Assembly (NCBI GenBank): GCA_026770025.1
Contig: JAMXDE010000044.1
Coordinates: 310,001 to 374,000 of the forward strand
Length of the DNA stretch: 64,000 nucleotides
Direction of reading: 5' to 3'
DNA from: Craspedostauros australis
Lineage: Eukaryota; Bacillariophyta; Bacillariophyceae; Mastogloiales; Achnanthaceae
The position numbers were made by a program, and so were the translations under genes. A model generated the notes under the pieces. The model ran no database searches. It worked only from the letters and a program-made list of their open reading frames with translations, and was not told where the DNA came from. Below, piece by piece: positions 1 through 64,000 of this stretch (the stretch's first letter is position 1; every line of letters begins with the position of its first letter).

Positions 1-1
1 C

Positions 2-1708
2 TCTGCTTCGCCGGAAGAGCTGGCATCCGCAAAAGCGCTGGCTGATTTGTGGTTGGAGCGTGGTCCCTTCCTGCAATTTGAGCTCCAGGATGTGTTGCGA
101 CGGTGCAATGGCGCAATCTCGTGGGACAGAATTGCATGGAAACTGGCAGGCAGCGGAAACCCGCAAGTCGTTGGTCCGAAGTGTATTCGCAAATTCGTCA
201 TGGGATTGGAAGGCAGTGAGTACCGTTCTACAACAATACTCCCTCTGATCAATGGCACCACTACAGCAAAGCGCGACATCTGGGCTCAGGACTTCTGTGT
301 GTTCTGGGAATCAGCTGAGCTGTTTGAGAATACGCAAGTTGTCCTTGTCCACATGGACGAAAAGTGGTTCTACTCCATTGTCGCTCGCATGCATCTGAAA
401 CATGTGCCCCAGATGGGAGTTAAGCCTGTGAAGCAGACTGTGCATCACAAGTGTCACATTGACAAGACCATGGCAATTGCATCAACAGCATTTGCCCCAA
501 CAAATAACTGTTTTGCGAAAGGAGGAAAGGCGTATAAGGTGAACTTCGAACGTGTTGGGCGCATGGTCCGAGCGCAGAAGACCACGTACAAGCGAACTTG
601 GGTCTCGCCGACCAAGTACAAGCACCTTCCTGATCCCGAGAAAATCTCTCGCAAGAAGGGTGAACTGTACTTCCAACCACTGGAAATCACGGGCAGCAAG
701 GAAACAGATGGTCATCGTGTTAAGCCCAAGCCGAAGTACAGCCTCAAGAAATTCTTCCGCGAAAAAGAACTCCCCGCACTGGATTCGCTCGCCAGCAAAA
801 TCAAGGCCGAAACCGGAAAGAACGTGGTGATTCGGTACCAGATGGATGGCGCAGGGCCACACAGAGACACGGAGCTACTTAGATTCATCAACAAGGAGTT
901 CGACAGTCGCGGATGGCACTTACGACTGCAACCACCAAATTCTCCCATCACGAATGTGAAAGACGATGCGATATTCCCAGCGATGTCAAAACACGTGTCA
1001 GCATATCAAGGTGAGCACCATGGAAGCCGATTGCTTACCACTGAGGCATTGTGGAATGCTTGTGGAACCTGTTGGAAACAATTCAAGCTGGACAAGGTGG
1101 CTAGCGCGTATGTTCGCCACCATCAGATTGCCTACGCAATTTGTGCTGCAAAAGGAGGTGACGAATTTGTGACGGAGCGCAAGGGACTGCACATGAATGT
1201 GCGGAAACAAACGTCCACGGAATTCGACAAAGAGGGCAACAAGATCGGCGTTACCGTGTCTCACACGGACTTCGTGTTGGAGGAGGATGAGGCTACCCGC
1301 GCGACCACCAACAAACCAACTGCAACAGACAACAAAGGCAAATCAGCTGACTTCAAATACGCCAAGCCCGACATCAAAGGTATGTACGATGATGCGCTCA
1401 AGGTGATGGCTGTCAGTGGACTGCAGTGCCTGAAAACGAATCTGCCAACAACCAGCAGCCTCATTCCGTTGCTGGAGAAGCAAATCGTTGCGACAACCAG
1501 AGCCAACGAGGAGGCTGAGCAACAGAAGAAAGACGAGAAGAGAAAGAAGCAACCCAGCAAGAGCAAAGCCGACATCATTGAGCCTTGCAACAACAACAGC
1601 AAAGCCAAAGCAGCACCCACCATGAACACATTCGAAGTGGCCATGTTCGTTGGCAAGGACGAGCATCACAGCAAAGCAGAGCAGGATACCAACACAGCAG
1701 AGATGTAG
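2..1708 (+). CDS. Tc1/mariner-like transposase, 5' end outside window
   Basis: DDE transposase of the mariner (plant/protist MLE-like) type, which cuts and pastes its own element in the nucleus. The reading frame is open to the left window edge, so the N-terminal DNA-binding part is missing here. The three catalytic blocks are visible: VHMDEKWFY, then YQMDGAGPHRD about 160 residues later, then QPPNSPITNVKDD about 39 residues after that, giving a DD39D-like spacing. The PPNSP block is the hallmark of mariner. In most relatives it continues D-L-N-x-x-D; here it reads I-T-N-V-K-D, so the last acid is shifted or atypical. The tail from about residue 420 is Lys/Gln/Thr rich, low complexity and longer than usual. 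No terminal inverted repeat was recognised downstream. The transposase family is well supported; activity is not known. Confidence 0.8.
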   Translation, partial: SASPEELASAKALADLWLERGPFLQFELQDVLRRCNGAISWDRIAWKLAGSGNPQVVGPKCIRKFVMGLEGSEYRSTTILPLINGTTTAKRDIWAQDFCVFWESAELFENTQVVLVHMDEKWFYSIVARMHLKHVPQMGVKPVKQTVHHKCHIDKTMAIASTAFAPTNNCFAKGGKAYKVNFERVGRMVRAQKTTYKRTWVSPTKYKHLPDPEKISRKKGELYFQPLEITGSKETDGHRVKPKPKYSLKKFFREKELPALDSLASKIKAETGKNVVIRYQMDGAGPHRDTELLRFINKEFDSRGWHLRLQPPNSPITNVKDDAIFPAMSKHVSAYQGEHHGSRLLTTEALWNACGTCWKQFKLDKVASAYVRHHQIAYAICAAKGGDEFVTERKGLHMNVRKQTSTEFDKEGNKIGVTVSHTDFVLEEDEATRATTNKPTATDNKGKSADFKYAKPDIKGMYDDALKVMAVSGLQCLKTNLPTTSSLIPLLEKQIVATTRANEEAEQQKKDEKRKKQPSKSKADIIEPCNNNSKAKAAPTMNTFEVAMFVGKDEHHSKAEQDTNTAEM

Positions 1709-1816
1709 CTGCAAATCAAAGTAGTAGTATTATATGTTATAGGCACACCTGTGATTGGAGTGCCTGTGTGCACATCGTCTGTTTGATGGCATGGAGGATT
1801 GTGATGTGTGATGTGT

Positions 1817-1855
1817 GGTGTGTGGTGTGGTGTGGTGTGGTGTGGTGTGGTGTGT
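1817..1855. repeat. (TGTGG)n microsatellite
   Basis: About seven uninterrupted copies of a five-base TGTGG unit lie just downstream of the transposase frame, inside a broader GT-rich tract that starts near 1800. Confidence 0.9.
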
Positions 1856-2319
1856 GATGTTTGTTTTGTGTTTTGTGACGAGTGGTGTGAATTGTGTGAC
1901 GCGGACCGTATTTTTGTGTCGTGAATGGTGTGCGTCGTGGAGCCATCGCGTCGTGGAGCCGGCACGTTGTGTTGTGCCGTTCTGGTCGGAAAATTTCCAT
2001 CCGAACCACACACAAAAACGCTCCAAGGCCTCAACTGCGTCGATCGGAGCGCCAGCACAATCGGTGTGTGTCGCACAAACCAATCGAATGGCAAAGCCTC
2101 CTCTTGGTTGGTACCGCACTCGTACATCTGTACCACATCGTGCCATGCCAGTATTCCGCTTTCTCTTCATCACACATGTGCAACCCTCGCGATCGTTGCT
2201 GCCATCAAGTCCAAGCGTCTGTACTCGTCACTGGAGCACCAACGATGCATCCTCTGATCATTCATCTCTGCTCGTGCCCTGCCGACGGCGCTGCCACTAG
2301 CACAATCGTCATGTATTGG

Positions 2320-2349
2320 TAGAGTAGAGTAGAGTAGAGTAGAGTAGAG
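2320..2349. repeat. (TAGAG)n microsatellite
   Basis: Six tandem copies of a TAGAG unit. Single or double copies of the same pentamer also occur near 41350 and 62808, so this is a recurrent simple motif rather than part of one element. Confidence 0.9.
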
Positions 2350-3035
2350 CGCAACGAATCCACACCATACCATGCTCATATGCTATACTATGCTATGTTG
2401 TGATGTGCTAGTGCAGCTCCTATAATATGTTACATTCGATGAGCTATTCCATCGTCTGCGTGCTGAAGACGAACACGCAGGATGCCCCCTTCTGCAGATA
2501 CAGACGTTCTGGGTAACCAAACGTGGCATCACCGAGTCTTCGTTTTAGTTCGCACATAACGTTTCCTCGCTGAGCTGGCCTCGAACAAGACAAGTTTAGA
2601 ATACTCGACGAGTTGTACGACAAGAACGCAAGTGCACTCGTATGGATGTCTGGACGGAGTGGTTGAAACTGTAGTCAAGTTGTGTGGTTCATCTTCGGAT
2701 ATGCTCCCTTGAAGTCATGGGCAAAGGTACCATATCATGCTATACTAGCACATGGAAGTACGAGAATGCACAACTGGCAAGGCGCAGCACAGCACAGGAT
2801 GCAAACGATTGTTCCATGACTGTATTGTAACATGTATTCTATTCTTCGATCATCGTGCCATATGCAACGATGGAGTTGAGTTGAGCCATTCGTTCTGAAT
2901 ATGGATCGCATCCATGCTGTCTTGCCGCTGCGGAAGATGCGACCGTATGAGCATGGGCGTACATGTGGATACGTTGTGATGTTTGTACTCCCACTCCTGT
3001 TCGCGCCCTGAGAGTGCGGTCAGCCATTTCATTTT

Positions 3036-4361
3036 TCAAGAGCATGCATCGTTATTTTGTCCAGGGCAGTCGTTGGATGGGCTGTCGATGGTGTAGGTCC
3101 AGCCAGGAGAGCCGCTGCACATGTCTGTCGCCATGCAGTCCTGACAGTTGCTTGGAGCCGCGCAGGTGTTCGCCGCCACGACCAGATCATCAACCGCCAA
3201 GTTGGAGTTTGCAACACCGTTACAGCTGTCTTGTGACAAGCATGTGCCACTGCCGATGGTGATACAACCGAGAGTCTTGAACGGGTCAGCGTGAACATTC
3301 TGACTAGCGCGTTGTCCCTCACAAGCGTTCATCCCCACGTCGATGTTGGCAAGCGTAGGTGTGGCGATACTGGGAGACTGGTCGGCGCAAATTCCAAGGC
3401 CTTTGCAGCCGTCCCCGCCATTTCATCCTGCGTGTTGGGTCCAGATGTTACCATAGATGTTCTGCCCAAGATTCTCGCAGCTGTTTGTGCTGGTTCATGC
3501 GGCTGGCCCGATGATCTGGTAGCCAATGGTGGCCGTGGCACTGGGAGGGCTGGAAAAAGATCCAAGATTCTTGCAGGATTTTGGTCCCAGACAGCTGCTG
3601 AGGATGATGGCATCCTTCGAAACCTCTTCGCAGGAACTATCACTTGCACATGAGTCCAGGGTGATGATGATGTCGCCCCTGAGAGTCCAACCGAGAGTTC
3701 CTCAGCGGCAGGCCCCGCCCACAGCACCGCATCTCGTGGATAGGCTTGCGGCGTTCGCAGTGAGAAGGATGCCATCGCCTTCGAGAGCAGTGAGGATGGC
3801 TGCGATTGCTTGGGGGTCATTCTTGATGCGATCAAATCGTACCTGCGCCTGTTGCTGCGACGTCCGGCTGCCTTGGTCGTCATCGCATCCGAAGATGCTT
3901 TTCACGAACCTGTCCTTGTTCGTTGGGAGAGACTCGTTGTTGTTGACGAATTGTGCGCATGTGCCCACATCATCATCGCAGAGGACGACTTGTCTGGAGG
4001 TGAAGCCCGCAGTAACCTCCCCAGCCTCATTCAAGCAAAGGGTCTGCAGGGTGGTCTTGTTGATGGTTGGGGAGTTTGTTGGAACAAAAGTTGACAGATC
4101 GGATGGCTGCTCTGTCGGAATCATCGTTGGGGTATCGCTTGCCAGCGGAGAAGGGGGCGAAAGTTGGGCAATCTGTTGGGCGTTGGTCTTTGTTGATGCA
4201 GAATTGATCGACCCTTTTCACTGGTTGGGTCGCCATCGACGTCTTTGGGGCAGGCGACGGCAGCATCGTAGATAATGAAGACTTCGTTGCTGTCGCAGTT
4301 GGTTTTTGTCATGCATTCGTAGCATGCGCCGCTGCTGTCACAGCCATAGTCTGGCACAATG
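3036..4361 (-). pseudogene. Cys-rich secreted protein, 3' half, cut off by copia insertion
   Basis: Second half of the host gene whose first half lies at 12850-14251. Reading on the minus strand from the target-site duplication at 4357-4361, the frame gives a Cys-rich stretch, a PT/SP-rich linker, a helical domain (QAQVRFDRI, AILTALEGDG) and a run of C-x5-C motifs such as SCASDSSC and TCLSQDSC, ending with TGA at 3036. It repeats the layout of the first half, so the gene arose by internal duplication. It is broken. A one-base frame change falls in an A/G run near 4224-4230. Three in-frame TGA codons lie at 3702-3704, 3495-3497 and 3423-3425. The last two stand where the first Cys of a C-x5-C pair is expected. 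No further function is recognised; an extracellular or wall-associated role is inferred from the signal peptide and linkers of the first half. Confidence 0.65.
4357..4361. repeat. Target-site duplication (left copy) of copia element
   Basis: CAATG directly left of the 5' LTR, repeated exactly at 12850-12854 right of the 3' LTR. Five bases is the normal length for Ty1/copia integration. One base of alignment ambiguity exists because both LTRs are preceded by G. Confidence 0.9.
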
Positions 4362-5074
4362 TATCAACATCTAGATCGAAATTAGGTACCCATCTCCCAT
4401 GACTGAAACGTGATTCACTATTTTTTGATTCGACTCGATTTGAGAGTATAGTCGAGTGAGTCTTGATACACGATTGATATTCGGTCACTACGGTCATCGA
4501 ACATGACGTAGGCACTGACATCATCGTATGACGTCAGAGGATCGGTCATTGTGATCCTCGGAATCGAGATTATGTTTTAGTCATGGTACACTGACCTGTC
4601 TAGCCATGCCGAGTGCATCATCGAGCACGTGGCAACAATACTTAGGATCCAGAACAACATCGTCAGAGGTGATGCATGCACCTTGTCGACGTAGACGGAT
4701 CAATCCATATGTGATCAAACAGAGATCAAGATTAGGCAAGACCAGGAGAGATGAAGAAAGACCCAAAGGCGAGAATAACACGGAGTATCGTGTAGATCAA
4801 CATGCCATCTTGGGCAATGTCTTAGAAAAGACTGCGAGAGAAACCACGAGGTAATCGAGCAGCACGTTAGCAACCGTGCATTAGGCACCATCATTAGAAA
4901 TAGGAGATCATCATCTCATAATCCAAACTCAATCATCAATTGACACACCAACTAATAGCAACAACAACAACACCAAACACACCGACTCCACCTCTCGGCT
5001 TGATCACCCTGGCGGCGTAGTAAGTGCAGTGTTTGGTGCTCCCCTCTTGTCCTGTGTGTAATTGCTGATTATCA
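4362..5074 (+). repeat. 5' long terminal repeat
   Basis: 713 bp, starting TATCAACATC and ending GATTATCA, offset by exactly 7775 bp from its partner at 12137-12849. It does not show the usual TG...CA ends. The LTR should carry the element's promoter and polyadenylation signals; no precise motif was assigned. Confidence 0.95.
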
Positions 5075-6652
5075 GATTAACAGTCGCAGTCTCTATCGGA
5101 GTGCATGAACGAATCCTGAAGCGCTGTGCTGCCTTGGTGACATCACGCTGTCCCCTTCCTTTGATTCCGGCCCAAGAAAGGCCCAACGCGTTCGTGACGA
5201 CGAACCCAATTGCTCGTGTGTGCAGATTGCTACGTGCCGCCACACCCGCTTTGCCCTGCTAAAGTGCAGAAAGGCTCACCCGCTGTTGCGAATATCGCAG
5301 GCGGAGTAATTCATTCCAACAACCAAGTTCCGCATCACTGCGTTACTTACGATAGCTGGTCAGCTAAAAGACAAAGGTATAAAAGCCCGTGAAGCAAGAC
5401 ACACGTAAACACTTGGCCTGGTCAGCATCGACAAAGGTGAAAGCCCGTGAAGCAAGATACACGTAAAAACTTGGAGCGGAAAGGCCCTCTGAAACCTATC
5501 GGCAACCTCCCCGTGAGTTGTCGCGACCTGGTCAGTCGTTAACACTAAGTCTAAGCCGTACTTGAGATCGGTTAACGTCCTACGGGACGCAGAGATAACT
5601 GCCAACCGGACTAGCGTCCGCCCTTGACTGGGGAAGAAACGCGATCGGTAGAGATACCGCGGATGCAACCCGTAAAGCTAGCATTGTGCTGATAGCAATA
5701 TCACACAAGTGAGTCTAACGACACCGGAAGGCAGGTATACGCTGGACGAAAACGCGAGTGGTGGAACCAGGTGAATTAAAGCGACTGCTGGCACCTGGGG
5801 GGCACCGCGCTCATTAGCGTGCAAAATCCTGTTAGTATCAGGTACATCGGGCAAGCTGCTGCCAGATCTAAAAGACGTATAGCAAGCTGATCCGTGGCAC
5901 TCAAGGGAGGCACGGATTGGATCGAAGGTCCAACTGGGTGAAACCAAAGGTGCATCACATCCTGGTGAAGCACAGCTGAACAAGCGCAAGAACACAGCGT
6001 TCGGAGAGACGAAATCCGAACGGGCAGGGCCATCCAACGCGCAATCCATCCGCGACGTTTCATCGCTTTTCAAGACCAACAAAATAACAAACATTCCATC
6101 AACAACGACCATTTGCGCTCAGTCCACCTTTCTGATTGGCTGTGAATTCCTACGGTTCACACAATCACTGGTGCGTCACATCGGTTCACAACTCCTTCGC
6201 CATCCCAGTCATCCATCGGACATCGGTCGCGCGCCAACAAGTAATCCAACCGGGAAATTCACACGGACCTGAGTGACATCTTTTCACCGGTCACCCTTCG
6301 CATCGGATTAAGTGTGGGTGTCTTCGCATTTTGTCAATCGGGAAATTCGCTTGGTCCCGTTGGGTGTTTTTATCAATCAGTCATCCAAGATCACCCAACT
6401 ACAGTCCACTTGAGATACCGTTGACACCTTCGCCATCACTGACGCTTTCCATCCGGCACCACTTCCAATCCCGACGAATTCCGACAAGCGCAGAAATTCA
6501 CCGTCACATTCTGGCGAACGTTTCGACATCACAGCGGATCGCGCAGTCATTTCCAAGTGTGACCACTTTTCTGGGAGCTGCGGGAAAATACTCGTCCGAT
6601 AATATTAGCAAATTGGACCAACGACCACATCATCGCAACGCTCAACTACACG
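5075..6652 (+). other. Copia 5' leader, about 1.6 kb
   Basis: Untranslated internal region between the 5' LTR and the gag-pol start, long for a copia element. A primer-binding site should lie just after 5074, but I could not match it to a particular tRNA. Between about 5355 and 5475 there is an imperfect direct repeat of a roughly 60-bp block containing AGCCCGTGAAGCAAGA, with copies starting near 5384 and 5443. Open frames here on either strand lack protein-like composition. Confidence 0.6.
5380..5475. repeat. Imperfect direct repeat in copia leader
   Basis: The block AAGCCCGTGAAGCAAGA, followed by ACACGTAAA and ACTTGG, occurs twice about 59 bp apart (near 5383 and 5442), each copy preceded by ACAAAGGT. 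It may be a structured leader or packaging region, but that is inference. Confidence 0.7.
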
Positions 6653-9600
6653 ATGTCCAACGCAATCCCAATCAACGACCCCATCCTGGCGCACGTCCTC
6701 AACGTTCTCGGATATGACGACTCGTCTATTGAATGGCTTATCTTGCATACCGAAGATATCCGAACCATCATGGATTTCGCCTCGCTCCATCGCGAAGACA
6801 TGCTCGATATGGACGTCACCATCCAAGTGCCTGATCCAGAATCCGACTACGTAGCCCAACTGTCTAAGGTAGCAATCCGGAAATTCATAAATGCCATTGG
6901 CTGGTTCAGTGTTCAACCTAATCCCACTGCAGAGACATGGCGGGAACTCAACCAAGCTTCGTACATGGAGTATGTCGCCCGGACGTTCACACCCTCGCCC
7001 GCATCCTCAGCTGCCATGCCCGATGGAACCACCAGCACATTCCCCTTCGAACCAACAAAGACCGAACCAACGGAGAAGACTGGACGCGACCTCGCCGCAG
7101 ATTTCAACCGTAGCATCAAGCGTAACATTAGCGACTACCCAAAGTTGTCTGATGATAAATACTTCGCTACATTCCATCGTCGTCTGCGTGCCACCGCTGC
7201 TGCTCATGGCATCTCCAATGTTCTCGATACTGACTACGTCCCGTCCGATGAACAAGCCGAGCTCTTCAAAGTGCAGTCCACCTTCCTGTTCAACGTGTTT
7301 GTATCCAACCTGCAGACCACGAAGAGTAGGAAGTGTGTCACTCCATACGAATCGATCTGTGATGGACAAGCCGTCTACTGCAGGCTGGTCCGCGAGTACA
7401 CCACCGGTGCCACCGCCGTCAACACCATCCGACGCATCCGCGACGACATCATCAAGTTTAAGCTGGATAAGCAGTGGCGCAAGACTCGTGAGCAGTTCCT
7501 GGACTTGTGGCAACACAAGGTACACGAGCTTGAGGCATTGCGTGATGACCCGATCGACGACGCAACGAAGAAGGAGTGGTTGACCAACGCCATCGAGGCA
7601 GACAAGGCTCTGTACCAGTCTATCTTCCAGACTGACTACCTGCAGACCGCAATTCTGGCCTACTCACCCGGCAAGACCGCGACCACCATGGAGTTCGATA
7701 CTCTCGTTGAGCTCGTTCGATCCTACGCTGTCCAACTCGATGGCCACGACGCCAACAAGCCAAAGACGCCACGGCAAGTCAACAACACTGATCAGCGCAA
7801 GCAACGCGGGAAGGATAAGGACGACGGACCCAATCTCTGGAAGCCCAACAAGGACTACAGCAAGGAGACACGAGAACGGCTGCCGCGAGAGGAGTTCCAG
7901 AAGCTGTCGGATAAGCAACGCAGCGACTTCCTCCAAGCCCGGCGAGCCAAGTCTGGACGTGGTAAGAAGGACAAGCCTAGGCGTTCCGCCAACAACACCA
8001 ACCGCAGTGGATCCACATCCAATCAGAACGACCAACAGGACACTCAGACCAACGACAATGGTAGTAACAATAACGAGTCTAGTTCTACCGCTGGAACAGC
8101 AATCAACCGTATGCTTTCCAATGCCATGTCTAGCGCGTCCGGGAGCCCGCCGACTACCCTCGTCATTGACGGTCGCACCTACACCCTGTCTCACACGAAC
8201 GTGTCGTACAAGTTCAACAACGCGAACGTGACTGTGCAAGGCGCATTGGTGGATGGAGGTGCGAACGGCGGTCTCGTTGGCGATGACATGCTGGTGATGG
8301 AGTCCACGTCCAACCGAGCCGATGTCTCTGGAATCGGCGACGCAGAGATCAAGGATCTGGCGCTGGTCACGGCCACCGCTGTCATCCAGACCACCTCAGG
8401 GCCGGTGATCGGTTGGTTCCATCAGTACGCCAACTACGGGAAAGGGCGCACTATCCATTCTGCCAACCAACTCGCGGCGTTTGGATTGGATGTCAATGAG
8501 CGACCAAAGAACCTCCCTGGCGGCCGGCAAACCATCGTCACACCAGACGGATTCATCATCCCGCTCACCGTGCGTCAAGGCCTCGCATACATGGACATGC
8601 ACAAGCCAACTCAGGCAGAGCTAGACGATCTGCCACACGTGTTCTTCACCTCCGACCAAGAGTGGGACCCATCTGTCCTGGACGGGGAGGCTGATCTGGA
8701 CAACATCCCCGCAACCGAACGCGGCGAAGACGACGACATCGACATCACCATCTCCAAGTGCGTCCAGTACGCTCAGTCCGCTGCAACGCTCGGGGATGGG
8801 GAGAAGGCGGTCAAGGCCGGGCCACGCAACATCGTGGGTAAAGCGCCCAACTTCCATGCGCTACGGCCGTACTTCGGGTGGATTCCAGCAGACCGCGTGC
8901 GTGACACTCTTGCATGTACTACCCAATGGTATCGCATGTCTGAGCGTTATCCCATGCGTAAACACTATAAGTCTAGATTCCCCGCAGCCAATGTCAGTCG
9001 ACTACACGATGTTGTTTCCATGGACACGTTGTTCTCTGACACGCCTGCTCATCATGATGGCGTCCCCGGACACGGCGGATGTACCATGGTACAGGTGTTT
9101 GTAGGATCCAACACGCGCCTCACAGCGGCGTACCCTCTGGCAAGCGAGTCCCATGTTCCCCATGTTGTCCAGGACTTCATTCGGGAGCATGGTGCCATGG
9201 ACGTGTTGATGTCCGACAACGCCACGGCGCAGATCGGAGGCAGGATGAAGGACGTCCTCCGGCAGTACTGCATCGCAGACCACCAGTCCGAACCACACCA
9301 CCAACATCAGAATCCTGTCGAGCGACGCATCCAGGATATCAAGCGCACCACCAACGGCATCATGGACCGAACTGGCACCCCTGCCAGGTTCTGGCTCGTC
9401 TGCACCTTGTACGTCGTGGGACTGCTCAACCACCTGTCACAGTCCACGGCCGGTCACATCACACCCATCCAAGCCGCCACTGGCCAACGTCCCGACGTGA
9501 GCAAGTACCTCAGCTTCCACTGGTGGGAGCCGGTGTACTACAAGGTTGGGAATGCTGCCTTCCCTGGCACCACACAAGAACGGCGTGGACGCTGGGCTGG

Positions 9601-12112
9601 ACCGTGCGAACACAAGGGTGATGAACTGACGTTCTGGGTACTAGATGAAGCAACGCAACGGCTGTTGCCACGCTCGAGCATCCGACGTGTGTCTGATGAC
9701 GCGCGAAACCTTCGGGCGGACTACCCCCTGCCTGGTTCTGGGGAGGATGGTAACGTGGGTGACGAAGCTAGCGAAACCGAAAATCCAGAAGATTTCGACA
9801 GTGACAGCACACCTAAAGCTAGACAACCCGTTGTGCATGCACTATCTGACCTGGTAGCCACATCACATGGAGAATCAGATCCAGGTGTAGTCAAAGTCCC
9901 CAAGTTCAGTCCTGATGAGCTGCTCGGGTTGACCTTCCTCCATCAACAGGATGGCCTCAAGTGGAGAGCTCGAGTGATCCGCAAGATCAAGGACGGAGAC
10001 GCAGCCAACCATGACAACATCAAGATGCTCATCGCATATGGCGACGACGACACGGAAGAGCTCATCGCGTACACGGATTTAGCTGACATCATCGAACAGC
10101 AGCACGAACAGGAGATCGGCGACGGGGAGATGTGCGTTTTCAAAGCCATCACCGGTCATGAAGGCCCATTCCACTCCAGTCACATCAAGTACAACGGTTC
10201 TTCCTACAACGTAAAGGTACAATGGGAGGATGGCAGTGTGACCATGGAACCACTGGACGTGATAGCCAAAGACGACCCTGTATCCTGTGCAAAGTACGCC
10301 GCAGACAACAACCTCCTCGGTCTGCCTGGCTGGAAAAGATTCCGTAAACTAGCAAAGAGAAAGAAGAAACTCAATCGTCTTATCAATGCTAGTAAACGCA
10401 AAGCTCGTGCACAAGGTCCTATCTTCAAGTTTGGTGTTCAAGTTCCACGGAACGGGAAGGAAGCCCGCCAGCTTGATGAGAAGAACGGTAACTCCAAGTG
10501 GGTAGATGCTGAGAGAAAAGAAATGGATCAGCTCCACGAGTATGGCACGTTCAAGGATCTTGGAAAGAACGCTCGGAAACCAGATGGATACAAGCAGATC
10601 AAGCTCCTCTGGGTGTACGATGTGAAGCACGATCTTCGGCACAAGGCAAGATGCGTAGCAGGAGGCCACTTGACAGACCCGTGTAAGGATATGGCATATG
10701 CTGGAGTAGTCAATCTCAGATCATTCAGGATTGCACTGCTTGCTGCAGAACTCAACAACCTCAAGCCCATGGTGGGTGATATTGGTAATGCCTATCTAGA
10801 AGCCTACACAAAAGAAAAGATCTGTTTCATAGCTGGTCCTGAGTTCCAAGAGTTTGCTGGTCACATGATGATCATTGTGAAAGCGCTCTACGGACTACGC
10901 ACGCCTGGTGCTCGATTCCACGAGTCTCTGGCCGACACACTCCGCGACATGAAGTTCTTTCAGTGCAAGGCTGACCCGGATGTGTGGATGAGGGATGCTG
11001 GTAGATGCTGGGAATACATCTGTGTGTACGTAGATGATCTGATGGCCGTCATGGAAGACCCACAGTCATTCTTCGACACGCTTATCAACAAGTACAAGTA
11101 CAAGTTGAAAGGTGTAGGACCAATCAAGTATCACCTTGGCGCAGACTTCGACCGTGACAAAGACGGAACCCTGACTATGAGCCCGCAATCTTACATCAAA
11201 CGGATGCTGGCGAATTACGAACAGGCGCATGGGGAGCTTCCACGGACCTACACCAGTCCCATGGAACACAACGACGCCCCCGAGCTAGACACATCACGTG
11301 AACTAAACCCTGTAGAGACCAGACAGTTTCAATCACTCATCGGTGCCCTTCAATGGTGCATCACATTGGGACGGTTTGATATTGCTGCAGCTGTGATGAC
11401 TTTGTCTAGATTCAGAGCCCAACCCAGGATTGGTCACATGGACCGCGCTAAACGTGTGTATGGATACCTCCGAAAGCGTTCTGACGCCGCCATCAGGTTC
11501 AGAACGGGGATTCCAGATCACGAGCGCTTCTTCAAGGTTCCTGACCATGAATGGATGTACTCTGTGTATGGTGATGCCGAAGAGGAGACCGCGGACGACG
11601 ATCCAACACCCAAGGGCAAGGCAGTTCGTATGACGACGTTTGTAGATGCCAACCTCATGCACTGCAAAGTGACAGGCAAATCTGCAACTGGTGTTCTCCA
11701 TCTGCTCAACCAGACACCCATCGAATGGTTCAGCAAGCGCCAGACCACCGTCGAGACTGCAACCTACGGATCGGAATTCGTCGCGGCAAGACAGGCAACA
11801 GAGCAAGTGATTGCGATGCGCCTCACTCTTCGTGCAATGGGGATTCCACTGGACGGACCTGCCTGGATGTTCGGAGACAACCAGAGCGTGATCACATCCT
11901 CCACCATCCCAAACAGTGTGTTGTCCAAACGACACAACGCATTGGCGTACCACCGCGTGCGTGCCGCAGTAGCTGCGAAGATCCTGCATTTCTGCAAGAT
12001 AGACGGAACGGAAAACGTAGCCGACGTCATGACCAAGTTCCTTCCATGGGCGAAGTACTGGCCGTTAGTGAGGCCGCTTCTGTTCTGGAAAGGAGAGACT
12101 CTGGGTGGATGA
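6653..12112 (+). CDS. Copia gag-pol polyprotein
   Basis: A single 1819-residue frame that encodes the whole element. The N-terminal part (to about residue 450) is a gag-like helical region followed by a basic, Asn/Gln-rich linker without an evident zinc knuckle. An aspartic-protease motif (LVDGGANGG) lies near residue 532. The integrase core (MDTLFSD, LMSDNATAQ, NPVERRI) spans about 780-960. The reverse transcriptase, with VYVDDLMAV, is near residue 1458. The RNase H region (FVDANLMH, TYGSEFVAARQA, FGDNQS) is near 1660-1770. Gag and pol lie in one frame, as in most copia elements, so the ratio of gag to pol must be set after translation. The element looks whole. The assignment to a diatom CoDi lineage is from remembered family motifs. 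Confidence 0.95.
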   Translation: MSNAIPINDPILAHVLNVLGYDDSSIEWLILHTEDIRTIMDFASLHREDMLDMDVTIQVPDPESDYVAQLSKVAIRKFINAIGWFSVQPNPTAETWRELNQASYMEYVARTFTPSPASSAAMPDGTTSTFPFEPTKTEPTEKTGRDLAADFNRSIKRNISDYPKLSDDKYFATFHRRLRATAAAHGISNVLDTDYVPSDEQAELFKVQSTFLFNVFVSNLQTTKSRKCVTPYESICDGQAVYCRLVREYTTGATAVNTIRRIRDDIIKFKLDKQWRKTREQFLDLWQHKVHELEALRDDPIDDATKKEWLTNAIEADKALYQSIFQTDYLQTAILAYSPGKTATTMEFDTLVELVRSYAVQLDGHDANKPKTPRQVNNTDQRKQRGKDKDDGPNLWKPNKDYSKETRERLPREEFQKLSDKQRSDFLQARRAKSGRGKKDKPRRSANNTNRSGSTSNQNDQQDTQTNDNGSNNNESSSTAGTAINRMLSNAMSSASGSPPTTLVIDGRTYTLSHTNVSYKFNNANVTVQGALVDGGANGGLVGDDMLVMESTSNRADVSGIGDAEIKDLALVTATAVIQTTSGPVIGWFHQYANYGKGRTIHSANQLAAFGLDVNERPKNLPGGRQTIVTPDGFIIPLTVRQGLAYMDMHKPTQAELDDLPHVFFTSDQEWDPSVLDGEADLDNIPATERGEDDDIDITISKCVQYAQSAATLGDGEKAVKAGPRNIVGKAPNFHALRPYFGWIPADRVRDTLACTTQWYRMSERYPMRKHYKSRFPAANVSRLHDVVSMDTLFSDTPAHHDGVPGHGGCTMVQVFVGSNTRLTAAYPLASESHVPHVVQDFIREHGAMDVLMSDNATAQIGGRMKDVLRQYCIADHQSEPHHQHQNPVERRIQDIKRTTNGIMDRTGTPARFWLVCTLYVVGLLNHLSQSTAGHITPIQAATGQRPDVSKYLSFHWWEPVYYKVGNAAFPGTTQERRGRWAGPCEHKGDELTFWVLDEATQRLLPRSSIRRVSDDARNLRADYPLPGSGEDGNVGDEASETENPEDFDSDSTPKARQPVVHALSDLVATSHGESDPGVVKVPKFSPDELLGLTFLHQQDGLKWRARVIRKIKDGDAANHDNIKMLIAYGDDDTEELIAYTDLADIIEQQHEQEIGDGEMCVFKAITGHEGPFHSSHIKYNGSSYNVKVQWEDGSVTMEPLDVIAKDDPVSCAKYAADNNLLGLPGWKRFRKLAKRKKKLNRLINASKRKARAQGPIFKFGVQVPRNGKEARQLDEKNGNSKWVDAERKEMDQLHEYGTFKDLGKNARKPDGYKQIKLLWVYDVKHDLRHKARCVAGGHLTDPCKDMAYAGVVNLRSFRIALLAAELNNLKPMVGDIGNAYLEAYTKEKICFIAGPEFQEFAGHMMIIVKALYGLRTPGARFHESLADTLRDMKFFQCKADPDVWMRDAGRCWEYICVYVDDLMAVMEDPQSFFDTLINKYKYKLKGVGPIKYHLGADFDRDKDGTLTMSPQSYIKRMLANYEQAHGELPRTYTSPMEHNDAPELDTSRELNPVETRQFQSLIGALQWCITLGRFDIAAAVMTLSRFRAQPRIGHMDRAKRVYGYLRKRSDAAIRFRTGIPDHERFFKVPDHEWMYSVYGDAEEETADDDPTPKGKAVRMTTFVDANLMHCKVTGKSATGVLHLLNQTPIEWFSKRQTTVETATYGSEFVAARQATEQVIAMRLTLRAMGIPLDGPAWMFGDNQSVITSSTIPNSVLSKRHNALAYHRVRAAVAAKILHFCKIDGTENVADVMTKFLPWAKYWPLVRPLLFWKGETLGG

Positions 12113-12129
12113 ACAAGACTCCCGACTAT

Positions 12130-12136
12130 AGGGGAG
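12130..12136 (+). promoter_or_regulatory. Polypurine tract of copia element
   Basis: AGGGGAG immediately precedes the 3' LTR at 12137. This is the expected place and composition for the plus-strand primer of reverse transcription. Confidence 0.75.
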
Positions 12137-12849
12137 TATCAACATCTAGATCGAAATTAGGTACCCATCTCCCATGACTGAAACGTGATTCACTATTTTT
12201 TGATTCGACTCGATTTGAGAGTATAGTCGAGTGAGTCTTGATACACGATTGATATTCGGTCACTACGGTCATCGAACATGACGTAGGCACTGACATCATC
12301 GTATGACGTCAGAGGATCGGTCATTGTGATCCTCGGAATCGAGATTATGTTTTAGTCATGGTACACTGACCTGTCTAGCCATGCCGAGTGCATCATCGAG
12401 CACGTGGCAACAATACTTAGGATCCAGAACAACATCGTCAGAGGTGATGCATGCACCTTGTCGACGTAGACGGATCAATCCATATGTGATCAAACAGAGA
12501 TCAAGATTAGGCAAGACCAGGAGAGATGAAGAAAGACCCAAAGGCGAGAATAACACGGAGTATCGTGTAGATCAACATGCCATCTTGGGCAATGTCTTAG
12601 AAAAGACTGCGAGAGAAACCACGAGGTAATCGAGCAGCACGTTAGCAACCGTGCATTAGGCACCATCATTAGAAATAGGAGATCATCATCTCATAATCCA
12701 AACTCAATCATCAATTGACACACCAACTAATAGCAACAACAACAACACCAAACACACCGACTCCACCTCTCGGCTTGATCACCCTGGCGGCGTAGTAAGT
12801 GCAGTGTTTGGTGCTCCCCTCTTGTCCTGTGTGTAATTGCTGATTATCA
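12137..12849 (+). repeat. 3' long terminal repeat
   Basis: 713 bp, apparently identical to 4362-5074. For example, the same short frames are present at the same offset on both strands. The identity supports a recent insertion. Confidence 0.95.
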
Positions 12850-12854
12850 CAATG
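12850..12854. repeat. Target-site duplication (right copy) of copia element
   Basis: CAATG, matching 4357-4361. Removing the element and one copy leaves the reading frame of the host Cys-rich gene continuous across the junction. Confidence 0.9.
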
Positions 12855-14251
12855 ATGTCAGTTGTCACTGAGTCACCGAATCCCAATCCCGGGCAAGCGT
12901 AGGCTGCGGCGCAGGCATTGTCGCCGATGCTCAAGCTGCCCTGAATCTTCGCAGGTGATGGCAACGATGTGCATGTGCAGTCGTAGTAACCGCTCGCATG
13001 TGCTGCGGTGCATGCATATTCACCAAGGCATGCGTTGAACCCAATTCTGACGTGGCTCTGGGAACGGCTGGGCCCGTACTGTTCAACGCGGTAGCCAACG
13101 CTCGCACAGGCGTAGGGTCCAACGCAGGCGCCGCTTTGTATGATGGCGTCTCTGTAGGAGTATGTGCCAGCAAGGACGCAGGAAAGATAATCAGTGCAGG
13201 CCAGTTGACCAATGAAGGTGACACCGTATGTTGGGTGAGGACCATAGCAATTGGAAACATAAAGAGAGTTCATGCCGGCGCATACCCCTTTGCTGGTACA
13301 GGATGAAGCCAGGACCAATGTGTTTCGTCCCATCCTGTCGCAAGATCCAGACCCAATGCAGGCAGTGGTGGCAATGGTCATGAAACTGTAACCGTCGGCG
13401 CTGGTACAGTGATACTTCTCTGCACAGCTTGGAGCCCCAGCGTCCTGGCACATGTAGTAGATGTCCTCGCCACCGAGAGCTGTGAGCAGAGTGGTGCCGG
13501 CGGCGGACAATAGCTTCAGCTCCTCAGCTAGCAAGGGGCTGGACGCATATCGGTTGAATAGCTTGTGCGCATCCCCCTCGGTCAAGAGGCCAGCGCATGC
13601 AAAGTAATTCTGCAATCCTGGTGTGCTTCGAACAGCAGTGACGGCCTTGCGGTACGATGTCTTGGATGGATTGCAGATGATGGTCTTTGGCTCGGATGCC
13701 TCCGGCAGAAAGCATGGCGGCGCAACATCTGGCTCGCAGGCCACGGAGATGCTGGAATCAAATGCAAACGAGATGGTTGTCGGTGCAGATGTAGGCCCTG
13801 ATGTCGGCATGCTGGTTGCTCCGCCTGTTGGCTGGTCAGTCGGTGATGAGGTAGGCCTCAGGGTTGGATTGCTGGTCGGCAAGGCAACTGGCCGCCCAGT
13901 TGGCCTTGAAGTTGGTGCCCCAGTTGGTGGCAAGGTTGGTGTAGAAGTCGGTGTTGTCGTCATTATTCAGGCCAACGCAGTTGGTGCCAATGTAGGAGAG
14001 CTGGTAGGCGAACTGGTTGGTGCCACACTGGGATTGCTGCTTGGATTGTTGGACGGTGCTCCCGTCTGTTTGTTACCCTTGACGTTCTTTGGAATGAAAC
14101 CGCCGTCGCCCTTCAGCAGTCTGGTTGCCTGCATCGCAACATGAAGTTCGTTGGTTGGGTCAATCAATCTATGGCCGCGAAGGATGGCATCGATCGTCTT
14201 GCATTTGGCGAGCAAGATCGCCGTGATGGTAACTGCCTTGAAGTTGAGCAT
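12850..14251 (-). pseudogene. Cys-rich PT-repeat secreted protein, 5' half, interrupted by copia
   Basis: Starts at ATG 14251 with a signal-peptide-like segment (MLNFKAVTITAILLAK). A PT/SP-rich linker follows, interrupted by one in-frame TGA at 13967-13969, which might instead lie in a small unrecognised intron. Next come a second PT-rich stretch, a helical domain (SYRKAVTAV, ELKLLSAAGTTLLTAL) and six C-x5-C motifs spaced about 30 residues apart, such as ACIGSGSC, SCTSKGVC, ACTDYLSC and ACLGEYAC. Repeats of this kind are typical of secreted or wall-attached stramenopile proteins and may form a beta-helix; that is inference. The copia element replaces everything after residues DII. The rest of the gene continues in phase at 4361 on the minus strand. 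The transcript is presumably non-functional at its 3' end. Confidence 0.7.
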
Positions 14252-14569
14252 CTTCGGTTTCCACGTGATCTTTGCTTGGTTGTGGTTTGCTGGAATGCTG
14301 TTTCTTTCCTCTCGAATTTGGACAAGCGGTTTACTATTGCTCGTATTTGCTTCGAGGCTCCTTCACACTCGTGGCTGGATCGGTACTTTCGGTTGTGTTG
14401 ATGTCGTCCCTTGCGCCTTGGCGTTCATGCAGGAGGATCGTGCTGCACGGTTGCGCAGGATGCATACCGTACCACGTTGATCATGTGCGCACCGCATGTT
14501 ATCGGAGAAGAAAAATGGAAACAGCAACAGTGGCAAGAATGTGGATTGGCTGAGCTGTGCATGCATCAT

Positions 14570-15085
14570 TCACAGGATTGGCAGCCGAGGTGAAGACGAT
14601 GTTGTGGTGATTGGCGAAGCACTGTCGTCTGCGTCGTACAGATTGCCAATGCGCTTCGTTGTATTCCGAGACGATTGGATGTTGCTGGTTTCCATTGTGA
14701 GACTGGTCAACGTGGAGTGTTGTTGGCTGTCCTGGCCTGGCACATTCTGTTGTCGCCGCGCGCAGTCATCATCTTGTCTTGCGGAGGAAGAGTCACACGA
14801 TGTCTCTTCCTCTGTTGTGACTCGTTTCTCATGACGTGGAATACGTTCCCTGTGACGTAGAAGACGGATCAGCGAGAGCAAACACACAATAGCTCTAAAT
14901 ATCCAATCGCCGTTTCTCCCAAAAGCAAGCAAACCAGTGACAACAAGGGGCCAAAACTCCACAACTAGTGTTATCGTGAGTGCATCAACTGCGACCTGGA
15001 GGTAGTAAGTCCGCATCAATTTCAAATCCGCACTTGGTTCCTCGCGCATCAAATCAATCAAACCAATCAGAATCGGAATCACCAT
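14570..15085 (-). CDS. Possible small membrane protein
   Basis: A 171-residue frame with two hydrophobic segments near the N-terminus (about residues 27-53 and 58-75), a basic stretch (LRHRERIPRHEKR) and a polar, Ser/Gln/Thr-rich tail. It resembles no family I know. It runs head to head with, and may overlap, the 5' leader of the importin alpha gene, which weakens the case. It may be chance. Confidence 0.25.
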   Translation of the reverse strand: MVIPILIGLIDLMREEPSADLKLMRTYYLQVAVDALTITLVVEFWPLVVTGLLAFGRNGDWIFRAIVCLLSLIRLLRHRERIPRHEKRVTTEEETSCDSSSARQDDDCARRQQNVPGQDSQQHSTLTSLTMETSNIQSSRNTTKRIGNLYDADDSASPITTTSSSPRLPIL

Positions 15086-15140
15086 CTGCGCCCATCACCA
15101 CAGTCACAACTGCAACTGCGGCCACACGTGAAGCCATCAC

Positions 15141-15200
15141 AAAGTCAAGAACCACAAAGTCAAGAACCACAAAGTCCAGAACCACAAAGTCCAGAACCAC
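15141..15200. repeat. 15-bp tandem repeat, four copies
   Basis: Four head-to-tail copies of AAAGTCAAGAACCAC, the last two with TCC in place of TCA, lie about 90 bp before the importin alpha start codon, in what is probably its 5' leader. Confidence 0.9.
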
Positions 15201-15289
15201 AAAACAGAGAGAATCTCATCCCCCACATTCTCACTCGCCCACAACCAGCAGCGGCAGCAGCAGCAACAACAACAACAACACTAGCCACC

Positions 15290-17845
15290 ATGATCTCAGC
15301 ACGCGCAGGTATGTATGTGTGTCTTTGCGTTTGCTACTGTCTGTTGGAATGGCAACAAGCATCTGTGTGATGAACGCTCCTCATTTTGAACAACGCAACG
15401 ATCGAACAATCAATCCAGGAAGATGAACAACTGATAAGCAAGCCCTTCTCACACTTTCCATCCCTTTCGCATCAACGATCAAACAAACAAACAATCAAAC
15501 CAACCAACCAACCAACTGATGACAACGACGATGGCGCAGACCAACGCAAGGCTATCAAGGTAGCAAGAGCTAACCTGGCGGAAAGTCGCCGTCGACGGGA
15601 AACAAGAACCATGCTGCGCAAGCAGAAGAAGGAGGACAAGATGAGCAAGCGCCGCACACGCACCCCAGCCGCGTCCGCATCGCAACCCGCAACCATGGAA
15701 TCGACCGGCGCAGTTGCGACGACACCAACTGTCGCTGGCTTGCCACAGATCATGACATCTCTCCGCAATCCAGGCTGCACGGAACAAAACAGAATCCAGT
15801 GCGTCAAAAATATCTGTCGAATGCTATCGGTGGAGCACAACCCGCCAGTGCATCAGGTGGTGGAGTCTGGAGCCATGAAGCTCCTCGTGCAGTACATGAG
15901 CGACGACGAAGCACCGGCTGATCTCGTGTTCGAAACCGCGTGGGCGTTGGCGGACATCACGTAAGTAGGGATATTATTGACGACGGCGCAATGTGCGAGC
16001 ATGATGGCTCGAAGCAGAATGGACGTGCACCTCCATTCTCATTTCGCATGCTCGGATGCACGCGATGGATGTTCAATGAACGACGATCCGACCACGCGCT
16101 CATGATGGAGAGTGGATATTGATGTCTCTCTCCATTTGTCCTGACTCTTATGACATTTCGCAATCAATCTCACTTCATCTTCTCTTTTCCCGCGATGGCA
16201 ACGATGATACTCGCAACCGCTGCAACAATCACCACCGCATACAAAATGCAACGACGATATCGATGACGATGACGATGACGATGACGATCACGATCACGAT
16301 GATCTCCACCCTGCAGTTCCACTGACCTTACCAACAGCGTCGTGGAGAACGGCGTTGTCTCATCCCTCATCAAGCACATGCGCAATGACAACGCCGACAT
16401 CCGCGAACAGTGCTATCGGGCGCTCGGCAACATTGCTGGCAACAACCCAGCCGACAGAGACTCCCTCCTGCGGCAGCAAGTCCTCGCGCCGATGATCCTC
16501 GACATCGAGCAGACACAGAACTTGTCGTTCTTGGCCAACGTGACTGAGGCCATCTCCAAGCTCTGCAGTGGAAAGCCAGAACCAAGCCTGGAGATCATTC
16601 AAGAAGTCATCAAGCCATTGACATGCCTGCTTGTTGACTTGGAATGCAAGAAGGACGTGAAGGTGCACGCCGTCTGGGGCCTGTCGTGCATCAGCGGCGG
16701 CGAAGACGGAAGCATCCAGAAGGTGATGGAAAGCGACAGCGACATCACGCCAACACTCGTGGGACTGTTGGAGCATACGTCGTCGGAAATCGTCGCATCA
16801 ACTGTCCAATGCTTGGGTAACTTCGTCACAGGCAACGACATGCAGACGCAAACGGTGCTGAATGCGGGAGTTCTGAAGCATGCCAAGATGCTGCTGGAAC
16901 GCCCACAGGTAAGTGTCCAACAATGCTCTCGCTGAACTGAAATGGCAACGATTGCCTGACGGTGACAATATGACGGCGGGCGGATTAGTGCAATGAATTG
17001 CCTGTCGTCTTTGCCTTTTGGTGTCGTCCTTGTTGTCGTTTTGGCTGTCGCTGTGTCAATGATCTTCAAACCAACCACAATTTACTCGTGCTCACACTCA
17101 CACAAATGGTCACACTCACAATCACACCGCTCGTCACATCATCACACACGCACCATGCCGCACACCATTCGACATCACACAGGAATTCATCAAACAGCAG
17201 ACCTGCTGGTTGCTGTCCAACATCGCCGCTGGAACGCACGATCAGATCGACAAGCTGCGCGGGGAGCGGGAAGTGATGAGTACCGTGATCGGGCTGGCAT
17301 CCGATGCGTCATGGAAGATCCGCAAGGAGGCATTGTACGTGATCTGCAACGCAGCCATCAGTAGCAACGACTACCACGCCGTTGGCCTCGTCGAGCTCAA
17401 TGCCTTCCAACCGCTGTGCGAGGCTCTGCCTGCCGCCAGCCACGATGAGAAGGTGCTGATGGTCCTTCTGGATACATTCGAGAAGTTCATGGAGGTGAGC
17501 ACCAGAGGCGACCATTGCTGGGAAACCATCATCGATGAACATGATGGAATCGGCCTCCTGGAGGGTCTGCGGGTGCACAGCAGTGACAACGTCCGCCTGA
17601 AAGTGGTTGCCTTGCTGGAGAAGTTCTTCCAAGGGGAGGAGGTTGTGGGAGACGAGAACATCGCCCCAGCCCAGGTCTCGGACTCGGGCGGCAACCTCAC
17701 ATTCGGTGTGTCGAAGGAATTGTCCCCATCCAGCGGCAACGGTGCCAGCGATGGGAGTCCCATGTTCAACTTCGTGGGCCCAGCAGGAACATCACCGTTC
17801 CGTGGCTTGTCCACCAACTTCCACAGCGCATACATCTCGATGTAG
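15290..17845 (+). CDS. Importin subunit alpha (four exons)
   Basis: Nuclear-import adaptor that binds classical NLS cargo and importin beta. Model: exons 15290-15308, 15540-15960, 16317-16908 and 17183-17845, with introns of 231, 356 and 274 bp, all GT-AG and phase-consistent, giving 564 residues. The start has a CCACCATG context. The importin-beta-binding domain (about residues 8-50) shows the basic pattern ESRRRRETRTMLRKQKKED and SKRRTRT. Armadillo repeats follow, with the W-x3-N-type signatures TAWALADIT, CYRALGNIAG, VWGLSCISGG and CWLLSNIAAG. The acceptor at 16317 was chosen because it restores normal repeat length (ITSTDLTNSVVENG); the alternative at 16338 would shorten one repeat. The tail is Gly/Ser-rich. 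In the third listed repeat, SCIS replaces the usual S/T-N-I, so the minor NLS groove may be modified. The 5' leader carries a 15-bp tandem repeat. Confidence 0.92.
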
Positions 17846-18419
17846 GCAATGCATGGCATATCAATGCTATGGACAGTGTTGGTTGGCCCATTCGTTGGAT
17901 GGAATCAACTTGTCATCGGTCGGCCCACTGCTGCATCTCAACTTGAGAGGTAGAAATCACAACACAAATAATACAATCATAACTACAATAGAATATTCCA
18001 GGCAGAAGCAACTGTGTAGGGCATCTCCACAACACTGATGAATGTATTGCCGTGACCGCCTCAGAGAGAGGATCCTGGAATGATATCTATTGTACAGATT
18101 TAGCCAAAGACCGCTAAGTCCGGAGACTTCAAAGATGGAGAACCGAATTTCTCGAAGAAAAGAGGCAATACGCGGCTTGGACGACGGAATGGTGTTGGGG
18201 AACGCTGCGGAATCGACGGAGGGGAAACTTGGCCACGATTATTGTGTTGGTACAGGGTGCGCATCCGCACAGTAGCATAACGCGAGTGCAATACACTGAT
18301 TTACTGTCAATCTGTATTTCATTGAGTTGACGTTGGAGATCGTCGGCAGCAGGATGAACTGGAGCGAGTCTTCCATCGCAGCTGCCCATCCTCCAGCTGC
18401 GATGAACACAATGCCAGCC
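17846..18419. other. Intergenic, convergent 3' flanks
   Basis: Lies between the stops of importin alpha (plus) and the DJ-1-like gene (minus), so it should hold both terminator/polyadenylation regions. No gene is supported. Confidence 0.5.
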
Positions 18420-20714
18420 TCATGGCAGCTTCTGCTTCTTGCGGGCTCTGGGGCTCTTTCGGTTGGGCGAGCTCTTTGTTTCTCGTGCCTGTAAATCTTG
18501 CTGCTCCTGGGCTTGTTTTTGTTTCTGCTGAAGCCGTTCGTTGGCTTTCTGGAGACGTTCCTTTTGCGCCTGCTGGCGTGCAGTTACCTTCGATTGAAGC
18601 GCGCGGTAGTTTTCCAATTCTACCGCAATGCGGAAATGCGTCCTCCATTTTTCATTTTGAAAGAGGAATGTCATCAATGAATGCACGTCTTGGAAAAAGA
18701 AAGCTCGGTCCGGTGTGCAGAACATGAATTGTCCTGTCACCTTGTGCTGGTGCTTCGTCCATCCCATCAACAAGAGTGCCTCGAGCACCCGGAACTGTGA
18801 AGCTCGTATCTTCGGGCTGTTCATTAGACTCCACGCCGCCTCTTGGCACTTGTGATCGTCCACTGCCACGCTGTGAACGGAAGGATCGGCGGCATGGCTG
18901 GAGATATCGCCGGCTTGAGATCGGTCGTAGATGAAGCGCTCTGTGATGTCTGCGGTCGTTCTCAGGGTTGCAATTTGCACTTCTGTGATGTGGGGTCGCG
19001 GCACGGACACTGACTGTGCGTTCGCACTCTCGTTGCCGTCCGCGCATCCATGCTCTTCTACTGTTTCGCGACTCTTTGAATTCGAATGTGTCGTCTCGAT
19101 GGTCCTATGTATGCCACGAATTGTACCAGCTTTGGCTTTCGACGAGCGGCGGCCCCTACCACCAGCGCCGGTACAAGCACGAGCAGTACCACCAAGACCA
19201 CTGGCAGCATTGCCGTCGGCATCTCTAAGAGATTCTTTTTGGGTTGTCATCGCCGAACGTGGTCGTGATGGCACCGTCATCGTGGTGTCATTGTCCTCCT
19301 CTCGCTTGATTCTGACCCGACCGGTCCACCTGGCCTTGTCCAGGATCGGTTGGACGCCATCGCAGGTCGCCCGGCACTTGCTGACGCAATACGAACGTGG
19401 ATAGCCACGCATGCCCGTGCGGTCGATGAGGAACTGTTGGGATAGGTCGGCCGCCTGCAGCGGAGCCTTTTTCACCCACTGTCCAAGCTCAATTGCAAAG
19501 CGCATGACTGTTCCCAAACCTTGGCACGTGGCAACGTTATCGTATAGCACGACATCGTCATCTCGGAATGTGGATTTCGTCTTGTCATTGGCAGATTGGT
19601 GTAGCAACTTCTTGAGCACCGCACGGCTAGGAAAGCACGTGAAGACCCGCGGGAGCAGTCCAAGCGGTTGCAGCACGCAGATTGGAGCAAAGCCGCTCGC
19701 GGCGTACATCTTTCCGAGCGCAGCCTGACGCCGCAGCAAATCACTCAGCGTTTCTGATCTATGCATCAGCTGGCAGCCACCGTCTTTGTTATCGTTATCG
19801 TTATCGTGGTCGTCGTTGTCAGTATTGTTGAGGGTCAATGTGATCGAGGAAACATCACATTTCATTGCACATCATGGCATTGCATTACAAAGAGTGGCGC
19901 AATGTTCCATGGGGAAAGACTGGTTTGGGTAAGGGTGAGGGGTCGAGTTGATGATTGTTGTACCGCAGAGTGCTCTGAAGTGCTCTCTGTAGAGAACGTA
20001 GTACGCTGATATTGCATCACTGGCCGTTATTTTCGCAAAGAATAGGAAGGACATCGTTGTGTGGAGGCACCAGTTCCAACCTCAAGTGACATGTTCCACC
20101 GAGTAAACAGGGAGCTCCGCCAAATTGCAAATAGTGGAAGCAAAGAGCAGCGCGGCAGAGTCGATAGAATACGTACATCCGCCCGGCAGGATGATCAAAT
20201 CCCAATCATAGTTGATCGCGTGCTGCAGCGTCATGTCAATGCGCAGATTGGATCCAGATTCCATCCTGACCGTGGCGTTCGGTCCTTGGAGTCCTGGTGC
20301 ATTCTCATGACCATTTGTAGATCCATGGTCACCTTGGTGATGCGATGCAAGACCAGCAATGTCATCGTACTCCATCGGTTGCGACGAACCATCCTGCGCG
20401 TCGCATTGATTGGCATCTGAGGCGACAACGACCACGAGATCTTCAAAGTGGCGCAGCAGCTTCCAGTAGGTCATGACCTCCAACTCGCAACTGCCAGGCG
20501 CGATGACGATGAGCACTTGCTTCTGGCTTGATCTGCTCGTTTTGGGACACGACGAGGAAGGTTTGCCAGTGTCCTCATTCACTGCATCTGCCACATCTCC
20601 CCCAACTTGTTCATCATGCGTCTGATCCGCTTCCGTCCCATCTCGACCCGATCCAGCAACGTTCGCATCGCATGAGCGAAGCACCGTGAGGGTTGGAAAT
20701 GAAGCCATCATCAT
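18420..20714 (-). CDS. DJ-1/PfpI-domain protein with nuclear-type C-terminal extension; nucleophile Cys missing
   Basis: Model: exon 1 20714-20177, a 393-bp intron (GTACGT...AAAG), exon 2 19783-18420, 633 residues. The join gives LPGG-Y-GGCQL, as expected for the family. The DJ-1 fold spans about 67-283: VLIVIAPGSCELEVM at the first strand, DLIILPGG at the loop, SETLSDLLRRQAALGK, and the closing helix RFAIELGQWV. The acid matching human E18 is kept (E79), but the nucleophile motif AAICAAP reads AASGFAP, so the Cys is Gly210, and the usual His/Tyr region reads FTCFP. It is therefore probably not a deglycase or protease and more likely a binding or scaffold module. Residues 100-148 are a polar insertion. 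After residue 284 comes a roughly 350-residue extension with an unrecognised conserved-looking block (MGWTKHQHKVTGQFMF), a Gln/Lys coiled coil and a basic tail (RKSPRARKKQKLP) that suggests nuclear localisation. Confidence 0.8.
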
Positions 20715-21386
20715 CGCCGTTGCGTGGTGTCGATGGCCGCTGCTTTGCTTGGGTGAGGTTGGTCTTGATCCGTTGTGCCGGAGAGTTGTTCAGAGTATCC
20801 TTCAATGATGCTACAGGAACGCTTGTGGTCATGTCTTCTTCTGGTCCAGCAGGGCATCATCATGCTCCTCTCTCTCTCTCTCTCTGGAGAGTGCGTCTGC
20901 GTTTTGCGTCGTTCTGTATTTTCTCCAATGTCCGCACAATTTGTGTCTGATTTGCTCCACGATTGGTGGCAACTTCGAGGAGCGAAGCTGTCCACGAACG
21001 AGAAGCATCCAATCACGAGATGAAAGTGGAGGCGTGTTGTGACGATTGACCAATTCGACCAAAGCGCGTGAAGTCGAAACAAAAACGAGTCGCAATGTTT
21101 GCAATCGTGACTCGGCCAACTCGCCACAAAAGTGCTTTTTTGGCCGTGTCCCGCGACGCCAGTCACAACCACAAATCGTGTGCGTGTCGCCCAAATTTGT
21201 CCACTTGGAGCGTGTACAAATGCCACCGAGAGGACCGTTGGGAACTCTGCGCTTTGATGCATTGGCGAACTTCGCCTGTGAGGAGATGGAGGAAATGGAG
21301 CAGCGAAGGAGAGTGAGGAGTGATTGAATTCCGACATCCATCAAAGTACATGTCCAACTGCAACTACTCTCACACCTGCGACAACC
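20715..21386. promoter_or_regulatory. Shared 5' region of divergent DJ-1-like and SET genes
   Basis: About 670 bp separate two divergent start codons, so this should contain both promoters. It includes a CT-rich microsatellite at about 20868-20887. No defined operator or TATA element was identified with confidence. Confidence 0.45.
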
Positions 21387-23261
21387 ATGGCATTGGCACC
21401 ACTGCTCGCAAGTGATCACACGCAGAGCAACCTCGTGAAGCACAAGATCCATAGCAACAGCACCAAACGAAGAGAAGCACGAAGACAGCGAAGAAGAACA
21501 ATGAAGACGAGACAAGCATCGTCGTCGTTTCGATGCCGTCCGGCCAAGTGCGCAGCCGTCGCAGCTGCCATTGTTGTCGCGCTGATGTCGAGCGGCTCGG
21601 TGGTTGGCTTGAGTGCAGAGACAGATGCAGATGCAGCCATCAGCGGCTCATGCCCGAACACGGCTGATGAGGCATGTGCTGCCGCGGGTGTCCGCGACGA
21701 GGGACAATCCCCGCAATCGGTGTTGCTGACTTCCTCCATCGCATCGGATCTCACAGATGATCATCTGCTGGAGGATCTCACAAATTGGGTCAAGAACAAT
21801 GGCGGATACGTCAACGAAAAGGTCCAGCTGCGCCGCGCGGACGTCAACGACCCGAGCTCCGTGCGTGGCATCTTTGCCAACGAGGATGTTGCGGAGGGCG
21901 AGACCTTGTTCACGATTCCTTGGGATCTCATGTACCATCCTCCTGCCATCAAGGAAATCACAGAGGACTCGCCCAAGTCTGCACATATTCGACAAAGAGA
22001 CTTCTTCGAGCAGGACATCTGCACAATGTACGAACAGCTGTATCGCGACATGCATTCGGAAACGCCGTCACCATACGCCAAGTACCTGATGAAGCAGACG
22101 CGCAACTACATCCCGCCCATGTGGACCGATGGCGGCAAGACCCTGCTGAAGACACTCGTCGGGCACAACCTGCCACCGTACTGGGAGATCGAATCCCTGC
22201 ATTACAACAGCTTCGAGCTCGAATGCGAGCACATCGCCGACAAGTTGCAAGCCGAAGAAGGCGATCGCTTTGACATGGAACTCTGGGATCATGCTTTCAT
22301 GCTCACCACGTCACGGGCCGACGGCGAAATCCTGACACCCTTCTACTGCATGATCAACCATGCCAACGGCGACCGGTACAACGTGCGCCACGAAATCGAC
22401 TACGGCGTCACGTTCTCGTTGGTGTCCACGCAAGACGTCCCGGCCAACGGGCAGTACTTCTCATCGTACAACAAATGCAACACGTGCGATGGATGGGACA
22501 AGGATTTTGGCACCCCTAACATGTTCCTTTGGTTCGGATTTGTGGAGGATTATCCGCAGCTCTACGTGCTCTCCGATTGGAAAGAAAGGCTGAAGAGGGT
22601 GGAGGAGCAAGTAGCCGCTGTTGCCGCTGCTCAAGAAGAGAATGATGATGACGACGACGACGACGACGATGATGAAGGAGATAAAGAATCTGCAGAGGTG
22701 GATAAGGACGAGAAGAAAGATGTCACGGACGCTGAGGTTGATAATGGTGCGGACGATGAGCAGGAAGGAAGCAGTGATCAAGATGACGATGATGACGACG
22801 ACGATGATGATGACGACGACGATGAGGAAGAGGAGGACGAAATAGAAGGCGTCATTTCGGACGATGGTGCTGATGATGACGACGACGACAGTGGCGAAGA
22901 TGAAGACGAACAGGAAGAGAGTCCATTCGCCCATGAGTTCACCCATGAGTACCGAATCAAGTTCGGCGTCGACCATAATCCAATCACCAACGAATTGGAG
23001 GCCAAATTCTATGCCCCGCTGTGTGCAAGCTGTCTGGAATTCCTCGAGTACCAGTACGCGTTCTTGAAATCACAGAATGAAAAGCACAAGGGCACGTTGG
23101 TCAAACCGGATGACATGCCGCAATGGGAATGGGACGGTGCTTGGAGCTTGCATGAGGCATACCTCAACGCATTTAAGCTTGCATTGGAGAAAGCGGAGAC
23201 AACGACCTTGTCGGAATACGTGTGGGATCATGAAGACTGGTGGGATACGGAAGAAGGCTAA
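21387..23261 (+). CDS. SET-domain protein 1 (RLSMT/SETD3-like), secretory pathway, acidic insert
   Basis: Probable protein-lysine methyltransferase of the split-SET type related to Rubisco LSMT/SETD3. Start at ATG 21387 (ACAACCATGG); a later ATG at 21501 would give a shorter N-terminus that looks like a plain signal peptide. A hydrophobic segment at about residues 55-75 suggests a signal anchor. SET motifs: VRGIFANEDV near 165, the cofactor-binding MINH at about 322-325, and the SSYN Tyr near 358. A CxxC pair follows (KCNTC) and a second lies further on (LCASC). Residues about 418-511 form a long Asp/Glu-rich insert encoded by GAT/GAC repeats, which splits the C-terminal helical substrate-binding lobe from the SET core. 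Its closest relative in the window is SET protein 4. The substrate is unknown. It is convergent with SET gene 2, 128 bp away. Confidence 0.88.
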   Translation: MALAPLLASDHTQSNLVKHKIHSNSTKRREARRQRRRTMKTRQASSSFRCRPAKCAAVAAAIVVALMSSGSVVGLSAETDADAAISGSCPNTADEACAAAGVRDEGQSPQSVLLTSSIASDLTDDHLLEDLTNWVKNNGGYVNEKVQLRRADVNDPSSVRGIFANEDVAEGETLFTIPWDLMYHPPAIKEITEDSPKSAHIRQRDFFEQDICTMYEQLYRDMHSETPSPYAKYLMKQTRNYIPPMWTDGGKTLLKTLVGHNLPPYWEIESLHYNSFELECEHIADKLQAEEGDRFDMELWDHAFMLTTSRADGEILTPFYCMINHANGDRYNVRHEIDYGVTFSLVSTQDVPANGQYFSSYNKCNTCDGWDKDFGTPNMFLWFGFVEDYPQLYVLSDWKERLKRVEEQVAAVAAAQEENDDDDDDDDDDEGDKESAEVDKDEKKDVTDAEVDNGADDEQEGSSDQDDDDDDDDDDDDDDEEEEDEIEGVISDDGADDDDDDSGEDEDEQEESPFAHEFTHEYRIKFGVDHNPITNELEAKFYAPLCASCLEFLEYQYAFLKSQNEKHKGTLVKPDDMPQWEWDGAWSLHEAYLNAFKLALEKAETTTLSEYVWDHEDWWDTEEG

Positions 23262-23389
23262 AACCCAAGTACTTGTGGCGTACAAGAAACAACAGACTTA
23301 GCGAAAGTTGTAGTCGTATGCGATAGCCCCTTCGTGTTCGATTCGTTTGTCGTTTTGAGTGTACTTGCGAATGAATGTTCTTGAATGTG

Positions 23390-25006
23390 TTACAGTTCGT
23401 CCCGAATCTCATCGTACTCGTAGTATTCGTCATCCTCCTCGTCTTCTTCGTCTGCATCTTCGTCTTCTTCATCGTCTTCGTCTTCTTCATCGTCTTCGTC
23501 TTGTCCACCGTCTTCGTCCTCATCCTCATCTTCATCTTCATCATCTTCGCCGTCATCTTCATCCGAATACAAGTATAATTCCCAATCCTCCATGTACCAG
23601 TCCTCTCCCATGCTCCATACTTCATCTGTGACGGTCTCTTCCTTGGCCGCCTCTAATGCCAACGTGAATGCCGTCTTGTAGGCATTGTGCAATTGCCACG
23701 TGGTCTCCCGTTCCATGACAGGGATGGTGTCGTCCCGCTGCCGTTGCTGTTCCGCCTCAAACTGCGCCAACCGTTCCAACTCCTGCTGCAGGAACTGAAT
23801 AGCTTCCGAACACAATGGCACCAAGAACACAGCGTGCAGATGCTCTCCCTCTTGCACGACATCGAACTTGACACGGTATTCCGATGCGTCATTCTCCAGG
23901 ACGTACCGCTGTGGATAGTACTCGACGAATCCGTAGGATTGGAACATTTCGGGCGTGCCGTAGGAATCCTTGCGATTGCCGCAGTTGCTGCCTTGATTGT
24001 AGCTGCTGTAGGCTTCGTGTTGTTTGGGAATGCGCTGGCTGGCGACCAGTGAGAATGATTCGCCGTAGTCCACATCATGGTCTGTATTGAGGAGGTTGGG
24101 ATCGTTGCTGTGATTGATCATGTCGTAGTACGGCGTCATGAGCTCATCATCGGCCCGCGATGTGACGAGCTGCCAGGCATGGATGAGCAGTTCGCGGTTG
24201 TCGCCGGACAAGTCGTCCGCCTCTTCCACAGCCTCCACCATTTCTTCGCAGTTGGTCCATAAATCATTGATGTGCTTCCCGAATACGGGCGGCAGCTGCG
24301 GTCCCAACATGGCGCGCAAAAAATCCTGGCCCGCATCGCTCCACAACGTAGGCAAGTAGTTGCGCGGTTGCTGTTTGAGGTATGTGCCGTACGGAGTCGG
24401 AGGCGTCTCAGGTTTCATGTTCTCGTAAATGAGACGGATCGTCTCACAAGCATCGTTCTGCTCATGGTGTTCAGGATCCGGATGCACGATGATGCTCCAC
24501 GGAATCGTGAAGAGAATCTCTCCCTCCTCCACATCGTCGTTGACGAAGATGCCGCGCACGGAGGTGGGGTCGTTGGGATCGGCGCGTCGCAGTTCCACCT
24601 TGTCGTTGATGTAGGCTTCGTTGGCGATGGCCCATTCAGTTACCTTCCCAAGGAGGTGATCGTCCTCCAGGGCCGATTCGATGCTGGATGCCAGCTTGCC
24701 GTCCACTTCGGCCTGCGCTCTGTTTGTCTGCGACTCTTCACTACTGTTGCTGTTGCCATTGCTGTTGTCATTGCCACTGCTGGTGTTGCCATCTATCTGC
24801 TGTCCCATTTGCGGCTGTGCATCGATGGAAGAGACCGCCTCTGCATCTGCCACACCTCCTGACTCTGCAAGTGACTCTGCAGTACGAGCACATGCAGTCC
24901 GACTCAGACTCAATAAAGCCGAGAGCAGCAATAGCAGAGGCAGGATGGTGGACGCTGTTGCACCTCGTCTGAATAAAGCTGTTGGTCCTCGTGAATGACG
25001 TCCCAT
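23390..25006 (-). CDS. SET-domain protein 2 with signal peptide, acidic tail and C-terminal RDEL
   Basis: Start at ATG 25006 (the open frame extends to a TTG just upstream); 538 residues. The N-terminus is a strong signal peptide (STILPLLLLLSALLSLS, cleavage near ACA-RT). SET motifs are the best preserved of the four: VRGIFVNDDV, MINHSNDPN near residue 295 and SSYN near 334, followed by a GTPEMFQSYGFVEYYP block, so it looks catalytically competent. The last 60 residues are almost entirely Asp/Glu, with some Tyr, and end IRDEL. RDEL is a known variant of the KDEL/HDEL ER-retention signal, so an ER-lumen location is inferred. The CxxC pairs of the paralogs are mostly lost here (SNCGN, LCSEA). 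It probably methylates a lumenal or nascent secretory protein; the substrate is unknown. Confidence 0.88.
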   Translation of the reverse strand: MGRHSRGPTALFRRGATASTILPLLLLLSALLSLSRTACARTAESLAESGGVADAEAVSSIDAQPQMGQQIDGNTSSGNDNSNGNSNSSEESQTNRAQAEVDGKLASSIESALEDDHLLGKVTEWAIANEAYINDKVELRRADPNDPTSVRGIFVNDDVEEGEILFTIPWSIIVHPDPEHHEQNDACETIRLIYENMKPETPPTPYGTYLKQQPRNYLPTLWSDAGQDFLRAMLGPQLPPVFGKHINDLWTNCEEMVEAVEEADDLSGDNRELLIHAWQLVTSRADDELMTPYYDMINHSNDPNLLNTDHDVDYGESFSLVASQRIPKQHEAYSSYNQGSNCGNRKDSYGTPEMFQSYGFVEYYPQRYVLENDASEYRVKFDVVQEGEHLHAVFLVPLCSEAIQFLQQELERLAQFEAEQQRQRDDTIPVMERETTWQLHNAYKTAFTLALEAAKEETVTDEVWSMGEDWYMEDWELYLYSDEDDGEDDEDEDEDEDEDGGQDEDDEEDEDDEEDEDADEEDEEDDEYYEYDEIRDEL

Positions 25007-25906
25007 GGTTGGCAACTTTTGCTTTCAATCGATCCTAACTGTGTGGTCTGTTGGTCCACTTTATGGCGATGACAATGCCTGTCCAATCGGTCTGGTACGA
25101 CCTTCGACGTATGACCCCATTCAGGGTACGATCGTACGATCCTGCCGATTTTTTATCGGATAACAATACTTTATTAGCACACGGTGTAGCGTCTTGTCGC
25201 ATAGGCTTAGATATATTTAGCTAGCTTTTACGACACAAATACCTGGCTGACTTGTCCTCGTCGTGGACGAAAATGATGACGTCATTGACGGTCGATGTCA
25301 GACTGCAATGGTATCGAACGGTGTGGATGGCGATGTTGTGGCAGATTCGGCGCCGCGTTGATTCCTCGCGTCGTTTTGGATTTGGCTTGGTGAGGGGTTG
25401 CCTCCTTTGTTCGTGTTGTGTCATGGAGCACGGCGATGGTGGTGGCATCCCTACACGTCCACTTCCACGTCCACGACAATAGCAACACTTGCGAATACTA
25501 CACAACATAATATTCTATATTATAATACAATATGGTGTAGTGGAGCACAGTGACTTCTCCTTTGGTCTGAAAAATAGAATTTGATTTAACACTTGTTATA
25601 GCATTGTTTGTAAAAACAAAGTCCTGCAAAACCTGCTTTGCTTCCCATGGACATGAGACAACATGGCCATCTACTGAGCTGTTGGCATGGCGCAGAAAGA
25701 GACTGGTGGCAGAAGTGTTGTTTTCCGTGTTGCTTCTTGTGTTGTGATTCGAGTGCGTGCCGGTTTATTGACACCGAAACAAAAAGCCAAGAGGAGAACA
25801 GATGAACAACAGACAGAAGCCAATGCTGGCTGTTGGAAAACAACTAGCAGAGAGGAGGTCCAAACACGTGGGCAGGGAATAGACCTGAAGTGAGGACAAG
25901 GCCGTA
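25007..25906. other. Intergenic region with AT-rich island
   Basis: Upstream of SET gene 2 and left of the piggyBac nest. Contains the AT island ATATTCTATATTATAATAC at about 25510-25530, whose motif recurs near 51400 and 52000. No gene is supported. Confidence 0.5.
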
Positions 25907-26404
25907 CTATCCGTTCATGACCTAGACAATATAATACATCGTTTCTTGTTTTCAGTTTCAGTTCTTTTCATTTTTGACAACAACATCTGTGAACAATACC
26001 ACTTTCTTTACATCTTTAGAAAGCTGTTGAGCACAGCTTTCCAATGAATATGTTTAAGTTTAATGTTTCTTACTGCCATCTTATTGCTAATCAAGCCTGA
26101 GGTACTCCTGAATTAATTCTGCACCATGGGACTGAAGTGAAACTGTTTGGCAAGGCTCAAACTGCGAGGCTGGCAACGTCAAATCCGTTTTCCACATCAC
26201 ACTTGCTGAAACTGCTGTTGTACTTCGCTTTCAGCGATTCCTTGCTTTCCTCTTCCAAGGTTTTCATCTCCTCTCGTGTCCTTTACGTCTTCATCACCTC
26301 CTTCCTTCAAGCATGCATGGGTGTGGCAACATCATCACTTGTGATGTTCATCTTCATTTTGTCTTGGCTTTGCAACATCGCACCTTCCGCAAACTCAAAC
26401 AATC

Positions 26405-28979
26405 ATGGAGCTCACAATTTCATCGCACTCACATAAATCATCGTACTCGCACGATCAACGCACCCATACTACCATGGTTCCATCTCCAAAACACACACCC
26501 AAGCCACCACTGCACCCTCGATCTTCCAGCCCCCACAAGGAAGCAACAGCAACACCCAAATTGCATCCTGCTTCCAATCCTCCACAATTCCAAGCAGAGA
26601 GCATACTTGCGTATGACATCGGTTGCCCATACGTTGTATTCGTCCACGAGTCTCTCATGTCTCCAATGAACAATGACAGCAAATCTCGAACAGCACATCT
26701 GCCACCAATGCCCACCTACTGTGATTTCTTGGAGAGTGGTCCACCCAACAGCCCCACCAATCTATGAGGTAGTGTCAACAGGGATGTGTGGTCTTCCTAC
26801 AACAGCTCATCAAATCCACCCCAGCAGACTTCTCCATCTGACCACACCGATTCCATGAGCCAACAATGCACAGCGCTTTCCTCCAGGTTGAACAGCAGCA
26901 GCATCGAACACAACTGCTCAACATGGATCAAGCCAACTATTCACCACATGGATCAATCATCAATGGCAAGGCACTTTGCCTTGGCCAGGAGAGATCCTTC
27001 ATTCAGTGCCAGTCCAGCTCTGTTCGGATCAAGCATCAGCAAGCAGCCCACCCAAGTTTGCCAGCCCATCTCTGTTGCAATCAACCATTGATAGAAGCGC
27101 AGATGACAATGCATCTGCTGCATCTGCTTCCCAAGGGGCTGCATCTGCATCTCAACATCAACATGAGACAAAGCCAGCACTTCAGTATGTGCCACTACCT
27201 GTGAGTGCACACAACTGCACGTCCAGCCCATCCACAATGTGGAAATGAACAGTGACACTATCCTGGAAATATTCTTTCCAGTTTCACTACTGGAGAAGAT
27301 CCAATTCTACACCAACAGCCATCTTTGCAACACCAAATTGATGGCAACTGCCATCACCGTCCCTGAGCTGTACATCTTCTTTGCCATGTACTACTAAATG
27401 GAATTCTTCTGAGCTCCAGCAACAATTAACTACTGGAGAGCTGCCTCAATCTCTGTTCCAACGCATCTACTCATGACACACATGTCCAGATCAAGATATG
27501 AAATGGTATGGAAGCCTATGCACTTCATTGCATTGCCAACCTTGAACAAAATGTCTGAATTGTCGGTGGAGACTGCAGCTGAACCACCAGAAGCTGAGGA
27601 TGACATGAACCCCCATGGACTTTGTTTCAGCTTGGGAACTGAATGTATCAGGAGTGTCAGAAGGGTTGCCACCAGAAGCTGAGGAGCATCATGCTGGTAG
27701 CCCTCACAGTCCAAGCAGGGAGGCAAGAGCATCCACACAATCACAGCAGAAACAATCCGCCAAGTATCATCCAGTGCTCCAGACCGATCGGTTGTGGTAT
27801 GGCAAGGTTCAGCCCCTTCTCAACCACACCAACAGTGTGTCGAAGCGGCTGTGTCTGAAACCTGACTATGCTTGCGCCATAGATGAGATGATGGTTCAAT
27901 TCAAGGGAAGATCTGCACAAATGCATTGCATGCAGCAGAAGCCAATCAAGGAAGGCTACAAATTCTATTCACTTTGCTGCTCAGCCTCGGGGTTCATGTT
28001 CCATGTGCTGCCATCGGGGTGCCTGGACAAAACCACCAGGATCAACAACACTGTCGCAGAGCTGCTTGCCAAACTCAATCCTGTTGACAAGCATGTTGTT
28101 GCCATGGACAATCTATTCACTACAAAGACTGTCATTGAGAAGTTGAGGGAGATGGGAGTGGGCATTGTGGAACTGCAAGGTATCGTTGTGGATTCCCTCC
28201 CAAAGAAATGAAGGACATCGAAGATGGTCGCTTCAACTCTGTACATCTGGACAGAGAGTGACAAGTGTGTCATTACTTGATGGGTGGATAACAATGTGGT
28301 GCCCATGGTGAGTACAGTCCATTATGCAAACGAGGCAGTCACAAAGAATCGACATCGACCACAGCAGACCACAACGAACAAGAACCATCTGAAGACTGTC
28401 TGGGGTGATGACTGGAATGCTGCAAACAGGATCCCAAGAATGATCAATGACTACAATCATTGGATGGGAGGGGTGGATTGGTGTGATCAGCTTATTGCAT
28501 ACTATCAACCAAATCTGGGGTGTTGAAGGGTATGGATGCCAATCATGTTTCACCTACTTGACATACTGAGGGTGAACTCATGGATCGCGCACAGTCGCCT
28601 TGTGGAGGAGGAGGATTGAATGGATCACAAATCATATGGCTTGGCATTGGTGGAAGCACTGGTGTGGAAAGCGAGGACCTGCAAAGTCTGTGGCACAAGG
28701 AGGGCAAGAAGAATCCCAAAGGAGATAAGAACAAGGACAGGGATGAACAATACCCGACCAGTGTTGAGCGAGGATAGGTTCATGGGTGTGGATAAAGACC
28801 ATGGACAGAAAATTGACAAAGATGGAAAGCAATGACTTTGCCAATATTGCTGCTACTTGAAGGCCACAAAAATTACTGGCCTAGAAGAAAACACTCCCAA
28901 GAGGGTCAAGCGGATCTGCAGCTCGTGTAGAGTCCATGTCTGCAAAGACCATTGGGGTATATACCATGGAAGGTGATGA
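26405..28979 (+). pseudogene. Decayed piggyBac transposase
   Basis: Transposase relic parallel to the intact copy at 29570. Matching blocks in order: PYVVFVHESL (against PFVVFLNGNR), DTILEIFFPVSLLEKIQ, YWRAASISVPTHLL, the DDE blocks ACAIDEMMVQFKGR and VVAMDNLFTT (27870-28120) and NHWMGGVDWCDQ (28460-28490), and a Cys-rich tail at 28848-28978 (LCQYCCYLKATK ... CSSCRVHVCKDHWG). Stops and frame changes interrupt it at several places, for example after the VVDSLPKK block near 28211, just after NLGC near 28526, and a TGA just before the Cys-rich tail. The three catalytic Asp positions are still readable. It is useful as the ancestral state for the intron-like insert of the younger copy. Confidence 0.8.
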
Positions 28980-29060
28980 AGTATCCCTTCGTGACCTAGG
29001 GGATTACTTCGATCCAATATAAATTTCATTCTCACCCCATTCCGTTTTTGACCGCAACTT

Positions 29061-29372
29061 TTACATGTACCCCTCCACTTTTCTTGTACCAACGGAATCC
29101 TTGGGAGTTGGCGCTTCTTCTGATCTTCCTGAATCAGGGGTCTTCTTACTGCGGTCGGGTCGCCATCGGCCTCCGAAGTACTCGTGAATCGTTTTTTCAG
29201 CGACGGGACTGACGGGAAAACTCATCAGCGAGGCCATCATCGCTGATTTTCGCGACACATCAACGATTTTTTCGGTGCTCACATCGCTCACGTCTCTCAA
29301 CTCGATCGCCGTTTTCGCATGCATCACTTGGCATGCGTGTTCATACAGCTCCATGGATGCCTCCCAGCACAT
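29061..29372 (-). CDS. Short antisense frame inside piggyBac 5' region
   Basis: A 103-residue frame, open further upstream without an ATG, with protein-like composition (MCWEASMELYEHAC, then VSRKSAMMASLMS) and a basic tail. It is not similar to piggyBac and not recognised. It could be a captured host-gene fragment, part of the genomic target, or chance. Confidence 0.25.
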   Translation of the reverse strand: MCWEASMELYEHACQVMHAKTAIELRDVSDVSTEKIVDVSRKSAMMASLMSFPVSPVAEKTIHEYFGGRWRPDRSKKTPDSGRSEEAPTPKDSVGTRKVEGYM

Positions 29373-29569
29373 GGCTTCGCTGGTGATCTCCGTGGCCCAT
29401 CGCTCATGGACAATTCTTCGTTGTGCTCAATCTCCTTGATTGTTTCTTCTCACCGTCGAAGAGATCGTCACGATTGTTGATCACAAAATTGAAATCACAA
29501 TTCCAACGATGCCACATCATCGATCGCCCATCACGACACAAGCACAGCAGATCTCGTCCACCTGCGGCC

Positions 29570-31900
29570 ATGCCCACATCATCTCCGTCCTCTCCCACAT
29601 CCAAGCACGTCAAAGCATCCAAGCCTCCCCCAATTGGCGCGGCAAGCTACAATTGTGCCGAACCCTTTGTGGTATTCCTCAATGGCAATCGGAAAGAATT
29701 GCTTCATGCTACTAATGGAGCGACAGGAAACCGCTCTGCAGGAGCACCAACTGTGAGCAGCAAGGGAGTATGCAATGGCAACAGTGCCTGCATCAGCGTG
29801 GCTGGTACCACCACCATCAGCAGCACCGCAAGCAGAATCGAAAGCAACAGGCGCAGCAGTCGCATCCTCAACCGCCTCAAACGCAAACTTGCGTTGAGGC
29901 AAAAAAGCCATCATGAGAGAAGCGGCACAATCGCAGCCAATGACACCAATGATGGCACGCCCAGCCACGATGGCACGCCCAGCCACGATGGCATGCCCAG
30001 CCACGATGGCATGCCCAGCCACGATGGCACACCAAGCAACAATGGCACGCCCAGCAACGATGGCACACCCAGCAATGATGGATCAATGGGTGCAGATCAC
30101 ACCACTTTCATTGGTGCTGCCATGGCTACTGACAGAGCAACTGCTACAAATGGCACAATCATGGACAACAACGGAATTGCAAATGACAATGCAACTGGTG
30201 CTGATGGCACAACCATTCCTGTGCATGGAGCCGACAAAAATGTTGCCTATGCACCACTTCCCATCAGTTCCCACACGCCACTCTTCCGGTCAGTTGGAGG
30301 TGTCAACCCATCAGTTGATACCATCCTGGAGGTTTACTTCTCACGGCAACTCATTGAATCCATTCAAGTCCACACCAACAACCATATCTTCAACAGTGGA
30401 TCCACGGCCAGCTTCGTTTCAGTGAAGGAGATCTACCTCTTCCTTGCAATCTACTACTACATGGGAGTCTTCAAGGCACCGGCCAAGCGAGATTATTGGC
30501 GTGCCCCTTCCATTGGCGTACCATCCCACTTGCTGACAAAGTACATGACACGGGCAAGATACGAAGTTGTGTGGAACCACATTCACTTCACAGCTGTGAG
30601 GGGCACAATTGCTGCTGACACAAAGAAGGCCACTGACTCAGATGACGAGGATGTCAGTGACAGCGAAGACGATCTCGTCCAGAGCCGATACGATTCTCTC
30701 ACAAGTGCAACCATCAGCAGCTCGCCCTCAATTCGATCTGCAACTTCGAGCCTCTCTGCATCCACAGGCAGCAACCAAACCCTGTACACGCAGCCCCACA
30801 TTCCTCCTACACCGATTGTTGACAGCAACAGAAGCTGGTATCACAAGATCCAACCACTGCTTGACCACGTCAACCAGGTGTCGAAGAGTATCTGCATCAA
30901 GCCAGGCTTTGCCTGTGCAATCGATGAGATGATGGTGAGATTCAAGGGCAGGTCCAGGCAGACCACTCGGATGAAGCAGAAACCCATCAAAGAGGGGTAC
31001 AAATTCTATGCTTTGTGCTGTTCGAAGACTGGATTTGGATATCATGTACTGCCTGCAGGACGCCTGGATACTACAACAAAGATCAACAACACTGTGGAGG
31101 AACTCATGAAGACATTGGTCCCATCGAATCACCATGTCGTTGCAATGGACAACCTCTTCACAACCAAGACGGTCATGGCAAAGTCAAGAGAGATGGGCAT
31201 CGGAGTTGTTGGCACTGCAAGGAGGAGGAACGGCTTCCCCAGCACAGAGGTGAAGGAGGTCGATGACATGCGCTTCAACTCGCTCTATGTCTGGATCGAG
31301 AACAATCAGTACGTGGTGACCAGGTGGATTGACAACAATGTGGTGTTGATGGTCAGTACGGTGCACCATGGGAACGAGTCAGTCCTTTGCAATCGCCACA
31401 AGCCAAGAAAGAACAAGGTGAATGCAGGGCACTTGGAGATGGTCTGGGGGAGCAAGTACTCTGCTCACATCCGAATCCCGAAGATGATTGACGACTACAA
31501 TCATTGGATGCTTGGAGTTGACAAATGCGATCAACTCATCGCATACTATCGCCCTGACTTGAGGGCTCAGAGAGTGTGGATGCCCCTGATGTTCCACTTG
31601 TTGGACATCATGCGCGTCAATACATGGATTGCATTCAATCACCTGGCAAGGGAACAAGATCGATTGAGAAGCAAGGCATTCATGATCGAAATGATTGAGG
31701 CTCTTGTTCGCAAAGGTAATGAGGCAGACTTGATGGCAACAAGGTCAAGCCGCGAGAGAGTCCCACACACCATTCGAACAAGGAATCGGATGAGCTCCTG
31801 CTCTCCAAAGCTGCCCAGATCGAGGTTGGAGGGGAGATTCGAAGATCACAAGGAGATCATCAGCAGGGACGTGTTAGAACGTAATCGTAGATGGGTGTGA
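29570..31900 (+). CDS. piggyBac transposase (uninterrupted core)
   Basis: 776 residues from the first in-frame ATG at 29570; the open frame runs on upstream to a GTG at 29423. This is a DDE transposase of the piggyBac type (Pfam DDE_Tnp_1_7). A polar N-terminal region includes seven hexapeptide repeats (29951-30079). The catalytic blocks are ACAIDEMMVRFKGR, VVAMDNLFTT and NHWMLGVDKCDQ, each with its Asp. The family's C-terminal Cys-rich zinc-binding domain is absent from this frame but is encoded at 32504-32713. If 31895-32503 is spliced out, the protein is 844 residues with a complete tail. It is probably the source, or a close relative, of a recently active copy. Confidence 0.88.
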   Translation: MPTSSPSSPTSKHVKASKPPPIGAASYNCAEPFVVFLNGNRKELLHATNGATGNRSAGAPTVSSKGVCNGNSACISVAGTTTISSTASRIESNRRSSRILNRLKRKLALRQKSHHERSGTIAANDTNDGTPSHDGTPSHDGMPSHDGMPSHDGTPSNNGTPSNDGTPSNDGSMGADHTTFIGAAMATDRATATNGTIMDNNGIANDNATGADGTTIPVHGADKNVAYAPLPISSHTPLFRSVGGVNPSVDTILEVYFSRQLIESIQVHTNNHIFNSGSTASFVSVKEIYLFLAIYYYMGVFKAPAKRDYWRAPSIGVPSHLLTKYMTRARYEVVWNHIHFTAVRGTIAADTKKATDSDDEDVSDSEDDLVQSRYDSLTSATISSSPSIRSATSSLSASTGSNQTLYTQPHIPPTPIVDSNRSWYHKIQPLLDHVNQVSKSICIKPGFACAIDEMMVRFKGRSRQTTRMKQKPIKEGYKFYALCCSKTGFGYHVLPAGRLDTTTKINNTVEELMKTLVPSNHHVVAMDNLFTTKTVMAKSREMGIGVVGTARRRNGFPSTEVKEVDDMRFNSLYVWIENNQYVVTRWIDNNVVLMVSTVHHGNESVLCNRHKPRKNKVNAGHLEMVWGSKYSAHIRIPKMIDDYNHWMLGVDKCDQLIAYYRPDLRAQRVWMPLMFHLLDIMRVNTWIAFNHLAREQDRLRSKAFMIEMIEALVRKGNEADLMATRSSRERVPHTIRTRNRMSSCSPKLPRSRLEGRFEDHKEIISRDVLERNRRWV
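29951..30079 (+). repeat. 18-bp coding tandem repeat in piggyBac N-terminus
   Basis: Seven copies of an 18-bp unit encoding D-G-(T/M)-P-S-(H/N), with small variations between units. The decayed paralog has no comparable array at this point. Confidence 0.9.
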
Positions 31901-32503
31901 AGGATACCGCACCGAGAACGTAGAGTGATCAAGTCGTTGTTGTTGGTGAGGAGAGTGTTTGTTTACTGTATTATTCGTATGGTAGTAGGAATGCTGTCGA
32001 GCTCACAAGATTGTCTTCTTGGAACTGTGAGCATGATAGAGGCATGACATGATCTCATGCAATTGCAGATGAAAATAACACGGAGACAACACGACAAATG
32101 TGCGTGTTACTGCGTGAAGATGAGGTGCAAAAGTCAATGAACAAAACACCGCGATAGCCCGTGTTGTAAATTACGTCTTCTCACGATGTTGCTAGTAGTA
32201 CGATCACACGATTGATCGTATTCACTTGAGAAGGTCAGGGCAAGATTCGCACGTGTCACACCCAAGATCCAAGACTGTCCTGATTGGGCAGATTGGCTCA
32301 TCTTGGCAAGAAATCAATTTCCACGACATTTTTGGATCTGTGATTGAGGGAAAACGATTCTTGCGACGCGAAATGCGACACAAATCTGACACAACGGATT
32401 TTCGACCAAAATTTCCGTTCGGAACGGAAAAGGTAAGAAAAGTGGATATTTCTGATTGGTCGACGGGTGTCGCTATTGTTAGAGATTTAGCGTGCGCTAA
32501 TAG
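31895..32503 (+). other. Intron-like insert before piggyBac zinc-binding tail
   Basis: 609 bp bounded by GTGTGA and TAATAG, phase 0 on both sides. It separates RNRRW from DGSQKTCRYC. In the decayed paralog the equivalent blocks (KIDKDGKQ and LCQYCC) are adjacent with no insert, so the insert is derived. It may be an intron or a small insertion. Confidence 0.5.
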
Positions 32504-32713
32504 GACGGAAGCCAGAAGACTTGCAGATACTGTTCTTATCTTAAAGCAAAAGCAAAGCTCGAAGGCAGGCCCACACACGAACCAAGCAGAGTCAGAAGGG
32601 TGTGCAGTGTGTGTGGAATCCATGTCTGTAAGCTGCACTGGAATGTATTTCATGGGAAGGATGACGAGAGTATCACCAACTCTGAAGAGAGTGAACTGAC
32701 CATTACAGTCTAA
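32504..32713 (+). CDS. Cys-rich C-terminal exon of piggyBac transposase
   Basis: 69 residues in frame after the putative splice site: TCRYCSYLKAK, then RVCSVCGIHVCKLHWNVFHG, with the C-x2-C ... C-x2-C-x2-H-x-C-x2-H pattern of piggyBac zinc-binding tails. It then has an acidic Ser/Glu stretch and TAA at 32711. It aligns with the tail of the decayed copy at 28848-28978. Confidence 0.65.
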   Translation, partial: DGSQKTCRYCSYLKAKAKLEGRPTHEPSRVRRVCSVCGIHVCKLHWNVFHGKDDESITNSEESELTITV

Positions 32714-32737
32714 ATTCCAGTTTAGAGACAGGTACAT

Positions 32738-32844
32738 AATTAGTTTTCATACGTAGGACATGGTAGGAAAAAGCTGTAGAAATTTAACACGGAGGCTTTA
32801 TAATGGCTCTGACAGATCCTTTAGGGCTGGTCCACGAAGGGATA
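32738..32844 (+). repeat. Right subterminal region, inner piggyBac
   Basis: Diverged repeat of 32893-33005. Shared landmarks are TTAGTTTTCA, GGTAGGA, TTAACACGG and the end GAAGGGATAG. It marks the right end of the younger element. Confidence 0.7.
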
Positions 32845-32892
32845 GTAAAACAAAAATTCAGTAGTTCCCAACGATAGCACTAGTAAACGATG

Positions 32893-33005
32893 GTACCGAT
32901 TTAGTTTTCACGTTGGCCGCGGTAGGACAAACGCGTTCAAAAATTAACACGGTGTCGAGATATACGATATAATAGTGTAACTATCTCTGGGTCATGAAGG
33001 GATAG
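32893..33005 (+). repeat. Right subterminal region, outer piggyBac
   Basis: Second, diverged copy of the block at 32738-32844, with the same landmarks in the same order. It is taken as the right end of the older element. Confidence 0.7.
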
Positions 33006-34057
33006 AGTGTGCATATGGAGGGAAGGCAGTGTGTGCTGATTGAGACATGGACGAAGCTCAACATCCCAGGGCATGAATGGGAGCAGAACCGAGAACAAGG
33101 CAGTGTGAAAGTCAAGGCGGGGGTGAAGATCTGGATTACCCACCAACCCACAACTCTGGATTTCGACCACTGATCCACAGCCCAGATGAAGCATCATCAT
33201 CACCATGCCTACTGCTACCGCGCAATCCTCAACATCTCTTCGCACCCAACCGCCTTGCCCACGCGAAATGTGAGTCTGTCGATCAAGGGCACGACTGGAC
33301 AGCAAGCTGAAGCACGACTGGTGATTCCCAACACAATTTGCCCTTTTGCGTCCGCATGCTATACGTGTCTAGTCGTAGATTAATGCGAAAAATATAAACT
33401 TTTTAACTATAAGGTCCAGGCGTCTAATATTTCACATATATACCCTCCACAACATAATAGGATTAAATCTGTCATTGAATTAAAAATCGGCAAGAATGTA
33501 CTATCGTATCCTGAATGGGGTCGTATGCGTTGGAAGAAGCAGCGCCTGGCAGTGTGATGTTGGAATTCGCGTGGATTTGTGTGTGGATTTGGTGGTGTTG
33601 TGTCATTTGTGTCATTTGTTGACTGTTCCGCCAAAAACGTCAGTATCAGGGTTGTGTGTATTGCGACAACGATCGTATTTCATGTCACCAATGCAACAGT
33701 AAAATCGGATCAAGCTCAATTCGCAGCACCTTCCATTGCGTTGATGTGACCAGGCCAGACAGGCCGCACTGTTGGTAAATGAATTGCTTGCGGCCGATTA
33801 CTGCGATACTTGTATCCACTCCGCTGCTCTTTGCTTGTTTACATGGATGCCTGACTGGACTTCAATTTTGGCACCCTTTCACGACTTCACATCGCCAACT
33901 CTCTTCGCTACACTACCAATACCATGCATATTCTAGAGAGCATGCTACACTTGCATCCCTCCACCTATTGCATTTCATCACACTGTCCCACGTCAATTCC
34001 ATTGTCACCCGTACATAGTCATGCTCTACCACCACGGCACTCTTCCAACTCAATAAC
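33006..34057. other. Intergenic region
   Basis: No coding region supported. A short AT-rich patch lies near 33380-33440. The right part is the 3' flank of SET gene 3. Confidence 0.5.
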
Positions 34058-35692
34058 TCATTCATCATTGCGATACGGTTGAAACCGCGATACATCGACG
34101 AACCGTCGGTTGAGATACCACGCGCTCGTCCCGCCGCCCCGTGCATTCTCCTCGCGATGGGCTGCAAAGAGATGCGCATATTCGCGATTCCAATTCTCCA
34201 CAGAGGTCCAATCTTGCGCGTTCTTTTCCCAAATGATGTCCGTCACCATCTCGCGGTGCTGCGATGCCGCCGTGAAGGCCTCCACGTAGGCCTCGTGCAA
34301 CCGCCAGGCCGTGTCCCATTCGAAGGGGAGGATGCCTGGCCAGTCGCTTGCATCTGTCGTGATTTTGCGTTCCCCGATGATCTTCAACTCCTCCAGTTCC
34401 TTCTCGACAAAAGCGATGGCCTCTTTCGAGAGAGGTGCATCGAAGCTTGCTACCACCTTGCGACTCGGATCGTTGGCATCGTAGGTGGTCCGATCGACGC
34501 TGAATTTGAGGCGGTACGTGTCACGTCCCCAGTCGCTGAGGATGAAGTTGCGGGGGTAGTTCTCGACGAAGCCGTGCGATTGGAAGATCTCCGGCGTGCC
34601 GAACCATTGGTGCTTATTGCCGCAGAGGTTGCACGCGTTGAAGGAAGTGGAGAGTGTGGTGTTCGGTCGGTTGATGTGACCCTCTGAGACCACCGCAAAG
34701 GCCTCTTTGTTGACAAAATCGTGGGCGTTGTAATCGTTGTTGCTGTGCTGGAAGAAGTCAAAGAATGGGATCACAAGATGATTGTTGGCGCGCGATTCCA
34801 CCAACATCCAGGCATGCTCGTACAGATCCCAATCGATATAGTACTCCTCATCCTCACGCAACAGCACCTTTTCGCATTGCGTGTAGAGCTTCCGGTTCAT
34901 GTAGTCGTCGAAATGGAGCGGTGCGAGGTTGTCACCCAGGATCTGTTCCAAGAGGTTCTGACCCGCCTCGGTCCACATGGACGGAAGCTGATTTCTGCGC
35001 ACCGTCTGCAGGTAGCGCCCGAACGGTGTTTGCTTGCCGTGCGTATTGTTGAGCTCGTGGTACATGTACGAGACGGTCTCGCACACGTCGTGCCTGTTGG
35101 TGGGAATGAGCATGACGACGATATCGTACGGCATGCGGAACAGAATCTCGCCGTTGCTGATTGGTCCGGTCGTGACCAGGATATGCGGCGAGTACGGATC
35201 ACCAGGGATGACGCGCAACGGCGTGATCGAGGGGTGGATGCGCCCGCCGTTGCTGTTGATCCATGAGATCATGTCTGCGATGATGCCATCCACTTCCTCC
35301 ACAGTGAACTCGTGCTCCTGCTTGTTCGGCTGGCTACCTTCATTTCCGTACTCATCATCGTAGTACGCTCTTGTCCTCATCTCGACATGGCTACTTTCGC
35401 CGTCTTCATCATCGTCGTCTTCGTCGTCTTCATCGTCTTCATTATCATCGTCGACCTCTTCAGCCACGTCGGTCGCCTCTGCAGTCTGCGGCACGCTCTC
35501 TGTCGATTCTGCCTGTGGAGCAGCAGCATCCGCATCAACGTTCGCGGCGTCTGCGGACCCTGTCCACGATGCTGGATCAGCCGCCTTGGCAGCCGCAGCA
35601 GCGTCACAACTGCGCAGTGCAATGATTGCGACAGCCACGAGAGCAAAGAGGGAGCGCATCGCTCTGCGCGGCGAAGGCCTTCTGGAGTTCAT
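34058..35692 (-). CDS. SET-domain protein 3, signal peptide, key residues replaced
   Basis: Start set at ATG 35692 (MNSRRPSPRR), which is followed by a clear signal peptide (MRSLFALVAVAIIAL); the open frame extends 70 residues upstream into AT-rich leader. 544 residues. An acidic segment lies near residues 55-75. The SET fold is recognisable from blocks shared with the other three: NGEILFRMPYDIVV, MWTEAGQNLLEQIL, and GTPEIFQSHGFVENYP. Two diagnostic positions differ: the N-H cofactor motif is FQHSNNDYN (Asn to Gln), and the catalytic Tyr motif S-S-Y-N is T-S-F-N (Tyr to Phe). It is therefore likely a pseudo-enzyme, perhaps a binding partner or regulator of its paralogs. The CxxC pair ACNLC is retained. 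There are no in-frame breaks, so the gene appears maintained. Confidence 0.85.
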   Translation of the reverse strand: MNSRRPSPRRAMRSLFALVAVAIIALRSCDAAAAAKAADPASWTGSADAANVDADAAAPQAESTESVPQTAEATDVAEEVDDDNEDDEDDEDDDDEDGESSHVEMRTRAYYDDEYGNEGSQPNKQEHEFTVEEVDGIIADMISWINSNGGRIHPSITPLRVIPGDPYSPHILVTTGPISNGEILFRMPYDIVVMLIPTNRHDVCETVSYMYHELNNTHGKQTPFGRYLQTVRRNQLPSMWTEAGQNLLEQILGDNLAPLHFDDYMNRKLYTQCEKVLLREDEEYYIDWDLYEHAWMLVESRANNHLVIPFFDFFQHSNNDYNAHDFVNKEAFAVVSEGHINRPNTTLSTSFNACNLCGNKHQWFGTPEIFQSHGFVENYPRNFILSDWGRDTYRLKFSVDRTTYDANDPSRKVVASFDAPLSKEAIAFVEKELEELKIIGERKITTDASDWPGILPFEWDTAWRLHEAYVEAFTAASQHREMVTDIIWEKNAQDWTSVENWNREYAHLFAAHREENARGGGTSAWYLNRRFVDVSRFQPYRNDE

Positions 35693-36538
35693 CGGCGTCA
35701 CACGCAGGACGTCTCTGTTTTGTTGCGTTGTTCGCAGCTCTTGACGACTGTGGCAGCACAATGTATAATAGTAGGAGATCGTGTGAATAGATCGTGTGAA
35801 TAGATCGAGTGAGTAGATCGTATGAGTGCGTATGTTTGTACCAATAGTATGAATGGAGCAGCCCTTTGTTTTATGTAGCACGCGTTTGCCTTCGATGCTC
35901 AATGCGTGTCTCTCTTAGCAATAGAACAGAGTATGGCACGATCCATTGGTATGGATGGTGCCAGACGGACACAGCCTCGCAGAGTGGCAGAGAACGATGC
36001 AGGATGGTGCGATGATGTCAACGAACTGCGTTCAAGGATCCTCCATGATCGCCACAAACAAACACACACGCGACATCGTGCGAAGATTCGAAGAAATCTT
36101 TCGCCAAAAATGGCACAACGTGAACGAAGAAACGGAAACATTGGAGACTTCGCAAGTACCTAAACACCAACCTACTCACATTTTCCCGCTCGTCGTTCTC
36201 GTCCCGAGTCTTCTCCGCACACCATGCTTGTGCATCAGTGTACATAGGTGGAGTGTGTATGAGCAGAGGTTGCGATGTGTTCGCTTGTCAGGCTGTCTTG
36301 CTCGTGCGTATGGTATTATACATAGATCGTACGGGTATGCCAATTAGCTGTTGCAGGCTGCTCGCATTCTCTCGTGCCCATTCCCTTTCGGACCGTTGTC
36401 GCAGATCCAATGCAACAATAGAGGATTATTCATCACAAATCAAATGTTGCTGCTTTCTCCAGCACACACACATCATACTCGTACATAAGTACGGGAGATA
36501 CAACGAATGCCGTCAGCCGAACGAATGAATTGACTGAC
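35693..36538. other. Intergenic region
   Basis: Upstream of SET gene 3. Contains a run of the 12-14 bp motif ATAGATCG(T/A)GTGA, repeated three times on the plus strand between about 35770 and 35825. No gene supported. Confidence 0.5.
35777..35826. repeat. Short tandem repeat upstream of SET gene 3
   Basis: Roughly four imperfect copies of a 13-bp unit resembling GATCGTGTGAATA lie about 100 bp from the SET gene 3 start, in its probable promoter or leader. Confidence 0.7.
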
Positions 36539-36643
36539 ATGCCGCCGCTGCTGTCACCACCGTCCGCCGCCCACCACGTCCAAGTCGCCGTCATCGGCGC
36601 AGGTGTGATCGGATTGGCAATTGCGCGCGCTCTACAGCGATAA
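36539..36643 (+). pseudogene. Orphan FAD/NAD-binding Rossmann N-terminus
   Basis: A 34-codon frame starting at ATG 36539. It contains VAVIGAGVIGLAIARAL, the G-x-G-x-x-G dinucleotide-binding start of FAD-dependent oxidoreductases such as L-2-hydroxyglutarate dehydrogenase. It ends at TAA right away. A pyrimidine tract and CAG follow at about 36644-36670, looking like a splice acceptor, but no continuation of the enzyme was found before the P450 gene. It is probably a gene fragment, or a first exon whose partner lies elsewhere. Confidence 0.4.
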
Positions 36644-37160
36644 TTTCTCTCTCTCTCTCCCTCTCTCCAGGTGGGACGAATGCTGCTGGCTTGTGTTTCG
36701 ACACAGGCAAATGGTTGGTTGGAGGATCCAACCAGAATGATGATGATGATGATGAGCACCATGTGCACGAAAGACGAGAGTCGTGGAACAACATGGCAAA
36801 AGAAGCACGATTCTCGATTTGTTGGTTGGTTTTGTTCCCGTGCGTGTTTGGGATCAACATCTGTCCTTGGACGGATACATGGATTGAGTCGAAGCGGTCG
36901 ACGCCGCCAATAACAAACGACAATGTTGGATTCTCCACCATCCCCAGAGAGCTCGTACAAAGACTACTCGCACGTGCCACCCTCCGCTCAGACGCATTCG
37001 CCATCGCCCCTTCCTTCTGCCGTCAAATGCTGAACCTTTCACGATGAATCGAATCCGTTTGTGCAAGTAGTAATAATTTGTATGAACTCTGCTAGTCAGT
37101 GAAACTAATATGAAAGTGGCTGGTTGCTGCCATTGTGCATCTTTTGATCGTTGATCAAGC
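36644..37160. other. Intergenic, CT-rich tract then 3' flank of P450
   Basis: Starts with a CT microsatellite (36645-36668). No gene supported. Confidence 0.4.
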
Positions 37161-38633
37161 TTACATCTTCTTCACGCGAAGCTGAGTCCCCATGTACTTC
37201 ATCGTCAAGAAGAAATCGATCTTGCCCTCCGCCGCAACTTCGAACTCGTACTTCGACAAGATGCTTGGCACGACCGAGCTGAGCTCAGCAATTGCCAACG
37301 ATTGGCCGGGACAGCTGCGATTGCCCATGGCGAATGTCACCATGCTCTTCATCATTTCCTTGGTCGGATTCTCCCATCGACCAGGTTTGAACTGCTCAGC
37401 ATCTTCAAACACCATCTCGTCGCGGTGGGCCGTGATCTGCGGCAGAAACACGGCAGCACCTTTGGGAATCTTGACCTTGCGGTTGGAAAGATCGTCAAAG
37501 AAGATGAAATCGCGGCCGGTGAGACGAGCTGGACCCATCGCAGCAACAGGAGTCACTCGTTGGGATTCAGTGATCACGCGCTTGAGATGGTCGCTGGATT
37601 GCGCCGGGTCACCCTGCAACAACGACTGCTGCAGGTGCTTCATCTCGTTGGGATGCTTGGCCAGCAAGACGAGGGTGTTGGAAAGTGCGTATGCCGTTGT
37701 GTCGAAACTACCGATGATCAACAGAAGCAGTTCCGCGATCTGTTCTTGTTCTGACATGCCATGCGCGTTGGACTCGATCACCTTGATCAATGTCTTGCGC
37801 TCCGACTTGTTGGGCTTGTTGCGGTAGGCTGTCAAGACCTTCTTCGCAAAGCCTTGCATAGCGGTGGTGCCTTTGCGCGCCTCCCAGACTTCTGGGATCA
37901 TGAAGCCGAATATCTTCCGGAAAGGATTGGTGGCTGAGCGGTAGGTAAACTCACGTGCAGCCACCTCGGAGCTGGACGTGAACAGCTCGAAGTCTCCGGG
38001 AGCCGCTTCGTATTCGAAGGCTGCCTCCATGATGGATTTGAACACGATCTTTGGCAATTCGATGGATGGGTCGAATGCCATGTCGGTATCCGCGAGCTTC
38101 TCGAGGAAGCCCGATTCCCACTCCTTGGCGTACTTCGCGCAGATGGCATTCATTCGCTTGACTTCCGAAGACGACATTGCATGTGTGACGGATTTTCTCA
38201 TGTGCTTCAAGCTTGGGTCGGTTGTTGGACGCGTCGCCATTTGCTTGTGTCCGATCATGGTTTCGAAGCCTGCGTAGATAGGCATCGGCTTGTCCGTAGT
38301 CTTGTCGAGATACACCTCGCGTTGATCTTTCGCAGCGCAGAGGACATAGGCACCTCCAGGGACTGGGATGTTGTGCTGGAAGATGGAAGACCCCAAGGAT
38401 TTCCGAAGGTGGAGGTGCCACCATGGTGCTTCGGATGATGCCAGAAGTCTGACGGACTCCATGATCCCGACAGGGACCTTGACAGGGGCATCTTTGGCGG
38501 CTGGTCTGTTGAAGGCGATGGCAGCCCATCCCAAAGCAAGTGCCAGAGCGATCAGGCTCACCGTTGAGACGTTGTCTCCCAAAGCTGTTGCGAAATCGAA
38601 GTTCATCATCGTCATGTTCATTGTTGTTGTCAT
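37161..38633 (-). CDS. Cytochrome P450
   Basis: Heme-thiolate monooxygenase, 490 residues from ATG 38633 (the frame extends six codons to a TTG). The N-terminus is Met/Thr-rich, then has one hydrophobic segment (VSLIALALALGWAAIAF, about residues 23-39) that fits an ER membrane anchor. Diagnostic motifs are present: I-helix GSFDTTAYAL (oxygen-activating Asp-Thr-Thr), K-helix E-x-x-R as ITESQR, and the heme loop FAMGNRSCPGQ with the ligand Cys at 441. There is no intron. Overall it looks like the CYP51/CYP61/CYP97-unrelated protist P450s that I cannot place in a numbered family, so the substrate is not assigned. The gene stands alone, with no pathway partners nearby. Confidence 0.9.
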   Translation of the reverse strand: MTTTMNMTMMNFDFATALGDNVSTVSLIALALALGWAAIAFNRPAAKDAPVKVPVGIMESVRLLASSEAPWWHLHLRKSLGSSIFQHNIPVPGGAYVLCAAKDQREVYLDKTTDKPMPIYAGFETMIGHKQMATRPTTDPSLKHMRKSVTHAMSSSEVKRMNAICAKYAKEWESGFLEKLADTDMAFDPSIELPKIVFKSIMEAAFEYEAAPGDFELFTSSSEVAAREFTYRSATNPFRKIFGFMIPEVWEARKGTTAMQGFAKKVLTAYRNKPNKSERKTLIKVIESNAHGMSEQEQIAELLLLIIGSFDTTAYALSNTLVLLAKHPNEMKHLQQSLLQGDPAQSSDHLKRVITESQRVTPVAAMGPARLTGRDFIFFDDLSNRKVKIPKGAAVFLPQITAHRDEMVFEDAEQFKPGRWENPTKEMMKSMVTFAMGNRSCPGQSLAIAELSSVVPSILSKYEFEVAAEGKIDFFLTMKYMGTQLRVKKM

Positions 38634-40322
38634 CGTGGCAGGGGTGGTCAAAGGTGTGTTGTTGCTGTGTTGTTGTTGCTGTTGCTCGAATTATGGAATG
38701 AGAGTGGAAGGAATATGAGATCTGTGGACTGGGTGGCTGGAGAAAGCAGCCCCCGGAGAGGATTACGCAAAGTAGTCGCGCGCAGATCACGGGAGTCCAA
38801 ATGCCAAGCCGCCGAGCGACTACTTGCACGCCACATCCCATCGCACCTCAACATATCGCACCACAGCATCCCCCTTCTCTTTTCCTCCTTGATCACGAAT
38901 CCAACTGTCCACCAATCATTCGTTGAACTTCAATCATACTCAAATCAAACATTTTTTGAGACAGAGATGTGCACACTGAGAACAACCAAAGTGAACTGTT
39001 GCATGTTCATAGATCGAAGAATGGTCAAGACAAAGAACGGCTTTGTCTACCTGTTCATTTTCTGTTTCGATCCCAGTTGATTTCGTCAGCGGTTCTCTTG
39101 CAGACGATGCCAACAAGAGGAACCAGCCGAGCGGAAGCGCTGTGTTCGTGGACACGTCTGCAGTTTGGAGATTCGCGTCTCTGAAACGAACGAGTGTTCT
39201 GGGTTGGTTGACATATCCACTGCTTCTTTCAATGTTCGTCGCTTGTCCGAGTTGGTGAAATAGGATCGAGAAGAGGGACACGCTTGTCAAGAATCGAGGG
39301 TGCAGAAATATATCTAAAACTTTTAATGCCGCACCTCCCACTGTCATCATTCGGATTAGGCCGAATCAACTCGGGTGGACCACACTCGAACTACCTTGTA
39401 TCCTGGCCAGTCCCACACAACGAGTCATATCAAGTAACACAGCTTGTCCCAGATGTGCACCCGAAAACAAGTGCGAATCATGACTCTGATCATTGGGGAT
39501 AAACCCAAACGCGATCAGGAGTATGGAAACAACTGAGCCTTTTTCAGGAGAACAACATACGACACAAGGGCACGCCCTGCTTGCCCATGACAAACAGGGA
39601 CACCTTGGAGACTTCCAAGAGAGAAATGAGCATCTTGTCACCCAAGAACATGAAAGAAGTCTTGACGAATGATGGAGAAACCACAGGTGACTTGACGATC
39701 ATGAGAGCAAGAAAGACTGAGGGATCGATGATGAAGTGGGATCGATAGATACGAAACCTGTGACAAGCAACATGTATGTACTGCATGAATGTAGAGCGAA
39801 ATGAGGCTACTACAATACACCATGGTGTGCATGATGAAGTGCGATGAGAGAGCAGGTGATGGAATATCTGAGATGCATAATGAGATTCATCAATACTGCA
39901 TGATGAGATGTACATGAAGTACATGATGCATGACATGATGAAGCAGGAGACAGCACTACATGAGCAAAGACAAGACTGTGTGCTAGTGTGGATTATGTAT
40001 GCTATGGCAAATGGAATTGAAAGAGATGGACATTTGTACTCACAGTTCCAACAATGCAGAAACAGGAATAGGTGACCAGAGACTACTACTTGGGACTGGG
40101 TTACCCTGAATTTGCAACAACCATGAGGGGAGGGCGGACAGGGAAGATTGAGACCCACTGGCATGGCATTAGTCTCATCAACAGTGCCAAGTCCAATGCA
40201 AATGTTGCGCAGACCATTTGATCACCCTGCTGCAGTACAGCCAGGGCCAGCAGCAGCAGCAGAGGTGCTGTCAATAGCATGAACGGAAGCTGGAAGCACA
40301 CCAGAGCGCTCATCATTGGTGG
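38634..40322. other. Intergenic region, possible decayed sequence
   Basis: The P450 5' flank lies at its left. From about 39540 to 40200 there are fragments with protein-like composition on the plus strand (for example DTLETSKREMSILSPKN near 39600 and GKIETHWHGISLINS near 40145), interrupted by many stops. This suggests an old, unidentified transposon or gene relic. Confidence 0.4.
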
Positions 40323-40607
40323 TGTCAATATGCATAGATAACCACTATGCATATTGACAAAAGTAAGAAACCAACCAAGTGTCTCTGGTTGGGTGAATAC
40401 TTTGGGAAGGACTGTGCATGTAGAGGGACTGGCCTGACTGTCTTCGGGAGATGCTGGCTCTATCCTAGCCCTAATGCACAACATAGCAGCTGGGCCAAGC
40501 GGTATCCACGCAATTTCCGGCCGTAGCTCGAGTGTGGACTTGAACCCAAAGACACTTGGTTTCTTACTTTTGTCAATATGCATGGAGAACAACTATGCAT
40601 ATTGACA
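40323..40607. mobile_element. MITE-like element with self-palindromic terminal inverted repeats
   Basis: 285 bp. The left end begins TGTCAATATGCATAG and the right end finishes with its exact inverse, CTATGCATATTGACA. The inverted arms extend about 60 bp (to AAAAGTAAGAAACCAA and GTGTCT), with a short unmatched part at bases 16-24 and a 4-bp difference. Each arm is itself a hairpin: TGTCAATATGCAT pairs with ATGCATATTGACA within 40 bp. No coding capacity. Target duplication is unclear (GG or GGT). Confidence 0.75.
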
Positions 40608-40730
40608 GGTAGAGGCTGGTGTAGGCTGAGGTGGAGCAGTGCAAGGCACACGGAGAGCGTCGAACGCTGCTGGGATGGCGCTGGAGCGTCAAAGGTAGGC
40701 CTGGAACTGGCACACCTCATGCACGTCGAT

Positions 40731-40997
40731 TCAATTGTCAGCGTCATCGCGATGATCATGATACCACATGCGGAGCTTCCACATGCCATGTACATGGATC
40801 AAGGGGCCACCCCACTTGGTCATGCACACATGGAAGAGAGTGTCCTCGACATTGAAGAGGTCATAGAGCTCACTGTCACTGGCCACGCGGATCGCGGTGC
40901 GTGCGTCATCGAGCCACTTCCAGCCAAGTCGCTTGGAGATGGTCTTGGCATCAGCCAGATTGTTGGGAACAAGAGCAGGGTAGTCTTGACCAGTCAT
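40731..40997 (-). CDS. Hypothetical small protein
   Basis: 88 residues from an ATG at 40997 preceded by a C/T-rich leader. Composition is protein-like (DAKTISKRLGWKWLDDARTA, FHVCMTKWGGPLIHVHG). No family recognised. It may be a first exon or a fragment related to the neighbouring relic. Confidence 0.35.
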   Translation of the reverse strand: MTGQDYPALVPNNLADAKTISKRLGWKWLDDARTAIRVASDSELYDLFNVEDTLFHVCMTKWGGPLIHVHGMWKLRMWYHDHRDDADN

Positions 40998-41824
40998 GAT
41001 GGGTGGAATGGGGAAAGGGGAGCAGAGAGAAAGGGTGAGGAAGGATACCGCGGGAGCAAGGGAATGGGACGTTCTTGAGCAACATGCGAAGAGAGGAAGT
41101 AGATGGATTCATGAGGAGCGTGAAAGGCCATAACCTGTCAGTATCGTGAGAGTGTGGTGTGTATGATTTTGTGCTAATGATGGATTCATGGCCACAGGGT
41201 TGTGATGATGTTTGTTGTGTCAGCTCTTGCTGCTGTCAGAAACGTCTGCCATCGTACGTGTGTACGGATACCAACAGTCATCACATGATTGTTCTCTTTC
41301 TCAGTCGTGAATCGTACAGTTGTGTCATAAAGGCTACGCAAAATAGGGTAGAGTAGAACTCATGATCGATTTTGACGATTATTGCGCAGAACCTTGAGCA
41401 AGAGCATTCTGGTGTGGAGTACGCGGACGGTAATTCTAAAATGGCATTGGTGGTGTTACGTCCTTGGGGGAGGAACGGACATGATAGTGAGATGTTATCG
41501 ACAAAAACGCCAGACCTCTCCCCCGAGTCGCTGCTTTTCGATGACGGAATGAAGATACGTGCGGATGCTCATGCCAGCGTCGCGAACGTTGACTGCGTCC
41601 GGGCTACGAACATCAATGGCATAGCTTCGCCATGCATCGCCACGATAAACTCCTGTCAGGGAACAGCATTCTCGCTCATCAGAAAAAAAACATTCAACGG
41701 ATCCACCCATACTCATCAATACTTTTCTATTACATTGGGGTTCGTGAAACTGTACTACGCATGATACCAAGAATGCACTCTCATTTCGATTCTGATGTCC
41801 TCTTTCACTGTTCTGTTAAAAGCA
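40998..41824. other. Intergenic region
   Basis: 3' flank of SET gene 4 at its right end. No gene supported. Confidence 0.5.
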
Positions 41825-43636
41825 TCAGCCTGTGTCCGTGTCAAACCAACCCGCGCTCTCCCAAACTTCTTCGGACAGCGTCGTCGTCTTGGCCTTCTCC
41901 AACGCCAACGTGATGGCGTTCAGGTAGGCATCGTGCAGATTCCACGCGCCGTCCCATTCCCATTGCGGCATGCCATCCGGCTTTGTGAGCTTGCCCTTGT
42001 GCCGATGCTGCGTTGCCAAGAATTTGTGCTGCTCTTGCAAGAATGCCAAGCAGGTCTTACACAAGGGCGCGTGAAAGACGGCATGCGGTACGTTGGTGAC
42101 GGGATCGCGTTCAATACCGAACTTGAGACGGTACTTATCGATCTTTTGGATTGCGACAGTCGTTTCTTGGCCGTTATCGTCGACGATCTCAATCTCGACC
42201 AAAGGCTTCTTTTTCTTACTTTCCGCGTGAAAGTTCTGCGGATTGGAATCATGCATCACGTAAAGTTGCGGATAGTCCTCGATGAAGCCGAACCAAAGGA
42301 ACAGATCCGGCGTCCCAAAGTCCAAGTCCCATCCTTGGCAGGTATTGCATTTGTTGTACGATGAGAAGTACTGGCCGTTGGCGACGACGTCTTTGGTGGA
42401 GACCAGGGAGAACGTGACGCCGTAATCAACTTCATGCCGCACGTTGTACCGCTCGCCGTTGGCATGGTTGATCATGCAGTAGATGGGCGTCAGGATTTCG
42501 TCGTCCGACCGTGACGTTGCCAGCATCCAGGCGTGATCCCACAGTTTCGCATCAAAGGCATCACCTTCCTCGTCCTCAAGTTTCTTTTTGATATGCGCGC
42601 ACCCTTTCACGAAATTGTGACGGTACATGTTGTCGACTTGCCATGATGGTGGCAGGCTAGGCCCGATGAGCGCCTGCAGCGTCTCCTTGCCTCCGTCAGT
42701 CCACATGGGCGGGATGTAGTTGCGCGTCTGCTTCATCAGGTACTTGGCGTATGGTGATGGCGTTTCTGAATGCATGTCGCGATACAGTTGTTCGTACATC
42801 TTGCACGTGTCCGGATCAAAGAAGCGAGTCTTGCGAACACTTGCGGATTTGGGCGAAGTTTTTGTGATTTTCTTGGTGGCAGGTGTATGGTACATGAGAT
42901 CCCAAGGGATGGTGAACAAGGTCTCGCCTTCTGAGACGTCCTCGTTCGCGAAGATGCCACGCACGGAGCTCGGGTCGTTGACGTCCGCGCGGCGTAGTTG
43001 GATCTTGTCATTGACGTATCCGCCGTTGGCCTTGACCCATTCCGTGAGTTCGCGAAGGAGGTGATCATCTGTGAGATGCGATGCGATGGAGGAAGTCAGA
43101 AACGGCGATTCCTCAGACGGATCGATTTCATTGAGTGCTGTGTTGGTGCCACCGTTCCTGACGTTGTTGTTCTTGTTGTTGTCAAGGGTTCCTCTTTGGG
43201 CAAACGAACGTTGTGGGGCTGCCGCTTGTTTTGTCGTCTGCTTGTGGGCAGCTGCACCCGCAACAACATCCGCAGCTGAAGCAACGGCCGCAGCGTCCAA
43301 TGCCTGGTTCAGGTCAGACTGAAAAGAAAGGATCACATCAGCGTCCCTTCCAAATCCACTGACGAATCGCAGCAGAAGGATCAGAATGCCCACGGCAGCG
43401 ACCGCCATGGAGCACATTCGGCACACGAAGCTCGTTGGCGTTCGTTCAATTCTGATGCGGTTACTGATCCTTCGCTTCCGTTGAAAGGCCGATGACGGCT
43501 GTGTCATCACGTTGGACGGTGGATCATCTGAGGGTGCGGAAGTGGGCACAGACAGCTGGCTTCGGACGGCGTCATGCTTGGCCAGTTTGCTTCGATCAAC
43601 CCTCGCATCCACGTTGCGCTGTCGTCTCGAAATCAT
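41825..43636 (-). CDS. SET-domain protein 4 (RLSMT/SETD3-like), signal anchor
   Basis: 603 residues from ATG 43636. A basic cytosolic-looking N-terminus (QRKRRISNRIRIER) precedes one membrane segment at about residues 74-92 (MAVAAVGILILLLRF), giving a type II anchor topology with the SET domain lumenal. It is highly similar to SET protein 1 over the core: DVNDPSSVRGIFANEDV, ETLFTIPWDLMYH, SETPSPYAKYLMKQTRNYI. Cofactor motif MINHANGERYN and catalytic-region SSYN are both present. CxxC pairs NKCNTC and LCKTC match protein 1. It lacks the long acidic insert of protein 1, and a short basic stretch (ESKKKKP) stands there instead. This marks the pair as a recent duplication in which one copy gained the acidic tract. 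It is divergent from the MoaC gene. Confidence 0.88.
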   Translation of the reverse strand: MISRRQRNVDARVDRSKLAKHDAVRSQLSVPTSAPSDDPPSNVMTQPSSAFQRKRRISNRIRIERTPTSFVCRMCSMAVAAVGILILLLRFVSGFGRDADVILSFQSDLNQALDAAAVASAADVVAGAAAHKQTTKQAAAPQRSFAQRGTLDNNKNNNVRNGGTNTALNEIDPSEESPFLTSSIASHLTDDHLLRELTEWVKANGGYVNDKIQLRRADVNDPSSVRGIFANEDVSEGETLFTIPWDLMYHTPATKKITKTSPKSASVRKTRFFDPDTCKMYEQLYRDMHSETPSPYAKYLMKQTRNYIPPMWTDGGKETLQALIGPSLPPSWQVDNMYRHNFVKGCAHIKKKLEDEEGDAFDAKLWDHAWMLATSRSDDEILTPIYCMINHANGERYNVRHEVDYGVTFSLVSTKDVVANGQYFSSYNKCNTCQGWDLDFGTPDLFLWFGFIEDYPQLYVMHDSNPQNFHAESKKKKPLVEIEIVDDNGQETTVAIQKIDKYRLKFGIERDPVTNVPHAVFHAPLCKTCLAFLQEQHKFLATQHRHKGKLTKPDGMPQWEWDGAWNLHDAYLNAITLALEKAKTTTLSEEVWESAGWFDTDTG

Positions 43637-44250
43637 GATGGTGCACTATTCTTCCACGAGTACGAGTATGGCTTGGAGCTTCACGCTGCAATCTTGGCTT
43701 TCCGTGGCGTGCGCTGTGCGATGGTGCGTTGTGTGGCAGAGAGGGTGATGTTGCTCGAGTGCAGAATATCCATGGAGAATAGTATGGTGGAGTTGGTTTG
43801 TCCCTGCCATCACAGCCTCTCTCGCTCTTGGCATTTGTGTGTGCGTTTGGATGTTGTGCTTTTGGTCACCCGGTTATCCGGTACTGCCGTTGAGAAATGG
43901 CGCCAATTTCCTTCACGACGCATTGTAGTCGAAGGAGTCGTTTTGATTTTCAGAATGGAACGAGAATCCGCAGATGTTCTCCTTTCTCCCCAATCATTGC
44001 TGTCAACCATCAGGCACCACAGGAGAAGGATTGGGCACGGCGCATGCTGAGGAGCGACGATTGGCACCGTTGGCTGTCTCTATCATACTCTACGAGCCGC
44101 GCACAGAAGCTCCAACAGACATTCACACTGTTGCTGTGCGTCGTCCATGCGACGAGTATCGCATTCGCTGGGAATACACGTAGCAGACTATAGCATCTCG
44201 AATCCGTGCGCCACCTCTGCTCCGAAGACATTTTGCATAACGATTCAGTG
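43637..44250. promoter_or_regulatory. Shared 5' region of divergent SET 4 and MoaC genes
   Basis: 614 bp between divergent start codons; both promoters should lie here. No specific element recognised. Confidence 0.4.
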
Positions 44251-45405
44251 ATGACGTCCCGATCCCACTCCATCCGTACTGCGGGACGTTTGCTTTCGCT
44301 CTTTGGGTCGTCGTCGAGGAGGGCATCTGCCACACGCCGATGTTTGATTGGAAACCACGCCAGTGGCTCACAACGTTCCTTCCGTGTTGCAACAGCGAGC
44401 AGTTCTTCCGCATCCCATCTGAACGGAACTAAGCTCGCATTGCGATCGTTCTCCTCGAAACCGCCCAGTGACGACGACGACTTTCAGGAACAGCTGGCTG
44501 AGCTGCAGGCAGAGCGTGACGCGCTGTATGGATTCACCGACAACGACCTGCAGGCCTGGGGACAGCCCAACAACGCCACGATCGCGCCGGAGCAACTGCA
44601 GCAGATAGAGACGGCTCGCGATCAGCGGACGCAGGATATGCCATTCACGCATGTTTCGTCGGATGGATCTTCCGTGCATATGGTCGACGTGGGCGCCAAG
44701 GAAGTCACAAGGCGCACGGCCAAGGCGCAGGCCAAGGTCGTGTTTCCGCCCGAGGTCATGGATGCGTTCTTTGCCACGGAGGATGGCAGCGAGATGCAAG
44801 GGCCGAAAGGACCCATCTTTAGCACTGCCAAGTTGGCGGGCATCATGGCCGCGAAGTAAGTTCGTTTTGGAGACATCGCAGTGTTGGGTGTGCTTGTGCC
44901 ATACAATGGAGATGCAGTGGATAAACAATGGAGATACACTCTGCCCAGCTCTCGCTTCGTTTGCCAAGCCCTCCCATGCCAAGATGTACACGCAAAGGAG
45001 ATGGGGACACTGTCGCATCGAGTGCTTGTTTGTGATTCCGCTTGCTTCGTTTCCCCAATGCACTCATCCATGTTGTCATTCTCTCTCTCTCTCCAATCAC
45101 ACCACAACACAACTAATCATAGAAAAACGAGCGACCTCATCCCGTTGTGCCATCCGCTGCCGCTGGATCAAGTCCAAGTCGACGTGCAACTGGAAGGCAA
45201 CGTCGCGACCATCCATTGCATGTGCCGTGTGACGCACAAGACGGGCGTGGAGATGGAGGCCTTGACGGGTGCAACGGCTGCGGCGCTCACGATCTACGAC
45301 ATGGTCAAAGCCGTGTCCCATGAGGTCCGCATTGAAGATACGCGGTTGATTGAGAAGGCGGGTGGCAAGCGGTTGGTGAAGGATGGTGCGATGGAAGGCC
45401 AATGA
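44251..45405 (+). CDS. CNX3: Cyclic pyranopterin monophosphate synthase, MoaC/CNX3 type (two exons)
   Basis: Converts the MoaA product 3',8-cyclo-GTP to cyclic pyranopterin monophosphate, step one of molybdenum-cofactor synthesis; in eukaryotes this happens in mitochondria. Exons 44251-44855 and 45123-45405 (intron 267 bp, GTAAGT...ATAG) give 295 residues; the join reads GIMAAK-KTSDLIP as in the family. The first 75 residues are Arg/Ser-rich without acids, a mitochondrial presequence. The family domain (from about residue 140) shows [46 protein letters not shown] (the catalytic Asp and Lys) and LIEKAGGK. Start at ATG 44251; the frame extends to a GTG. The partner MoaA/CNX2 is not in the window. 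Confidence 0.93.
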
Positions 45406-46630
45406 GGGATGCTATGCCACTTGCGACAAATGATAGCATGTTCTTCCCGGAGACGGAGAGAGAGAGAAAGAGTGCAGTTTGGCAACGACCAATGGGACCA
45501 CCTCCGCGATGTCTCGTTGCAGAGTGGCAAGAGAGGCGGGGATGATATGCCTTGTGACATCGAAGTGTAGACCATGCATTTGCAATTTACAGGCTAGATT
45601 CCACTACATCAGCAACGTTCAAAGCGTCCAATGCATTGATGGCACAGTACGAGTCCGAGTGTTATGCTCGTACTGCTCTCGGCTGCACTCAGTATGGTCA
45701 ACTGTGGCATTGATTCACTGCTATTTGTTCTATGTATACTTTAAGGATCCCTCCATGCGCAATGGGTGCACCGGGCGGGATCTCACGTGTCTTTGCTCTT
45801 ATTCCACACACCGTCTTTGTTGGTTCACCGTACATCCAAGCGCAGTTGCCCAGCGTGTTGGCCTGATCTATCTTGCATTGCGGTCGTCTGCCGTGGTTGC
45901 TGAAACGAGACAACGTCGCGGCGCGCTTGTATGTAAGTGCTGGCGGACCGCTGTGCGTTTCAATTTGTTGCATGAATGCATCATCACCCCCACAGCATCC
46001 CACCGCTGCACATGCAATTACCCATTTGGTTACAAATGAAATAGGTTGCACTGCGGCTGGCGCTTCTCTTCTTTTTTATTTCCTTCCATCGTCTTCTTTC
46101 CAGTTCGTGCTTTTTGTTCGTTGGCATTTCACGCAGGGGCCTTGCGGCGGATGAAGGCTGCGAACGCGGCCATGGTCGTCGCAAGCACGCTGCTTCACCT
46201 CCAGTGGATTGGTTGGTTCTGCCTTCAACGCCACTGCTTTTAGTATTATTACAAGTATGCCAAATGATGCCGGTCATTGTTATCAAGGATGAACCATCGA
46301 TGGATGAGCGAACTTCATAAGTTCCTCACCATTCCCAACACGCAACGTGCAACGTTCAACGCCGAACGTTGTTGTGTTGTTGGCGCATCCGCCTGTGGTC
46401 TTCTTCGCCATCTTCATCTTCTCTATGTCTCTCCGTTTGTTCACGTCCTGCCTTGATTGTTGCTGCTGTTCGCCATCACCGTTGAATCGCCCATCAACTT
46501 GGGACATGGTATGGCGCACCATACGGTGCCATGTTCGATGGGCATCATCACACAGTGTCCTTCAACGCAAGGCACTTCAACGCAAGGCACTTCAACACCA
46601 TTCAGAGCAACGCCGACACCATGAACCGCT
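45406..46630. other. Intergenic region
   Basis: No gene supported. Contains short tandem ACTTCAACGCAAGGC units (46559-46600), three copies of about 15 bp, near its right end. Confidence 0.5.
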
Positions 46631-46825
46631 CTATTTCCCGCCTTCCTTGGTCTTGTCATCGTCGAGAGGTGCCCCGTCGTCATCTGTCAAAGCAAAGCTT
46701 CCCTCGCCGCACAAGCTCTGATCCATCGGTCCTTCCGTGGAGACGTGCTTGCTCACGTGGATGGAAAAATCCAACGACGAGTTCCCAACCTTCTCCATGT
46801 CCTTGCTGGCCTTGTCCGATGACAT
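46631..46825 (-). CDS. Small acidic/basic hypothetical protein
   Basis: 64 residues from ATG 46825, downstream of a CA-rich leader like those of other genes here. Entirely hydrophilic (SSDKASKDMEKVGNSS ... TDDDGAPLDDDKTKEGGK) with no membrane segment. No family recognised. The leader and codon composition favour a real small gene, but the evidence is modest. Confidence 0.45.
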   Translation of the reverse strand: MSSDKASKDMEKVGNSSLDFSIHVSKHVSTEGPMDQSLCGEGSFALTDDDGAPLDDDKTKEGGK

Positions 46826-48035
46826 CTTTCGATTGCTTGGTGCTTGGTGCTTGTATTGTGTGTTGTTGGTGCTTGGCGCTTGACGCTTGGTGGTTGATCG
46901 GTTGATTGATTGATCGGTTGATTGAATGGTTTGTCACAAAGTGATCTTGCTGAAACTGTCGCAGTCCTTCTGTGTTGATGTTCGATGCGGCGATGTGCGT
47001 GGTGATGTCGCTGATTTTTGCTGCATCTGTCGCACACCCAACGGAGAGCCCAGCCAAGACCAACCAAGATCTTGCGCCAGAGATGAAGACTGCGTCAAAC
47101 ACGGAGAGGAACACGGCCAAGTGTCCTCCCAATTAACGCCCCATGATGGAGCACGCAACAACTAACAACCGCAACCTTGGCACAAGGACACAAGATCAGT
47201 ACCAACCGCCAGTTTTCAGCTCGTAAGAGGAAAAGACCGCGTGCAAAAAGATACCTTCCCCAACACAAATAACCTCACCAAAATGACTCCTGGGCCATAA
47301 AATCCAACTTTCCTTCGTCATTTGTCACCATTGGACATGCACAGTCACTCATGTCCCTCGCATCATCCAGTATCTGCACAGATGATTGCGACTACTGTCG
47401 AACTGTTGCCAGCAACGGAGCAAGTCTTCGTTGCAACACTTGCTGCGCGATGCTTTTGGACCGCATGAACACGAAACGAGACCAACGCACCAACTCTGTC
47501 TTCTCTTCTACGCTTGATTCTATCTTTGTTGTTGTAGCTCGTTGAGTGGGCACTACGTCTGTGTCTTTTTCGAATCATGTATTCTAGCGGGTTACTACAC
47601 GCCCAACGTCCTGACAAGCAGACAGCCGGAAAATCACGAGCATGCGGAGGTCATAATGTGTGCTTAAATAGTTTTTCCAATGACGCCGGCAGTGATCGAA
47701 TTGATCACGCTAGAGAATTAAACACGACTCGATAACAAGTTGCCATTCCCTCGTTCGGGCGACACTGCGAACAACGAACAACGAACAAAACGGAGAATTG
47801 TGGCGTCAACACCTCAACACGCCCAGCCCAAAGATCTCTCGTGATTCTTTCTGCGGACACAAACCCAGAGCACTTCCAAGGTCTCCAGCCAACGGCACCA
47901 GCAAGGACGCCCCCAATCGAGGCGAGCGAGCGAGAGAGATAGCTACAATAAAACCAGGTATTACATCCCATCCCATCATAAAGTACATCCGTTTCAAAAC
48001 GATATAGCTTCACAACAATAACAACAACAATAACA
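46826..48035. other. Intergenic region
   Basis: Low-complexity GCTTGG and TTGATCGG repeats occupy 46840-46930. The rest is unremarkable; the right end is the CAA-rich leader of the ClpP gene. Confidence 0.5.
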
Positions 48036-48893
48036 ATGACGATGATGTTCGCAACACGCCTTTCGGTTGGCTGGTCCAGCGCTGCACTCAACGCTGCATC
48101 CAGAGCTCCAGCCAGGACTTCATCCTCGAGTGTGCACATGATGATGCAGCCCCAACTCAGAGCTGCTAACAGATCGTTCATGACGGTTGCGAACGGATTG
48201 CACGGACAGCATTCGCAGCAGCAACGTCAACACAACGAGCCTGCCTCGCGCGGCAAACGGCACTACACGATCCCGGTGGTTCTGGAGCAGGGCACCATGG
48301 GCGAGCGATCCTTCGACATCTACTCGCGGTTATTGAGGGAGCGCATCATCTGCGTGCACGGCGAGGTCAACGACCAGATGGCCAGCCTCGTCACGGCGCA
48401 GCTCCTCTTCCTGGAATCCGAGCAACCCAACAAGCCGCTCTTCATGTACATCAACAGCCCTGGCGGCAGCGTCACGGCCGGCATGGCCATGTATGACACC
48501 ATGCAGTACATTCGGCCACCCGTCCACACCATCTGCATGGGGCAGGCGGCCAGCATGGGGAGTCTGCTGCTTGCTGGCGGCGAACCCGGGAAGCGATTCG
48601 CGCTGCCCAACGCCAGCATTATGCTGCATCAGCCCAGCGGCGGCGCGCAGGGCATGGCCAGCGACATTGAGATCCGCGCCCGGGAGCTGCTGCGCATCCG
48701 GGCCAAGCTCAATGATCTCTTCGTGCATCATACCGGACAGCCGCTGGCGGAAATTGAGCGCGTCATGGATCGAGATACCTTCATGGATGTGACGACGGCC
48801 TTGGAGTTCGGGGTCATCGATGAGATCCTGCAGAAGCGCCTGTCGGAGGAGGGCGACGAGGATGATGACAGCGACAGTTCGGACGATGAGTGA
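48036..48893 (+). CDS. CLPP: ATP-dependent Clp protease proteolytic subunit, organellar
   Basis: Serine protease subunit that forms the 14-mer chamber fed by ClpX/ClpC. 285 residues from ATG 48036 behind a CAACAATAA-rich leader. The first 70 residues are Ser/Ala/Arg/Gln-rich with few acids, a mitochondrial-type presequence; there is no plastid bipartite signal of the diatom ASAF type, so a mitochondrial site is inferred. The mature part starts near [10 protein letters not shown]. The catalytic triad is visible: Ser173 in GQAASMGS, His198 in MLHQPSGG, Asp247 in MDRDTFM. The oligomerisation/handle region [15 protein letters not shown] is normal. An acidic tail ([15 protein letters not shown]) extends beyond bacterial ClpP. 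Intronless. Confidence 0.95.
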
Positions 48894-49296
48894 TAGACTT
48901 TCTCGGAGTGTCCTCCACAACAATGATTCAGTCTGCAGAGACAGACAGACAGACAGGCATAGATAGTGCATTCGCAAAGGTTATAGCAGAAGAGGTTATA
49001 GTTATCGAAGTGAGGGTGACTAGTCTTGCCCAATTCGTGTTGAAGGAACTCTCGCACGGTGACAGCCTGTTTGCAGTCGCAAGTTACGTGATCCAAGTGC
49101 CTTCATGCCTTTGTTGCTTGTCTTCAAAGATTGCGTTCTCCCTGGTTGCCATTGATGCATCGACACCATCCCTTTCGCAACAGGAAAGGCAGGGCCAGAA
49201 TTAACGGGCACTGTCTTGCACTGCTGTGATGCATGCTTCAGTCCAGACAACTCTCCTCTCCTCACAAACTCGTATGGCACGAATACTGTGAGGTGC

Positions 49297-51366
49297 TCAC
49301 AGAGCACTCTCATCAATTGGGCGCTGCGGCAGCAGAGTCACGAATCGCACCGGCTCCTTCACGACCTCCAAATGAAAGCTGCGCACCATCCCGACCGATT
49401 CGCCGGAGTGCTGCAAAGGATAGCCCTGGGAGTTATTTCCCGACACCTGGACGGTCATTTCGGATCCGATCACGTCGACGCAACCGAAGGATTCATCGCG
49501 CATGTCGCGGTAGGTCCCGGCGAAGATGCGGGGGATGTTCCAAAAGCCGCGCAGTGGGTGGATGCGTCCGATGCGGAGGTGAAGTCGCTGAGGGTGGAGG
49601 CAGGCAAATGGGAAAAGGCGCAGCCCGCCACCGTAGTACGGGGCTGTGCCAGCAGCTACGATGCCGGCCTTGCCTTTGTATAGCAGCGTTGGTGGGCTGC
49701 TGCTGCGGCTGCTTTGCGTCGACGTTCCTGCAACACTACTGGAGGTCTGCGATTCGGTTCCGTGCGAGTAAGCATTGCCCACGCGTCTCGCCACGTCTCC
49801 ACGCCGATGATCGATCCAGACGGCAGTCTGAGGGGAAAGCGTCGTGATTTCCACCTGTATTTCATGCGCCTGACGTGCGATGCACTTGGGCAGCGTGCGA
49901 GTGACCAAGGCCACGCAGTATCCACCCACGCTGCTCAACGACTTCTTCACGAAACCTGGCAGCAGCCGTTTGCGTTGCCTCGTCCATCGTTGAATGTCCT
50001 TGAAGTCTTGCAACATCAAGGAATCGAACCCCACGCCAGCGAAGAATGCCAGCTCTTGCATCTCATTGGTCACTGTCTGTGTGGCAGTTGGGTTGTTGTT
50101 GCTGTTGTTGGAAGTGGAATCATTAGGGGACGCCTCATTTTCTGCCGCATCGTTTTCCGTCTGTGTCGTTGTTGTGGTGGTGACCTGCATGACGTGCAGA
50201 TCGACAATGTCACAATCCAAAACCGCCTGTTCTTCCAGGATGCTGGTCTGCATGCTCTCGCCGATCTGCCGCAGCCTTTTGATGGTCGTTGCGAGCTGCC
50301 TGCGTTTGCTGCGGAACAGGTTGCGTATCCTCCGCAGCTTGCTTGGTTTATCGCCGTGCAGTGGCGCGACGGCGCCCGCCACTGATCCTGCGCCGTTGCC
50401 CGTGCCCAGCGGTATGTACCCGATGAATGGCATCTGGCGCAGCGCAGTCTCTGTGGATACATATTCGTTCAGCGATGACGACGCGGACGACGCCGATGAT
50501 TGCTGAATTGCCGTGGTGAGATGATTGATGATGGCCGTCAACGTGCCATCGCCGCCCACGGGAATGACGACTTTAGGGTTCCGCTGCACGATCTTGGCTG
50601 CGGCGATCTTTGCTTCTTCGTTGGAGGTGGTGAGGTAGACATTTTCCGCGCCAAGAATCTCCTGGCACATCGGGACCAAGTCGGTAGTGACCTGCCGCGC
50701 GTTAACGTTGAGCACGATGACGGCCGGTGGAGAACTGGTGGAGGATTGCGAGGATGCCAAAGATTGAGACGACTCCGTTGGACGAGGTTCATCCACAGCA
50801 GGGCTCGAACCTAATTGCTTTGTGTCAGCATCCGTCGCTCCGTTGATCCCTTCCGCTTCTGCCAGCGATGATGGCGCATCGTCTTCTTCGGTGCCAGAAT
50901 CCTGAGCCGAAGCTGCTAAGCGCATGGGGCTCCAATCGGATTGATCTGCTTTGCGAGATGCGAATGACATGAATGCCCGATCTGATTTGCGCACATCGAA
51001 TGTGATTGGGAGATTCCCTGTTGACGACCTGCGAGTACTCTGATTCGTTGGCCCTCTCTGGCCCAGCAGCAATGCGTTTGCACCAGGCAGCAGCCAGCTC
51101 GTGGCACTTGAGATGCTCCTGCCGTTGGTGCCGTTGGTGCCGTTGGTGCCACTGGTGCGATGAGAAACGAGGCAGTAAAGAAGCAAGGCCGCAATGAAAG
51201 AGCTCCTGGAAAGCATGGTTGGGATGGCTGTTCGAGATGCGTGCCTTCTCTTGCTTCTGTACTCGTACGTGCGCTGATGTGCGTCCCTTCGCGTTGCCTC
51301 CAAATCTGCCATCATGCCTCCTCTTATCTGTGCCTTCATGGTGCTCTCTCCGTGGGACGATGCCAT
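49297..51366 (-). CDS. Diacylglycerol/sphingosine-type lipid kinase, membrane anchored
   Basis: Lipid kinase of the DAGK-catalytic superfamily, probably phosphorylating diacylglycerol, a sphingoid base or ceramide. Start set at ATG 51366; the frame runs 54 residues further upstream through an AT-rich leader. 689 residues. A hydrophobic segment near residues 52-66 (FIAALLLYCLV) suggests a signal anchor. The nucleotide-binding motifs are VVIPVGGDGTLTAIINHL and, after a gap, YIPLGTGNGAGSVAG; the usual G-T-G-N-D has Gly for the Asp. Two low-complexity insertions (Asn/Thr/Gln-rich and Ser-rich) split the C-terminal lobe, which keeps FAGVGFDS and the PYYGGGLRLFP block typical of the second domain. 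Substrate cannot be told from sequence. Confidence 0.85.
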   Translation of the reverse strand: MASSHGESTMKAQIRGGMMADLEATRRDAHQRTYEYRSKRRHASRTAIPTMLSRSSFIAALLLYCLVSHRTSGTNGTNGTNGRSISSATSWLLPGANALLLGQRGPTNQSTRRSSTGNLPITFDVRKSDRAFMSFASRKADQSDWSPMRLAASAQDSGTEEDDAPSSLAEAEGINGATDADTKQLGSSPAVDEPRPTESSQSLASSQSSTSSPPAVIVLNVNARQVTTDLVPMCQEILGAENVYLTTSNEEAKIAAAKIVQRNPKVVIPVGGDGTLTAIINHLTTAIQQSSASSASSSLNEYVSTETALRQMPFIGYIPLGTGNGAGSVAGAVAPLHGDKPSKLRRIRNLFRSKRRQLATTIKRLRQIGESMQTSILEEQAVLDCDIVDLHVMQVTTTTTTQTENDAAENEASPNDSTSNNSNNNPTATQTVTNEMQELAFFAGVGFDSLMLQDFKDIQRWTRQRKRLLPGFVKKSLSSVGGYCVALVTRTLPKCIARQAHEIQVEITTLSPQTAVWIDHRRGDVARRVGNAYSHGTESQTSSSVAGTSTQSSRSSSPPTLLYKGKAGIVAAGTAPYYGGGLRLFPFACLHPQRLHLRIGRIHPLRGFWNIPRIFAGTYRDMRDESFGCVDVIGSEMTVQVSGNNSQGYPLQHSGESVGMVRSFHLEVVKEPVRFVTLLPQRPIDESAL

Positions 51367-52221
51367 CGTGTCTTCCACGGTGCTTGCAATTGTATTATTA
51401 TATAATATTCTATATGCGTAGATTCGTCGTCCTACGCGCAAAAGAGCAGAGTGTGTAACAGTAGTTGTATAATACGATAAATGACTGCTGGTCGGCGCCA
51501 ATGAAGATTGGTGTGCATCGCGTTGCATTCGATCGCATTGGTTTGTGCAGGACTTCCGTTCACAAGCGTACGACTAGTCGTACCTGTTTGTACGATCGCG
51601 ACCAGTTACCGTGTCGACGTGATTCCTCACATCTGATGTCCCAGAGTTTCGGGAATGTCCATGGTTATGGTTGTCCCCTTGTTTGTGTGTTCCTCTCATT
51701 AATTTTTGTTGGCCACAGGAGGCAGAAATTGATGCTTCACGGATGGTTGGACGGACGGGAAACGAACACAAAGATACCATCGAGCGTTTCTTCGTGTGTT
51801 GTCGTTGTTGTCCCAGCCGGAGATGATGATGATGCTGTTGTTGTTGTTGGAGAGGCACGAGCAATGGCAACAACCGCTACACTTGATCACGCATACTCGT
51901 ACATAATACCTGCAAGCAGCTGCGGCGAAGTACATCGAGGCTGCTTCAGCCTTGCTTCAGTATTCATCATGCATGGTTTTATGCACTACAATGCATGGTA
52001 TTATATTATAGAATATAATACTTTTCTCTACTCTCTCTAGGTTTGTACTTTAATGGCACGAATACTCGTGCAGCGATGCTTTGCGGTAGATTCGTGTTGC
52101 TGTCTTTGGGGATGAGCGCGACGAGGGGTGCTGCGGGGACAAGGGCCAGCACATGTGCATGGGGCTTCCGAATGGATGAGCTTCGGCTTCTCTTCTATCA
52201 TACAATCCGCTTTCTGCAACT
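51367..52221. other. Intergenic region with AT palindromes
   Basis: Contains the lipid-kinase 5' leader with an AT island (51390-51417) and a near-perfect palindrome GTATTATATTATAGAATATA (51998-52021). No gene supported. Confidence 0.5.
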
Positions 52222-53881
52222 TCATCTGGGCGGTCCCGTGGAGAATGATTGCATGGACGGATGGAAGGGCCTCGGCTCGAAGAGGCCTATGCTGCAGAAG
52301 ATTGGAGAAACGCAGTCCTGTTGCCCTTCCTGTTGTTGCTGTTGCTGCCGCAGTTCCTCCATCTGCTTGCGATCGACTGTCAAGAAGCGGCGCTTGCGGA
52401 CGGCCACACCCGGCGGAGTCACGATGACCGTCATGGCAGAGCTGCTGTTGCACTTGCGCTTGCTCTTGTCGTTCTGCACTTGTGTCACTCCCAGCTGAGG
52501 TGTCTGGTGATTGGCACGTGATCTGGTCGAGCCGAAGTTGTTGCCGTCGCGCTGGTCGAATTGCGGACATCTTCTGTTGGGCAAATGGCGACGATCTCCC
52601 ACCACATCCATGCCTGGAGTCGTAAATCTGATGGGTTCCTTTCTGTCAGATGCACCAATGTCAATTGGTGGCTGAAGGAATGTGCTGGATCGCATCGCTT
52701 GCGAGGGTGATAGCAGTATCGACCTCGATCTACCTCGTGCTGCTGTTGACGTTAACGAATCCGTACCTACCTGCTCCTGCGCATCATCCGAAGTCGGAGA
52801 TACCATCATCCCCCCGTTGATGCTTTCAACGCGCTCCTGTGATTTCCTGTTGCCTTGGTGGTCACGCCTTTCGCCTCCATCATGCGCGCATGCGCATGCA
52901 GATGAAAATGCATCTGCATCTGTGTCTGCGTAGCCATCAGGGATGATGTTGAGGTCGCTGAGGCTCAAGTCGAGATCGAAGGCGCCTTGCATGGTGCAGA
53001 TAGAGGAGCAGTCCGATGCCCCAGATGGGATATCGTAACATGAATGGTCACTGCCTCTCGGGTCGAAGGAATCCATCCCGACGCAATCGCGGTTGTCTGC
53101 GCTCTGCGAGAAGAGGTCGGGGTTGGACCAAACCGTGTGGTCCGAAGAGCTTGTCAGCGGTGCATCGTCCGGATTCTCTTTGGTGGAGCTCACCGAGGAG
53201 GCTTCCGCGGTCTTGTGCCTTGGCGTGGTTGTGAGATCTATTTCGACAGTGCAGGCACCTCCCTTGGACTTGGTGGCTCTTGTGAACGCGCCCTTCACCT
53301 TTACGCGCTTCATGTTCTTCACTAGGTCCAGCCGTCCGCGCACGAATGATTCATGCGTATCTATGAATATGAATATAAACAGGGACATGGATACGGATAT
53401 AAATTCGAATATGAATGAAATACGCAAGCATGAAAGGGGGCGTGAGATGCATGTGAGGAGAGTAAGGATGAATGTAAAGATGAATAGATGAGCAAACCGG
53501 ATAATCGAACAACCTATGAGTAGCAGTGGGACGAGTATCGAGCGTGTGGTCCAGCTGCTGCTCTCTCTCTCTCAACTTGTTCCGTATGCACGAGTAGCAT
53601 CCAGTCATCGCGGCATCACCATGTGTCTTAGACTTACATGCCCCTCGATCTTCACCCTGCTGCACGCAGAAGAAGCCCCACAAGTTGAGCTGTCGGATGA
53701 AGCTCTTGTACCGGGTTTGGCGCGCGTACTGTGGCAGGACGCGAGTCATGAAGGCATCCTTGTCGTGAACCCTGAAGGAGCAATTAGAGGCACTCCAGGA
53801 AATGATACTCTGCAACCCGGCCTCGTTCGTTTCGGAGAGTATTCGGTGCAAGAGCAGCGGGAATGTCTCGCGCCGGCCCAT
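52222..53881 (-). CDS. Heat-shock transcription factor (two exons)
   Basis: DNA-binding regulator of the HSF family, which is expanded in diatoms. Exons 53881-53638 and 53360-52222, intron 277 bp (GTAAGT...ATAG), 460 residues; the join restores the domain as EDRGA-Y-THESFVRGR. The winged-helix domain covers about residues 7-105: TFPLLLHRIL, IISWSASNCSFRVHD, the recognition helix YKSFIRQLNLWGF, and FVRGRLDLVKNMKRVKVKG. After it I see no clear hydrophobic heptad array (HR-A/B) for trimerisation. The remaining 350 residues are polar, Ser/Asp-rich, with a short acidic-hydrophobic patch (DLDLSLSDLNII) that could be an activation motif, a basic patch (VRKRRFL) and a Gln run near the end. The HSF family assignment is firm; the oligomeric state is not. 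Confidence 0.92.
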
Positions 53882-56800
53882 TTTGGTAGTGATGCTTGGT
53901 TGGTTGGGGACCGTTCTTCGCTACTGCAGGGTCGATCTCCTCTTCTGTGGCATCCCAGCTTCCCGGTTTCGAGGAGAGTGCCGATGATTCTGGAGGATGA
54001 CAGGTAGAGTATGAGTACGAGTTTGCGCAATCTTGTGACCCGTCGGTTGCTTCCGTTCGTTCTTTGCCTGTGTGTGGCTTTGCCACTCGCTGAAAGCGCT
54101 ACGCGGTGGTGATTTGCGGCTCGTTTGGTAGAGGGGTATCAAAGCCCACTCCTCGGCTCTATAGGAAGCTGTCCTGCTTTGATGCTATGCTGCTTGTTCA
54201 GTCTTGAACGATGCAGTGATGGATGCAGTTTGGTACTCTTTGATAATGTTGGGATGCGGGCATGTATAATATGTATCCGTCCCTCCTTTTGCAGCTTCTT
54301 CGTTTGTGTGTTTTATTGAGGAACGGCGAGCCCTTTCCGCGTTTCATTCCACTCTGATGGAGTATTCGTATGGTGCGCTGGTAGAGATTGTGCCTCGGCA
54401 GTCGAGTTGGGACTTTGGTTTTGCCGGTTCGACGAGATTTGGGTTGGTCCTCGCTGAGGATGGGTGGGAAAGTTGCTTGTGGTTCGGTGGCGTCTTCGTG
54501 CGTGCTCGTACGATGTGGTGACAGAGGAGCGGCTAAAAGCGGCTGCAATTGTCGTGACCTCATCATGGGTGTTGGCAATCATGACCCCTCTCTCAGTGAC
54601 CGCCATCACGAGCATCGCCATCTGCGTCACTCAGGCAACGCGTTCACCCGCCATCGCCACTCTTGCAATTATCCATCGGTTTGTCCGAACCTCCCGTGTT
54701 GAAAGGAGGCTTGCAAGGGGCATTTCGAAGCCAGCTTTCGGACCTTGTTCGAATGGTGTGTGAGAAGCGTCGTCGAACATGATGCGCCTGACCATGAGTA
54801 CGACCGACTCGTGTGGTATGGTACGGTACCTACGAGTGAAGCGCCGTGCCGTGTGCCGTACCATGCCAGCGCCAGGCAGAGCACAGTGCTTCATGTGGGA
54901 CGGTGGGCACCATGAGGCCTCTGTCCGCGCATTACCGTTCTTGTTGCGCACGATGACCATTCCATGGCCATGCGCGGATTCTAAAAGCAGAGCACCAAAG
55001 TGCGTCACCCTTTTCCCTCCATTTGGTTGATGTTCCACTGTTGGGCTCCAAAACCCGAACATACTCTTCGCTCCCTGCTGTCGGCTCTCTGCTCCATCGT
55101 GAATCGGTACCGGAATGCTGTCCCTTGTTCGGTGCAGGTACGAGGAGATGGACACAAGGCAACGTAGCGATTTCCATCCCGATCTCGTTCACACATCCGA
55201 ACCTTTTCATCTCTGTTGGACACGAAAGTCTGGGTGCGAATTGATAGTTGAGCGCAAGAAGTACTTCCAATGCAACTATGCTCGACATTGCATGTGTTCC
55301 TTTCCTTCAGAAATCACGGACAATGTGATGTCATGTGAGACAAACGAGAAGCTTGCATGTTCTTTGATTGCATTTGTTTTGCGTTTCTGCTTTTGGTTGT
55401 ACCCCCTGCTGCTGTTGCTGCTGATGTGGATGATACTGTGTTCGCATCTCTTCCCGCCTCTGTGTTGCTTCCGCAGTCCACCGAAGCGACAGGCACAAGG
55501 AGAGCAGCCGAATGAATACCGCGTGATCGAACGTAGTACACTTTGAAGCGAAGGGTTGAGGAAAACCATCAGTGGACCGATAGGGACTGTTGGGTGTAGT
55601 GTGTTTCCACACACGCACAAACGCCAATAAGTGAGGGCTTCGGGTTGCGTGCATGTGGTGCTTCTTGTTGCACCACGGCGCTTCTGGGACCGCAATTCTG
55701 GCCAGGGGATGAACGCCCAATTGAGCGCAGATGCTGGGGTGTGGCAGACACGCACGATTCCACAAGCCGGTGACGACTGTCGCAGGCGTCGCAACGGGAC
55801 ACAGAGATGGTTCCATGCGCAGCGCGACGCCCAATGCGATGCCCATCGGTGCTGCTCTGGACCCTTGAGCGGTTCTCTACCCGAGCGCGTTCGCCTGAAG
55901 GAACGAAGAGATGAGGGTGTTTTGTCCGTGAGGTGAACTTTGTTGCTCTTCACCCTGTTCATTCCATTCGTGCTGTTGGAGGCGTCATCGCCATTCAGGC
56001 CAGAGGTTTGGGAAGCGCTATTCATCGCCTGCTCAATTGATATTCGTTGCAGTACCTAATCAGAGCGGTGTGATGGCTTGCAGAGTCGGCACAGCTTCCT
56101 TCCTGTTTGCGTGCCGTCATCTCCATGACTGCATGGTGTTCGCGACAGCTCTTGTCTGCATTGTCACCCCTCATCACCGCCGACACGATCGCTTCGGTGT
56201 CTGGTACTGTTTCGAAAAATACGATCTATGTGTCGGAAATTGTGCGAACTATGTGTCTGCCTATGCATGGGACAAGGCACAACCGCACTGTGGTCGTGGC
56301 GTGCCTCTTGGCATCCTGCACATCAGCATTTCGCTCCGCAAGCGGTACGAGCATTCATGAGCTACGAACTGCGCATGGGCGAAGTGATCCAAATTGGTCC
56401 AGTTTTGGCGCGACACCGATCCAAAACAAAACGTGATCTTGCTTGGCCGAGTTTAAGCCAGTGTATAACGCTAATGTAACGTTCAAATAGCAGTCGAACA
56501 AAGAGTGTCCTGGTTGAATCAGGACTGACAACAAGAGGGCTTAAATAGGCTTATTTATGGAAGAAGCGGTAATTGATATTCTTATGTCATATTATTCACA
56601 CAGGAGTAGCGGCAATATATCAATACCATCTACAACGAGATATGACACATGAGGTACTTCATATCAAGTACTTTCGAAAGCACATCATCACATAGATACC
56701 ACGTATGGGATACCTGTGATAGAAACAGGAGTAACGGTAATATATAAATTACTATCAACTTTCGATGTAGAATTGGAGGCAGCGGCTTTGATAAATTATA

Positions 56801-59800
56801 GTGCAATTACAATTTTCGTTTGCATGTGTTCGACAAATATTGTCCGCCTAAGGCCTACAATGGGAGCTAGATTAGGAGCTCCTTGAGTTTGAAATGTTGC
56901 GCGATGGCTCTCCGCCATTGGCGTGTGGATCATGACGAACCAAGAGGGGCTTGTGAACGGGGTAGTCTTGCGACATTGACACTCTACCCACCATACATCT
57001 TGCCTCAATAATGTGCTTGCCATGTGTTACTTCAATGATCTTTGACTCTGCTCGATTTTACTCCGTTGTAGTGCTACTCTTGCGCAAAGGGGACTTGATC
57101 AACCTCTTCGGGCACAGCACAGCTGCTCCGTCGTGCATACTATAGTTGTGCGAGTAGACGCTGCGCCACATGTGGCCGTGCATCAGAACCGTTCGAGATA
57201 CTGGGCACACATCTCGCCCCGAGAATGGACCGGGACGCTTTGATTTGGATCGAGCACAGCCGAGCGTGACGAAGAGCAGGAAGCCAAACCACAAGAACCT
57301 CGTGCATGGGGGCGTTGCTTGTGGAACGCAGTGGCAGAGGCGTCCTCAGCCGGCAAGGAGGCGACGGCTTCCGGATACGGCTATTAGTGACCTCCTCGTT
57401 TGCATTGCGTGTGCCAGAAACCCCGACAGAGGTTGTAGGAAGAGTTGATGTGGTGGTAGCAGGTAGAAACAATGGGATGTGATGTTGCCTTCGCTTGGAT
57501 TGGCGCCACCATTGTCACTTGATGAGACAATGTGAAGAGGTACAACATGTCACAGAGAAAGAACACCGAAGCGGAGCATTGACAAACTGGGAGAAGGAAG
57601 ACGTTGACGCATCCTCACGTCCGCACGTCCTCGCATTCTCGCAGGTGAACGACCATGCCCATGCCGATTCACTGCGCAACACTCACGCGCGCACGTGATT
57701 GTACGTACCGTGGGCATCAATCTGAGTTGGGACACCACTACCACCGTACCGTACCGTTCTCGTACGGTGCCGACGGTAGTCGTTCTTACCACATGGTGTT
57801 CCAATTCCACTTCTGTCTCAAGAGAGAGAGATCGGAAGGTACTTCAATGTCATGCCTTGCTCCCATGCGCAGGTATGATGGTTGCCAGGGAGGAGGCGCG
57901 TGCCTCATTGGCTTCCTGGTTCGTTCTCGTTGTGGGGAGTTTCTGTTCGCTGGCCGTAGTGGTATCTTGTGAACCTCTCGCCGTTTCTCGAAAATGGATA
58001 TGAACTTCGGAACACGCCACGAGTATTCGTAGGCAGAGCACCTGCGCCGCAGCGCTGTCCTTTTGGTGTTTGATGCTGTGGTACCGGCATGCTCTCAAGC
58101 CACTCGTGGACTCCTGTCCGCCTCCCAACGTCACTGCCTATTGTTGGATGTTGGGTTTGTTCCTGTGGATGTCTGTGGCGCGACTGTTGTCGTCGTCAAT
58201 GCCGAGAGAGATGTACATTTCATTTCCAATCACGAGGACTTGCACATCGGCTTCGTTCTAATCCGGTTCGTTGCGGTGGTTGAGGAGAATCTTGCGCTAC
58301 TGCCTCCAAGTGAGGATGTATCATCGCATGGTAGATCGTACGAGGCAGGCAGTTGACAAGATGTGAAGTGCCGGCGTCTGTATGGGTATGGCACCAATGC
58401 TCGCACGCTGGGAGGAGTCGTGTGGTAGTTGCAGAGCGTGGATCCACACGGCAGGCTGCTGGATTGACAGAACCTCTTTCTGAACACTTGATTCATCTTG
58501 CGGCATCATGTGTTGGCTGAAGCACGGGCGTGAGAGTGGATCGTACGATGCCGCACCCGTAGCTCGTGGCTTGTTCATCATGAACATCGATTGTCGGATG
58601 GAGCAAGAGATCCGAGAAATCGAGGTTGTGAACTTATCTGTTGATGCACACGTCTGCCCCTGTCGTGATCGTGGCAACTTTTGATACTCGTGAGGGGAAC
58701 ATCGTGATTTGGAGTACGCATAATTGTTTGATGCAGAGGGCAGGAAGCAAACGAACTGTTGTTGTGTTTCTGGAGTTCATGTGGAAGTTGTTAAATTGTT
58801 TCTTTTTGCAATTGAGATCTATTGCAAGGAACAAGAACCTCGATATTCGGCAATTGTGAATTTACCGCAAACTACATGGCTCGTCGAGTGGAAGCAGAAG
58901 GAAGAAATGAGGAAAGAAGAGGAACAAGTCACACGAACAGAGATGAGACGAAACGTAGAAAGGACGCTCCCACGAAGAATCCAAGGAGCCGATTTGTCTC
59001 TGCACCCACCCGAAAAGGAAGGCAAGGGGAGATGTGACAGCGCGGCGGTTAACAACCACAACATTAATGTGGACATCACCATCACCATCAACATCACTGC
59101 GAATGTGAACATCGCCCAGAACAAAAACAGGAGCTTGGTGGGAGGAAGAAGATCTGCGCGCAGAGAGAACAAGAGAGTGAGGAGGTGTGAAAGTGTGTGT
59201 GTGTGAGAGAGAGAAAGAGAGAGCCGGCGGCAGACTTTCTGCCTCAACAGGTATTATAGTTTGATTCATCGAGGAGTTCGGAATGCGAAGAATCGATAGG
59301 AACAGCAGAAGCACAACCCGCCCACATGTTTCTCGAAGTGAATCGCCACCATCGCAATCGTCATCTGCAATCAAAGTGAACTGCACAAAGCACCAAAGAG
59401 CCACCGAGTTGGCTCAAACATCACAAAACAACAACAACAACAACAAGTGGTCGACTCTTCCGAAGAACAGTGTAAACGAGTACCAATAGATTGGAGAGCA
59501 CCCCCACGCGCACTACCAGTCCCATTCTCGTGGCGGTTCGTCCCTGCGCGATTGGAACGAAAATCGGCAAACACGGTGGCTAAGCCCTCCAAACCTCCCC
59601 ACACCCTCCCGGCGAAATTGGTTGCGTGTTCTGTACGGGGCCACAAGGGGGCAGATCGTACCCGTATTAGTATTGAGCACGGACAAAAAGACTCGCAGAG
59701 GACACTGCGAAGGCAAACGCGGAGACTGTTTCGTTAAGTTTTTCTGCTGTCGTCACGGCAGTGACGATTGCGCGTGCGGAATATCCCAAACACCGAACAC

Positions 59801-60529
59801 AAGGGGCGAATCTGTGCCACAACCAAAACGAGGCAATCATCCGTGTTGCTGCTGCTGTTGTTGTGTGGACAGAACCAAACCCACTCATCCACTCATGCAC
59901 ACAACCATACAACCATACAACCATACAACCAGACGGAGTAACCACGCACAGCACCCGTATCGCGACATCAATTGAAGGCGATTGCTTGTGGAGTCGCATC
60001 CAAGAGTTGAGCAGGGCAGAAGGAGAGAGAGCATCACAGCATAGAGTAGGCCGCAGTCCATCGCTCTCAATCATCACCATCTGCCTCCTCCATCAGAGCA
60101 CCTGTTGATCCAAAGCAGGCTCCGAGATTCGCACAGCAAGAACAACGACAAACACAGGCAGAATCCAAAAAAGGAACAAAAAGGCACTGTTTGCGATTTG
60201 GACAGCTGCGCATCTCGTGAAACAGCAGCATCCGCAATCGGCCAGCCAGGGCAGACAGGGAAGGCAAAAGCGGGAACCTGCTCCCAACCGACGCCTTCAC
60301 CAACGGCAAGAGCTTTGGCAGGCGAAGGGCGCACTCCTATCAACTGCTTTCATCTCATCTGGTACTTCCAACTCATATCATATCAACGAATTCGAAACTC
60401 AACGAATTCGAAAGTCGTTGGTTGTGCTTGTCAGCTGTGCTTGTGAGCTGTGCTGTGCTGTGCTGTGGTACTATACCTACACAATCACACGTACACAATC
60501 ACTCTCCAATCACTGCGACAACAGCAAGA
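53882..60529. other. 6.6-kb region without a supported gene
   Basis: Many short frames on both strands, none reaching convincing length or family similarity. Some plus-strand pieces have hydrophobic, membrane-like runs (for example WLYPLLLLLLMWMILCSHL near 55395-55450, and CVTQATRSPAIATLAII near 54620-54670), which may be remnants of a decayed or heavily split membrane-protein gene. The segment 56480-56800 is AT-rich and holds an imperfect repeat. Poly-pyrimidine and GA microsatellites (59205-59225) occur at the right. Confidence 0.4.
56600..56761. repeat. Imperfect direct repeat in AT-rich patch
   Basis: A block starting ACAGGAGTAGCGGCAATATA (about 56600) recurs with a few changes as ACAGGAGTAACGGTAATATA (about 56728). 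Each is followed by an AT-rich tail ending in TCTACAAC or TATCAACT. Origin unknown. Confidence 0.6.
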
Positions 60530-62593
60530 ATGGGACAGCAACGAGAGTCCAATACGTTCTCCGAAAGCAACAGCAGCACGATGGAGATCGACACAGCAAC
60601 GAAGCAGCTCGGTGCCATGTCGCTGCAGAGCGATAGGCAACGGCATTCGCAGACTCCGCACGATCACTACGGCTATCGAGATGATGGTGTTCATGATGGT
60701 GTTCATGGTGCTAATGACTATGGTGTTCATGGTGATCATGGTGATCACTCCCACACCATCAACCACACGAGCAACCACAACAGCATCCACAACAGCATCC
60801 ACACCAGCATTGATGACAACGACAACGACAACGACAACAGCGATGACAATCCCATCAGCTGCCACGGCGACGATGCGATGGACGAGGACTACAATGACAT
60901 CAACAACAACGCCAGCGCTGCAATGAGTGAGGATGCGGAAGACGATGCAGAGGACGACGAAGACTACAACGACGATGAGAGCATCAACTCGCTGGAGGGC
61001 TTCGAACGGCACACCTCCAGAACCAGGGCTCTCAAGTTCGTCGCTAAGGCGCCTGAATCAGCAGCGGACGCAACCCCGGCAGCCAATGCAGAACTCGAGG
61101 GGGGCTCCAGATCCCCACTGCCTCCTTCCGCCGCATCGTCCCCAATGCAGCCAGGGGGGCTCAGCAGCGGCCTCAGCAGCGGCAGCAGCAGCCACAGCAG
61201 GAAGCAACGCAAGAAAATCAAGAAGCACAAGCAATCAAAAGCCAAAAAGAGCAAGGCGGCCTCGCTCCCGGAATCTGGGATGCAGCAGTCGCAACAATCG
61301 CAGCAGTCGCACTCTCCGCCACCCTGGATGGACGACTCGTCGATGAGGTCGCAGCATCACATGATGGATGACTCCTCCATGCACTCCGTCAGCCACCACA
61401 CCTCCCTCACCTCGCCGCCACCTCTCACGCCGCTCACCCCCAGCACCAGCACGCGCTACTTCGCCGACGATTCCTCCATCCGCTCCGTCAGCCGCCGCAC
61501 GACGGGGCAGGTCATCCTCACGGGCGATTCCATGCGGTCCACCAGCCTGCGCACAGCGCTCAGGGAGGCCGACGGCTCCGTGCGCTCCTACGCTCAAGGC
61601 AACAGCAAGCATTCCCGCACCGACTCCATGCCCAGCCTCGCATCGTACAGCGTCGCCTCCGTCAGCATCAACACGCAGCATTCCGCCTCGTCGTCCGTGC
61701 GCGGGATCAACAACGCGGATTCCGGTTGCGGCCTTCGTGCGGCCGGTCGTCGCGGTCATCACAACGGTCGCAGCGATGACGACGGTCAGCTCGACAGCGA
61801 TCGTGACGACGATTGTGACGATGATTGTAATGGCGGCCAGCAGGGTCGAGACAATCGTCGGAGCAACACAGGCGACGACGATGATGACCACAATGATGAC
61901 GATGACAGCGATGATAGCGACGACGACGATATTGAATTACTGGGCAGTCGTCCGCCGTTGACCAAACGACCCATGCAATTTCGGATACAGCCGGATCCAA
62001 CCTTGCCACCTGACATGATCGACACGATGTCAGCAGCTGACGATGCCTACGGCGACCCCAACTTGCTGCACAGGCGCCTTTCCTTGCCCGGTGGATTGCT
62101 CATGTCCGCACCATTCTGCGGCGACGATGGTCCGAACAGCCGCGGCAACGATGATGGCAACGCTGCCGACCACAACATGGGCGATGCCAGCATGCAAAGA
62201 CCGCTGTCACGATCGCAGAGCCATGTGCAGCATCGTCGGCACGTGCGGCCGTATTCCTTCTCCTTCAGCACGCCACCTCCGCCGCCGTTGCCACCGAACA
62301 TCCAGTACGTCTCGAGCCCGTACGCGTCGATAGAGAAGAACGAGGTGCGTCCAACCTACGTGCCCAAGACGCGCTCGCAGGAGGCCCGCTGGGAAACCAG
62401 CCCCAAGACCAAAACGACCAAACCATTCAGCAGAGCCGTCCCGGTCTCGGATCTCGTCCCGCCGCGACGATACGCCGAGCAGCAGCAGCCATCGCCGGGA
62501 CGGTCTTCATCGGACCATCCGCCGTCGCATCCGCCGCGACGATCCAGCGGATTCATGAACCCCAACCAGCTCTCGGAGCGGCGCTTCAAATGA
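60530..62593 (+). CDS. Long intrinsically disordered protein with D-S-(M/I)-R-S repeats
   Basis: 687 residues from ATG 60530 (AAGAATGGG); the open frame runs upstream to a TTG. No globular domain recognised. Regions in order: a polar N-terminus; an Asn/His/Asp-rich stretch with HDGVHDGVHG- and NSIHNSIH-type repeats; an acidic part (EDAEDDAEDDED); a strongly basic cluster near residue 235 (RKQRKKIKKHKQSKAKKSK) that should act as a nuclear signal. Next is a Ser/Pro/Gln region with at least five copies of a short motif (DDSSMRS, DDSSMHSVS, DDSSIRSVS, GDSMRSTS, DGSVRSYA). A second acidic run (DDDDDHNDDDDSDDSDDDD) follows, then a Pro-rich and basic C-terminus. A nuclear or chromatin-associated scaffold, phosphorylated at the Ser repeats, is only inferred. 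Confidence 0.7.
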   Translation: MGQQRESNTFSESNSSTMEIDTATKQLGAMSLQSDRQRHSQTPHDHYGYRDDGVHDGVHGANDYGVHGDHGDHSHTINHTSNHNSIHNSIHTSIDDNDNDNDNSDDNPISCHGDDAMDEDYNDINNNASAAMSEDAEDDAEDDEDYNDDESINSLEGFERHTSRTRALKFVAKAPESAADATPAANAELEGGSRSPLPPSAASSPMQPGGLSSGLSSGSSSHSRKQRKKIKKHKQSKAKKSKAASLPESGMQQSQQSQQSHSPPPWMDDSSMRSQHHMMDDSSMHSVSHHTSLTSPPPLTPLTPSTSTRYFADDSSIRSVSRRTTGQVILTGDSMRSTSLRTALREADGSVRSYAQGNSKHSRTDSMPSLASYSVASVSINTQHSASSSVRGINNADSGCGLRAAGRRGHHNGRSDDDGQLDSDRDDDCDDDCNGGQQGRDNRRSNTGDDDDDHNDDDDSDDSDDDDIELLGSRPPLTKRPMQFRIQPDPTLPPDMIDTMSAADDAYGDPNLLHRRLSLPGGLLMSAPFCGDDGPNSRGNDDGNAADHNMGDASMQRPLSRSQSHVQHRRHVRPYSFSFSTPPPPPLPPNIQYVSSPYASIEKNEVRPTYVPKTRSQEARWETSPKTKTTKPFSRAVPVSDLVPPRRYAEQQQPSPGRSSSDHPPSHPPRRSSGFMNPNQLSERRFK

Positions 62594-63915
62594 TTTGTGA
62601 TGATGCGGCAGCGCAATGAATCTTTCCCCATTTGATCGCCACGCAGAAGGATCTCTGAGAACGACTCGCTCATTCGCGAACCTTCAAGGTGTCCCACGAT
62701 CAATGTTGCTCGTCCGCATGCACCAGAACAATCCATCCATGGTGGCGGCGATGTCAGCACAGCAGAATACACAGCCTGGGCAGGATGCAGAGAGCACATA
62801 CATATGGTAGAGTAGATTAGGTAGAGCAGGACAAGATCATCTTGCGTACAGTATAGCACAACTGCAGTACTCTATGGAACAGAAACTTGCGTAGCTTTGC
62901 ACAGCATACGAGTCGGCATCACACGAACCGCTTTCGTTGTTGATGTTGGAACCGCCCACTGCGGCTGCTGCAACAGGAGCCCATGCACGATGATCAATGC
63001 AACGAGTGTGTACTATTGATAGAGCATGGTCCCAATGGAGTGACTCGAGGCGGTTCTGTCTTGTTGTGCAACAACAACCAAACTCATCGCCACGTCTGCG
63101 TTCAGCGCCAAGAACAAAATGTTGCTCCTCGTGTCACAAATCATGAATGGCTGTAAATATTCATTCTGTGCTGAAACAATTTCAACATCAAATGCCCATT
63201 TTGCTATGTTGAATCGTTCGTTTATTCGTTGGATCACGAATAATTTGGAGACTGGCGCAACGAAGTTCGCAGGTCACTCCCAAAATATGACATCGTCAGG
63301 CGCTTCTGGTGGCGCAAAAGAAGAGCGGAAGGTATCACTGGCGCGGAACAGAACAAGGAGATGACCACGTCGTCACGTCGTCGTGCCACGGCTGATTGGT
63401 ACGACTACCGGTACGAATGAAGAGAATCATGACCTTCACGCAGATCAAGCCGAATCCACCAGAATCCACCAAGAAGAAGAACAAGAGAACGCAGACAACA
63501 AAGCAGCCAACCCCGTTAGGCTGTTCCCGAATCCCAGCGTCAGCAATCGTGGTGGAGGTGACAAAAAGACAACAAGCAGCCACAGCATTGGCTCCTCTCC
63601 TTGCGCATGGGACTTCAAAGAGAGAGAGAGAGAGAGAGAGATGCAGAGAGGGAAGGAGTGGTAAAACATCATACTCTGCTCTAGCTCCTATTCCATACTA
63701 CTATTGCAATACCACACAACGACACCCTCAACCCACCCAGCAAGAAACGCTTCTGTGTCAACAAATGTCAATAAAGCACAGAGAGGACAGGAAGCAAAGA
63801 AAGCAAAGAAAGCAACGAAAGGACAAGTGAACTGGATGTGCCACAGGTCGCAGAGCAACATCTCTTGGACTACAATACTCACAGAGAGAGTTGCACACAA
63901 CGTTCATGAAACACA
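62594..63915. other. Intergenic region
   Basis: No gene supported. Contains a GA microsatellite (63619-63641) and small AAGCAAAGAAAGCAA repeats (63791-63815). The last part reads like a 5' leader. Confidence 0.5.
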
Positions 63916-64000
63916 ATGGCGGCCTCTTTGACATCGGAGTCCAGCGCCCGACCAAGTTCACAGCAACAGCGGGAGTCGCAACAGCAGGAGTCGCAACAGA
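63916..64000 (+). CDS. Start of a Gln/Ser-rich protein, runs off window
   Basis: ATG 63916 in a good context (ACACAATGGCGG) opens a frame to the window edge: MAASLTSESSARPSS, then Gln/Glu/Ser repeats encoded by a 15-bp unit (CAACAGCGGGAGTCG-like). Too little to assign. Confidence 0.45.
   Translation, partial: MAASLTSESSARPSSQQQRESQQQESQQ

Follow-up and report, generated by a model that had tools for sequence, protein, structure and literature searches.

Clustered SET-domain genes with predicted secretory signals, and a sister group joined to polyamine-enzyme-like domains, in a probable diatom genome

SET-domain proteins of the SETD6, SETD3 and RLSMT types act in the nucleus, the cytosol or the plastid. 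Diatom-specific SET methyltransferases, putatively targeted to the endoplasmic reticulum (ER), have reportedly been described by Nemoto 2020 (Mar Biotechnol 22:551). Excerpts from two papers present the diatom SET methyltransferases of Nemoto 2020 as presumed regulators of proteins of the cell wall and of long-chain polyamines (PMC11554505, PMC11151724). A second described kind consists of fusions of AdoMetDC with an aminopropyltransferase, some of which also carry a histone N-methyltransferase domain (Michael 2011, FEBS Lett 585:2627; from excerpts of PMC3820600 and PMC12029483). The lysines of silaffin-1A are di- or trimethylated or bear an N-methylated polyamine (excerpt of PMC4557024), and the diatom pathway to long-chain polyamines was still called unclear in 2018 (excerpt of PMC6356823).

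Here, we compare with these systems a family represented four times in one 64,000-nucleotide window (the whole stretch of DNA analyzed). It shares the fold, the NH motif and the catalytic Tyr with SETD6, SETD3 and RLSMT but differs from them in its N-terminal secretory signals, the DEL ends of some members, its invariant cysteines, a CxxC insert after the catalytic Tyr and the lack of a PF09273 match. The set of Nemoto 2020 resembles the four proteins in being diatom SET-domain methyltransferases, a likeness of description rather than of compared sequence. The fusions of Michael 2011, as far as the excerpts describe them, likewise combine, in diatoms, a methyltransferase with domains of polyamine synthesis, and one locus of the present genome, L072 (AdoMetDC, aminopropyltransferase, then SET further down), looks to be of that kind. 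In contrast, the four window proteins carry no polyamine domain, and their fused sister group has a different order: a signal-peptide-like segment, SET first, an aminopropyltransferase-like part and then AdoMetDC-like parts. The initial annotation had suggested a lineage-specific system; as an unprecedented kind this falls, given that diatom-specific SET methyltransferases are in print (Nemoto 2020, known from excerpts). Within the available parts of nine papers (PMC11554505, PMC2763108, PMC6356823, PMC4557024, PMC11151724, PMC12029483, PMC3820600, PMC4483651 and PMC12533330; Michael 2011 and Nemoto 2020 lie outside this scope), we found no description of secretory SET-first proteins with an aminopropyltransferase, of ER-retention ends on such SET proteins, of the cysteine signature or of the sister relation. 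The kind is already known; possibly new, being undescribed in the literature found, are the ER-retention signals, the signature of cysteines and the sister relation to secretory fusions that begin with SET.

Four paralogous SET-fold proteins

Four intact open reading frames (ORFs) lie where the initial annotation had put them: W1 (21387..23261, forward strand, 624 aa), W2 (23390..25006, reverse strand, 538 aa), W3 (34058..35692, reverse strand, 544 aa) and W4 (41825..43636, reverse strand, 603 aa). Their proposed paralogy is borne out, W1 being 60% identical to W4, 39% to W2 and 30% to W3. W4 is a close duplicate of W1 (77% identity over 281 SET-region residues), and a dN/dS of ~0.22 for the pair points to purifying selection. 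W1 has a long internal Asp-rich insert, W2 an acidic C-terminal tail, and W3 is a divergent member. The blocks GIFANEDV, PSPYAKYL and WFGFVEDYP, previously listed as common to the four, match near-exactly only between W1 and W4, and of the transposons said to be interspersed with the genes, one piggyBac-type ORF (29570-31900) does lie between them but the Copia-type ORF (6653-12112) falls outside the cluster. A fifth family member is found ~97 kb beyond W4 (C42:450359); like the RDEL end of W2, the loss of catalytic motifs in W3 and the fused sister family, it was absent from the initial annotation.

The Pfam SET profile scores W2 above its cut-off (34.5 versus 22.4 bits), W1 and W4 below it (19.3 and 19.0 bits), and has no match in W3. 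While a profile built from W1–W4 alone reached SETD6 no better than at E 0.012, one built from 10 family members reached SETD6 at 2.7e-10, SETD3 at 5e-5 and RLSMT at 2e-3. The predicted structure of the W2 domain, the sole window protein modeled (pLDDT 82.6), best matches SETD6 (E 3.6e-10, TMq 0.60, rmsd 6.5), followed by RLSMT and SETD3. We place W1–W4 in a family with a SETD6/SETD3-type SET fold, which agrees with the RLSMT/SETD3-like fold first proposed except that SETD6, not RLSMT, is nearest. Plain RLSMT identity is ruled out by the absence of Rubis-subs-bind (PF09273) from the proteins scanned, namely W1–W4 and three further stand-alone members; the domain occurs at five places in the genome, none of them a family locus. 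Scans of W1–W4 gave no NCBIfam match and no aminopropyltransferase domain. Viral or bacterial relatives were rejected, none of the 23 and 31 pattern matches in viral and prokaryote collections being confirmed, a search that is coarse because the peptide patterns were few.

In the alignment the NH motif and the catalytic Tyr are retained in W1, W2 and W4, and from these SAM-binding and catalytic motifs it is plausible that the three are SAM-dependent N-methyltransferases. W3 has lost three catalytic motifs (NH to QH, SY to SF, and a conserved Gly) and is probably a pseudoenzyme; with neither the NH asparagine nor the catalytic Tyr, methylation by W3 is not plausible. Catalytic residues are altered in 3 of 10 stand-alone rows (W3, C42_450k and C30_656k) and in 3 of 13 fused rows (C30_488k, C13_585k and C21_885k), which we count against the reading preferred below.

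Secretory signals, retention ends and cysteines

A signal peptide or type II anchor had been claimed for all four proteins. Signal peptides were assessed from hydropathy and by visual inspection, the hydrophobic core being the 11-residue Kyte-Doolittle mean within the first 90 residues. A hydrophobic segment near the N-terminus is indeed present in all four, with core values of 2.78–3.25 (2.78 in W2), but the cores of W1 and W4 sit at residues 57 and 79, which calls for either an internal start (M39 in W1, M74 or M77 in W4) or a type II anchor. The W1 core (21549..21608, forward strand, residues 55-74) would accordingly be a signal peptide if M39 is the start and a type II anchor otherwise, and the same holds for W4 (43355..43408, reverse strand) with M74 or M77. 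W2 has a signal-peptide-like segment running from the core to a likely cleavage region (TACA, by eye; 24887..24958, reverse strand), and the similar segment of W3 has its core at 35600..35650 (reverse strand). As a control, 10 of the 11 other window ORFs of at least 250 aa were tested; two exceed 2.0, one of them a P450. Across the family, cores of at least 2.0 recur in 8 of the 10 stand-alone rows and in 11 of the 13 fused ones. The two stand-alone exceptions, C30_656k (1.82) and C30_600k, which has an HDEL end and a maximum of 1.78 inside the SET domain, count against the preferred reading. Starts are uncertain in W1, W4, C21_885k, C56_181k and C56_115k, the cores being far from the first Met.

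W2 ends, after its acidic tail, in RDEL (23393..23404, reverse strand), an ER-retention type signal and the only such end among 197 window ORFs. Of the six relatives found in other parts of the genome, two carry a terminal HDEL, giving 3 of 10 stand-alone members with RDEL or HDEL; even if the rate per protein is assumed to be 0.001, at least three such ends in 10 proteins would arise by chance with a probability of ~1e-7. The lumenal location originally suggested gains support from these ends. By hydropathy, W2 has both marks of an ER-lumen resident (signal peptide and K/H/R-DEL), and W1, W3 and W4 have the N-terminal one only. DEL ends are absent from W1, W3, W4 and four other stand-alone members, and from the two fused proteins whose whole C-terminus is visible; both absences weigh against the preferred reading.

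All 23 aligned members have Cys 212 and Cys 280 (W1 numbering). An intact CxxC occurs in 17 of them, and of the other six, four lack both of its cysteines. The CxxC reported after the SSYN segment in three of the proteins was found in W1 (FSSYNKCNTC, 22458..22487, forward strand), W4 (FSSYNKCNTC, 42338..42367, reverse strand) and, with the catalytic Tyr replaced by Phe, W3 (STSFNACNLC, 34622..34651, reverse strand); W2 keeps the second Cys only. At the positions aligned with the two invariant ones, human SETD6 and SETD3 lack Cys, and SETD6 has no CxxC insert. The one canonical RLSMT-type control from the same genome (L082) reads ISYGPKSNAELLLLYGF, without the insert; two further loci taken as SET controls (L080 and L081) are other SET types and unusable for comparison. 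Two invariant and two frequent cysteines fit the suggested oxidizing compartment and may stabilize the family through disulfides. Zinc, the other option raised at the outset, was compared on the basis of the post-SET pattern, and a post-SET site is ruled out by the position of the CxxC in an insert directly after the catalytic Tyr.

A sister group fused to polyamine-enzyme-like domains

Alignment and tree comprised 10 stand-alone rows and 13 of the 14 known fused SET exons (locus C21:1061048 was left out), and the two groups split at support 100/100. By domain content, members of the sister group carry, besides the family's SET domain, domains that resemble spermidine synthase and AdoMetDC. 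Thirteen of 21 Spermine_synth places in the genome lie just downstream of a family SET exon, and all 10 SET exons joined share a GT-AG intron at one site; three of the 13 fused rows (C30_488k, C56_115k and C21_885k) were not joined because the motif search missed one or both ends. In C56_175k, the second exon runs into a stop and was left so. Among three fused second exons scanned, PF01564 is above its cut-off in all three and PF02675 in one, the other two falling below. A model of fused exon 2 gave Foldseek matches to spermidine synthase, which, given its low confidence (pLDDT 53.8), we take only as agreeing with the sequence results. In the fused forms, the first of the AdoMetDC-like stretches is apparently inactive, which would leave them dependent on another source of decarboxylated SAM; this, too, counts against the preferred reading.

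Candidate substrates and competing readings

The genome holds 88 silicon-transporter (SIT) places, 32 of them above 760 bits, and an 18S site matches 21 of 22 bases of what we take to be a diatom primer; the host is probably a diatom and a silicifier. Because their sister group carries polyamine-enzyme-like domains, the clustered genes are good candidates for the putative enzymes that decorate silica-forming proteins, and we lean towards ER-resident N-methyltransferases whose putative substrates are silaffin-type proteins or long-chain polyamines. The proteins would enter the ER through their N-terminal signals, some would be held there by RDEL or HDEL, and disulfides may stabilize them. W1, W2 and W4 would use SAM to methylate, most likely, lysines of silaffin-type silica-forming proteins or amines of long-chain polyamines, ahead of delivery to the silica deposition vesicle; W3 would be a pseudoenzyme, perhaps a partner subunit, and the fused sister group would couple methylation with aminopropyl addition. 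Of the lumenal methylation system first suggested, the lumenal part is supported, and methylation is a plausible activity of W1, W2 and W4, though not of W3. The secretory SET proteins, some with ER-retention ends, and their fused sisters offer named genes for knock-out and assay work on the silaffin and polyamine question.

A wider form of this proposal is more tentative, and we regard it as possible though rather unlikely: a lumenal lysine-modification line of diatoms in which ER-retained, disulfide-bonded SETD6-fold enzymes methylate silaffin-type lysines, the fused sisters (a signal peptide followed by SET, aminopropyltransferase-like and AdoMetDC-like parts) assemble chains of N-methylated propyleneimine directly on protein lysines, and dead members such as W3 serve as subunits. 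If true, it would be the missing machinery for polyamine-modified silaffin lysines.

Among competing readings, the strongest, itself unlikely, is that these are secretory or ER methyltransferases of other secreted proteins, such as adhesives, glycoproteins or ER chaperones, with no role in silica. Lumenal signals say nothing about the substrate, and no silaffin-like secreted gene lies beside the cluster in the window: a single ORF of 197 passed a crude Ser/Lys rule and was rejected as a substrate because it lacks a hydrophobic N-terminus. Against such substrates stand the sister group's polyamine-type domains, the genome's wealth of silicon transporters and, from excerpts, the decrease of 12 SET-domain genes with salinity, alongside silicon content, in Skeletonema (PMC11554505) and silicon-responsive methyltransferase genes, not named there as SET, in another diatom (PMC11151724).

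It is improbable that the family consists of lumenal pseudoenzymes, disulfide-stabilized SET-fold binders of lysine-rich cargo that do not methylate. The three motifs lost in W3, the altered NH Asn of C42_450k and C30_656k and the missing NH or Tyr in 3 of 13 fused rows would suit such a role, and the long acidic stretches offer potential binding sites for cations or basic cargo, but the motifs are kept in W1, W2 and W4 and the W1–W4 pair is under purifying selection. Somewhat more doubtful is a plastid methyltransferase whose hydrophobic segment is the first half of the bipartite targeting signal of complex-plastid algae. The fold family does include RLSMT, whose kin act in plastids, and W4 could be cleaved before Phe (SG/FG; compare the SAAAFAP start in the genome's light-harvesting proteins). 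This conflicts with the DEL ends of three stand-alone members and with the presence of PF09273 only outside the family, and a net negative charge over the 40 residues that follow the core is seen in 17 of the 19 members whose core value is at least 2.0, a weak test since the single light-harvesting control is net 0 over 24 residues. Very improbable is a gene-model artefact that places the hydrophobic N-termini outside the mature mRNAs: long stretches do precede the core in W1, W4 and some fused rows and leave the starts uncertain, but the core recurs in most rows of both groups, and the DEL ends and invariant cysteines are independent of the start codon.

Four SET genes and their genomic setting

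The four paralogous SET-domain genes proposed in the initial annotation are present as ORFs at window positions 21387..23261 (+), 23390..25006 (-), 34058..35692 (-) and 41825..43636 (-), encoding 624, 538, 544 and 603 aa (W1, W2, W3 and W4, respectively), with W2, W3 and W4 30–60% identical to W1. W1 and W2 are convergent and 128 bases apart, and W1 and W4 are close duplicates (77% identity over 281 SET-region residues; dN 0.148, dS 0.673). Only W2 passes the Pfam SET cut-off. A profile built from W1–W4 matches human SETD6 at E 0.012, and a profile of ten family members matches SETD6 (2.7e-10), SETD3 (5e-5) and RLSMT (2e-3). These are also the best structural matches of the W2 domain as modelled with AlphaFold2 (mean pLDDT 82.6, pTM 0.76), in agreement with the RLSMT/SETD3-like fold assigned earlier.

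The NH and SY motifs of the family align onto the NH motif and Tyr of SETD6 and SETD3, which we take to be catalytic residues. RG, NH and Tyr are all retained in W1, W2 and W4. W3 has lost all three (HI for RG, QH for NH, SF for SY) although its ORF, N-terminal core and four cysteines are intact, and it is therefore probably a pseudoenzyme. The NH Asn is also altered in two further family members, C42_450k (AH) and C30_656k (SH).

The window corresponds to C42:310001-374000 of a 74.8-Mb assembly. Searching this assembly with W2, W4 and W3 recovered a fifth member on the same contig, C42, at a distance of approximately 97 kb from W4. The searches also returned another five stand-alone members (one on contig C7, two each on C30 and C11) and a second set of loci in which the SET exon is fused to a polyamine-enzyme-like exon. 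Four clustered SET places on one strand at C28:531824-537403 were missed by searches with the window family proteins.

Transposons had been described as interspersed among the four genes. This applies to a piggyBac-type transposase ORF (29570-31900 (+), long and open, 776 aa), which lies between them together with a cytochrome P450 ORF; a long open Copia-type ORF (6653-12112 (+), 1819 aa) sits outside the SET gene interval. The N-terminal part of the ORF at 12779-13963 (-) is a PT-repeat region (PF04886) and the rest is Cys-rich; hydrophobic cores in the first 90 residues do not exceed 1.32.

Terminal signals, cysteines and compartment

Within their first 90 residues, W1–W4 each carry an 11-residue core with a mean hydropathy of 2.78–3.25; 2 of 10 other window ORFs tested reach 2.0. 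The secretory segment claimed for all four is matched by a core in each; in several family members the long distance between the first Met and the core leaves the start codon uncertain. Cores of at least 2.0 occur in 8/10 stand-alone and 11/13 fused rows; C30_656k falls short with 1.82 close to the N-terminus, and the top value of C30_600k (1.78) is located within the SET domain. W2 ends in an acidic tail followed by RDEL, the only [KHRD]DEL end among 197 window ORFs of at least 80 aa. HDEL ends, likewise preceded by acidic stretches, are found on C30_600k and C11_309k, giving ER-retention type ends in 3/10 stand-alone members; there is none on W1, W3, W4 or four other stand-alone members, nor on the two fused proteins with the C-terminus seen whole. 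The SET gene at C30:599991, whose product ends in HDEL, has silicon transporter fragments (C30:597921-598876) approximately 1 kb away.

Cys 212 and Cys 280 (W1 numbering) are invariant in 23/23 aligned members. Each Cys of the CxxC insert, which directly follows the catalytic Tyr, occurs in 18/23 and both occur in 17/23. At the 212 and 280 places, the printed alignments show no Cys in SETD6 or SETD3; SETD6, unlike the family, is without the CxxC insert, and the SETD3 alignment stops short of its position. The insert is also absent from a canonical RLSMT-type protein encoded in this genome (n = 1). Beyond the likely signal peptide, W3 contains four cysteines and no more, namely Cys 212, Cys 280 and the CxxC pair; one CxxC Cys is missing from W2, which carries another Cys in its C-terminal part. 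Among the four window genes, only W1 (Cys 546/549) and W4 (Cys 526/529) have a second, C-terminal CxxC.

Given the two invariant cysteines, the largely conserved CxxC and the RDEL/HDEL ends, an oxidising compartment, as initially suggested, is the simplest reading of these sequences. Delivery to the plastid is less likely, given that the 40 residues past the core are net negative in 17/19 members with a core of at least 2.0 (a weak test, since the one light-harvesting control came out at net 0), and that RDEL/HDEL point to the ER. Two light-harvesting proteins of this genome have SAAAFAP starts.

Fused sister genes

A SET exon of the family lies just upstream of 13 of the 21 Spermine_synth places in the genome. 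Exon 1 of these fused genes comprises the N-terminal core and SET domain and is followed by a GT-AG intron of 164–365 bases, at one site in 10/10 SET exons joined; across the junctions the sequence (YGTP-ELFRDYGFIEDFPQ, for instance) closely resembles that of the stand-alone genes, which have no intron. At three loci, exon 2 matches PF01564 (E 2e-16 to 2e-19) and PF02675 (E 1e-3 to 2e-6, above the cut-off in 1/3). The first AdoMetDC-like stretch has EGY or EAY in 4/4 fused loci versus ESH in locus L072 on contig C10, the Ser of which is presumably the pyruvoyl-forming residue; this stretch therefore seems to have no decarboxylase activity. Near the C-terminus, a second, weak AdoMetDC-like copy has ESG in locus L069 and DAG in L068, and in the DSSDP block of the spermidine-synthase alignment the first Asp is retained and the second is replaced by Glu. 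NH or Tyr is missing in 3/13 fused SET rows: C30_488k (EH, SQ), C13_585k (SF) and C21_885k (TL).

In a tree of 23 SET regions (235 columns), stand-alone and fused rows split at 100/100. W1, W4, W2 and C42_450k group at 95/90; the placement of W3 lacks resolution, and the five C42 genes as one group are unsupported (53/42).

Two other arrangements were seen on C10. At 1026547-1031759 (L037/L025), two SET segments stand in tandem upstream of one spermidine-synthase-like/aminopropyltransferase-like domain. The ESH-bearing L072 (1723500-1726900) and its mirrored copy (1740682-1743250) encode AdoMetDC, aminopropyltransferase and then a different SET domain, and are likely of the fusion type of Michael 2011.

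Published relatives and silica context

As cited in PMC11554505 and PMC11151724, Nemoto et al. 2020 describe diatom-specific SET methyltransferases thought to control cell-wall proteins and long-chain polyamines, and Michael 2011, as cited in PMC3820600 and PMC12029483, describes AdoMetDC-aminopropyltransferase fusions, some bearing a histone N-methyltransferase domain. The window genes hence add four members to a published kind. In the literature searched, which covers both studies through papers citing them, we found no description of ER-retention ends on such SET proteins, of the four-Cys signature or of a sister relationship with secretory fusions that have the SET domain first.

We propose that the proteins would enter the ER and then form disulfides, and that W1, W2 and W4 would place methyl groups from SAM, presumably supplied to the lumen, onto cargo amines. 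As this is a silicifier's genome and polyamine-type domains occur in the sister group, lysines of silica-forming proteins, or polyamines, would be the likely cargo. In PMC4557024, every lysine of silaffin-1A1 is described as di- or trimethylated or bearing N-methylated oligo-propyleneimine, and PMC11554505 reports 12 SET-domain genes of Skeletonema that go down with salinity, together with silicon content.

The silicon transporter family has 88 genomic matches (genes and fragments), 32 of them above 760 bits, a very large set. An 18S locus agrees with a diatom primer site at 21 of 22 bases, and we take the organism to be a diatom. An 18S rRNA match at L079:780-3022 (-) covers model positions 106-1831 in 2243 bases, and the approximately 500 surplus bases are perhaps an intron or expansion.
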